Shown one piece after another: positions 1 to 36,454 of a stretch of DNA of 36,454 nucleotides. Below the pieces are notes generated by a model that ran no database searches, was not told the DNA's origin, and saw only the letters and a program-made list of their open reading frames with translations. The first letter of the stretch is position 1, and every line of letters begins with the position of its first letter. Made by a program: the position numbers and the translations under genes. The stretch comes from Loigolactobacillus backii (GTDB taxonomy: Bacteria; Bacillota; Bacilli; Lactobacillales; Lactobacillaceae): NCBI RefSeq assembly GCF_003946275.1, contig NZ_RHNQ01000025.1:1-36454 (forward strand). Reading direction: 5' to 3'.

Positions 1-2
1 CC

Positions 3-98
3 TTTGGTTTTCGCAACTATCACCATTTAGTTTCACGGATCAAACTACAACAAATGCGCACCAAACCAAATAAAAAAACAGCATTAGAAGTTGCCTAA
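3..98 (+). CDS. ISL3-family transposase, C-terminal fragment (5' end outside window)
   Basis: The last 31 residues of a protein are readable from the window edge to a TAA stop. They begin FGFRNYHHLVSRIKL, which resembles the C-terminal GFRN(F/Y)xxFxxRI signature of ISL3 (IS204/IS1001/IS1165) DDE transposases. The catalytic domain lies outside the window. The match rests on this short motif and on the ISL3-like inverted repeat 20 bases downstream, which together make the call fairly safe. The activity of the element cannot be judged from here. Confidence 0.7.
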   Translation, partial: FGFRNYHHLVSRIKLQQMRTKPNKKTALEVA

Positions 99-117
99 CT
101 TCTAACACTGTAAAATT

Positions 118-145
118 GGCTATCAACAGGATTTGACAGAGAGCC
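118..145. repeat. ISL3 right terminal inverted repeat
   Basis: The outer end reads GGCTCTCTGTCAAATCC on the minus strand, the usual ISL3-type terminus. The partner left repeat is outside the window. Confidence 0.65.
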
Positions 146-218
146 GATTTAAAATGATTTGAGCTTCTGAATTGTAATGCTGTTCTTCCTTCGGTAACTC
201 CATCGATTTCCCACCCAT
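123..218 (-). pseudogene. 5' fragment of a small gene interrupted by the ISL3 element
   Basis: On the minus strand an ATG at 218 follows a good ribosome binding site (AAAGGAAG). It opens a frame of about 24 native residues, starting MGGKSMELPKEEQHYN. The frame then runs into the insertion sequence end and stops at a TGA inside the inverted repeat. The simplest reading is a gene whose remainder lies beyond the IS, to the left of the window. An inverted repeat CAACTTG-N8-CAAGTTG (247-268) sits 29 bases upstream of the ATG and could be an operator. I do not recognise the protein. Confidence 0.4.
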
Positions 219-973
219 TCTTCCTTTATAGTCCACGTAAATCAATCAACTTGCCCCTAATCAAGTTGGCTCAAGTCATTTTTTTAACGTTTATAAATCT
301 AATTTGCAATCTATATGTAATACAATTCTTACTCAATAAAACAGTTTAATTACTTTTTACAGCTTAAATAGAACTTAACCAATTTAAGCTTTTCATAACA
401 TTTTTTAGTATAACTATAATATTACACTGACACAAGCTACTTTGAAAAATTGTCACATATATGTAATCAAGTAATTAGATTTAAAATATCAATATTCACT
501 TCAAATTGTACTATACCAATAGGTTAACCGGTTACTTGGAAAATGAGAGAATTTTCCAACTTAGTTATACTTTGTGAAATTAGTTAAAGAAAGTTCTCCT
601 TCGTTTAATTAGTAACCGTTCTTCAATTGAATCAATTTCAAAATAAAATGATTTGAACTTCTTTGTCTGCTTTTAAACAATACCTTTTCTAAGTAAGCAA
701 TCACTTAAAATGAAATTATTTCAATTACATTATAACTCACAATCCAACCGATGCAGCAGTGAGTTTTGTACAATTAAATCTCAAGTAATGTGGTTCGGCT
801 GCATTAGTTTAAGTGGTTCGGCTTCAATAGCTGTAGCGGCCGCCATGACTAACCAAAACTCACCGTCACTAATTCAAATGACTGTAATGAAACAACTACT
901 ATAAAGTATAGTTCTCTTCCACACAGTTCCCAAACCAAAATGCTCCACCACTGCAGTTTGGCGAAAACTCACA
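219..973. other. Gene-free AT-rich stretch
   Basis: About 750 bases with no convincing gene. The only open frame (710-904, plus strand, 64 codons) has no ribosome binding site and a low-complexity composition. An inverted pair GTGAGTTTTG (766 region) and CAAAACTCAC (863 region) is present. I see nothing else that I can name. It may be decayed DNA next to the insertion sequence. Confidence 0.5.
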
Positions 974-998
974 AAAAAAGCCACCTCACCGGCAGCCC
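974..998 (-). terminator. Terminator of the rsmI / thioesterase transcript
   Basis: On the minus strand GCTGCC-GGTGA-GGTGGC is followed by TTTTTTT, starting 11 bases after the thioesterase stop. Two of the six stem pairs are G-U. Confidence 0.6.
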
Positions 999-1006
999 TT
1001 CCCACT

Positions 1007-1768
1007 TCATTTAGCTTCATGTTTCGTCCAACCCACTTCTGCCTCAGCGCAGCGTTTCCCGTTATTAATAATTTGGTGGCGACTAGTGACCAATCCAGCA
1101 TCAGTGGTCGCCGCAAATTGATACCGACTTTCAGGTAGCTCACCATACTTAACTTCCCGCTCATAGCGAATGTTAACCGTAGCAATATCGTGCTCGTTAC
1201 AAAAATCAAAGCCGAGGTGGTCAAACATCCAATCGAAGTAGTGGGCGTTGTTAACGTGTTGGTTGCCGTCAATATCGAAGTAACGCACGCGGTAATTTTG
1301 CGTGGCAACTTCTTTGCCGGCGTCGATCCGACTAATGCGGGGAAAGTGTTTGACGCCCTTAACACTTGCCGTTTCGTACTTGGTGACAATTTCCGGAATG
1401 ACGGCAATCATTTTCCGCGTTTCGTAACTCATCAACACCCAAATACTGTGAATGGTGGCCAACCGATTGCCAGCAGCGTCCTGCGCCCAGTAATCACGGT
1501 AACAGAAGTATTTGTTAAAGCCTGTTGCTTCGGTGCCAAACGTGACCGTCTCGTCCACCCGCGGCATCCGCTTAATTTCAAGGCTGTACTGGGTAACCAC
1601 CCAGCCGGCGCCGAATTCATGAATGTAGTCGTTGCCAATCCCTAAGGCATCATTCTGGTGCTCAGAGACCAAAATGGCCACGTTGATCAGCATTGCCAGC
1701 GTCATTTGATCCTTGGTGTCACCCTCGTAATAAGTCACCCGGTGATCTTCTGTGTATTTTATTCCCAT
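1007..1768 (-). CDS. Acyl-ACP thioesterase (FatA/FatB-like)
   Basis: A 253-residue protein of the bacterial acyl-ACP thioesterase family, which hydrolyses acyl-acyl carrier protein to free fatty acid in the cytoplasm. Two hot-dog folds are expected. The N-terminal half carries a conserved-looking segment around residues 85-94 (KYFCYRDYWA). The C-terminal half carries FDIDGNQHVNN (residues 164-174). Its D167-x-N169-x-H171 pattern matches the Asp-Asn-His catalytic triad known from plant FatB. The ATG start is preceded by AAAGGGG at 7 bases. It lies 28 bases after rsmI and is probably cotranscribed, being the last gene of the cluster before a terminator. Lactobacilli commonly carry this gene; the acyl chain length preferred cannot be read from sequence. 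Confidence 0.9.
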   Translation of the reverse strand: MGIKYTEDHRVTYYEGDTKDQMTLAMLINVAILVSEHQNDALGIGNDYIHEFGAGWVVTQYSLEIKRMPRVDETVTFGTEATGFNKYFCYRDYWAQDAAGNRLATIHSIWVLMSYETRKMIAVIPEIVTKYETASVKGVKHFPRISRIDAGKEVATQNYRVRYFDIDGNQHVNNAHYFDWMFDHLGFDFCNEHDIATVNIRYEREVKYGELPESRYQFAATTDAGLVTSRHQIINNGKRCAEAEVGWTKHEAK

Positions 1769-1796
1769 CTGCCTACCCCTTTATTTGCGCATTTTT

Positions 1797-2663
1797 TTAA
1801 AATTCATGGTAACTGCGATAAACGTCCTGCTTTGGTACCCCCCGGCGCTTAGCAACGAGTTTGATGGCGTCTTTAGTGGTCATCCCCGCTTCCATCAAGG
1901 CCGCCACGTAAGCGTTGTTGTCCAGATCAGCGTAAGGATCAACTTCCGCCGTTGGATTAGTGTTGCCCGTCACCAAAATCACAAATTCGCCGCGAACTTC
2001 GTGGTCATTGAACCAGTCCTGAACCTCCTGAAAACTCCCGCGGAGAAATTCTTCAAACTTCTTCGTCAGTTCTCGGGCCAAAACAACTTGCCGATCCGCG
2101 CCGTAAGCCTTAGCCATCGCCTGCAAAGTTTTTTTCAGTCGGTGGGGTGCCTCATAAAAAATGGTCGTCTCTTCGCGATTGACTAATTTGGCCAATTCAT
2201 CGCTTTGCGCCTTGTGTTGGCGGGATAAAAAGCCGTAAAAATAAAAAGGTTGTGGCGCTAACCCGGAAGCAATCAGTGCCGTTAACCCAGCGCTGGCCCC
2301 GGGAATCGGAATGACCGGAATATCAGCCTTGATGGCGGCCACGACTAATTCATGGCCAGGATCGCTGATGGACGGCATGCCGGCATCACTCACTTGGGCG
2401 ATGCTTTCCCCATTTTGCAGTCGTTTAAGTAAAGTTGGAATCCGTTCTTGGGTGTTATGTTCATGAAAACTAATTTGTTTAGTTTCAATTTCAAAATGAT
2501 TCAGTAATTTCTGGGTATTACGCGTATCCTCCGCAGCAATCAGATCAACTTCTTTTAGGATATTAATCGAACGAACGGTCATATCTTCCAAGTTGCCGAT
2601 TGGCGTTGGGACAAGGTACAGACTGCCGCAATCATGGGCGGCAAAACTTTGTTGTGCGTTCAT
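1797..2663 (-). CDS. rsmI: 16S rRNA (cytidine1402-2'-O)-methyltransferase
   Basis: A 288-residue SAM-dependent methyltransferase of the tetrapyrrole-methylase fold that 2'-O-methylates C1402 in the ribosomal P site. The family N-terminus is seen at residues 16-27 (LYLVPTPIGNLE), then AAEDTRNT (44-51) and AGMPSISDPG (about 94-103). Length is normal for the family. The ATG start has GAAAGG upstream. It follows yabA, as in Bacillus subtilis and many Lactobacillales. Here the gap of nearly 350 bases contains two palindromic repeats and a terminator-like hairpin only about 25 bases before the start, so rsmI and the thioesterase may be partly uncoupled from the upstream operon. Confidence 0.95.
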   Translation of the reverse strand: MNAQQSFAAHDCGSLYLVPTPIGNLEDMTVRSINILKEVDLIAAEDTRNTQKLLNHFEIETKQISFHEHNTQERIPTLLKRLQNGESIAQVSDAGMPSISDPGHELVVAAIKADIPVIPIPGASAGLTALIASGLAPQPFYFYGFLSRQHKAQSDELAKLVNREETTIFYEAPHRLKKTLQAMAKAYGADRQVVLARELTKKFEEFLRGSFQEVQDWFNDHEVRGEFVILVTGNTNPTAEVDPYADLDNNAYVAALMEAGMTTKDAIKLVAKRRGVPKQDVYRSYHEF

Positions 2664-2686
2664 AATTTTCCTTTCTCAATTAAAAA

Positions 2687-2705
2687 AGCGAGGCTCTTCC
2701 TCGCT
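2687..2705 (-). terminator. Terminator-like hairpin between yabA and rsmI
   Basis: On the minus strand AGCGAGG-AAGAG-CCTCGCT is followed by TTTTTAATT, then by the rsmI ribosome binding site. It is a textbook intrinsic terminator shape. Its position just before a gene in the same direction suggests attenuation or the end of the upstream operon. Confidence 0.75.
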
Positions 2706-2770
2706 GAACTGGACCTGCCGTGACGAAATCGATTATGGAATGGAATGGATAGTGCTGTTCAGAAGAGGGT

Positions 2771-2887
2771 TCTTTTAGACGTGGCACAAACGGCAACTTA
2801 CTACCTAGAGCTACAGAAGGCATTTTGGCCGTTGCGTGGCTAAAGTGCCTTAGGCTACATTTCCTGAACGCAAGGCTGGGCATTCTC
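2771..2887 (-). repeat. Palindromic intercistronic element A
   Basis: A member of the nested-palindrome family, in minus orientation (AGAGTG-like end at 2887, CACGTCTAAAAG end at 2771). The inner stem includes GGCATTTTGGCCG / CGTGGCTAAAGTGCC, flanked by CTACAGAAG and CCTTAGGCTAC. It is adjacent head-to-tail to element B. Boundaries are approximate. Confidence 0.75.
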
Positions 2888-3011
2888 TTCTAAAACGTGG
2901 CAGACAGAGCAGTTTACTCCATGTAGCTACAGAAATCGATTTGTCTGCTTCGCAGTCAAATTCGCTTTCTTAGGCTACATTCCACAAGTTAGGCGCCATT
3001 TTGGGCACTCT
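2888..3011 (-). repeat. Palindromic intercistronic element B (starts at the yabA stop)
   Basis: Read on the minus strand, the TAG stop of yabA runs into AGTGCCC, so the AGAGTG-type end shares the stop codon. The CACGTTTTAGAA end is at 2888. About 50 inner bases, including GAAAGCGAATTTGACTGCGA, match the fourth tandem copy near 6462-6580 with no visible difference. Confidence 0.85.
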
Positions 3012-3393
3012 AGTGTCTTTCTCCATAAATCACGTCCAAGCAAAAAGCGCATGGTTCGTCGTCGATTCTTCTTGAGCCGTACATTAGGTAACAGACGTGA
3101 AAGCCTTCTTCGTAAAGCTTTTCCAGGTTGGCCCGGGACTTTGACAGTTGCTGGGTTTTATCATCTGCCCCATTGGCATCTGATCTCTTGGCCTGAGCCG
3201 CCTCGCTTTCTGGCGTTTGGAGTTCTTCTAAATGTTCGCGTAGGTGTTGATTCTCGATCTCCAACTCGGCGTTGCGTTCTAAGATTTGCGTCATGTCGGT
3301 TTTCATTTCGTCGATCTTGGCCAACATTTGCTGGGTATTTTGCTCTAAATTAACGAAACTATCGTACAATTCGCGTTTGTCCAAATTACTCAC
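3010..3393 (-). CDS. yabA: DNA replication initiation control protein YabA
   Basis: A 127-residue negative regulator of replication initiation that binds DnaA and the sliding clamp DnaN in Firmicutes. The N-terminal 60 residues form a leucine-rich coiled coil ([16 protein letters not shown] onward), followed by a polar linker (about 60-88). The C-terminal zinc-binding segment has H99, C101, C115 and C118 in GFHVC...EPCAFC, ending DVIYGER. This is the standard family architecture and length. The ATG is preceded by AAGAAAGGTGAG. The neighbours ricT upstream and rsmI downstream match the Bacillus order. Its TAG stop forms the end of a palindromic repeat. Confidence 0.95.
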
Positions 3394-3508
3394 CTTTCTT
3401 AAAGCAGGGTTTGTTGGTGGGGTGCTGGGTTTGCTTTGAAAACTACATCAGACTTTGGCTTTAGCTCTTAAGCTGACACTTTAAAGTCAGTCGCCACTTT
3501 AGCTCTTC

Positions 3509-3632
3509 CTTCTGAATCGTGTGCTGAAAGCAAATTCTTCCATATAACTACAGAAAAGCCCCTTCGGCCGTTGCACCGGCCAGAACTTCTTCCTAGATTA
3601 TACAGTTCGCAAGTCCAGACAGCCTTAGCCTT
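3509..3632 (-). repeat. Palindromic element, first copy between ricT and yabA
   Basis: It starts CTTCTGAATCGTGTGCTGAA like the next two copies and contains ACTACAGAA, then CGGCCGTTGCACCGGCC as a short inner stem. It is the most diverged of the three copies here. Boundaries are taken from the repeated CTTCTGAATCG end. Confidence 0.65.
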
Positions 3633-3746
3633 CTCTTCTGAATCGTGTGCTGAAAAGCAAATTCCTCCATGTAGCTACAGAAGTTCCTTCGGCCGTTGCA
3701 CAGCCAAAACTTTCTCCTAGATTATACAGTCCACAAGTGCAGTCTT
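3633..3746 (-). repeat. Palindromic element, second copy between ricT and yabA
   Basis: It shares TTCTGAATCGTGTGCTGAA, CCATGTAGCTACAGAAG and CCTAGATTATACAGT with its neighbours. The inner stem is CGGCCGTTGCACAGCC, slightly decayed. The three copies are arranged head to tail with a period near 115-125 bases. Confidence 0.7.
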
Positions 3747-3873
3747 CTCTTCTGAATCGTGTGCTGAAAAGCAGCTTCCTGCGGTTAGCTACAAAAGTCG
3801 TCTCATCCGTTTCACGGATAAGCCGCCTTTTTAGGCTAATCCTCAGAAGCTACCCGCTTTTCATCACACTTTG
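3747..3873 (-). repeat. Palindromic element, third copy, overlapping the ricT stop
   Basis: The outer arms AAAAGCAGCTTCC and AGAAGCTACCCGCTTTT flank TTAGCTAC/TTAGGCTAA. The inner arm is ATCCGTTTCACGGAT. On the minus strand the ricT stop lies in AAAGTGTGATG, the position of the AGAGTG end. The element therefore begins exactly where the gene ends. Confidence 0.8.
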
Positions 3874-4652
3874 ATCTCGTCCAAATCATACTCCACTGGC
3901 ACTTCATGGCCATCCAACCGGACGCGGATAACGTGGGTTAGTAAATTCATTCCCACCACTTTACCGCCACCATCAGCCGTTTCGATGCGGCTGCCGTAAT
4001 CAGGCATGGCCGCCTTTTCTGCTTCATAAGTTTTATCTTCAAAACTCAGGCAGCACATCAACCGGCCACAGAGCCCGGAAATTTTAGTTGGGTTCAGTGA
4101 CAGATTCTGGTTTTTCGCCATTTTGATCGAAACTGGCGCAAACTCACCGAGAAATTCCGAACAGCATAGTGGCCGGCCACAAGGACCAATGCCGCCTAGA
4201 ATCTTGGCCTCATCCCGCACACCAACTTGGCGCAGTTCAATTCTGGTCTTGAAAATGGCCGCCAAACTACGAACGAGTTCCCGAAAATCAACTCGGCCGG
4301 CCGCCGTAAAGTCAAAAATTAATTTATGTTTGTTCAACGTGTAGTAGGCCAAATCCAATTTCATCGGTAAGTGCAACTTCATGACTTGTTCCCTGGCCGT
4401 CCGCAAAGCCTTTACCGCCGCAACTTTGTTTTGTGCGTAGTGGGCCAAATCCAGTTGGCTAGCGGTGCGTTCAATCACTTCATTGCTGAGCACAATTTCG
4501 CTAGGATCAAGCTCAAGCCTTTGAGCCGCCCGCGCAATTTCCTCACAGTGATCGACCGCCACGACAACCGCTTCGCCGACTTTAATTCGTAATTTATTTT
4601 CCAAATAAGCTAACTTCTCCGCTTTTCGAAAGCGGATTGCGATTACTTCCAT
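3864..4652 (-). CDS. ricT: RicT / YaaT (PSP1 domain) regulatory iron-sulfur protein
   Basis: A PSP1-domain protein of 262 residues. In B. subtilis it joins RicA and RicF in a complex that stimulates RNase Y processing, and it was first described as a sporulation gene. The N-terminus MEVIAIRFRKAEKL is typical. The cysteine-rich signature GGIGPCGRPLCC and, further on, SGLCGRLMCCLSFE supply the residues used for Fe-S or metal binding in the family. I chose the ATG at 4652, preceded by GGGGGG at 7 bases. An in-frame GTG at 4700 would add 16 residues unlike the family. It lies between holB and yabA as in Bacillus. The stop codon overlaps a palindromic repeat. Confidence 0.93.
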   Translation of the reverse strand: MEVIAIRFRKAEKLAYLENKLRIKVGEAVVVAVDHCEEIARAAQRLELDPSEIVLSNEVIERTASQLDLAHYAQNKVAAVKALRTAREQVMKLHLPMKLDLAYYTLNKHKLIFDFTAAGRVDFRELVRSLAAIFKTRIELRQVGVRDEAKILGGIGPCGRPLCCSEFLGEFAPVSIKMAKNQNLSLNPTKISGLCGRLMCCLSFEDKTYEAEKAAMPDYGSRIETADGGGKVVGMNLLTHVIRVRLDGHEVPVEYDLDEIKV

Positions 4653-4748
4653 CCCTGGACCCCCCAATTCAAAGTGCTTAGAAGAACAAATTTGCCACAC
4701 TACTGCTAATCCCTGCTCAAACTACTTAAACAATGACAAAACTACCCA

Positions 4749-5729
4749 CTATAATAATTTCAAAGTTAAATCCTCTAACGTATTCTGAAAACTGACATTG
4801 GCGTTTAAATAACGCTGAGCCTGTAAAACGGCCTCCATTTGTTGCAGTAACTTCGCCACCGTCGTATTTTCTGCCCAACTGGTCAACGTTTTTTCCGCTT
4901 GGGGAAAACTAAGGTCGCCGCGCTGGTCAAAATGAACCGCCAGAATATCTTGATACAGCAGTAAAATGACTGCCAAAGCCTGGCCCTGGGCAATTTTATC
5001 CTTCACCAAGGGCACAATCTGCGTCTGCACCGCGACGAACGCCTGGCCGTTATGCTGCTGGACGTGGGTTAGCCACTGCCACAGCCGCTCCTTCAACGGA
5101 TTAAACCAATCACTGGCCGCCAATTCGCTGGCCACGGTGACACTATTAGTCATGTGCGCCAATAAGGCCGCATCGTTGGCCGAAATTTCTTGTGCTTGCA
5201 GCCGTTTTAACAATTCAGGCCGCGGCAAATCTTGAAAATCAATAATCTGTAACCGCGATAACACCGTGGGCAACAGTTGATTTTTGGCAGAAGTCGTTAA
5301 AATCAAGTAAGTTTGCGGCGCTGGCTCCTCTAAAAATTTCAATAACCCATTAGCGGCGCCAGTGGTCATCTTATCGGCGTCTTGAATAATGAAAACGCGC
5401 TGATTGGTTTCCATGCCGCGCTTACTCAATTCACTTTTCAAAAAACGAATCTCATCAACTTTGATCGTTTGCCCTTCTGGTGCGACAACAACGACATCCG
5501 GGTGATTACCGGACAAAATTCGCTGACATTCACTGCAGGTCCCGTCAGGATTTCCGGCGGCGTCCACGTGCTGGCAAAAAAGCCGCAGCGCAATCCATTG
5601 AGCCAGTTCCATTTTGCCAGTCCCAGTGTCACCGGCAAATAAGTAGCCCTGACTCAGCTGGCCCTGGCCAATAATCCGCCGAAATAGCTCAACTAAGCGT
5701 CCCTGCAAGGTTTCAATTGTAAATGTCAT
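4749..5729 (-). CDS. holB: DNA polymerase III delta' subunit
   Basis: A clamp-loader subunit of 326 residues. With DnaX and HolA it opens and loads the beta clamp. An AAA+ fold is visible: a degenerate P-loop GDTGTGKM (33-40), a zinc knuckle with C52, C65 and C68 (GTCSEC), the QDADKMT segment, and SRLQ in place of the arginine-finger SRC motif. The divergent P-loop fits the non-hydrolysing role of delta'. The start is the ATG at 5729, one base after the yaaQ stop (TAA-G-ATG), so the two genes are translationally coupled. An upstream in-frame start (5822) lies inside yaaQ and adds an unrelated tail, so I rejected it. Confidence 0.93.
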   Translation of the reverse strand: MTFTIETLQGRLVELFRRIIGQGQLSQGYLFAGDTGTGKMELAQWIALRLFCQHVDAAGNPDGTCSECQRILSGNHPDVVVVAPEGQTIKVDEIRFLKSELSKRGMETNQRVFIIQDADKMTTGAANGLLKFLEEPAPQTYLILTTSAKNQLLPTVLSRLQIIDFQDLPRPELLKRLQAQEISANDAALLAHMTNSVTVASELAASDWFNPLKERLWQWLTHVQQHNGQAFVAVQTQIVPLVKDKIAQGQALAVILLLYQDILAVHFDQRGDLSFPQAEKTLTSWAENTTVAKLLQQMEAVLQAQRYLNANVSFQNTLEDLTLKLL

Positions 5730-5730
5730 C

Positions 5731-6063
5731 TTAAAATTGGTGGAACTGTTCGACTGGCATGACGAAAACCGTCGCACCGCCAACCTGAACCTCAACCGGG
5801 AAGGCTGTTTCGCCGCCATCAAGCGAACTATCCAAATTAATCGGCGGCGTCATGAACTGTTCCCGACTGTGAGAAGTCTCGCGAATAATCCGCAAAGCAT
5901 CCTTCACCCGTTCATCCTCAAGTCCAATAATGAAAGTCGTGTTCCCAGAACGCAGGAAACCACCACTACTAGCCAATTTAGTCGCCCGAATATTGGCATT
6001 AACAAATTCAGAGCTCAGGCGATTACTATCTTTATCTTGCACAATGGCAAAAATCATCTTCAT
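5731..6063 (-). CDS. darA: Cyclic-di-AMP receptor DarA/PstA (YaaQ, PII-like)
   Basis: A 110-residue PII-like trimeric protein that binds cyclic-di-AMP in Firmicutes. The N-terminus MKMIFAIVQDKDSNRL and the glycine-rich SSGGFLRSGNTTFIIG segment (about residues 33-48) match the family, as does the length. The REQF segment closes the disordered B-loop region. The ATG follows AGGAGCG. It sits between tmk and holB, as in Bacillus subtilis. Four tandem palindromic elements separate it from tmk upstream. Its targets are unknown in most species. Also called yaaQ or pstA. Confidence 0.93.
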   Translation of the reverse strand: MKMIFAIVQDKDSNRLSSEFVNANIRATKLASSGGFLRSGNTTFIIGLEDERVKDALRIIRETSHSREQFMTPPINLDSSLDGGETAFPVEVQVGGATVFVMPVEQFHQF

Positions 6064-6085
6064 GGTTAATCACGCTCCTATGAGA

Positions 6086-6205
6086 GAGTGGCCAAATCGG
6101 CGCTTAACTTACTCCATATAACCTAAGAAGGCACTTTTGACCGTGTAACGGGCAAAATGACTTCTGTAGTTATATGGAGTAAGTTGCCGATTTTGCCACG
6201 TTTTA
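6086..6205 (+). repeat. Tandem palindromic element, copy 1 of 4
   Basis: The left end is GAGTGGCCAAATCGG and the right end CCGATTTTGCCACGTTTT, a 13-15 bp terminal inverted repeat. The middle arms are CTCCATATAACC / GTTATATGGAG, in which both sides have changed together relative to CTCCATGTAGC in other copies. The inner arm is AAGGCACTTTTGACCG / CGGGCAAAATGACTT. Confidence 0.88.
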
Positions 6206-6210
6206 GAATA

Positions 6211-6329
6211 GAGTGGTAAAAAGAGCGCTAGTTTACGGAGTGTAGCCTAAGAAGGCACTTTTGACCGTGCAACGGGCAAAATGACTTCTGTAGCTACACG
6301 GAGTAAACTGCTCTGTTTACCACGTTTTA
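6211..6329 (+). repeat. Tandem palindromic element, copy 2 of 4
   Basis: It has GAGTGGTAAA ... TTTACCACGTTTTAG outer arms, different from copy 1 but still self-complementary. The middle arm is CGGAGTGTAGCC / GGCTACACGG-like. The inner arm differs by one loop base from copy 1. Confidence 0.88.
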
Positions 6330-6336
6330 GAATAGA

Positions 6337-6457
6337 GAGTGGTAAGACCGGCGCTTAACTTGTGGAGTGTAGCCTAAGAAGGCACTTTTGACCGTGTAAC
6401 GGGCAAAATGACTTCTGTAGCTACATGGAACAAGTTGCCGGTGTTACCACGTTTTAG
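6337..6457 (+). repeat. Tandem palindromic element, copy 3 of 4
   Basis: The outer arms are GAGTGGTAAGACCGGCG / TGCCGGTGTTACCACG. The inner arm is the same as copy 1. The spacer AGAATAGAG between copies is shared with the other junctions. Confidence 0.88.
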
Positions 6458-6461
6458 AATA

Positions 6462-6580
6462 GAGTAGCCAAACCAACGCTTAACTTACGGAATGTAGCCT
6501 AAGAAAGCGAATTTGACTGCGAAGCAGACAAATCGATTTCTGTAGCTACATGGAGTAAGTTGCCGATTTTGCCACGTTTC
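6462..6580 (+). repeat. Tandem palindromic element, copy 4 of 4
   Basis: The left end GAGTAGCC is slightly decayed and the right end is TTGCCACGTTTC, 6 bases from the tmk stop. The inner arm is replaced by a different palindrome, AAGCGAATTTGACTGC / GCAGACAAATCGATTT. The same inner module occurs in element B at 2888-3011. Confidence 0.88.
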
Positions 6581-6586
6581 AACTTC

Positions 6587-7231
6587 CTATCCCCGAAACA
6601 TTTCCGGAAAACTAGCAGTCACCAACGTCTGACAAGCCGCAATCACTTGCTCAATTGCTTGTGTCGCGTCGATCACTTTAATTCGCTGGGGATTATCTTT
6701 AGCTAACTGCAAGTATTCACCGCGAACCTTCTGGTGAAAACTGAGTGCTTCCTGATCTAAACGGTCATTTTGATCCGGCCGGTGAGCCGAAATCCGCGCT
6801 AACCCAACCTCAGATGGGACATCCAAGTATAAGGTTAAATCAGGTTGTAGCGCCTCAGTGGCAAACAAGTTCATCTGTGCCACCTCCGCAACCCCAATCT
6901 CGCGACCGGCACCTTGGTAAGCCAACGAACTATCCACGAAACGATCGCACAAAACTAATTTATTCGCCGCTAAAGCTGGCCGAATTTTTTCGATAATGTG
7001 TTGCCGCCGCGCTGCTGTATAAAGCAATGCTTCAGTTCGTGGATCCATTGCGGTGTTTTTGGGGTCCAGAATAATCTGCCGAATGGCTTCGGAAATTGGG
7101 TTGCCCCCTGGCTCACGAGTTTCAATCAATGGCACCTGGGCCAACGCTTTCAGGCGTGGGACTAACGCCGTTAAGACGCTCGTTTTCCCTGCGCCGTCTG
7201 GACCTTCAAATGTAATAAATCTGCCTATCAC
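6587..7231 (-). CDS. tmk: Thymidylate kinase
   Basis: A 214-residue dTMP kinase that forms dTDP for DNA synthesis in the cytosol. The P-loop is FEGPDGAGKTS (8-18). The DR(Y/F/H) motif appears as CDRFVDSSLAYQGAGR (95-110). The LID region around SAHRPDQNDRLDQE follows. The length is typical. The GTG start at 7231 is preceded by GGGGG at 7 bases. The neighbours match the usual recR-yaaL-tmk-yaaQ-holB order, except that the SNF2 helicase gene intervenes upstream. The stop is separated by only 6 bases from the end of the tandem palindromic array. Confidence 0.95.
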   Translation of the reverse strand: MIGRFITFEGPDGAGKTSVLTALVPRLKALAQVPLIETREPGGNPISEAIRQIILDPKNTAMDPRTEALLYTAARRQHIIEKIRPALAANKLVLCDRFVDSSLAYQGAGREIGVAEVAQMNLFATEALQPDLTLYLDVPSEVGLARISAHRPDQNDRLDQEALSFHQKVRGEYLQLAKDNPQRIKVIDATQAIEQVIAACQTLVTASFPEMFRG

Positions 7232-7496
7232 ACTACTTCCCCCAGCTTCATTTAAGTCTCAAACCTAACTAAGGCCAGATTCAAGCTAAATCTAGCTTTA
7301 TTTTACTTTAAGAAACCCCTGCTGTCCATTTTGATTGAAAACTTTTTCAGCGTTTAAAGGCCGTCTTAACGGACACTGACCTGCTTTTGAAATTTATTTA
7401 GAAATAGCTACCTTATTTACACTAACTAACCTGCGAGGATATTAACCGCGGAATTCGTTACTCAGATAGAATAGCCTGAACTAAACCGCACAAAAA

Positions 7497-7524
7497 TAGT
7501 GCTGCTCACCCGCGACCAGCACTA
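7497..7524 (-). terminator. Terminator after the SNF2 helicase gene
   Basis: On the minus strand TAGTGCTG-N12-CAGCACTA is followed by TTTTTGTG, a perfect 8-bp stem starting a few bases past the stop. The 260 bases between here and tmk (7232-7496) hold no gene that I can see and should contain the tmk promoter. Confidence 0.85.
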
Positions 7525-7530
7525 CTTTGC

Positions 7531-10500
7531 TTATTCGATCCCCAAAATTAACCGGACTTCTTCTTCGGTCAATGAGCCTTTGTTCTCCGTGCCGCTCAAC
7601 ACTTGATCGACAAAATTGCGCTTTTTTTCTTGTAGTTTATAGATCTGTTCCTCAATCGTGCCTTTCGTGATTAGACGGTAAACTTCCACCTTTTTGGTTT
7701 GACCAATGCGGTGGGCCCGCGCCGTTGCTTGGTCTTCCACCGCCGGATTCCACCAAAGATCAACTAGGATCACCGTATCGGCGCCCGTCAAATTTAACCC
7801 AGTCCCACCAGCTTTCAGTGAAATTAGAAAGACGGTCTTTTCGCCGGCGTTAAAGGCATCAACCATGGCCAGTCGTTCCTTAGGCTTGGTCCGCCCTTGT
7901 AGCATAAAGGTCGCAATATTCTGTTTGGCCAGTTCCGCTTCAATCATATTCAGCATACTGGTAAACTGGGAAAAAATTAGAACCCGGTGTTGATTATCCA
8001 CTGCCTGGTGTAAGATTTCGTTAAGCTGATCCAACTTGCCAGAACTCGCTTGGTAGTCATCAACGTACAACGCTGGCGTGTCGCAGATTTGGCGTAAGCG
8101 CGTCAATCCCGCTAAAATGGCAATTTTATTTTTTACGAAATTTTCGCTGGACATGCCCTTGATCGTAATCTGCATCTGTTTCAGCTGCGCCAAATAAACA
8201 GTCTTTTGTTCCGTGGTCATTTCATTGTACAAATTAGATTCAACCTTGGCCGGTAAATCTTTTAGCACTGCCACCTTCTCACGGCGCAAAATAAACGGTT
8301 TAACCCGCACCGCAATTTCATCCGGCGTCAGCTTGTTAAAGGCCTTCTTGCTCGGTAACAGACCAGGCATAACCAAGGCAAAAATCGCCCAGAGTTCTTC
8401 GGCGCGATTTTCGATTGGCGTTCCCGATAAGGCAAAGGTATTTTTCGGCGTCAATTTACGCAAATTCTGATTGGTTTTAGAGCTACCATTTTTCACGTAT
8501 TGGGCTTCATCCAACACTAAATAATTAAGCTCCCGCTGCTGGTAGTCTTCAATGTCTAAGCGAGCACTGTTATAACTGGTGATCAATACTGCCGCCGAGC
8601 TGGTTGCGATCAATTGGTGACGGTGTGCCTTGGTGCCATCAACCACTTCGACCTCAATCTTCGGCGCAAACTTAGCGAATTCTTCTTGCCAGTTATAGAT
8701 CAATGACGCGGGCGAAACGACTAGATTAGTTTGATCAGGCACTAAATGATTATTCAAAAACGTGATCATCTGCAGTGTTTTACCCAGCCCCATTTCATCG
8801 GCCAAGATACCACCAAAATGGTATGAATCCAACATTTCTAGCCACTTAACGCCTAGCTTTTGGTAGGGCCGTAATTTGGCATTAACTGGTTGGCTGGCGG
8901 CGACCGCAAACTGTTCCGGATGGGCCAGATCAGTGGTCAAACGTTTAAACTTCTGATCAAAGTTTGCTGTATCCCCCAGTGCAGCTTGAATGGCCAAGGC
9001 TTGTGAGGCGTGGACTTTCATTTGTCCATGTTTAAACTTGCCTTGCGCACGCACCTTAACCAAGGCCGCCGCCACCTTTTTCAGCTCATCGTCAACAAGG
9101 ACGATTGACCCATCAGGCCGCGCAATAAACGGCTGTGCAACGTCTAATTGTTCTAAAACTTGATCGACCTCATTTTCATTGATCCCACCAAAGGAGAAGC
9201 TAACCGCTAAGAACCCATCTGCCTGGCTAACATCGATTTTTGGCGTTAATTCAGCCGAATCCTGTAATAAAGCTTCTAATTCTGGCGTCAGTGTGACCAC
9301 CCCGTTGGTACGCAAGTTAGGCAACTCGTCCACAAAGAAACGGTACAATTCTTCGGCCGCGACGAAACTTTTAGTCCAGCTGCGCCCATGTTGGTGGAAT
9401 TCCAGGCTGCGTAAATAAGTTGCTGCCTGTGCTTCCATTTCTGAATTGCGCACAATCGTCTTATTTTTAGCAATATCATTGCTGTCAGTGATCTCACCGT
9501 CGTATTCGAAGGCCAACTTTAATACCAAGGTTTGCTTATCACGACTTAAGTCAAAATGCGGAATCATTTTCTTAACTACCAGCTGGGGCGGAAATTTGAT
9601 CATACCAACTTGCTGAAACAAAGTTACAAAATCACTAAGTTGACTCTCACTGTCCAGCGGAAAATGCAGCGCGTGACGCTGAGAATGGTATTCAACGACT
9701 TCATTATAATTATCGTTGATCTGCGCAATAATTCTAAATTGTTCACTAGTTGCTTGATAAAGCGTGTTTCGGCGGATGAGGACTAAATTAGAATTGACAA
9801 ACGATTGAAAATCAGCCTTAATTGTCAAATTATAGCCAGTAGCATTGGCCACTAGCTCACCACTCAGTAGGCCAGCCTCCGCCGTGAAGGCTTCAAGCTT
9901 GATAGTTTCATAGCGTTTAGTCTGCTCATCTGATTTAAAATAAAACGTGGGTAACGCAGTCAATAAAGCGACTGTATGCGCAAAATTATAGGTTGGCAGC
10001 ACCATGTATCTACTGGCACTCGCCCCGTAAATATCAATTTTGGCCTCGTTTTCAAGCTGCTTTAAAAAGTCAAGTAACGCTTGCTCGGTGGGCGCAAAAG
10101 CAGTGGCGCTAAGCTGAAACTCCCGCTTACCATTAGTTTGATACACAGCATGATTACGGTATGCCGCCAAAAAACGATCAATATTACTGACCACATAAAA
10201 TTTCGAATCCGCCCCGGCAACCCGTAATTTAATGAAGAAACGATCTACTTCCTGATAGCTCCAGTCGGCAGCAGTTTGACCGACAACCAGGGTCACTTCT
10301 AAGTGTAGTGCTGTATCAGTGCTCGCCTGCAGTGGTTGAAAATAATGCTTCTCTGGTAATTGAATCTGCTCTAAAAAATATTCGCCACTGGCCTGGGGTT
10401 CCAGAGCTTTTCGGTATTGTTCAAATTCAGGTGGTAGCGCCGATTTTGGGAGTGCTTGTTTAAGGACTGGCTTGGCAAAAAAGCTAGCCCGTCCATCCAA

Positions 10501-10926
10501 ATCAGCGCGCAACTGATTGTATTGCTGTTTATTGGCGTAAACTTCCCGTGCGGCTTCCGGATGATCCAACAATTGTTGTTCAAACTTCGCCGAGATTAAC
10601 AAGTAATGAGCGCCCATCTTTTTAGGAAAATTCAAATCATCAGTCTGGTCATTAAATAGCTGCTCAATTGGTCGCCCCTGTGACTTCAACAACTTGACCA
10701 CGGCCGCAATATGCTTACAGTAACCGTGACCAGGAAAGTAGGGGCATTCACAAAAATCGCTACCGGCATCGTTTTGGTTGACGGTAACGCCATATGCCTC
10801 AGTTCCGAAGACTGTTGCTTCCACCTCTTGCCGATCATTATCAATATATTGGATCACAACATCACCATTATTGGCAATTTTTGTGCCACGATTCCAGATT
10901 TTGATTGGTATTATTCTTTTTTCCAT
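7531..10926 (-). CDS. SNF2-family DEAD/H ATPase with SWIM zinc finger
   Basis: A large Swi2/Snf2-type ATPase of about 1131 residues (1135 from the ATG at 10938). The N-terminus carries a SWIM zinc finger, C-E-C...G-Y-C-K-H, at residues 63-76 of the longer form. The middle has no domain that I recognise. The C-terminal third is the helicase: ADEMGLGKT near 712-720, LDEAQYVKN near 806, SGTPIENR, then motif V/VI with AGGTGLNLTGAD and ARAHRIGQTKK near 1070-1080. SWIM plus SNF2 proteins of this size are common in Firmicutes; a role in DNA remodelling or repair is inferred from the family. I prefer the second ATG (10926) because GGAG lies 6 bases upstream. The gene sits between yaaL and tmk and ends in its own terminator. 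Confidence 0.88.
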   Translation of the reverse strand: MEKRIIPIKIWNRGTKIANNGDVVIQYIDNDRQEVEATVFGTEAYGVTVNQNDAGSDFCECPYFPGHGYCKHIAAVVKLLKSQGRPIEQLFNDQTDDLNFPKKMGAHYLLISAKFEQQLLDHPEAAREVYANKQQYNQLRADLDGRASFFAKPVLKQALPKSALPPEFEQYRKALEPQASGEYFLEQIQLPEKHYFQPLQASTDTALHLEVTLVVGQTAADWSYQEVDRFFIKLRVAGADSKFYVVSNIDRFLAAYRNHAVYQTNGKREFQLSATAFAPTEQALLDFLKQLENEAKIDIYGASASRYMVLPTYNFAHTVALLTALPTFYFKSDEQTKRYETIKLEAFTAEAGLLSGELVANATGYNLTIKADFQSFVNSNLVLIRRNTLYQATSEQFRIIAQINDNYNEVVEYHSQRHALHFPLDSESQLSDFVTLFQQVGMIKFPPQLVVKKMIPHFDLSRDKQTLVLKLAFEYDGEITDSNDIAKNKTIVRNSEMEAQAATYLRSLEFHQHGRSWTKSFVAAEELYRFFVDELPNLRTNGVVTLTPELEALLQDSAELTPKIDVSQADGFLAVSFSFGGINENEVDQVLEQLDVAQPFIARPDGSIVLVDDELKKVAAALVKVRAQGKFKHGQMKVHASQALAIQAALGDTANFDQKFKRLTTDLAHPEQFAVAASQPVNAKLRPYQKLGVKWLEMLDSYHFGGILADEMGLGKTLQMITFLNNHLVPDQTNLVVSPASLIYNWQEEFAKFAPKIEVEVVDGTKAHRHQLIATSSAAVLITSYNSARLDIEDYQQRELNYLVLDEAQYVKNGSSKTNQNLRKLTPKNTFALSGTPIENRAEELWAIFALVMPGLLPSKKAFNKLTPDEIAVRVKPFILRREKVAVLKDLPAKVESNLYNEMTTEQKTVYLAQLKQMQITIKGMSSENFVKNKIAILAGLTRLRQICDTPALYVDDYQASSGKLDQLNEILHQAVDNQHRVLIFSQFTSMLNMIEAELAKQNIATFMLQGRTKPKERLAMVDAFNAGEKTVFLISLKAGGTGLNLTGADTVILVDLWWNPAVEDQATARAHRIGQTKKVEVYRLITKGTIEEQIYKLQEKKRNFVDQVLSGTENKGSLTEEEVRLILGIE

Positions 10927-11004
10927 TGCTTGCTCCATCTTCTATGCCTAATTCATGTCGTTATACTGTTACCTATTCTACAATAATGCTGCTGAAAAAA
11001 GAAA

Positions 11005-11032
11005 AGATTCAGTCAGATTAGTGACTGAATCT
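11005..11032 (-). terminator. Terminator upstream of the SNF2 gene
   Basis: AGATTCAGTCA and TGACTGAATCT form an 11-bp perfect stem with a 6-base loop, followed on the minus strand by TTTTCTTTTTT. It probably ends the dnaX-ybaB-recR-yaaL transcript and separates the helicase gene from it. Confidence 0.85.
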
Positions 11033-11554
11033 AAAATTAATTCGTATTTTGCACACCACTAAACGTTCATTCGCTGGTTAAGGTAAATAATCATCCTGCT
11101 ACACAACGACTAGATTTAAACTAAATTTTACGTCGCTAGAATTAATTGGGCGAATTTGCCCCTTCTCTGCAGCAAACGCGAAAAAAAGAGCAGATTCCTG
11201 CGGTTGCCATGTTTCAACTTGGCGTTTTTCGGCATGCTAGTTCTTGCGGCATGAACTTTGCCACAAGAATAGACAACATTCGTAGCATCATGAGTTATTT
11301 GCGTTTCTTGCAAATAACTAACCTTAATTGCGAAGTAGTAGTTGAATGGTCAACGTATGAAGCATCAAGATTATTAGCGTATTAGGCTGCGATTCGGACT
11401 TCGGTTCACCCTAGTCCGATCGATATCGTCAGCAAAGCTAGTAATAATCCTCAATTGCGGAATAGTAGCTACAGCAGTCACTTCGGCCGTTTCACGGCCA
11501 AAGCGCCTACTTAGGCTAATCCTCAGAATCTACCGCTCTTTTTTTTGCTCTTTT
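11033..11554. other. Gene-free region holding an interrupted palindromic element
   Basis: No gene is supported in these 520 bases. The two ends of one palindromic element are seen at 11181-11206 (GAGCAGATTCCTGCGGTTG) and 11462-11546 (GTAGCTACAGCAG to CTACCGCTC). About 255 bases of unrelated sequence lie between them. That insert carries its own hairpins: AGTTATTTGC-N7-GCAAATAACT (11293-11319) and TCGGACT-N12-AGTCCGA (11394-11419). The remaining part is unassigned. Confidence 0.55.
11462..11546 (-). repeat. Palindromic element after yaaL (major part of an interrupted copy)
   Basis: It contains GTAGCTACAGCAG, then the inner stem CGGCCGTTTCACGGCC, then TTAGGCTAATCCTCAGAATC. All are close to the elements at 3747 and 13133. 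It begins a few bases downstream of the yaaL stop in the direction of transcription. Its other outer arm appears to be at 11181-11206. Confidence 0.75.
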
Positions 11555-11833
11555 TTATTCCAAAAACTTTTTCTCTGTTCCTGGCATTAACTGATCGCTT
11601 TTTGTCCCGCGCAATCTTGCCTCGTGGTACAAGTAGAGGTACTTGGCCCTGGCCAATTGTCGCTGGTAGTATAGCTCATCATCAATTGCAGCATTAATAA
11701 CTCGATCTGAGTTATCTTTTACCTTATTCCAATTTTTCATTGCCATCGCGATTTGGGCCAAAAGCTTTTCATCATATTCTTTGATCAGCTTTGAAGACCG
11801 ACCCTTGTGGCGCCCAAGAAAACTGCTGGCCAT
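11555..11833 (-). CDS. yaaL: DUF2508 protein YaaL
   Basis: A 92-residue protein of the YaaL/DUF2508 family, of unknown function. It is highly charged and predicted helical (KLIKEYDEKLLAQIAMAMKNWNKVKDN), with no membrane segment or cysteine. The ATG is preceded by AGGAGATGTAAAT. It lies 2 bases after recR, the same arrangement as in Bacillus subtilis, so it is surely cotranscribed. Identification rests on that context and on the length and charge pattern. Confidence 0.8.
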   Translation of the reverse strand: MASSFLGRHKGRSSKLIKEYDEKLLAQIAMAMKNWNKVKDNSDRVINAAIDDELYYQRQLARAKYLYLYHEARLRGTKSDQLMPGTEKKFLE

Positions 11834-11835
11834 AT

Positions 11836-12432
11836 TTACATCTCCTGCCGTCCTTCAACTGCCTTAAGTAACGTCATCTCGTCGGCGTATTCAATGTCAC
11901 TGCCCACTGATAAACCATGGGCCAACCGCGTGACCTTGATGCCCGCCGGTTTAATCAGCCGTGACATGTACGTTGCTGTTGCTTCGCCCTCTGGAGTAGC
12001 GTTGGTGGCGATGATCACTTCTTTGGCCTGATCATTTTGAAGCCGCTTCAGCAATCCGGCAATGTTGATATCTTCCGGGCCCTTGCCGTCAATCGGTGAT
12101 AGAACGCCGTGCAACACGTGGTACAAGCCATGATATTCGCGCATGCCTTCCATCGTCATGATGTCCTTGGGCTCTTCCACCACCAAAATAACGCTTTGAT
12201 CACGGGATTTATCCTGGCAAATCGCACAAGGATCCTCCTCGGTGATGTTACCGCAAATACTGCAATAATGCAGATCACGTTGGGCAGAAATCAGCGCCTT
12301 GGCAAAATCAGTCACATCATCTTTATGCATATCAATTGTGTAAAAAGCTAGCCGCGTCGCCGTTTTATTACCGATACCAGGCAACTTCATGTAGCTTTCA
12401 ATCAATTTTGCAATCGGTTCTGGATATTGCAT
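11836..12432 (-). CDS. recR: Recombination mediator protein RecR
   Basis: A 198-residue DNA-binding protein that, with RecF and RecO, helps RecA load at gaps. A helix-hairpin-helix segment [15 protein letters not shown] (16-30) is followed by a four-cysteine zinc finger C57-C60-C69-C72 (CSIC...CAIC). A Toprim domain with [10 protein letters not shown] and a C-terminal Walker-B-like region come next. The ATG at 12432 follows GAGGACGAGGGC; the longer frame to 12468 has no family-like residues. It is placed between ybaB and yaaL as usual. The upstream gap holds a palindromic element. Confidence 0.96.
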
Positions 12433-12470
12433 GCCCTCGTCCTCTCTTCTGCTAAATAGGTAACACATCC

Positions 12471-12578
12471 AAAAAAGCGTTCAGATTCTGAAAATTAATT
12501 ACAACAGTCGTCTCAGCCGTTGCCCAGTAAAAGTAACCCGTTAACCTAATTCTCAAAATATGATCACGCTTCTTCACG
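12471..12578 (-). repeat. Palindromic element between ybaB and recR (decayed)
   Basis: The outer arms AAAAAGCGTTCAGATTCTGA and TTCTCAAAATATGATCACGCTTCTT are related to the 13133 element. ACAACAGTCGTCTCAGCCG and GTTAACCTAATTCTCA retain the core order. The inner stem is degraded. It lies between the two genes, starting 9 bases past the ybaB stop. Confidence 0.6.
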
Positions 12579-12586
12579 CACAATAA

Positions 12587-12907
12587 CTACATTCCAGGAA
12601 TATTCATACCTTTGCTATATTTACCCATGGTAGCTTGCGTCTTAGTATCAATCTCGTTCATTGCATTGTTAACGGCCATAATGATCAAATCCTGCAACAT
12701 ATCAGGATCGTCAGGATCAATGGCCTCAGGCTTAATCGAAATATCAGTCATTTGCTTATCACCAGTAAAAGTAACGACAACCGCGTCATCACTGGCCTTA
12801 CCTGTAAAAGCAGTGCCGTTTAAATCATTCTGTGCCTGTTCCATTTCCTTCTGCATTTTCTGCATCTTTTTCATCATACCTTGCATATTACCCATTCCAC
12901 GCATCAT
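12587..12907 (-). CDS. ybaB: YbaB/EbfC nucleoid-associated protein
   Basis: A small dimeric DNA-binding protein of 106 residues that coats the nucleoid. The methionine- and glycine-rich start [19 protein letters not shown] and the following helix are characteristic of the family, as is the NDPD-like [12 protein letters not shown] segment near the C-terminus. I chose the ATG at 12907, preceded by AAAGGA. A TTG at 12937 would extend the frame to within a base of a palindromic repeat. It sits between dnaX and recR, as in most bacteria. Confidence 0.93.
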
Positions 12908-12937
12908 TTTATCAATCAATCCTTTCAAGTTTATCAA

Positions 12938-13054
12938 GAGTGTCGCAAAAGTCGCTCAGGTTCCACGCATTAGCCTAGATTATCGAAAAATTTATGAAAT
13001 AAATTATTTGGTAATCTAGGCTAAGCACAGGAACCTGCCTTTTTAGGCACGTTT
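12938..13054 (+). repeat. Palindromic element L, upstream of ybaB
   Basis: AGAGTGTCGCAAAAG to CTTTTTAGGCACGTTT. The middle arms are CAGGTTCC / GGAACCTG and TTAGCCTAGATTA / TAATCTAGGCTAA, both perfect. The inner loop is AT-rich. It is in opposite orientation to the neighbouring element at 13133, with the CACGTTT ends facing each other. Confidence 0.85.
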
Positions 13055-13132
13055 GGGCTAAGTAAATAGTGTAAGAAACCTAGGCCGCGTTTGCGAACTG
13101 TCTTTACTAGTATTCACCTGACTATTTTAGTG

Positions 13133-13251
13133 GAAACGTGTTTGAAAAAGCAGATTCCTGCGGTTAGCTACAACAGCCAAATCATCTGTTTCACAGATAA
13201 TTCGTCTGTTTAGGCTAATCCTCAGAATCTAACCGCTTTTTCAAACACTCT
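13133..13251 (-). repeat. Palindromic element M, starting at the dnaX stop
   Basis: On the minus strand the dnaX TAG stop runs into AGTGTTTGAAAAAGCGG and the element ends GCTTTTTCAAACACGTTTCC. The stems are GTTTGAAAAAGC / GCTTTTTCAAAC (12 bp perfect), GATTC/GAATC, then the inner ATCTGTTTCACAGAT. Confidence 0.88.
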
Positions 13252-14977
13252 AATCATCCTTAACTTCAATATTAGCAGAACCAAACAATTCTGTCGCCTT
13301 TTCAACAACTGGGGTCACTTGTGGCTTTTCGTCCGCCTTGGGTTGTTTACCGCGATGGTGCTCTTCAATGTAGGCTTGGCGGACTTTCGGCCAATCATCT
13401 TGAGGGACAAAAATAATTTTAGGTGTATAGCCTACCAGCCGATCCAGGCCGTTTTCTAAGCCATCAACCATTTCTGGGTTATTGCTGGCTCGTTCCAATA
13501 AAAAGTCGTTATCAAAGGACACAACGACGCCGTCATGACTGGCCGCCACTGGCTCTGAAGCGTGCATTAAGGCACGGTACTGCACGGACAGTGTTTGTAA
13601 TAGATCTTGCCAAACGCCCTTTAACTGCTGTAAATTTTCCTTTGTTGCGTGGTCGAGTACTGGGTAAACGGCCGCTGGATTGGCGTGCCGCGCCGGAGTA
13701 GTCGTCCGTTTCACCGGCCGCGGTGTCGCTGCAACTGGTGCAGCCTGACCTTCACTTGACTGCAACTGATCGACCGCCTGAGTTAATTGCTTAACTTGCG
13801 CCTGTAACGCCGCCACCGTTGCCTCTGGTGCAGCCTGTGAAGTCGCCTTTGATTGCACCTCTGGCTGATCCACTTGGGCTGTGACCGCCGCCACCTTAAG
13901 CTGGGTCAATTTCACGGTAACCACTTCCAGGTAGATATCTGGGTGGTTAGTAAAGCGCAATTGCTGCTGCATATCATTTAAAATATCAATTACTTCATAT
14001 AAGGTAGTCGCCGCCAAGCTCTGACTTAACGCCTTAAAATGATCATCCACGCTGCCCATTTCAATTTCAGTCACCATTTCCGGCGCTTTTTGGTAAAGGA
14101 GCAAGTCGCGACTATATTCGATTAAATCTTCAATAAAGCGGCTGGCATCTTTGCCCGCAGCCAACAACTGCTGCAAAATTTCCAGTGCCTTAGCCGTTGC
14201 CTGATCCTGAATTGTTTGCATGTAATCAGCCAACAGCGCCCGTGTTGTACTGCCAGTCACCTGCAACGCATTGTCCAACGTCACGTGATTATCACTAAAG
14301 GACAAAACCTGATCCAAAATACTCAGCGCATCCCGCATGCCACCTTCTGCAGCCTTCGCGATGGCCTTCAAAGCTTCCGGCTCAAAAGTGACTTCTTTTT
14401 CCTGCAAAATGTACACCATCCGCTGATAAATATCCTGGCTATTAATCCGCCGAAAATCAAAACGCTGAGTCCGGGAAATAATCGTCAACGGTACCTTATG
14501 CGGCTCAGTTGTCGCCAAAATGAACAAAACGTGTTCCGGCGGCTCCTCCAATGTTTTCAGTAAAGCATTAAAAGCGCCCGTGGACAACATGTGGACTTCA
14601 TCAATAATATAAACTTTATATTTGGCCGCAGTCGGCGCATATTTCGCCTTGTCCCGAATATCGCGAATTTCGTCAACACCATTATTCGACGCCGCATCAA
14701 TTTCAATGACGTCGTTTAGCGTACCGGCCGTAATCGCCTTACAAGTTTCACATTCATTGCAAGGCTCGCCATTCTTCAAATTAGGACAATTAATGGCCTT
14801 AGCCAAAATCTTTGCCGCCGACGTTTTACCAGTCCCCCGCGGACCAGTAAATAAATAAGCGTGACTAGTCTGCTGAGCAATTAACGCATTGCGCAACGTT
14901 TTCGTAATCGTCTCCTGCCCGACAATATCCGCAAATTTCTGCGGCCGCCAAGTACGGTATAAAGCTTGATAGGCCAA
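13250..14977 (-). CDS. dnaX: DNA polymerase III gamma/tau subunit
   Basis: A 575-residue clamp-loader ATPase subunit. The AAA+ core shows the family N-terminus YQALYRTWRPQKF, Walker A GPRGTGKT (45-52), a zinc knuckle with C64, C73, C76 and C79, Walker B IIDEVHML (124-131), and the SRTQRFDFR sensor/arginine-finger segment. An Ala/Gln-rich linker (about 370-440) precedes a C-terminal tau-like domain. I see no internal frameshift signal. The start is TTG at 14977, with AAAGGAGG at 8 bases, so the unusual start codon is well supported. Downstream come ybaB, recR and yaaL; upstream is ffs, the common Lactobacillales order. Confidence 0.95.
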   Translation of the reverse strand: MAYQALYRTWRPQKFADIVGQETITKTLRNALIAQQTSHAYLFTGPRGTGKTSAAKILAKAINCPNLKNGEPCNECETCKAITAGTLNDVIEIDAASNNGVDEIRDIRDKAKYAPTAAKYKVYIIDEVHMLSTGAFNALLKTLEEPPEHVLFILATTEPHKVPLTIISRTQRFDFRRINSQDIYQRMVYILQEKEVTFEPEALKAIAKAAEGGMRDALSILDQVLSFSDNHVTLDNALQVTGSTTRALLADYMQTIQDQATAKALEILQQLLAAGKDASRFIEDLIEYSRDLLLYQKAPEMVTEIEMGSVDDHFKALSQSLAATTLYEVIDILNDMQQQLRFTNHPDIYLEVVTVKLTQLKVAAVTAQVDQPEVQSKATSQAAPEATVAALQAQVKQLTQAVDQLQSSEGQAAPVAATPRPVKRTTTPARHANPAAVYPVLDHATKENLQQLKGVWQDLLQTLSVQYRALMHASEPVAASHDGVVVSFDNDFLLERASNNPEMVDGLENGLDRLVGYTPKIIFVPQDDWPKVRQAYIEEHHRGKQPKADEKPQVTPVVEKATELFGSANIEVKDD

Positions 14978-15325
14978 ATTAACGTCCTCCTTTCATGATT
15001 CTTTCAGACACCAATTAATCATTTTGTTAGTTTATTTCAGTGATCAAATAATAGTAGTTCAAACAACATTCTAAAAATTTTAGGTGGCAGGCAAGCCGGA
15101 TTGCGTTTGAAAAATAATTTTACTAGCTTTTTCCTAGCCATTCAAGTGTACTGCGTTTGAAAAAGCAATCATCGAACCAGTCTTTAGTATAGCTTAATCA
15201 GCCAAGTAAAACGACCTCCGCCACGTGGCAACTAATGCCAAAATGGCCATCCTTTTACCAGATTGACAGTAAAGACGCTGGCCAAAATAATCTCAAAAAA
15301 TAATTCCACCGCTATAATTAAGCAC
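14978..15325. other. Intergenic region between ffs and dnaX
   Basis: About 350 bases without a gene. On the minus strand a TATACT (15186-15191) is a possible dnaX -10 box with a poor -35. Two copies of GCGTTTGAAAAA (near 15095 and 15150) recall the outer arm of the palindromic element M, but no full stem is present. Confidence 0.4.
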
Positions 15326-15332
15326 AAATTAA

Positions 15333-15362
15333 AAGCTCTTAGTCACTTTCAACTAAGAGCTT
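15333..15362 (-). terminator. Terminator of the SRP RNA gene
   Basis: On the minus strand AAGCTCTTAG-N10-CTAAGAGCTT is followed by TTAATTT, a perfect 10-bp stem about 20 bases past the RNA core. Confidence 0.85.
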
Positions 15363-15377
15363 GTTTATCATCAAAAA

Positions 15378-15470
15378 AACAAGAGACACATGCCACATCC
15401 TACTTAGTGCTGCTTTCTTCCGAATCTGACACGATTCGTAAGCGCAACATTGTCTCAAGGCCTTTCGGCA
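15378..15470 (-). ncRNA. ffs: Signal recognition particle RNA (small, 4.5S type)
   Basis: On the minus strand the conserved SRP apical region is unmistakable: GTGTCAGATTCGGAAGA followed by AAGCAGCACTAAGTAG. This is the Ffh-binding domain with its GGAAG-type loop. The closing stem is GAGACA (at 15456-15451) with TGTCTC (15388-15383). The RNA guides cotranslational protein targeting with Ffh. It is the short form usual in Lactobacillales, not the long Bacillus scRNA. The 5' end is estimated from the -10 box at 15477-15482, the 3' end from the last paired bases. It lies upstream of dnaX in the same direction, as in related genomes. Confidence 0.92.
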
Positions 15471-15476
15471 ACTATT

Positions 15477-15482
15477 ATTATA
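15477..15482 (-). promoter_or_regulatory. -10 box of the ffs promoter
   Basis: A perfect TATAAT about 7 bases before the inferred SRP RNA 5' end. The -35 element is weak (AGCTTT region). Confidence 0.6.
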
Positions 15483-15609
15483 CAAAACTATTCCGAAAAA
15501 AGCTAGTGCTAGACCTGAAAAATCAGAAATCTTTTTGACAGCCAACCAAAACGACCTTGGTAGTGGTTTTTGTCCAACGCCATGGATTTTTTAGCATGAA
15601 CACCACAAA

Positions 15610-15639
15610 AAAAAGGCCAAGTCAAGACTTGGCCTTTTT
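15610..15639. terminator. Bidirectional terminator after apf
   Basis: AAAAAGGCCAAGTC and GACTTGGCCTTTTT form a perfect stem with a 2-base centre. T-runs on both strands make it suitable for transcripts from either side. It lies about 20 bases past the apf stop. Confidence 0.85.
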
Positions 15640-15660
15640 AAAATAATTTACTTATTAATA

Positions 15661-16647
15661 TTAATACCAACCATTTGCTTCCCAGAATGACTGTGCCTTA
15701 CTCCAGCTACCGTAAGTTGAAGTGACGTAAGAGTTAGCAACAGCTTCTTGGTTTGATGCCGAATAATCACCATTTAAATATGAAGAACTTAATTGATACT
15801 TACCGATATACTGACCGTTAGTTGCTGAATAATTACCGCCAGATTCCTTGTTAGCAATCCAAGCTTTAGCGGCAGCTTCGGAGCTACTTGTTGAAGTAGC
15901 GGCGTTATTAGTACTAGTTGCTGAACTAGCAGTTGATTGTGTGTTTTGTGTTGCCTGTGCTTGTGGTGCAGTGTATGTCGATTGTGTGCTTACTGGAGCC
16001 GATACGGCAGAAGCAGCACTAGTTGCAGCTACACTAGAAGCCTGTGAAACTGGCGCTGCAGATGAGACTGGCGCAGTTGAACCAACTGGGGCCGTACTGC
16101 TTGCTGGGGCAACAGAACTGACAGGAGCAGTTGAGCTAACAGGCGTTGCGCTGCTTACTGGGGCAACGGAACTAACTGGTGCAGTACTGCTTACTGGCGC
16201 AACCGAACTGACAGCTGCAACGCTACTAACTGGCGCAACTGAAGAAGCTGCAACGGCTGATACTGGCGCTGCAGATGAGACAGGTGCCACTGAAGCAGCA
16301 GGCGCAACTGAACTGACTGGTGCAGCCTGTGAAACTGGTGCTGCACTAGCAGGCTGTTGAACAGCACTTGGCTGAGCAGCGGCTGCCGTAGATGCAACTG
16401 CACTACTTGGAATATTATATTTTTGACCGGCATAGATTAAATGCGTGGTTTTATTGATGTTATTAGCTGTTTCAATTGAATCGATTGTTGTGTTGTAATC
16501 TTCGGCAAGATCAGAAACCGTGTCGCCAACCTTAGCAGTAATGACTGCTGCATCAGCGACCTTAGCGCCACCGATCAAGATACCAGCGGCACCGGCTGTT
16601 GTGAGTAATACCATTTTTAGACGTTTACTTAATAAAATAAAAATCAC
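15661..16647 (-). CDS. Secreted LysM protein, aggregation-promoting factor (Apf)-like
   Basis: A secreted protein of up to 328 residues. A charged start (SKRLK) and a hydrophobic stretch ending AKVADA form a signal peptide. One LysM peptidoglycan-binding domain follows (about 34-79, KVGDTVSDLAEDYNT...YAGQKYNIP). A low-complexity tract of APVSS-type units (about 90-230) comes next. The C-terminal domain (about 262-328) has KAWIANKESGGNYSATNGQ...GKYQLSSSYL, a lysozyme-like fold typical of lactobacillar Apf proteins. It acts at the cell surface, in shape or cell-wall turnover by family inference. The start is unclear: AGGAG overlaps the GTG at 16647, whereas an in-frame ATT at 16638 is 8 bases downstream. 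The ATG at 16614 would remove the charged N-region. Confidence 0.85.
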   Translation of the reverse strand: MIFILLSKRLKMVLLTTAGAAGILIGGAKVADAAVITAKVGDTVSDLAEDYNTTIDSIETANNINKTTHLIYAGQKYNIPSSAVASTAAAAQPSAVQQPASAAPVSQAAPVSSVAPAASVAPVSSAAPVSAVAASSVAPVSSVAAVSSVAPVSSTAPVSSVAPVSSATPVSSTAPVSSVAPASSTAPVGSTAPVSSAAPVSQASSVAATSAASAVSAPVSTQSTYTAPQAQATQNTQSTASSATSTNNAATSTSSSEAAAKAWIANKESGGNYSATNGQYIGKYQLSSSYLNGDYSASNQEAVANSYVTSTYGSWSKAQSFWEANGWY

Positions 16648-16731
16648 TCCTAATTTATGATTGACTTCAAAATTTGATTACGAAATTCTGCTTTGCATTC
16701 CATTGGTACCGAAATGCATTCAACAGGCGTA

Positions 16732-16759
16732 AGTATAGCAGGGCTCTGTAACATGTAAA
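16732..16759 (-). promoter_or_regulatory. Promoter of the apf-like gene
   Basis: On the minus strand -35 TTTACA, 16-base spacer, -10 TATACT. The -35 lies between TGTAAC (16748-16753) and GTTACG/GTTACA, an inverted pair that could be an operator. The two-component regulator WalR binds paired TGTAA-type hexamers, but the spacing here does not fit its usual N5. Confidence 0.65.
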
Positions 16760-16931
16760 TAGCAGTTACGTTACAAAATGGCCTTTTATTGTAATATTGT
16801 CATCTGTTTGTTATCTAAGCCGTTTCAACCCCATCGGCGCGCACCTGCTCTGGTACCAAAATAAGTGAAACTTTTCGGAATAATCATCAAAAAAGATTAA
16901 AATCGACTAAATTAAAGGTCCTTAATATCAT

Positions 16932-16959
16932 TTGATAGCGCTTTAAACTATACTATAAG
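16932..16959 (+). promoter_or_regulatory. Promoter of the mgtC-like gene
   Basis: -35 TTGATA, 16-base spacer, -10 TATAAG, about 20 bases before the coding start. Confidence 0.6.
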
Positions 16960-16987
16960 TATCGTTTAGAGTTAGGGTGTGATCGTT

Positions 16988-17662
16988 TTGCAAGCATTTA
17001 TTATTGCTCAGTTAGAATTAGTTCTACGTTTAATCCTGGCGGCATTGTGCGGCTTTGCCATCGGCTATGAACGTAAAAATCGTTTAAAAGAGGCCGGTAT
17101 CCGCACCCACATGATTGTTGCGTTAGGAGCCGCCTTGATCATGATTGTTTCCAAAGATGGTTTTTTTGACGTCCTTAACGTTAAAAATGTCGTCTTGGAC
17201 CCTTCCCGAATTGCCGCCCAAATTGTCAGCGGGATTAGTTTTTTAGGTGCCGGAACAATCTTAGTTCGCCGTCAAGGCATTAACGGCCTCACCACCGCAG
17301 CCGGAATTTGGACCACCGCGGCAGTCGGCATGGCCATTGGTGCCCGCCTGTACGTTGTTGGTATCTCCGCCACACTTTTAGTGCTGCTCATTCAGATCTT
17401 ACTCCACAAACAGCTTCGATTTTTGCCCAATGCAGTGGCCGAACAACTTTCACTGGAAATGTTGGACCAACCAGAAGCAATCAATAATTTGGAAAAAATG
17501 TTACAGCAACACAATATTGAATTGCTAAACCTTCATATTGAACGCCAACGCCACCACCTAGTCGAAATTAGCCTGGCCGTCAAACTACCCCCTCACTACA
17601 AAGTGGCCAGCTTGATGAGCCTACTAGGTGAAAACGAGGCCATTCAGAGTGTTGATTACTAA
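16988..17662 (+). CDS. MgtC/SapB family membrane protein
   Basis: An integral membrane protein of about 224 residues. The N-terminal half has four to five hydrophobic segments and the family motifs GFAIGYERKNRLKEAGIRTH and GISFLGAGTI...GLTTAAGIWTTAAVGMA. A soluble C-terminal ACT-like domain follows (from about residue 150). MgtC proteins are linked to low-magnesium growth and inhibition of ATP synthase in pathogens; in lactic acid bacteria the role is unproven. AGGG lies 10 bases before the TTG at 16988; an in-frame GTG at 16979 adds three residues but is almost against the AGGG. The gene is a single plus-strand unit between two minus-strand genes. Confidence 0.88.
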   Translation: MQAFIIAQLELVLRLILAALCGFAIGYERKNRLKEAGIRTHMIVALGAALIMIVSKDGFFDVLNVKNVVLDPSRIAAQIVSGISFLGAGTILVRRQGINGLTTAAGIWTTAAVGMAIGARLYVVGISATLLVLLIQILLHKQLRFLPNAVAEQLSLEMLDQPEAINNLEKMLQQHNIELLNLHIERQRHHLVEISLAVKLPPHYKVASLMSLLGENEAIQSVDY

Positions 17663-17755
17663 CCCTGTAGCGAGGGCCGTAAGCCCTAGCACGAATTTAA
17701 TATCATTGACAAAAAGTGACCAACGCCAACAAGATTTAAGCATATTTAATCGCAG

Positions 17756-17811
17756 AAAACAGTCGTAGTTTGATTACCGAATTGCTCGGCGGCCAAACTA
17801 CGACTGTTTTT
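17756..17811. terminator. Convergent terminator between mgtC-like gene and tadA
   Basis: AAAACAGTCGTAGTTTG and CAAACTACGACTGTTTTT form a 16-bp stem serving both converging genes. The TAG stop of tadA lies inside the stem. Confidence 0.88.
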
Positions 17812-18304
17812 CTGTCTTCTGCTTCTTTTTAGCCTTTCGTTTAGCCCTAATTTGGCGGAAAAATTGCTGCAATAATCCCGCCGCGTCATCTGCTAAAACG
17901 CCGGCTTCCACTTCAGCTTGGTGGTTAAAGCGCTCGTCCGTTAGTAAATTCATGAAAGTGCCCGCCGTACCTGCCTTTGGGTCAGGGGCACCGTAATAGA
18001 CTTCACTTAAGCGCGAATTAATAATTGCCCCGCTGCACATCGGACAAGGTTCTAAGGTGACAAAAATTGCTGCATCCTCCAAACGCCAACTATGAATTGT
18101 GGCGCAGGCCTCCTGAATCGCCAAAATTTCGGCGTGGGTCGTTGCGTCCTGGCTGTGTTCCCGCAAATTATGACCACGGCCAATAATTTCACCGCGGTAA
18201 ACAATAACGGCCCCAATCGGCACTTCACCGATCAAGGCCGCCGTTTTTGCTTCAAATAAGGCCTCACGCATATAAAATTCTTTTTCAGTTTGCTCAAATA
18301 CCAA
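17798..18304 (-). CDS. tadA: tRNA-specific adenosine deaminase
   Basis: A 168-residue deaminase that converts A34 to inosine in tRNA-Arg(ACG). The zinc site is complete: H57-A-E59 (THAEI) and P-C87-P-M-C90 (LEPCPMCSGAI). The N-terminal helix YMREALFEAKTAA and the GAVIV segment are typical. The basic C-tail (RAKRKAKKKQKTEKQ) is longer than the core domain needs. The TTG start at 18304 has GGAG 8 bases upstream; an internal ATG at 18271 is a less likely alternative. It follows the aldo/keto reductase gene by 26 bases. In related genomes tadA lies close to ffs and dnaX; here mgtC and apf genes intervene. Confidence 0.95.
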   Translation of the reverse strand: MVFEQTEKEFYMREALFEAKTAALIGEVPIGAVIVYRGEIIGRGHNLREHSQDATTHAEILAIQEACATIHSWRLEDAAIFVTLEPCPMCSGAIINSRLSEVYYGAPDPKAGTAGTFMNLLTDERFNHQAEVEAGVLADDAAGLLQQFFRQIRAKRKAKKKQKTEKQS

Positions 18305-18330
18305 ATTCCTAACTCCATTCCTACTATTAA

Positions 18331-19179
18331 TTAAATAATCGCCAAGGGCCGCTTTTTAGTCGGTGCCGGAAAGGCTGCGTCAATCTGCACTATTTCTGCC
18401 GGCGTTAACGTGACATCAGCCGCCGCCAAATTAGCCTGCATGTGTTTCCACTGACTAGTTTGGGGAATCGCAAGCAGCTGTGGTTGCCGAATCGTCCACG
18501 CTAATAAAAGCTGCATCGACGTAATTTGGTGTGCCTTAGCAATTTTTTGAATCACAGGATTAGCCGTCAATTGCTGGCCTCGACTATCCCCCTGGGCAAT
18601 CGGCGAGTAGGCAATAAAAGGAACCCCATTTTTCAGTTGCCAAGGTAATAAATCGTATTCCACGCCGCGGTCCGCCAAATTATACAAATCTTCATTGGCA
18701 AAAACGTCCGCACCGTTAGTTTCTTGAAACAATTCTAACATATCAGCTGTATCAAAGTTAGAGACACCCCAATGCCGAATCTTGCCCGCTTGCTGTAATT
18801 GACGCAGCCCGGTAATTGTTTCCTTTAACGGAACTTGCCCCCGCCAATGAAGTAAATAAAGGTCGAGGTAGTCCGTTTGCAGTCGTTTCAAACTGGCGGT
18901 TAAACTCTGCTTCATCCGCTTGATTGATGCGTTTTGCGGATAGAATTTTGAAACCAAAAATAATTTTTCCCGGGTATACGGCTTAATAGCCGCACCGACC
19001 AATTCTTCGGAACGACCGTCCCCATACATTTCCGCGGTATCAATGAGATTGCTACCGTGCTCAAGGCCGTAACGCAGCGCCTGAATTTCTCCGCCGCGTT
19101 TATTCGGATCGTCGCCCATGTGCCAAGTTCCCATCCCAATGACGGGCAAGCGCTCGCCCTTAAAATCTAGATAACGCAT
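18331..19179 (-). CDS. Aldo/keto reductase
   Basis: A 282-residue NADPH-dependent oxidoreductase with a TIM-barrel fold. The catalytic tetrad is readable: D47 and Y52 (DTAEMYGDGRSE), K78 (VSKFYP) and H111 (YLLHWRG). The cofactor-binding C-terminal region has the IPQTSQWKHMQANL segment. The ATG is preceded by GAAAGGAAG. It is probably cotranscribed with tadA downstream (26-base gap). The substrate is unknown; the family reduces a wide range of aldehydes and ketones. Confidence 0.92.
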   Translation of the reverse strand: MRYLDFKGERLPVIGMGTWHMGDDPNKRGGEIQALRYGLEHGSNLIDTAEMYGDGRSEELVGAAIKPYTREKLFLVSKFYPQNASIKRMKQSLTASLKRLQTDYLDLYLLHWRGQVPLKETITGLRQLQQAGKIRHWGVSNFDTADMLELFQETNGADVFANEDLYNLADRGVEYDLLPWQLKNGVPFIAYSPIAQGDSRGQQLTANPVIQKIAKAHQITSMQLLLAWTIRQPQLLAIPQTSQWKHMQANLAAADVTLTPAEIVQIDAAFPAPTKKRPLAII

Positions 19180-19263
19180 TTTTAACTTCCTTTCAAAACA
19201 AAGTTGCTACGATAAATAAACGCTGATTAGGGCCACCGCGATCATTAAAGCACGGGACAAAAA

Positions 19264-19296
19264 GAGCTCCCGCAGCAATTAGCTTTTCGGGAGCCC
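19264..19296 (-). terminator. Terminator after the small membrane-anchored protein gene
   Basis: On the minus strand GGGCTCCCG-N15-CGGGAGCTC is followed by TTTTTGTCC, 7 bases after the stop of the upstream gene. Confidence 0.85.
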
Positions 19297-19302
19297 ATTA
19301 TT

Positions 19303-19641
19303 TTAATGCCGGTATTCGTGTAGCCAATCTTTCAACGTTGCAGTCAATTCATTAGCTGCGTTGCCTGCTGAGCCAACGTACACACCAGCCTTATTGCGAA
19401 CTTTGCTTAACTTTTCAACCGCATTAACCAAGTGATTGAGATCATCGTTGTCAATTCGATCAACGAGGTCAAGTATCCGCTCGTTGCCCTTAAGGTTGTC
19501 CCGCACGAACGTTTTCACTTTATACCGATTTCTACGGGTTTGAATTTGTTCGACAATGGCATCCGCTGCTAAATAGGCGCCGGTTGCGGCAAGCGTTGTC
19601 GTAATACCAATACCAAGTAAAATTTTGCTACCAGTTTTCAT
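19303..19641 (-). CDS. Small membrane-anchored protein of unknown function
   Basis: A 112-residue protein. The N-terminus MKTGSKILLGIGITTTLAAT continues into GAYLAADAIVEQ, a single hydrophobic segment with a positively charged start, so a membrane anchor is likely. The rest is charged and helical (RRNRYKVKTFVRDNLKGNER, then VDRIDNDDLNHLV). Similar small YtxH-like proteins are common in lactobacilli, but I do not assign a family. The ATG follows AAGGAGG at 8 bases, so it is very likely translated. It forms its own transcription unit, with a terminator after it and a palindromic element just upstream. Confidence 0.75.
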   Translation of the reverse strand: MKTGSKILLGIGITTTLAATGAYLAADAIVEQIQTRRNRYKVKTFVRDNLKGNERILDLVDRIDNDDLNHLVNAVEKLSKVRNKAGVYVGSAGNAANELTATLKDWLHEYRH

Positions 19642-19663
19642 AAAGTCAGCCTCCTTATTAGAG

Positions 19664-19782
19664 AGAGTGCCTAAAAAGGCGTTCAGCCCCTGAGCATTAG
19701 CCTAGACCACCAAACGATCCGCTTCGCGTATCGTTTGGCGATCGTAGCTAAGCACAAGGAGTTGCCTTTTTAGTCACGTTTC
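19664..19782 (+). repeat. Palindromic element N, upstream of the small membrane-anchored protein gene
   Basis: AGAGTGCCTAAAAAGGCG ... TTGCCTTTTTAGTCACGTTT, with an outer stem of 11 bp. The middle stems are TTAGCCTAGA / CGTAGCTAAGC. The inner palindrome is CAAACGATCCGCTTCGCGTATCGTTTG-like (19709-19736). Confidence 0.85.
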
Positions 19783-19893
19783 ATTTCCACCAGAATCAGT
19801 CCGAAAAATAATTTCCAACCGATCTAGTAAAGTATCCAGTAATGCTTAATTTCAGTGTACCATAATCTTGCTTCCTTGGGGACTAAAGCGCAC

Positions 19894-20499
19894 TCATACT
19901 TGCTTAACACTTTGAATAATATAGTAACCTTTATTTTTCTTCACGATTGTTGCGTTGCCAAAGGTTTCTTGCATCGTTTTTTGGGCGGAAGGTGCACCCT
20001 GTTTTTTCTGTAAAACAATCGTTAACGTTCCCCCTGGCAGTAAGTGATCCTTGGCGCCAACTAAAATCCCCGTCACGACTTGTTTACCAGCCCGGACCGG
20101 CGGATTGGATAAAATAGCCGCGTACTGCTTCTCTACAGCTGCGTATTGATCAGAAGTGAAAATAGCAACGTTAGCCACGTGATTATTTGCGGCATTTTCC
20201 CGGGCCAATGATAAAGCCAGCTCATTGACGTCCACCAGATCAACTTGGCGTTCAGGAGCCTCTTTGGCCAACGCTAACCCAATTGGGCCGTAACCGGCAC
20301 CCACATCCAGTAAATCACCTGCAGGCAAGTCAGTAAAACTAAACGCTTCTAGTAAGGTGCGTGTCCCGAAATCAACGGTTCGTTTTGAAAACACACCATT
20401 ATCAGTTACAAAATGAAATTCGTGGCCTCGCAACGTAAACGACCAATCTTTTTTTTCGTGAACCACATCAGGATTTTCTGAATAATAATAATTTGTCAT
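19894..20499 (-). CDS. RsmC-like class I SAM methyltransferase
   Basis: A 201-residue methyltransferase of the MTS small-domain family (YbxB in Bacillus). The SAM site is LLDVGAGYGPIGLALA (about 64-79). The N-x-P-P catalytic signature is ILSNPPVRAGKQV (about 129-141). These motifs are shared with RsmC (16S rRNA guanine-1207) and its relatives, but substrate is not proven. It corresponds to the C-terminal half of E. coli RsmC, the usual single-domain form in Firmicutes. The ATG follows GGGGG at 9 bases. It is divergent from nrdH. Confidence 0.87.
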   Translation of the reverse strand: MTNYYYSENPDVVHEKKDWSFTLRGHEFHFVTDNGVFSKRTVDFGTRTLLEAFSFTDLPAGDLLDVGAGYGPIGLALAKEAPERQVDLVDVNELALSLARENAANNHVANVAIFTSDQYAAVEKQYAAILSNPPVRAGKQVVTGILVGAKDHLLPGGTLTIVLQKKQGAPSAQKTMQETFGNATIVKKNKGYYIIQSVKQV

Positions 20500-20684
20500 G
20501 ATTAAATTCCCCCGGAGCTATAATTAATTTATTAAATTTTTATTTTTAGGAATCAGGCCTACGTCGCCGCCCTTTTGGACTCAAAATTGACAACCTAACG
20601 ACCATTTTTGACCCCCAAAACATACTCAAACGAAATGGCTTGTGGTAAACTAATTGTACCATGAATCGCCAGAAGTTCCGGCCA

Positions 20685-20731
20685 ACACTATATCTAGTAG
20701 CTATTTTAAATTTAGCTACCGAATATAGTGT
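20685..20731. promoter_or_regulatory. Pair of NrdR boxes upstream of nrdH
   Basis: Box 1 ACACTATATCTAGTAG (20685-20700) and box 2 CTACCGAATATAGTGT (20716-20731, minus strand ACACTATATTCGGTAG) are centred 31 bp apart, three helical turns. This is the known spacing for the ATP/dATP-sensing repressor NrdR. The pair ends 6 bases before the -35 box. The two boxes are also inverted copies of each other and precede TTTTTT, so a hairpin could form as well. Confidence 0.75.
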
Positions 20732-20737
20732 TTTTTG

Positions 20738-20766
20738 TTGATTTATTGTAAGTGACTGGTTATACT
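20738..20766 (+). promoter_or_regulatory. Promoter of nrdH(EF)
   Basis: -35 TTGATT, 17-base spacer, -10 TATACT, 41 bases before the nrdH ATG. Confidence 0.75.
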
Positions 20767-20807
20767 AAGAACATAAACAAAAAGTACCAGAGAGAAAGGT
20801 GAACCAC

Positions 20808-21035
20808 ATGAATAACTTAACAGTTTACACAAAAAATGGTTGCATGCAGTGCAAGATGACTGAACGCTTCCTCAATTCGCACAATATTCCTTTTACAGAA
20901 CACAATATTGATCAAGAACCAGAATACGTCGACTATCTGCGGGAAAAGGGCTTTCAAGCAACACCAGTGATTGAAGCATCAGACATCAGCTTCACCGGCT
21001 TCCGCCCCGACCAATTACGCCAATTAGCAGTTTAA
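20808..21035 (+). CDS. nrdH: NrdH-redoxin (glutaredoxin-like)
   Basis: A 75-residue thioredoxin-fold protein that donates electrons to class Ib ribonucleotide reductase. The active site is C12-M-Q-C15 in YTKNGCMQCKMTERFL. The C-terminal part has ATPVIEA and the SFTGFRPDQL segment, which in this family helps binding to thioredoxin reductase. I chose the ATG at 20808, with AAAGG 8 bases upstream, rather than a GTG nine bases earlier. It is followed by nrdE and nrdF in the same direction. Confidence 0.93.
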   Translation: MNNLTVYTKNGCMQCKMTERFLNSHNIPFTEHNIDQEPEYVDYLREKGFQATPVIEASDISFTGFRPDQLRQLAV

Positions 21036-21161
21036 AGTGATAAAAGTGGCGGTCAAACGCTTATGCTTACGCCATTTTACCGCTTAAACATCATAATAGC
21101 ACCAGATTCCAATAAGTAACCAACTTAGCAACGTCGTAAACCATAAGACACAACGTTTCTC

Positions 21162-21198
21162 GCACCACTTGCGGGAACGCCGGGTGCCTTTTATTTTT
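21162..21198 (+). terminator. Weak terminator between nrdH and nrdE
   Basis: GCACC...GGTGC with an inner GCG/CGC pair is followed by CTTTTATTTTTT. The stem is imperfect, so it may be partial. Confidence 0.45.
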
Positions 21199-21203
21199 TG
21201 CTC

Positions 21204-21258
21204 AGAGTGTTTGAAAAGACGGTTAGATTCTGAGGATTAGCCTTTTCAAACACGTTTC
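21204..21258 (+). repeat. Minimal palindromic element O (inner arm deleted)
   Basis: AGAGTGTTTGAAAAG ... CTTTTCAAACACGTTT. It matches element M (minus strand of 13133-13251) in its first 38 bases and its last 15. It lacks about 65 bases of inner palindrome. The match to M continues past the end: TCCACTAAACTAGTCAGG here, TCCACTAAAATAGTCAGG there. Confidence 0.85.
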
Positions 21259-21364
21259 CACTAAACTAGTCAGGAAAGTACTAACTAGAAGTACTTTCCC
21301 AGCAGGTTTACAACCAACTATTTTTTGCTCAATCCCTATCGATCATTAAGAAAGTGGTGTCCAA

Positions 21365-23536
21365 ATGTCTTTAAAAACAATTGATCCGCAAAGTGTTTCT
21401 TACTACGCTTTAAATAATGAAATTAACATCCCCGTTGACGGCCAAATCCCGTTGAATAAGGATAAAGAAGCTTTAAAGGCCTTTTTAAGTGAAAATGTCG
21501 TGCCAAACACTAAAGTCTTCCCTAATTTTCAAGCTAAGATCTCCTTCTTAGTCGACCATCAATATCTAGAAAAGCCCTTCTTGGCCGACTACTCCGCCGA
21601 CTTCATTGATCAATTACACAATTACTTGGAGGACGCCAATTTTAAGTTCAAGTCATTCATGGCCGCTTATAAATTTTACGCCCAGTACGCCTTAAAAACT
21701 AACGACGGCGAATATTACCTTGAAAGCTTTCAGGATCGGGTTTTATTTAACGCCCTCTACTTCGCTGCTGGTGATGAGAAATTGGCTCATGATATTGCCG
21801 ATGAAATGATCCACCAGCGCTACCAACCCGCAACACCCAGCTTTTTGAATGCCGGCCGTGCTCGTCGTGGCGAATTGGTTTCTTGTTTCTTGCTCCAAAC
21901 TACGGACGACATGAATTCAATCGGCCGAACAATTAACTCGGCCCTGCAACTTTCTCGCATTGGTGGCGGTGTTGGGATTACTTTGACCAACCTACGCGCG
22001 GCCGGCGATCCAATCAAGCACGTTGAAGGTGCCGCTTCTGGCGTTTTACCGGTCATGAAATTATTAGAGGATTCATTCAGTTATTCTAACCAATTAGGCC
22101 AGCGCCAAGGTGCCGGAGTCGTTTACCTAAACGCCTTCCACCCAGACGTAATCGCTTTTCTTGGTGCTAAAAAAGAAAATGCCGACGAAAAGTATCGTTT
22201 AAAGACGTTATCACTGGGCTTAGTTGTGCCGGATAAATTTTACGAATTGGCGCGTAAGGACGCTGACATGTACTTGTTTAGCCCCTACGACGTTGAACGA
22301 ATTTACGGCAAGCCATTTTCTTACGTTGATATCACCAAAGAATACGATAAAATGGTCGCCAACCCTGATATTCGGCATAAGAAAATTAAGGCTCGTGACC
22401 TGGAAAATGAAATCAGTAAATTACAACAGGAATCCGGTTATCCTTACATCGTCAACGTTGATACGGCCAACCGGGCTAACCCAATTGACGGTAAAATTAT
22501 CATGAGTAATTTGTGTTCCGAAGTTTTACAAGTTCAGACCCCTTCAAAAGTTAATAATGAACAGAATTACGATCAATTGGGAACGGACATTAGCTGTAAC
22601 TTAGGTTCAACGAACATCCCGAATTTGATGCACGCAAAAGACTTTGGCCACTCCGTTGAAACCATGGTTCGCGCCCTAACTTTTGTCACTGACAATTCAA
22701 ACATTGACGTTGTTCCATCCATTCAAAATGGTAACCATAAGGCGCACACAATTGGTTTAGGGGCAATGGGCCTGCACAGCTACTTTGCCAAGGAGCACAT
22801 GATGTACGGCGATCAAGAAAGCCTTGACTTCACCAACATCTATTTCCTTCTATTGAACTACTGGACCTTGAAAGCTTCCAACGAAATTGCCCGGGAACGT
22901 CACGAAACCTTCGTTAACTTTGAAAACAGCAAATACGCTGATGGCAGCTATTTTGATAAGTACGTCAACCAAGATTGGCAGCCAAAGACAGCAAAGGTTC
23001 AGGAACTTTTCAAAGATATTTTTATTCCATCCAAGGCTGATTGGCAAGCACTAAAAGCAGCTGTCATGAAAGATGGTTTATACCACCAGAATCGAATGGC
23101 CGTTGCACCAAACGGCTCGATTTCTTACATTAACGACACATCGGCTAGCTTACAGCCAATCGTTAACCGAATTGAGGATCGTCAGGAAAAGAAAATTGGC
23201 ACGATTTATTACCCAGCGCCTTACCTTTCTAACGACACAATGCCTTACTATTCATCGGCCTACGATATGGACATGCGCCACGTGATTGATATTTACGCTA
23301 CTGCCCAACAGCACGTTGATCAAGGCATGAGCATGACGCTCTTTATGCGCTCCACCATTCCTGAAGGGCTTTACGAATGGAAAAATGGTGACACGAATAA
23401 AATGACCACCCGCGACCTTAATATTTTGCGTAATTACGCTTATAACAAGGGTATCAAGTCAATTTATTACATTCGGACCTACACCGATGATGAAGATGAG
23501 ATTGGCTCTAATGCTTGCGAAAGCTGCGTAATTTAG
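21365..23536 (+). CDS. nrdE: Class Ib ribonucleoside-diphosphate reductase alpha subunit
   Basis: A 723-residue catalytic subunit that reduces ribonucleoside diphosphates to deoxyribonucleotides. Visible motifs are ATPSFLNAGRARRGELVSC, with the conserved SC cysteine, and RIGGGVGI. NLCSEVLQ carries the active-site cysteine, followed by DISCNLGSTN and MAVAPNGSISYIND. The C-terminal tail GSNACESCVI carries the CxxC redox pair that NrdH reduces. The length is normal for NrdE, with no N-terminal ATP-cone, as expected for class Ib. The ATG follows GAAAGTGG. nrdF lies downstream after a terminator-like hairpin. Confidence 0.97.
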   Translation: MSLKTIDPQSVSYYALNNEINIPVDGQIPLNKDKEALKAFLSENVVPNTKVFPNFQAKISFLVDHQYLEKPFLADYSADFIDQLHNYLEDANFKFKSFMAAYKFYAQYALKTNDGEYYLESFQDRVLFNALYFAAGDEKLAHDIADEMIHQRYQPATPSFLNAGRARRGELVSCFLLQTTDDMNSIGRTINSALQLSRIGGGVGITLTNLRAAGDPIKHVEGAASGVLPVMKLLEDSFSYSNQLGQRQGAGVVYLNAFHPDVIAFLGAKKENADEKYRLKTLSLGLVVPDKFYELARKDADMYLFSPYDVERIYGKPFSYVDITKEYDKMVANPDIRHKKIKARDLENEISKLQQESGYPYIVNVDTANRANPIDGKIIMSNLCSEVLQVQTPSKVNNEQNYDQLGTDISCNLGSTNIPNLMHAKDFGHSVETMVRALTFVTDNSNIDVVPSIQNGNHKAHTIGLGAMGLHSYFAKEHMMYGDQESLDFTNIYFLLLNYWTLKASNEIARERHETFVNFENSKYADGSYFDKYVNQDWQPKTAKVQELFKDIFIPSKADWQALKAAVMKDGLYHQNRMAVAPNGSISYINDTSASLQPIVNRIEDRQEKKIGTIYYPAPYLSNDTMPYYSSAYDMDMRHVIDIYATAQQHVDQGMSMTLFMRSTIPEGLYEWKNGDTNKMTTRDLNILRNYAYNKGIKSIYYIRTYTDDEDEIGSNACESCVI

Positions 23537-23566
23537 CTACAATGACACTGGTTTGACAGACAAGTA

Positions 23567-23605
23567 ATAGGGACAAAAAATGGTGGCAACGCCGTTTGTC
23601 CCTAT
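23567..23605 (+). terminator. Terminator-like hairpin between nrdE and nrdF
   Basis: ATAGGGACAAA ... TTTGTCCCTAT with an inner GGC-AAC-GCC, followed by TCTTTTTAG. The stem is strong. Its position inside an operon suggests partial termination or mRNA processing that tunes the NrdE:NrdF ratio. Confidence 0.7.
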
Positions 23606-23656
23606 TCTTTTTAGAGTAACTAATCTACTCCGCGACAGATGGAAAGGAAGTTTCAC

Positions 23657-24646
23657 ATGACGGAAAGATATGACGCAATTAACTGGAATGCCGTTTCCGA
23701 TGCAATTGATAAAGCAACTTGGGAAAAATTAACCGAACAATTTTGGTTAGACACCCGAATTCCCGTTTCCAACGATTTAGATGACTGGCGCACCTTAGAT
23801 GATACCCACCAATGGCTTGTTGGCCACGTTTTTGGCGGTTTGACGCTTTTAGACACTTTGCAATCACAAGATGGCTTAGCTGCCTTGCGCCAAGATGTGC
23901 GGACACCCCATGAAACAGCCGTTTTAAATAACATCCAGTTTATGGAATCAGTCCACGCTAAGAGTTATTCAACTATTTTTTCAACCTTGAATACACCTGA
24001 CCAAATTAGCGAAATTTTCGACTGGAGTGACACCGAAGAATACTTACAAAATAAGGCTTCTTGGATCTACGACATTTATCGTGATACCACCGTTGATCCT
24101 TTGAAGAAAAAAGTGGCCAACGTCTTCCTTGAAACGTGCCTCTTTTACTCTGGTTTCTACACCCCACTATTTTATCTGGGCAATAATAAATTAGCCAACG
24201 TGGCCGAAATTATTAAATTAATTCTGCGGGACGAATCAGTTCACGGCACCTACATTGGTTACAAATTCCAGTTAGGTTTCAACCAACTTTCCAAAAATGA
24301 ACAAGATAGTATGCGCGATTGGTTATACGACTTCATGTATAAACTTTACGCTAATGAAGAGAAATACACCCATTTACTTTACGATCAAGTTGGTTGGACC
24401 GAAGACGTTTTGACCTTTGTGCGTTATAACGCCAATAAAGCGTTGATGAATCTAGGCCAGTCGGCGCTTTTTCCTGACACAGAGGCCGACGTCAACCCGA
24501 TCGTCATGAACGGAATTTCAACTTCCACAGCTAACCACGACTTCTTCTCGCAAGTTGGTAATGGTTACCGCCTCGGCCAAGTTGAGGCCATGAAAGACGA
24601 CGATTATTCAGTCGGTGCACCAAAAGAACCAAAACCAAAAGACTAA
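23657..24646 (+). CDS. nrdF: Class Ib ribonucleoside-diphosphate reductase beta subunit
   Basis: A 329-residue ferritin-like subunit that holds the dimetal centre and tyrosyl radical. Ligand helices are visible at FMESVHAKSYS (Glu and His) and LRDESVHGTYIGYK (Glu and His), with the tyrosine-bearing helix ETCLFYSGFYTPL between. The start is the ATG at 23657, preceded by AAAGGAAG; an earlier ATG at 23639 lies within the ribosome binding site. No nrdI (flavodoxin needed for manganese loading) is present in the window. The unit ends with a large nested palindrome. Confidence 0.97.
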   Translation: MTERYDAINWNAVSDAIDKATWEKLTEQFWLDTRIPVSNDLDDWRTLDDTHQWLVGHVFGGLTLLDTLQSQDGLAALRQDVRTPHETAVLNNIQFMESVHAKSYSTIFSTLNTPDQISEIFDWSDTEEYLQNKASWIYDIYRDTTVDPLKKKVANVFLETCLFYSGFYTPLFYLGNNKLANVAEIIKLILRDESVHGTYIGYKFQLGFNQLSKNEQDSMRDWLYDFMYKLYANEEKYTHLLYDQVGWTEDVLTFVRYNANKALMNLGQSALFPDTEADVNPIVMNGISTSTANHDFFSQVGNGYRLGQVEAMKDDDYSVGAPKEPKPKD

Positions 24647-24656
24647 AAGATAACAC

Positions 24657-24747
24657 AAAAGCAGTACTGCAACTTTGAAGCGTCCTACACCATTAGACTT
24701 AACTGTCTAATAATATCGGACGCTTCTTCTTTTGCAGTACTGCTTTT
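24657..24747. terminator. Nested 90-bp palindromic terminator after nrdF
   Basis: Three stacked stems: AAAAGCAGTACTGCAA / TTGCAGTACTGCTTTT outside, GAAGCGTCC / GGACGCTTC in the middle and ATTAGAC / GTCTAAT inside. A T-run follows on both strands. Confidence 0.8.
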
Positions 24748-24883
24748 TATGATTATTTTATTTAATTCGTTAATCGATTAGGCCTAGTCAGAAAAATTTA
24801 TTTTTGTCGGTATTTTTCTGCTTAACCTGGGTGAAAAATACTTGAAAGAGCAACTTCCTGTACCTTTTCCACCACTCGATAAA

Positions 24884-25249
24884 TTAAACGTTCAATTCAG
24901 CGCTAATATCAACAATATTAACGTTAGGATCCATTTGTTCACTTTCACTAGATAAACTTAGCGTGTTCAGGCGCGGATTAACGTCCAATTTCATATTTTC
25001 ATCTAAATAGGTTTTGGAATATGGTTTGATGTTAATTGGGCCGACAGTACTATCAATTGTTCCACCGTACTCGTCACCAATCGCTTCGTCCTGATCAACA
25101 ACTAATAACCGGTAGCTCAGATTAAGTGCGCACGAGCCAAGCTTTGAATATTTGCCGACACCATCATCCAAATCAAGAATCAATTTCTTATCGGCGCCTA
25201 AATAATTTGCCAATTTCTGCTTTGCTGCATCCGTAATTGTTAATTTCAT
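24884..25249 (-). CDS. HesB/IscA-like iron-sulfur biosynthesis family protein (YqkB type)
   Basis: A 121-residue protein with the Fe-S_biosyn fold: MKLTITDAAKQKLANYL is the typical N-terminus, followed by a beta-rich core (LILDLDDGVGKYSKLGSC). Only one cysteine (C40) is present. True A-type carriers use three, so an iron-sulfur transfer role is doubtful and the function is unknown. This cysteine-poor subfamily is common in lactobacilli. The ATG at 25249 follows AAAGGAG at 9 bases. It stands alone between nrdF and mprF. Confidence 0.8.
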   Translation of the reverse strand: MKLTITDAAKQKLANYLGADKKLILDLDDGVGKYSKLGSCALNLSYRLLVVDQDEAIGDEYGGTIDSTVGPINIKPYSKTYLDENMKLDVNPRLNTLSLSSESEQMDPNVNIVDISAELNV

Positions 25250-25455
25250 CAACCAACACTCCTTTGCTTTTTTAATACCTCACAAATTATATTGTACGCA
25301 ATTTATTATTGAATACAACCAATTTGCTTAGTTGTGAAGTTTGCTCCTAAATTACCGTAACTGTATTTGAACCTCAGCGCTATCTCATAAGATTGAGCTT
25401 TCTTAAACACTTTCACCGTAATTTCAGTCTACGATTTTTAACACCTAAAAAGCAA

Positions 25456-28143
25456 CTATTGTGTTTTATCACGCGATTTTCGCGGTAAATGCTTGCCCAG
25501 GCCACTACGCAAATCGGCCAACGTTTCATCTGGTCCCTTGCGTTGTTCTACCCGTAAAAAGCGTGGAATAAGCAATAAATGACGGTGTTTGGGCGCCTTA
25601 ACCTTCTGATTAACCACCAACATAATCTGTAACAGGACAAACAAAATAGAACTGTGTTTACTGTAAGCAATGTATTTGGGTATCCACTGGGTCACGTACT
25701 TATTTTTATAAGCACGCAGGCCTTGGAACCCATAAAAACGGTAGCCGTACTCGTAAACCAGGTGTGCTAGTCGTTCTTGAATAAAGCTGTACTTAGAAAC
25801 GCCAACGTTCGCAAGTGGCGCGTTCCCAAGGTCAAACGATTGATAATCTTGTGCCTGACCCTCTTGAAATAAATGAATGAAAACCTCATCCATTATTCCT
25901 GAAGGCGCCGACTTCAAATGGCGCATTAAATCAATCGAAAGAACACCGTTACTCATTGGCATCAAATTGGCGAAGGCGACCCACTGACCATTCTTATCAC
26001 TAATTACCGCGATTGGCGTGCGATTCAGATAATATTCATCAAAAAAGCCTAAAGAAAAGCCTTCTTCATGCCGTCCATCCAGCCAGCTATCAGAAATTCG
26101 GCGTAGTTTCGCGAATTGCTCGGCCGTGTACGGTGGTTGAATCAGTTGGAATTGATAGCCTTCGCGATTGAATTTGTTCATCAAAGTACGCTCGGCCTTA
26201 CGCTTTTTACCACTTAACGAAAAGTCCGCCAACCGAACGTAGCCTTCTTCACCAATCTTAATGAAGTCGTACCCAATCTCATGTAATTGCATCGTTAGTT
26301 CACTAGAAATTTCGTAAAATACGAGGCTAAAACCGAGACTATCCGCATCATCCATAAACTTTTCAATAGCGGTAGTTAACACTTGGGGATTACCGACTGG
26401 CTCCCCCATAACAATCAGTCGATTGGCCTTTTGCTGGTACATGAACATGACTTGATCTTCACCATCAACTTGGTAGAAATAAAGCTCCTTATCGCGTAAA
26501 TAAGCCAAGTGCGAAACCTCGTTACCACCAAATTTTTTAATCAACTGATGAACACGCTGTTCATCAAAAGCCGCGGCCAGTTGGCGCCGGGAATAAGTTA
26601 AATACTGATAAATAACCAATAACGCTAAGGCCGCAATCAGCATGCCAATAAAACCAGTGATCCACAAACGTTCCGACGGGAAAAATAACGCGGTTGGTAC
26701 CTTGTGAACGTGGTGCGGCGATTGAGGCAGATTATAAACCCCAACAATTGTGTAAACAATGAAGGATCCAGCAAATAAAACCCAATCAAATAGAGTACTT
26801 CCCCACGACAAAGCCATTTTTTCACGGTATAACTCATGCTTGCTAAAAATCGTTGCGATTAAGATCACGCCAAGTAATAGCGCCATTTTCCATGAAAAAT
26901 CACGCCACAACGTGTTAAGAATCGCAACTACCAGTAAAATCAAAGTTGGATAGTAGGCACGTTGTACCTTAGCCGCAATCCCCCGCGCAAATCCCAGTAG
27001 TAAGAAAGCCATAATGATATTCGTAACCTGATCTAAGAAAACAAAGGTATACGGGTAAAGACGAGCAAATAAACGGTTATTTAGCGCAAAATTAGGTACC
27101 GTCGAAAGAATTAAGAGCATTACGCCAGAGAAATATAGGAAGATCACTAAAATACCGTGGGCTGTCTTCTGGAGTACTAATTTTGGCAATCCCTGCAAAA
27201 AGGTGTTCAGTCGTTGTCCAGCATCCTGAATAAAAAGAAAAACACCCACTAAAAACGGAAAAATATAGTAAAACAGACGGTAGAATAAGAGCCAAATAAC
27301 TGCCGTCGAACGATCAACGCCGATAAAGCCCAACCCGATAATCATAAAAACATCAAAAGTTCCCAAACCACCAGGTAGCATGGAAACAACGCCAATCACC
27401 GAAGCAATCGCAAATAAGGGAACCACATTAGGTAAATTGACCGGAACCTTAAGTAAGTAACCAATAAAGACAAAGAAGAGTACACAAAAACCCCATTCAA
27501 AACTTGAGCCAATCGTCAAACGTAGCTCACGCCGGAGTGGTAAATCAGCAAAGAACTTAGAATCCCGCAAATGAGTGACTAGCATCAACAATGGAAAATA
27601 AAGCCCACCACCAACTAACCAAATCCAATAATGACCATAGACTGAGCCTACATTAAACCCAAAAATTAAGCCTAGTGAAACCAGACATAATAACGACAAA
27701 CCAGATAGTAGGAATAAAGCAATTTTTGAGATAGCAAACACAACCTGCTTGTGGGTTGCCTGTTTACTATAAAAATTAGCCCGTAAAGTTGCCCCTAAAA
27801 AGCCACCAAAGCCCGCAATATTCGTAAAGGTATTGACAATCCAACCAGATTTAACGATATACCGCTTTTTATATTCGCCTGGTAGAAATTGGACAATGGT
27901 AAAATCATAATTTAGCATGGGCAAAACAGCCACAAAACCAGCAACTAACATTAATAAAAGTGTGCCTGGATCTTGCGTGGCCAGACTTGCTCGTAGTTGG
28001 CGACCATTTAACTGCCGGCTGATGTTACCAATCTCAAAAATAACGAATACTAACATTGATAAAACAAACAGTGATTTTAAAATAGTTAATCGCTTCTCGA
28101 TAAATGCTAATACACGCCGAAAAAGTACTCTAAGTTTCTTCAA
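25456..28143 (-). CDS. mprF: Phosphatidylglycerol lysyltransferase/flippase MprF
   Basis: An 895-residue polytopic membrane protein. Residues about 15-510 hold some 13-14 hydrophobic segments, including the flippase domain (GLGTFDVFMIIGLGF near 260-275). The C-terminal third is a soluble DUF2156 aminoacyl-transferase domain (FGGNEVSHLAYLRDKELYFY onward). MprF moves lysine or another amino acid from charged tRNA onto phosphatidylglycerol and flips the product, lowering negative surface charge and giving resistance to cationic peptides. The start is TTG at 28143; GGTGG lies 7 bases upstream. It is a single-gene unit. No clear terminator is seen in the 200 bases before the next gene. Confidence 0.94.
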   Translation of the reverse strand: MKKLRVLFRRVLAFIEKRLTILKSLFVLSMLVFVIFEIGNISRQLNGRQLRASLATQDPGTLLLMLVAGFVAVLPMLNYDFTIVQFLPGEYKKRYIVKSGWIVNTFTNIAGFGGFLGATLRANFYSKQATHKQVVFAISKIALFLLSGLSLLCLVSLGLIFGFNVGSVYGHYWIWLVGGGLYFPLLMLVTHLRDSKFFADLPLRRELRLTIGSSFEWGFCVLFFVFIGYLLKVPVNLPNVVPLFAIASVIGVVSMLPGGLGTFDVFMIIGLGFIGVDRSTAVIWLLFYRLFYYIFPFLVGVFLFIQDAGQRLNTFLQGLPKLVLQKTAHGILVIFLYFSGVMLLILSTVPNFALNNRLFARLYPYTFVFLDQVTNIIMAFLLLGFARGIAAKVQRAYYPTLILLVVAILNTLWRDFSWKMALLLGVILIATIFSKHELYREKMALSWGSTLFDWVLFAGSFIVYTIVGVYNLPQSPHHVHKVPTALFFPSERLWITGFIGMLIAALALLVIYQYLTYSRRQLAAAFDEQRVHQLIKKFGGNEVSHLAYLRDKELYFYQVDGEDQVMFMYQQKANRLIVMGEPVGNPQVLTTAIEKFMDDADSLGFSLVFYEISSELTMQLHEIGYDFIKIGEEGYVRLADFSLSGKKRKAERTLMNKFNREGYQFQLIQPPYTAEQFAKLRRISDSWLDGRHEEGFSLGFFDEYYLNRTPIAVISDKNGQWVAFANLMPMSNGVLSIDLMRHLKSAPSGIMDEVFIHLFQEGQAQDYQSFDLGNAPLANVGVSKYSFIQERLAHLVYEYGYRFYGFQGLRAYKNKYVTQWIPKYIAYSKHSSILFVLLQIMLVVNQKVKAPKHRHLLLIPRFLRVEQRKGPDETLADLRSGLGKHLPRKSRDKTQ

Positions 28144-28672
28144 ACCTAATCCACCCGCTCCTTCTTGTCATGCATCTATTATCGCAATAAGTTCGCTAGT
28201 TTTCAACAAACCCGCTTGTAGTTTAACTAAAAACCAGTTAAGTTTTGCGTAGTAAGCCAAAGTAACGAATGCTTCGCACAACAACTACTTTAGCAATTAA
28301 GATTACCTGTATTGCGAAATAAGATGATTGTGTTTTAACGCGTTGCTACTAATTTATCTGCCGAATGCATTTAGAATGCACCACTAAACTAAAGCTACTT
28401 TCGTAAGTGGCTCTATTTTAAATATCCGGCAAACAAACTTGAATTTATCTTATCACCTAAAATAGTTATTTTACCTTTCATTCAATCATGCTACTATTAA
28501 ATTAGTAATGATAGTTTTCAAAATTGGTCAATCACCAGGCTTCAAAAATGGGAACGAACTGCGTGTAAGACTGATTTTGGATTGAACAAAGACCATTTTC
28601 GTTCAACGACGGTTCAGTTAACCACCGTTATTTGGCGAAAAACAACAATAATTTTATTTGGAGGAATAAATT
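28144..28672. other. Intergenic region between divergent mprF and lipoprotein gene
   Basis: About 530 bases without a gene. It should contain both promoters, but I see no convincing -35/-10 pair. Short inverted repeats occur, for example TTAACT-N7-AGTTAA near 28225-28245. No full copy of the palindromic family is present. Confidence 0.4.
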
Positions 28673-29359
28673 ATGAAAAAATTGGTTAGTTTAGGCATCA
28701 TCACGCTATCCACTCTCACCTTAGCAGCATGTGGCCATAATGACTCGGCGGACAAGGATAGCGCCTCACATTCTGAAAGCATCGTAAAAATGAACAGCGC
28801 TTCACGTGCCAAAGCAAAATCAATAAGTAGCGCCAAAAAAATGTCCCGTAATGCAAAAAAAGAGGCCACAGCGGCTTCAAAAGAGTCTAGAAAAGCAGCG
28901 GCTGCCGCACAATCGGCCGCAGCAATTAGTAGCTCAGCACAAAATTCGCAGAGCGCGGCAAAACAACAAAACATGATGCAAAATAATGCTAACGATAGTT
29001 CTAATAACAAAGTTAATAATAATTCAAATGCCGCTAGTTCTGCTTATTCCGCAAGTAGCTCAAGTACACCAGCAACGCAAAACACCAACACGATTAGTAG
29101 CCCCCAGCAGGCCGAAGCCGCCGTAGTAGCCAAAGTTGGCAACGGCGATCAAAGCGATCCAATAACTTGGACCTACATGGCCAGCGGTGACAACAAAATG
29201 CTGACCGACCCCAACGGCAACTCCTATTACTGGATTCGTGGCGAACGCCGCTCGGCCATTGAAGCGTACCAAAAATCAGGTGCCGGCTCGTACGACGGCC
29301 TAGATTACTACGTTTACCCGAATGGTACTGTGGTTAACCGAGATAGTACAGGGTTTTAG
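28673..29359 (+). CDS. Putative lipoprotein with Ser/Ala/Asn-rich linker
   Basis: A 228-residue protein. The signal peptide MKKLVSLGIITLSTLTLAAC ends in a lipobox LAAC with the lipidated C20. Residues about 25-145 are low complexity (Ser, Ala, Lys, then Asn), which looks like a wall-spanning linker. The C-terminal 80 residues form a compact domain: AEAAVVAKVGNGDQSDPITW, followed by DPNGNSYYWIRGERRSAIEA and YYVYPNGTVVNRD. I do not recognise this domain. The ATG follows TTGGAGGAATAAATT, a strong ribosome binding site. It is a single gene with a terminator. Confidence 0.85.
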   Translation: MKKLVSLGIITLSTLTLAACGHNDSADKDSASHSESIVKMNSASRAKAKSISSAKKMSRNAKKEATAASKESRKAAAAAQSAAAISSSAQNSQSAAKQQNMMQNNANDSSNNKVNNNSNAASSAYSASSSSTPATQNTNTISSPQQAEAAVVAKVGNGDQSDPITWTYMASGDNKMLTDPNGNSYYWIRGERRSAIEAYQKSGAGSYDGLDYYVYPNGTVVNRDSTGF

Positions 29360-29526
29360 CTTACTGAACGTTTAGTTATCATAAATCATAATCAGTTTAG
29401 TTGTTCAAATAAAAAAATTCCGACCCTTTTTTCGCGCTAATAACAATTCTCTTATTCTTTAAACTTCTTCACATTTAATGATGCGTCTAAGTAAAAAGCT
29501 GTTCTTTTTTAATTTAGATCTACCTT

Positions 29527-29558
29527 CTGGTATTAACAAATAACTAATACCAGTTTTT
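29527..29558 (+). terminator. Terminator of the lipoprotein gene
   Basis: CTGGTATTA-N9-TAATACCAG is followed by TTTTTATTT. It lies about 170 bases past the stop; the stretch between holds nothing I can name. Confidence 0.8.
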
Positions 29559-29576
29559 ATTTCGAATTAATCAAAA

Positions 29577-29606
29577 AAGACCTCCCAAAATTACTTGGCA
29601 GATCTT
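29577..29606 (-). terminator. Terminator of rplJL
   Basis: On the minus strand AAGATCTGCC...GGGAGGTCTT is followed by TTTTGATT. The stem has a mismatch and a G-U pair. Confidence 0.7.
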
Positions 29607-29701
29607 TTAACAGTAAACCAAATCATACTCCAAAACTTTTAAATCACTTATCGCAATCAAAGTTAGACGTATTTGGTCTCCTTCAAATAAATGTTAATTT
29701 A

Positions 29702-30070
29702 TTATTTAACGGTAACTTCAGCGCCGGCTTCTTCAAGCTTAGCCTTAAGTTCGTTAGCTTCGTCTTCAGAAACGCCTTCTTTGATAACTGTAGGAGCGTT
29801 ATCAACCATATCTTTAGCGTCTTTCAAACCAGCACCCGTGATTTCACGAACTGCTTTGATTGCTTTGATCTTAGCTGAACCACCAGAAGTAAGTTCAACG
29901 TCAAATTCAGTTTGTGCAGCAGCAGTGTCTCCGCCAGCAGCACCTGCAGCAGCTACTGGAGCAGCAGCGCTAACACCAAATTCGTCTTCAATTGCTTTAA
30001 CTAAGTCGTTTAATTCAAGGATTGTTGCGTCTTTTAATTGTGCAACGATTGCATCTGTATCTAATGCCAT
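29702..30070 (-). CDS. rplL: 50S ribosomal protein L7/L12
   Basis: A 122-residue stalk protein present in several copies per ribosome, which recruits translation factors. The N-terminal dimerisation domain [20 protein letters not shown], an Ala/Gly-rich hinge (about 35-50) and the C-terminal factor-binding domain ([20 protein letters not shown]) are all present. The ATG at 30070 follows GAGGAAAACGAAC; the frame extending to 30118 is non-family. It is downstream of rplJ with a 150-base gap containing a long hairpin. Confidence 0.98.
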
Positions 30071-30133
30071 GTTCGTTTTCCTCCTCAGGAATAATTGATT
30101 AGCTTTTATTTTTAACAAAAGCTTTGGATTTTC

Positions 30134-30190
30134 GGAGGATGACTACCTGAACTCCAGCAAAAAAGTGCCTGGGTTCAGCAGCATCCTTCC
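30134..30190 (-). promoter_or_regulatory. Long intercistronic hairpin between rplJ and rplL
   Basis: On the minus strand GGAAGGATG pairs with CATCCTCC, and CTGAACCCAGGC with GCTGGAGTTCAG inside it. No T-run follows, so it is not a typical terminator. It may be a processing or stability structure that raises L12 relative to L10. Confidence 0.6.
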
Positions 30191-30223
30191 GTAAAACTAA
30201 TTGTCAGTTAACCTAACAATATT

Positions 30224-30736
30224 TTATTCAGCATCAGCGCCGTCTTCAGGCTTTGCGTCAGCAACTGCTTTAACTGCGTAAGCAACGTTGCGAACTGGAG
30301 CTTGTAAGACAGAAAGCAACATTGATAATAAGCCATCGCGATCTGGTAACTTGGACAAATCAGTGATTTGGTCTAAGCTAGCAACTTTACCTTCGATTAA
30401 ACCGCCTTTGATTTCCAAAGCGTCGGCTGTTTCGGCAAACTTAGCAATGATCCGGGCTGGGGCAACAACGTCTTCATTTGAAAAGGCAACTGCTGTAGGA
30501 CCAACAAAGGTATCATCCAAACCTTCAAAACCTGCTTTATCAGCCGCACGACGTAAAATCGTGTTTTTGATAACGTGTAATTCAACATCTGCATCACGTA
30601 ATTGCTTACGTAACTCAGTATCTTGCGCAACTGTTAAGCCACGAGAATCAACGATAACGGCCGAAGCCGCATTTTTAAAGCGATCAGTAACTGTATCAAC
30701 AACTTTTGCTTTTTGAGCAATAACTGCTTCACTCAC
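30224..30736 (-). CDS. rplJ: 50S ribosomal protein L10
   Basis: A 170-residue protein that anchors the L12 stalk to 23S rRNA. The start is GTG at 30736 ([14 protein letters not shown]), preceded by a perfect AGGAGGTG 8 bases upstream; the frame extending to 30778 lies in the leader. Typical motifs are [21 protein letters not shown] and [12 protein letters not shown]. The C-terminal helix that binds L12 is present, ending in an acidic tail (KPEDGADAE). It is first in the rplJL operon. Confidence 0.97.
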
Positions 30737-30749
30737 GAGTATTTCACCT

Positions 30750-30920
30750 CCTGAAATTATTTGGTGACCAAATGCCACCAGGGGCTTTCTCCTAAATAAA
30801 AAACGCTGTGCCTAAGGACACAACGCCGATTGAGAGTCTGCTAAAAACCGTACAAACTTTCTCCTCGGCGGGCCGCTTATAAATAAGCATTTAAGGTAAA
30901 CACCTGAGTCTTAGGTAGAA
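30750..30920 (-). promoter_or_regulatory. L10 leader (rplJL attenuator)
   Basis: The transcript between the promoter and rplJ carries the conserved L10-leader layout. A GGCCCGCCGAGG segment (about 30877-30866) is part of the L10(L12)4 binding region. A hairpin GCGTTGTGTCC-TTAG-GCACAGCG followed by TTTTTT (about 30826-30800) is a terminator. In Firmicutes such leaders let the free L10-L12 complex shut off the operon. Confidence 0.85.
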
Positions 30921-30936
30921 ATAATAACCGTTTATA

Positions 30937-30965
30937 AATATAGCATATTCCAGTCATCCGGTCAA
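30937..30965 (-). promoter_or_regulatory. Promoter of rplJL
   Basis: On the minus strand -35 TTGACC, 17-base spacer, -10 TATATT, directly before the L10 leader. Confidence 0.8.
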
Positions 30966-31093
30966 ATTTAGTTTTGAAAAGAAGTTCAGTAAAAGACGCT
31001 TATATTCCAGAATTGACCGTAAGAATGTTTTGAAAGGCGTGTTGTTTCAGCACCTTTTATAAAATTAACCCGAAACTAATCAAGAAAAATACC

Positions 31094-31178
31094 AACCCAG
31101 AGTGGGACAAAAGTCTGGGTTCACGTTCTAAAGCAATACTCGGAAATAATAAAAGGCTAGGATTTTTGTCCCGGCCTT
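31094..31178. repeat. GGGACAAAA-type cruciform between rplA and rplJ
   Basis: AACCCAGA-N12-TCTGGGTT and AAGGC...GCCTT hairpins lie within a longer pairing of GGGACAAAA (31104 region) with TTTTTGTCCC (31163 region). Related GGGACAAA stems occur at 23569 and GGAACAAAA at 33765. It could end a transcript, but no gene ends here. Confidence 0.55.
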
Positions 31179-31224
31179 ATTTTATCATCAAAAACTACCT
31201 TTTATTTCACATTAACAATAAAAA

Positions 31225-31258
31225 AGAGTTACAACAAAAGTGAATTTGTCGCAACTCT
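31225..31258 (-). terminator. Terminator of rplKA
   Basis: On the minus strand AGAGTTGCGACAAA...TTTGTTGTAACTCT is followed by TTTTTATTG, about 20 bases past the rplA stop. It separates rplKA from rplJL. Confidence 0.85.
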
Positions 31259-31277
31259 ATTTTCATAACAGTTTTAA

Positions 31278-31976
31278 TTAAGCCTTAGCAAAAGAACCAA
31301 GATCAACGTGGACACCAGGTCCAAAAGTTGAAGTGACTGCTAAGCTTTGGATATAAGTACCCTTAGTTGAAGCGGGACGTGCCTTAATAATTGTATCTTG
31401 CAATGTCTGGAAGTTCTCTAATAATTTGTCATCAGCAAATGATACCTTACCAATTGGTGCGTGAACAATTCCAGCTTTGTCAACCCGGTAAGCAACTTGG
31501 CCTGCCTTGATGTCATTAACTGCTTTTGTTACGTCCATTGTTACAGTACCAGTCTTAGGGTTAGGCATTAAGCCTTTAGGTCCTAAGACACGGCCAAGAC
31601 GACCTACTTGAGCCATCATTGGTGGTGTTGCAACGGCAACGTCGAAATCTAACCAGCCGTCTTGGATCTTTTTAACAAGATCCTCGGCACCGACAATATC
31701 AGCACCGGCAGCCTTTGCAGCTTCGGCTTGTGGGCCTTGGGCAAAGACGATTACCTTTTGTGTTTTACCAGTACCATTTGGTAAAACAACGGCACCACGA
31801 ATTTGTTGATCAGCTTGTTTAGGATCAACGTTTAAACGATAAGCAACTTCGACAGTTGCGTCGAACTTGGCAAAGTCAACCTTTTTAACAAGTGCTACGG
31901 CGTCTTTTACGTCATAGTTTTTGTTAATATCAACTTGTTCCAAAGCTGCTGTATACTTTTTACTCTTTTTAGCCAT
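31278..31976 (-). CDS. rplA: 50S ribosomal protein L1
   Basis: A 232-residue protein of the L1 stalk at the E site, also a translational repressor of its own operon in many bacteria. The N-terminus [16 protein letters not shown] and [15 protein letters not shown] (about 130-145) are family signatures. The ATG at 31976 follows AAGGAGG; the seven residues of the longer frame come from the ribosome binding site region. It follows rplK after about 165 bases that include a candidate second L1-binding hairpin. Confidence 0.98.
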
Positions 31977-31994
31977 TTGTGTTTTTCCTCCTTG

Positions 31995-32030
31995 CAAATG
32001 TGGTCACTGGGAGCGTATCCCTTCCACTTG
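31995..32030 (-). promoter_or_regulatory. Candidate L1-binding hairpin before rplA
   Basis: On the minus strand AGTGGAAGGGATACGCTCCC is followed by AGTGACCACATTTGCAAGGAGG. It shares the GTGG-AGG ... TGACCACAT ... AAGGAGG layout of the rplK leader. Confidence 0.5.
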
Positions 32031-32141
32031 ATTAGCCAATTTTCATTGAAAATCCGCACATGTACGTTTTTAATTAGGACCCGTTTTAAGAACTATTGAT
32101 TAGTATTTTATAACCAATCTAAGCATCTTTTACGGTACTCT

Positions 32142-32567
32142 TTAGTCTTTAACAGTAAAGCCCATTGAACGTGCTGTACCTTCAACCATGCGCATAGCAG
32201 ATTCAACATCTGACGCGTTTAGGTCTTGCATTTTTGTTGTAGCGATTTCACGTACTTGGTCTTTAGAAACTTCAGCGACCTTTTTCGTGTTTGGTTCGCC
32301 AGAACCGTGTTCAACACCAGCAGCCTTTTTAAGCAAAACAGCAGCAGGTGGGGTCTTAGTTACGAAATCGAATGAACGATCTTCATAAACACTGATCACA
32401 ACTGGAATTAACATGCCTGCTTGATCAGCAGTGCGTGCGTTAAATTCCTTAGTGAAGCCCATAATGTTAATACCTGCTTGTCCTAATGCTGGACCAACTG
32501 GTGGAGCCGGAGTTGCTTTACCGGCAGGAATCTGTAATTTTACAACGTTAACAACGTTTTTAGCCAC
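32142..32567 (-). CDS. rplK: 50S ribosomal protein L11
   Basis: A 141-residue protein of the GTPase-associated centre. The whole family pattern is present, including [20 protein letters not shown] near the N-terminus and [12 protein letters not shown] at the end. The start is GTG at 32567 (VAKNVVNVV), with AAGGAGG upstream; the frame extending to 32711 reads the leader. rplA follows. The gene is separated from nusG by an alpha/beta hydrolase gene and has its own promoter. Confidence 0.98.
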
Positions 32568-32582
32568 GAGACATAACCTCCT

Positions 32583-32635
32583 TAAGTCCGTGATGTGGTC
32601 ATTTTGGCTAGTATATTTAGCCTCCCACTTAACGT
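32583..32635 (-). promoter_or_regulatory. L1-type leader upstream of rplK
   Basis: On the minus strand GTGGGAGGCTAAATATACTAG is read in the transcript as GTGGGAGGCTA and TAGCC arms, followed by AAAATGACCACATCACGGAC. This is the conserved layout seen before rplK in Firmicutes, where L1 binds its own mRNA. Confidence 0.75.
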
Positions 32636-32666
32636 GCAGCCAAAATAAGACTGGTCGCACCAAAAC

Positions 32667-32695
32667 AGTATAGCATGCCATTAAGCTAGAAGCAA
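32667..32695 (-). promoter_or_regulatory. Promoter of rplKA
   Basis: On the minus strand -35 TTGCTT, 17-base spacer, -10 TATACT, lying between the hydrolase stop and the L1 leader. Confidence 0.75.
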
Positions 32696-32715
32696 CGCTA
32701 ATATCAAACAATCAT

Positions 32716-33678
32716 CTACGTCAATGAGACTAAATCAGAACGTAAAAGCCGCTGATAAGTCGCGTGATCAATGCGGCCAGTTTTATCCCTAGTCACCTTT
32801 ATTCGTTTCACAGGCCACAGAAAATGACAAATTGCTTGATCAACCTGCGGATTTTCATGTAAACGGTAATGAGCCGCCTTCAATCCGGTAATCAAGCTCT
32901 CGCGATAACGGCCAATTCGTTTATCCAGTAGAAAACGCAGCGATAACGCGCTATCAACCGAGACTGAACCGTCGCTATCACTACCATCTAATAAATCACC
33001 GGCAATGTTTAGCCAAGCAACTCCAGTTGGCAGGTAGGACATGTTTTTTTCAAAGGCTTGATAGACTGGCGTCTTAGCAACTGGCCCATCCCCACGTAAC
33101 TCGTAAGAAAAAACCTGGGCCCCATCTTCGCCAACGTCTAAATCATTAAACGGGCCCGCCAGCGTGATCACCTTTTTAATAGTCGGCTGATCCTCATCTC
33201 CACCTGCGGCCAATAAATAACGAAATAGGCTGACCGCCCCCATCGAATGACCAACTAGATTCACTTGTTCAACATGGTAATTCTGTTTAAGCTGGGCCAA
33301 CACAAGGCGCAGCCAATCACTCTGCTTTTTTAATGAAGCGCCATTATCACTAAATAAAAGTTGAATTGTTGGATTGGCTACAGCAGTTGGCAATTTTCCG
33401 CGCACACTTACGCGACCTGCCGAACTAACTCGAATTACTAAGGCCTTTTGCGCGATCCCCTGCCGATTAAAACGGGCCAACATACGCCCAAAAGAAAAAC
33501 GATTACCATGAAAACCATGAATGAAAATCGTTGGCGTTCGGGTAAAGCCCAGTGCTTGTTTTAGCTGTTTTGGCGCAGGTAACCGGTATTTCGGTAAAGC
33601 CAGCTGGTGTAATTGATCGGCCAGAACAAGTAGGACTGCCCCGAAAAGAATGACCACTAATAGAATAATGAGTTGCAC
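32716..33678 (-). CDS. Alpha/beta hydrolase (DUF915-like), membrane-anchored
   Basis: A 320-residue alpha/beta-fold hydrolase. An N-terminal hydrophobic segment (residues 3-20) looks like a signal anchor. The oxyanion region is FIHGFHGNRFSF (52-63), and the nucleophile elbow is GHSMG with S145. A later Asp (around DLLDGSDSDGSV) and His (GLKAAHYRLHENP) could complete the triad. Lactobacilli have several such proteins, called cell-surface hydrolases; no substrate can be read from the sequence. The start is GTG at 33678. It is inserted between nusG and rplK, which are adjacent in most Firmicutes. Confidence 0.82.
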   Translation of the reverse strand: MQLIILLVVILFGAVLLVLADQLHQLALPKYRLPAPKQLKQALGFTRTPTIFIHGFHGNRFSFGRMLARFNRQGIAQKALVIRVSSAGRVSVRGKLPTAVANPTIQLLFSDNGASLKKQSDWLRLVLAQLKQNYHVEQVNLVGHSMGAVSLFRYLLAAGGDEDQPTIKKVITLAGPFNDLDVGEDGAQVFSYELRGDGPVAKTPVYQAFEKNMSYLPTGVAWLNIAGDLLDGSDSDGSVSVDSALSLRFLLDKRIGRYRESLITGLKAAHYRLHENPQVDQAICHFLWPVKRIKVTRDKTGRIDHATYQRLLRSDLVSLT

Positions 33679-33760
33679 TATAATTCATCACCACCAAAAT
33701 TAAAATGTGCCAACGACAATCATTTTCACACGTTTTTAGTCTTATATTTGCTAATAAAAA

Positions 33761-33790
33761 AGCTGGAACAAAATAAATTTTGCACCAACT
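33761..33790 (-). terminator. Terminator of nusG
   Basis: On the minus strand GTTGGTGCAAAAT-TT-ATTTTGTTCCAGC is followed by TTTTTTATT, about 30 bases past the nusG stop. The stem contains one mismatch and G-U pairs. Confidence 0.75.
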
Positions 33791-33818
33791 TCATTATAAA
33801 ACATTTTATTTAAAAAGC

Positions 33819-34370
33819 TTAGATCTTATCAGCCTGATCGTAATCAAGTTCAGTACTTGTCTCGCGGCCAAACATATCAATGTTAACTTTTAATTTTAAT
33901 TTTTCTTTATCAACTTCCGTAATCTTACCCGTCAATTTAGCAAAAGCGCCGTCAACGATCGTTACGACGTCACCAACTTCGAAATCGACGTTGCTGTGCC
34001 GGGCGCTCATGCCAAGCTGGCGTAAAATCCGTTCAACTTCATCAGGTAAAAGTGGCGCTGGCTTACTACCAGAACCGTGGCTGCCAACAAAACCAGTCAC
34101 ACCCGGTGTATTTCGAACAATGAACCAAGCCTGGTCGGTCATAACCATTTCGACCAACACATAGCCTGGAAATTCCTTCTGCATCGTTACTTTGTCCTTA
34201 CCATCCTTGATCTCATGTGATTCTTGTTCAGGTACGACAACGCGGAAGATATTATCCTCCATCCCCATTGATTGGGCCCGGGATTCAATGTTACTTTTGA
34301 CCTTATTTTCGTAACCGGAATAAGTGTGCAAAACGTACCATTGCTTTGATGCTGACTCTGTTTCTGACAT
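33819..34370 (-). CDS. nusG: Transcription termination/antitermination protein NusG
   Basis: A 183-residue transcription factor that binds RNA polymerase and couples it to the ribosome or Rho. The NGN domain starts KQWYVLHTYSGYENKVKSNI and includes FPGYVLVEM and VRNTPGVTGFVG. The KOW domain (about 130-183) carries FEVGDVVTIVDGAFAKLTGK. The ATG follows AAAGGAG. secE lies upstream, separated by 236 bases and a strong terminator-like hairpin. Confidence 0.97.
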   Translation of the reverse strand: MSETESASKQWYVLHTYSGYENKVKSNIESRAQSMGMEDNIFRVVVPEQESHEIKDGKDKVTMQKEFPGYVLVEMVMTDQAWFIVRNTPGVTGFVGSHGSGSKPAPLLPDEVERILRQLGMSARHSNVDFEVGDVVTIVDGAFAKLTGKITEVDKEKLKLKVNIDMFGRETSTELDYDQADKI

Positions 34371-34415
34371 GCTAGTTTCTCCTTTATCTGAATGACTTTT
34401 TTAACAAAATAAAAA

Positions 34416-34434
34416 AACCTCGCCTAGCGAAGTT
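34416..34434 (-). terminator. Terminator-like hairpin between secE and nusG
   Basis: On the minus strand AACTTCGC-TAG-GCGAGGTT is followed by TTTTTATTTTG, about 45 bases before the nusG ATG. I see no clear promoter between it and nusG, so partial read-through or attenuation is likely. Confidence 0.8.
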
Positions 34435-34606
34435 TTAGTAACGCGTAAATTCATTATAGCAAAATTTTATCACTTTGCCTACTTAAAAATAAACAAGTAA
34501 GCTTAAATAAATCCTGAACTAAAACTATTTACCCAAAATTCATACGCAAATACTAAGGTAATAGTAGCTTAGCTAAGAATAATTATTCTTTTAATCAAGT
34601 TTAAGC

Positions 34607-34789
34607 CTATTTAGAAACTAATAAATTTAAAAGCCACTGTAGGCCGTTATCAACAACAGCAAAGAAGGCTGCAAAAAATACAGTCATTCCAACTACTGTT
34701 CCAGTATCATGGCGTAATTCTTTTCGCGTCGGCCAACTTACAGCCTTCATTTCCCGCCCAACATCACCAAAAAAATGAATTAATCTCAT
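34607..34789 (-). CDS. secE: Preprotein translocase subunit SecE
   Basis: A 60-residue single-span membrane protein of the SecYEG channel. The conserved amphipathic helix FFGDVGREMKAVSWPTRKEL is followed by the membrane segment VVGMTVFFAAFFAVVDNGLQWLL. Length and pattern are standard for Gram-positive SecE. It starts 8 bases after rpmG, with GAGG 11 bases before the ATG, so it is translationally close to rpmG. Confidence 0.96.
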   Translation of the reverse strand: MRLIHFFGDVGREMKAVSWPTRKELRHDTGTVVGMTVFFAAFFAVVDNGLQWLLNLLVSK

Positions 34790-34797
34790 TGTCGTAT

Positions 34798-34947
34798 TTA
34801 CCTCGTTTCTTGATGCAACGTCTGTTTATTGCAATGTTTACAGTACTTATTCAGAGTTAACCGCGCCATATGCTGCTGGCTCATGGATACTTGGTAATTC
34901 CGTGAGCCGCAGATACTGCACGCCAAAGTTATTTTTATTTGTGACAT
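34798..34947 (-). CDS. rpmG: 50S ribosomal protein L33
   Basis: A 49-residue ribosomal protein, readable by direct translation of the minus strand from ATG 34947 to TAA 34798. It starts [20 protein letters not shown]. Two CxxC pairs (C10/C13 and C36/C39) form the zinc ribbon of the C+ type of L33. The C-terminal [20 protein letters not shown] is the family pattern. The ATG follows GTGGGAG. In Firmicutes rpmG, secE and nusG are commonly adjacent, as here. Confidence 0.95.
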
Positions 34948-35132
34948 TCAAATTTCTCCCACTCAAAACGCGTTTAGAACCGAACATTTTCTAACCAATC
35001 CAATAAATGTGTCAGAAAAAGCATCCAGTTACACTACACACTTCACCTTACTTACCTTGTGTAACGCTACTAGCAATAAGCCATAACTACTGTAGAATTC
35101 ACCAATCACGCTCTGATAAGATATGCACATTT

Positions 35133-35161
35133 ACTCTAGCATGTCAGCATTCGATAGTCAA
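35133..35161 (-). promoter_or_regulatory. Promoter of rpmG-secE
   Basis: On the minus strand -35 TTGACT, 17-base spacer, -10 TAGAGT. It lies just after the prenyltransferase stop and 186 bases before rpmG, leaving a leader of about 180 bases in which I see no named element. Confidence 0.65.
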
Positions 35162-35168
35162 ACAAGAC

Positions 35169-36146
35169 CTACTTCAATAATTGCGTTCGTACAATTGCAA
35201 TGGCCAGCGCAATAATTTGCATACTATGAAATAATATTAAATTATGGATTGCTGTTTCAAAAGTTGTTTTTTTAATTTGAACTCGTTCAAAAGTCCGAAT
35301 ATTTTGAATGATTTTAGGCAAAACCAGAAAAATAATTAATTCTTCTGGTGGCAACAGGCCCAAAATAATGGCCAAAGAGGCCGTCACATAACAACTTAAA
35401 ATTACCAAGGGATAAAGTTTTAACGACCTTTTTTTACCAAGGTAATACGGTAATGTATAGCGATGATTACGCTGATCTTGCTCAAGATCACAAATATTAT
35501 CGGCAAACATAATGTTCGAATCCGCCAAAATACTGGGCAAACCAACCAGTACAAGAATAAATAGTGACAGTAAATTCCCTTTTAATTGAAACTCAGGCCA
35601 GTTAACAAACAAGCCCATTAAGGTTGTTGGGGCAACGTTGATGTAAGCCGTTAAGAAGAAAACGCCAAAGCCCTCGGCACAACCCGCTAAAATTTCGCCT
35701 AATGGAAAGCGAGAAAACGGCATTGGACCGTATGTATAAAAGATCGTAACCCCAATCCCAATGGCGCCCATAAATAGCATCAATAGATTCGTTCGAAATA
35801 CTAGCCAAACACCTAAACAGCAAGAAAGCGCCAGAAAAAAAAGCATTAAATGCAGTGCGTGCTTAGGTGATAGGTGTTCCCGCCCAATAATATTATCCGT
35901 ATCACGGTAAGTCTTGTCTACCGCCAATTTATAATCCTGGACGTTATTAAAGCCGGTGACAAAAAAAGCAATTGACATTTGCGCAACAAAATAAATCAGG
36001 GAACTTAACCAATTAACCTCCTGAAAATAATAAATGCTGTACAGCAATCCAATTAAGAACGGAATTGCACTCGCCGTCTTAGCGTTAAAACGAATAAATT
36101 CTAAAAAGAGCTTAAACGTCATTGGTTTTGTTTCTGTTGCTTCCAT
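35169..36146 (-). CDS. UbiA-family prenyltransferase, probably MenA
   Basis: A 325-residue membrane protein with about eight hydrophobic segments. The two magnesium-binding Asp motifs are visible: N67-N-V-Q-D71 with D77 (FNNVQDYKLAVD) and DNICDLEQDQRNHRYTLPYY. These are the UbiA-superfamily signatures for binding prenyl diphosphate. The overall pattern fits 1,4-dihydroxy-2-naphthoate prenyltransferase (MenA), the step that makes demethylmenaquinone. Another UbiA aromatic acceptor cannot be excluded. The ATG follows GAGGAGACG. No other menaquinone gene is in the window. Confidence 0.85.
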   Translation of the reverse strand: MEATETKPMTFKLFLEFIRFNAKTASAIPFLIGLLYSIYYFQEVNWLSSLIYFVAQMSIAFFVTGFNNVQDYKLAVDKTYRDTDNIIGREHLSPKHALHLMLFFLALSCCLGVWLVFRTNLLMLFMGAIGIGVTIFYTYGPMPFSRFPLGEILAGCAEGFGVFFLTAYINVAPTTLMGLFVNWPEFQLKGNLLSLFILVLVGLPSILADSNIMFADNICDLEQDQRNHRYTLPYYLGKKRSLKLYPLVILSCYVTASLAIILGLLPPEELIIFLVLPKIIQNIRTFERVQIKKTTFETAIHNLILFHSMQIIALAIAIVRTQLLK

Positions 36147-36454
36147 AAATACGTCTCCTCTATGTCAGTAAAAAAGTTCTTTAAGATTAATTAAATAAGT
36201 ATGCCAGCTCGACCACTATTGAGAAAAGGCTAAGCGGCGCTAACCACACACCAAGAAATACATTACCATGCAAATTCGTACTAACAACCGGCTGACCTTT
36301 TTAATTACACCATAGCCGGATCAAGTACGCAACCACAATTTAAAACTAGACCATGTTTGAAAAAGGCTTTAATAGTATACGCGTGGTGCTAGTTTGTAAT
36401 AATACAAAAAAATTAACAAAAAAGTCCAACACAGTTAGACTCATAAGTGACTAA
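36147..36454. other. Upstream region of the prenyltransferase gene
   Basis: About 300 bases without a gene. A TATACT (36374-36379, minus strand) is a possible -10 box for the prenyltransferase gene, with a weak -35 17 bases upstream. The right end holds a terminator for an upstream gene outside the window. Confidence 0.45.
36423..36441 (-). terminator. Terminator of a gene beyond the right window edge
   Basis: On the minus strand AGTCTAAC-TGT-GTTGGACT is followed by TTTTTTGTTAA. One pair is G-U. Confidence 0.7.

Follow-up and report, generated by a model that had tools for sequence, protein, structure and literature searches.

A large, apparently undescribed family of hairpin elements in lactic acid bacteria that tend to begin at stop codons

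A large family of hairpin elements, apparently undescribed, is scattered across many lactic acid bacteria and some of their relatives, and it is well represented in the window, by which we mean the whole stretch of 36,454 nucleotides analysed here. The host genome lies within Loigolactobacillus, very near L. iwatensis. New here are the start at a stop codon, the linker with its terminator-like hairpin, and the differences in modules between strains. We consider it probable that this is a BOX-like mobile repeat which is non-autonomous, occurs in Lactobacillales and some other Bacilli, and acts as a portable 3' end.

Two covariance models were used. Model R1 was built from 12 window copies only, while the training set of the refined model, R2, holds seven of the nine strong window copies (not those at 6209 and 6460). 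Since R2 was trained on most of the strong window copies, the non-circular evidence is the matches outside the window. An unfiltered R2 scan of the window gave E values from 4e-21 to 3e-32 for the strong full copies. The tally is nine strong full copies, one long, one internally deleted and four decayed, plus a relic, with both orientations represented:

2776..2887, minus strand: decayed copy, second of two tandem units, yabA-rsmI gap (R1 62.6 bits, in the R1 training set; R2 15.2 bits, E 0.078)
2892..3012, minus strand: full copy, sharing its first 3 nt with the yabA stop codon (R2 E 4e-21)
3514..3637, minus strand: decayed copy, third in a tandem array, yaaT-yabA gap (R1 57.9 bits, in the R1 training set; R2 E 6.5)
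3640..3751, minus strand: decayed copy, second unit of the yaaT-yabA array (R1 66.1 bits, in the R1 training set; R2 E 0.48)
3754..3873, minus strand: full copy, first unit of the yaaT-yabA array; overlaps the last 10 nt of yaaT (R2 E 3e-29)
6084..6204, plus strand: full copy and the first of four units in tandem in the tmk-yaaQ gap, lying antisense to the genes (R2 E 7e-26)
6209..6328, plus strand: full copy, second tandem unit, tmk-yaaQ gap (R2 E 7e-25)
6335..6455, plus strand: full copy, third tandem unit, tmk-yaaQ gap (R2 E 2e-27)
6460..6580, plus strand: full copy, fourth tandem unit, tmk-yaaQ gap (R2 E 4e-22)
11174..11552, minus strand: long version (~379 bp) with the usual outer arms, an interior of modules M1, M2 and M3, and a degenerate left foot (sequence and fold)
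11466-11518, minus strand: core of this long version (R2 E 1e-8)
12472..12573, minus strand: decayed copy, ybaB-recR gap (R2 E 0.019; nested fold on the minus strand)
12936..13055, plus strand: full copy, dnaX-ybaB gap; inner hairpin replaced (R2 E 1e-25)
13078..13132, minus strand: tail of the 13133 copy, of the L. iwatensis type: CCACTAAAATAGTCAGG followed by a degenerate second hairpin, with an approximate end (similar sequence lies downstream of many copies)
13133..13252, minus strand: full copy that overlaps the stop codon of dnaX; in JCM 18838 it has an additional 103-bp module, M2 (R2 E 3e-32; strain comparison)
19663..19782, plus strand: full copy; a divergent gene has its start codon 21 nt away (R2 E 4e-27)
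21203..21258, plus strand: internally deleted 56-bp copy that keeps the outer stem and a portion of the second (R2 E 2e-8)
21258..21299, plus strand: tail with a perfect second hairpin GGAAAGTACT...AGTACTTTCC (sequence)
31098..31185, plus strand: reduced relic that retains the foot, CACGTT, the linker and a terminator-like hairpin (R2 match weak, E 2.1; sequence reading)

All 15 starts listed in the first-pass annotation proved, on scanning and folding the window, to be elements with the order of arms that it described. Its unit of 110-125 bp falls short where a linker and second hairpin follow, and its statement that the ribosomal-protein region is free of the family has to yield to the relic at 31098-31185. 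A palindrome at 24652-24751 (R2 E 0.007) is without the foot and was left out of the count. The alternative that the long version at 11174-11552 is a copy interrupted by foreign DNA was rejected because its interior modules recur in many copies.

Alignment and folding show a functional form in which one strand is predicted to fold into a long hairpin. The strand running from AGAGTG to CACGTTT forms a 45-pair stem with fixed loops, and double compensatory changes occur at 40 of the 45 stem pairs. Paired cells make up 91.7% of the alignment, compared with 69.7% when shuffled and 33-46% when slid. Within stems, G.T pairs outnumber A.C pairs in three alignments (161:34, 132:49 and 65:28), which identifies this strand as the functional one. 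The foot is asymmetric, AGAG against CGTTT, and is conserved across families. This first hairpin, hairpin A, is predicted to be very stable, at -40 to -70 kcal/mol in most copies.

The family extends through the genome. R1 gave 51 matches on other contigs at E<=2e-11, and in the fetched stretches the best 150 of 167 matches fall at 100 distinct, non-overlapping places, 11 of them in the window. The proposed concentration in the replication operon was not borne out: clustering on the window contig is real but moderate (5 loci against 0.97 expected, for 68 loci from the stored alignment) and unspecific to the operon, and another contig, C74, clusters too (7 loci against 0.73 expected, again for 68 loci). 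The replication-operon setting of the copies is incidental. BLAST of the genome with a single copy finds nine matches only, and the full spread is therefore visible only with a structure model. R2 matches 71 of 151 Lactobacillaceae genomes, 63 of 295 Lactobacillales and three Bacilli outside Lactobacillales, and copy number per genome runs from none to about 100. With both strands of the palindrome counted, there are 123 matches in L. iwatensis JCM 18838, 126 in Levilactobacillus cerevisiae and 63 in L. brevis. The first-pass annotation did not recognise the family, and we likewise found no description of it in the literature and no Rfam family (release 15) at gathering score over an element in the window and 12 other element-bearing loci. 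Of the two outcomes it had named as counting against its proposal, a match to a known family and a genome without further copies, neither arose in the Rfam scan or the genome search. An Rfam scan at E up to 5 (six sources) returned three matches, none over an element; an rli28 match at L104:12715-12880 lies outside any element.

There is a strong tendency for elements to begin at the stop codon of a co-directional gene. With genes called by our own ORF rules rather than taken from an annotation, 63 of 122 copies start at such a stop codon, compared with 2-8 of 125 in shifted controls, and the 3' side lies at a stop codon in 4 of 122 copies only. The 122-copy set is 126 rows minus duplicate elements and rows with short flanks; the copies in the stop-codon and terminator counts are mostly the best-scoring of their genomes and not a random draw. 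Among 76 copies in the own genome, where the genes were again called by our ORF rules, the upstream gene is co-directional for 40, divergent for 35 and without a call for one, and 28 of the 40 start from -12 to +15 nt of the stop-codon end.

A linker of ~24 nt and a terminator-like hairpin lie 3' of the element in 45 of 125 copies, a few of these hairpins belonging to the next tandem unit, compared with 2.4-7.2% in four controls. A GC-rich hairpin followed by a T run, as in a rho-independent terminator, is found for the second hairpin only, in these 45 of 125 copies; hairpin A has CGTTT and the linker downstream and no T run, and the usual L. iwatensis tail hairpin is also without a clear T run. 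The 3' arm of the terminator often repeats the 3' arm of the hairpin (CTTTTGTCCCA).

Between strains, element interiors vary by discrete hairpin modules at fixed sites. The module differences are precise (103 bp and 44 bp), one element measures 344 bp in one strain and about 118 bp in a close one through three changes, and internally deleted copies keep the common ends. Between tmk and yaaQ, this genome and JCM 18838 both have 523 bp; L. zhaoyuanensis, where a copy is present, has 396 bp, and the 16 other loci have 9-39 bp. In a single case, which is not polarised, a whole composite present in JCM 18838 is absent at the equivalent site here (5 bp); the one candidate target duplication at this empty site is a possible AGAA repeat that overlaps the foot. 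When a 20-kb JCM 18838 query was compared with the own genome, the 40 of 213 candidates that were scored contained repeats only and no further empty sites.

The frequent position at stop codons together with the terminator makes the elements look like spreading pieces of gene ends. We propose that they spread selfishly, moved in trans by an enzyme that would read the folded strand through its fixed bulge and asymmetric foot, and that insertions would survive best right behind a stop codon. An element there could serve the host gene as a new 3' untranslated region and terminator, and its hairpin would block polymerase read-through, shield the mRNA 3' end or offer an RNase III site between operon genes. 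The interior variety may arise from the precise insertion or excision of hairpin modules, for which the variable boxB modules of pneumococcal BOX offer a comparison. Against this mobile 3' end stand the single presence/absence case, not polarised and lacking a clear target duplication, and the failure to find a mobile enzyme, the Y1 search of the own genome included. A purely 3'-untranslated role leaves unexplained the 35 of 76 own-genome copies with a divergent upstream gene, and a terminator role is at odds with the usual L. iwatensis tail. A bolder version is tentative and, in our judgment, rather unlikely: a Bacilli-wide, RNA-like mobile element whose machinery would read the folded strand and place it at stop codons, which would spread as a gene 3' end complete in itself, with stop codon, hairpin, linker and terminator, and whose interior hairpins would themselves be mobile modules.

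The elements could instead be host-owned regulatory RNAs of 3' untranslated regions, kept by selection, occasionally duplicated rather than selfish, and bound at the bulge and foot by a host protein or RNase. The stop-codon position, the terminator-like hairpin and the breadth across Lactobacillales agree with this, as do the 104 changed pairs in 15 orthologous pairs, of which 48 are double changes still paired, 28 single changes still paired and 28 broken, although gene conversion among copies could yield part of the compensatory pattern. Such RNAs would hardly range from 0 to >100 matches per genome between related genera, form tandem arrays, stand in divergent orientation in 35 of 76 copies here or differ between close strains at one site, and we regard this explanation as unlikely. 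We also think it improbable that the elements are MITEs derived from a DDE insertion sequence whose ends match theirs. Palindromic ends, small size, dispersal and internally deleted copies with common ends would fit, but the conserved foot is asymmetric, no target duplication is separable from it at the one empty site, and the full-length, element-ended parent that the first-pass annotation had suggested seeking did not appear in a non-exhaustive search of 49 own-genome stretches and the window.

Y1 enzymes read imperfect strand-specific hairpins, and REP/BIME elements have a Y1 (RAYT) partner enzyme; the hairpin described here would be a substrate of this kind. Mobilisation as REP-like sequences by a RAYT or an IS200/IS605 Y1 transposase is nevertheless disfavoured and very improbable, as the Y1 domain PF01797 was not found in the own genome and its association with the element across Lactobacillaceae is weak: with the overlap counted by hand, it is present in 25 of 71 genomes that carry the element and in 18 of 80 that do not (Fisher p 0.10). 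It occurs in two of eight Loigolactobacillus. An antitermination switch, in which the 5' arm of hairpin A would pair either with its own 3' arm or with the terminator, would agree with the repetition of the hairpin 3' arm in the terminator, and in 29 of 38 copies the 5' arm does pair better with the terminator region of its own copy than with shuffled sequence. However, within-copy pairing beats cross-copy pairing in just 24 of the 38 selected copies and hairpin A is very stable; the switch was rejected, and we hold it to be extremely improbable.

By analogy, the closest structural parallel to the mobile 3' end that we favour is pneumococcal BOX, with its modular interior. The first-pass annotation had named REP/BIME elements and MITEs rather than BOX as analogues, and the stop-codon position, terminator and module differences are likewise absent from it; its analogy stands for the type of repeat but not for the RAYT hallmark. 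The excerpts of Croucher et al. 2011 (PMC3049150) on which we draw give BOX of S. pneumoniae 125 copies in one genome and a stem-loop RNA fold, name no mover for it, describe it as nearly confined to S. pneumoniae and S. mitis with related elements in S. suis, and say that it causes target duplications. On that description, both are dispersed non-autonomous repeats with a stem-loop fold, fixed ends and a size set by interior modules, and fixed end modules around variable interior modules, which characterise a BOX-type repeat, are found here. Unlike BOX, the present family is found across Lactobacillales and beyond, tends to begin at stop codons and in many copies has a terminator-like hairpin, the likeness being structural and by description. 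The same excerpts (PMC3049150) describe SPRITE of S. pneumoniae as an 18-bp duplex with a U-rich tract; it too is a repeat with a terminator-like hairpin, which here is only the second of two. PMC3733652 describes REP units of 20-40 bp that have a GTAG or CGTC tag. Like REP/BIME as described there, the present elements are imperfect extragenic palindromes at high copy, but they have a 120-nt unit and an AGAG/CGTTT foot, and no Y1 was found in the own genome. The two adjacent hairpins, A and B, resemble, by description only, Efa-1 of Enterococcus faecalis, presumably the repeat also named EFAR. Efa-1 is described in PMC2267715 as a 163-bp repeat with a predicted pair of adjacent stem-loops. An R2 search of two Enterococcus genomes gave no match. 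The attC sites of integron cassettes are also imperfect strand-specific hairpins directly after a stop codon; here, in contrast, the neighbours are core genes in conserved order and no cassette array was seen.

To our knowledge, small dispersed repeats such as BOX have no proven mover and no clear function. The present family is widespread and structurally constrained, has a reproducible landing place at stop codons and differs by whole modules between close strains, and therefore opens the mover as well as the RNA function to testing in food-grade bacteria. Should transcripts end at the elements, 3' ends would be rewired even in central operons such as dnaX to rsmI.

With an L. brevis copy as query, neither a plasmid nor a phage match was found; three short patterns drew 0, 0 and 27 stretches from viral contigs, and the model at E<=0.01 gave nothing in the 27. 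Plasmid searches with two other queries found three records of Latilactobacillus curvatus, one of which, NZ_CP016468.1, may be something other than a plasmid and carries GMP reductase and trmL. A plasmid-borne copy begins 9 nt past an annotated stop codon.

All 15 elements listed by the first-pass annotation are present in the window. A full unit is about 120 nt long, and its 5' half runs in the order AGAGTG, stem arm, 4-nt bulge (GNTY in most copies), second stem, small internal loop and third stem. At the centre lie a CTA/GTA internal loop (most copies) and an inner hairpin, from which the arms return to CACGTTT. Four of the 15 are decayed, at E 0.02 to 6.5 with the refined covariance model R2 run without filters. 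The first-pass annotation regarded the ribosomal-protein region as free of elements, but it had overlooked a reduced copy there (third line below).

11174-11552, long version of the element
21203-21258, copy reduced mainly to the outer stem
31098-31185, reduced relic with foot (the conserved asymmetric end), linker and terminator-like hairpin, in the ribosomal-protein region; R2 gives only E 2.1

The family is real and large. The search for further genomic copies that the first-pass annotation had proposed was run with a model trained on 12 copies from the window. With 150 of 1533 candidates scored, it returned at least 141 matches at E<=10; 51 of these fall on contigs other than that of the window, at E<=2e-11. 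Across the window and the fetched stretches of the same genome, the best 150 of 167 matches resolve into 100 distinct non-overlapping places, strand ignored. R2 was built on 28 sequences with a structure of 45 pairs specified by hand; 91.7% of cells in its alignment are paired, compared with 69.7% in shuffles. Slid controls of the structure gave 33-46%, a low value partly expected because the structure was derived from the same sequences. Changes on both sides are found in 40 of the 45 pairs, and these double changes are the stronger evidence for the fold. Among rows with at least 80% pairing, G.T counted as paired, stem G.T pairs exceed A.C pairs in three alignments (161:34, 132:49 and 65:28), two of which were fitted to the model, itself leaning toward a G.T excess. 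This bias makes the AGAGTG-to-CACGTTT strand the most likely folded molecule, whether RNA or single-stranded DNA.

Copies sit in a defined position relative to genes. Of the source-genome copies whose upstream gene is co-directional, 28 of 40 begin -12 to +15 nt from the end of that gene's stop codon, and at least 6 of the remaining 12 are second or later members of a tandem array. The upstream gene is divergent for 35 copies, 16 of them 6-67 nt before its start codon. Among 122 distinct copies from other genomes, mostly the best-scoring per genome rather than a random draw, 63 have a co-directional ORF stop on the 5' side, from 24 nt before to 8 nt inside the element; a corresponding stop on the 3' side occurs in 4, and shifted-position controls gave 2-8 of 125. 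In 13 copies, bases at the very start of the element are part of the stop codon. On plasmid p-1.1928_1 of Latilactobacillus curvatus, a copy begins 9 nt past the stop of an annotated CDS.

Downstream of CACGTTT, many genera share a loosely conserved linker, roughly RRCTATAWAATTYGGAG (38 selected copies). A terminator-like hairpin with a T run follows the linker within 90 nt in 45 of 125 copies, compared with 2.4-7.2% in four controls. In a slightly longer window 47 such hairpins were found, a few of them the inner hairpin of the next tandem unit; 27 of the 47 have a stem beginning 21-29 nt downstream. Several copies of one species (stretches L237, L239, L241, L242 and L244) have near-identical tails, so the tail travels with the element. 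Many source-genome copies carry an alternative tail: about ACACTAAATTAGTCAGG, then a hairpin that lacks a clear T run. A loose pattern finds this tail at 40 of 99 right ends, and another unit directly follows 17 of the 99. These position and terminator statistics are the basis for reading the element as a gene 3' end that spreads; any effect on RNA is inferred.

Wherever the element is missing, the orthologous gap is small. For the tmk-yaaQ gap, the window and L. iwatensis JCM 18838 both have 523 bp, L. zhaoyuanensis has 396 bp, and the 16 other loci have 9-39 bp; for the dnaX-ybaB gap, the values are 312 bp (window), 415 bp (JCM 18838) and -18 to 55 bp (the 17 others). The 103-bp dnaX difference between the strains corresponds precisely to interior hairpin module M2 of the element at 13133. 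Elsewhere, an element present in both strains differs by module M1 (44 bp), and in a further case three modules differ at once (344 versus about 118 bp). In these elements the own inner hairpin is common to both strains but for one base, which argues for gain or loss of modules in place rather than exchange of the entire interior. At other sites the elements of the two strains are clearly different. A further site measures about 290 bp in JCM 18838, where a composite occupies it, and 5 bp in the source genome; the composite is nested, with one unit lying within the loop of a second, divergent unit that has a terminator-like hairpin, and this single empty site revealed no target duplication distinguishable from the foot. 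Comparison of 15 orthologous places gave 104 altered base pairs, of which 48 are double changes that keep the pairing, 28 are single changes that keep it, and 28 are broken. Gene conversion between copies could be the source of part of this compensatory pattern.

A matching RAYT transposase, which the first-pass annotation suggested seeking, did not emerge: the search of the source genome yielded no Y1 transposase (PF01797). The domain occurs in 2 of 8 Loigolactobacillus genomes, and in 25 of 71 element-bearing versus 18 of 80 element-free Lactobacillaceae (n=151; p 0.10). Nothing resembling a parent element turned up in the window or the own-genome stretches examined. Movement of the family in trans is inferred.

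In JCM 18838, an unrelated inverted-repeat insert of about 300 bp, probably a separate MITE, lies in an element tail and is absent from the source genome (L281:8140-8780, compared with source contig C74:18300-18760). In Levilactobacillus cerevisiae (L198, L199, L201, L205, L018), an additional inverted repeat, about GCCAAATTTAGGC ... GCCTAAATTTGGC, encloses the copies and makes a larger composite. On source contig C65, two copies near 20266 and 23232, separated by about 3 kb, have the same left flank, which suggests a tandem duplication carrying the element.

Among the records listed from the open-access literature searched, with subscription papers largely outside it, none described the family, which is apparently undescribed and in kind a modular dispersed palindromic repeat. 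Closest in kind is pneumococcal BOX, which in the sections of PMC3049150 covered shares fixed ends, variable interior modules and RNA folds but differs in host range; those sections make no mention of stop-codon placement. Efa-1 of E. faecalis, described in the part of PMC2267715 covered as two adjacent stem-loops, could be a relative. Separately, L104:12715-12880 (source contig C63) scores 46.2 bits (threshold 45) for the Listeria sRNA family rli28 (RF01492).

R2 found the element in 14 of 19 named genomes, counting both strands, with up to 150 candidates scored and two requested loci missing from the search: 38-123 matches in five Loigolactobacillus, 41-135 in seven Levilactobacillus, 29 in Desemzia incerta, 1 in Limosilactobacillus panis and none in the other five. 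At E<=0.001, matches occurred in at least 71 of 151 Lactobacillaceae genomes (21 of 40 genera; 24 candidates scored per genome), at least 63 of 295 Lactobacillales (47 outside Lactobacillaceae; 12 candidates) and at least 6 of 398 Bacilli including the source genome (three outside Lactobacillales; 9 candidates). These counts, which include the weakest single matches taken on score without individual inspection, are probably lower bounds. Distant-family copies, when folded, keep a recognisable foot, outer stem and bulge.

The window is 99.7-99.96% identical to JCM 18838 over the compared 16 kb, and other compared loci about 87 to 99.5%. Source contig C62 is 99.7-99.98% identical, whereas most other loci are at about 87-98.5% and one at 99.5%; this contrast suggests uneven recent exchange.

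With places within 1.5 kb collapsed, 68 loci remain, on 34 contigs of the source genome. The window contig has 5 loci versus 0.97 expected (P 0.003) and C74 has 7 versus 0.73 (P 1e-5); seven dense contigs, chosen after the counts were seen, make up 9.2% of the genome and hold 29 of the 68. An element-dense 20-kb stretch of JCM 18838 (L277, C23:1-20000) has only repeat matches in the source genome among the 40 of 213 candidates scored and may be strain-specific.

Three further features of the window were noted. At 24652-24751, directly 3' of the ribonucleotide reductase small-subunit gene, is a long near-perfect palindrome with GCAGTACTGC arms (about -60 kcal/mol with flanks) and without the family foot. 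An SNF2-type helicase gene (7531-10938) lies between yaaL and tmk, a gap that measures 4323 bp in the window and JCM 18838 but does not exceed 1522 bp in the 15 other loci with both genes. A LysM-domain protein gene contains 18-base tandem repeats at 16045-16341.
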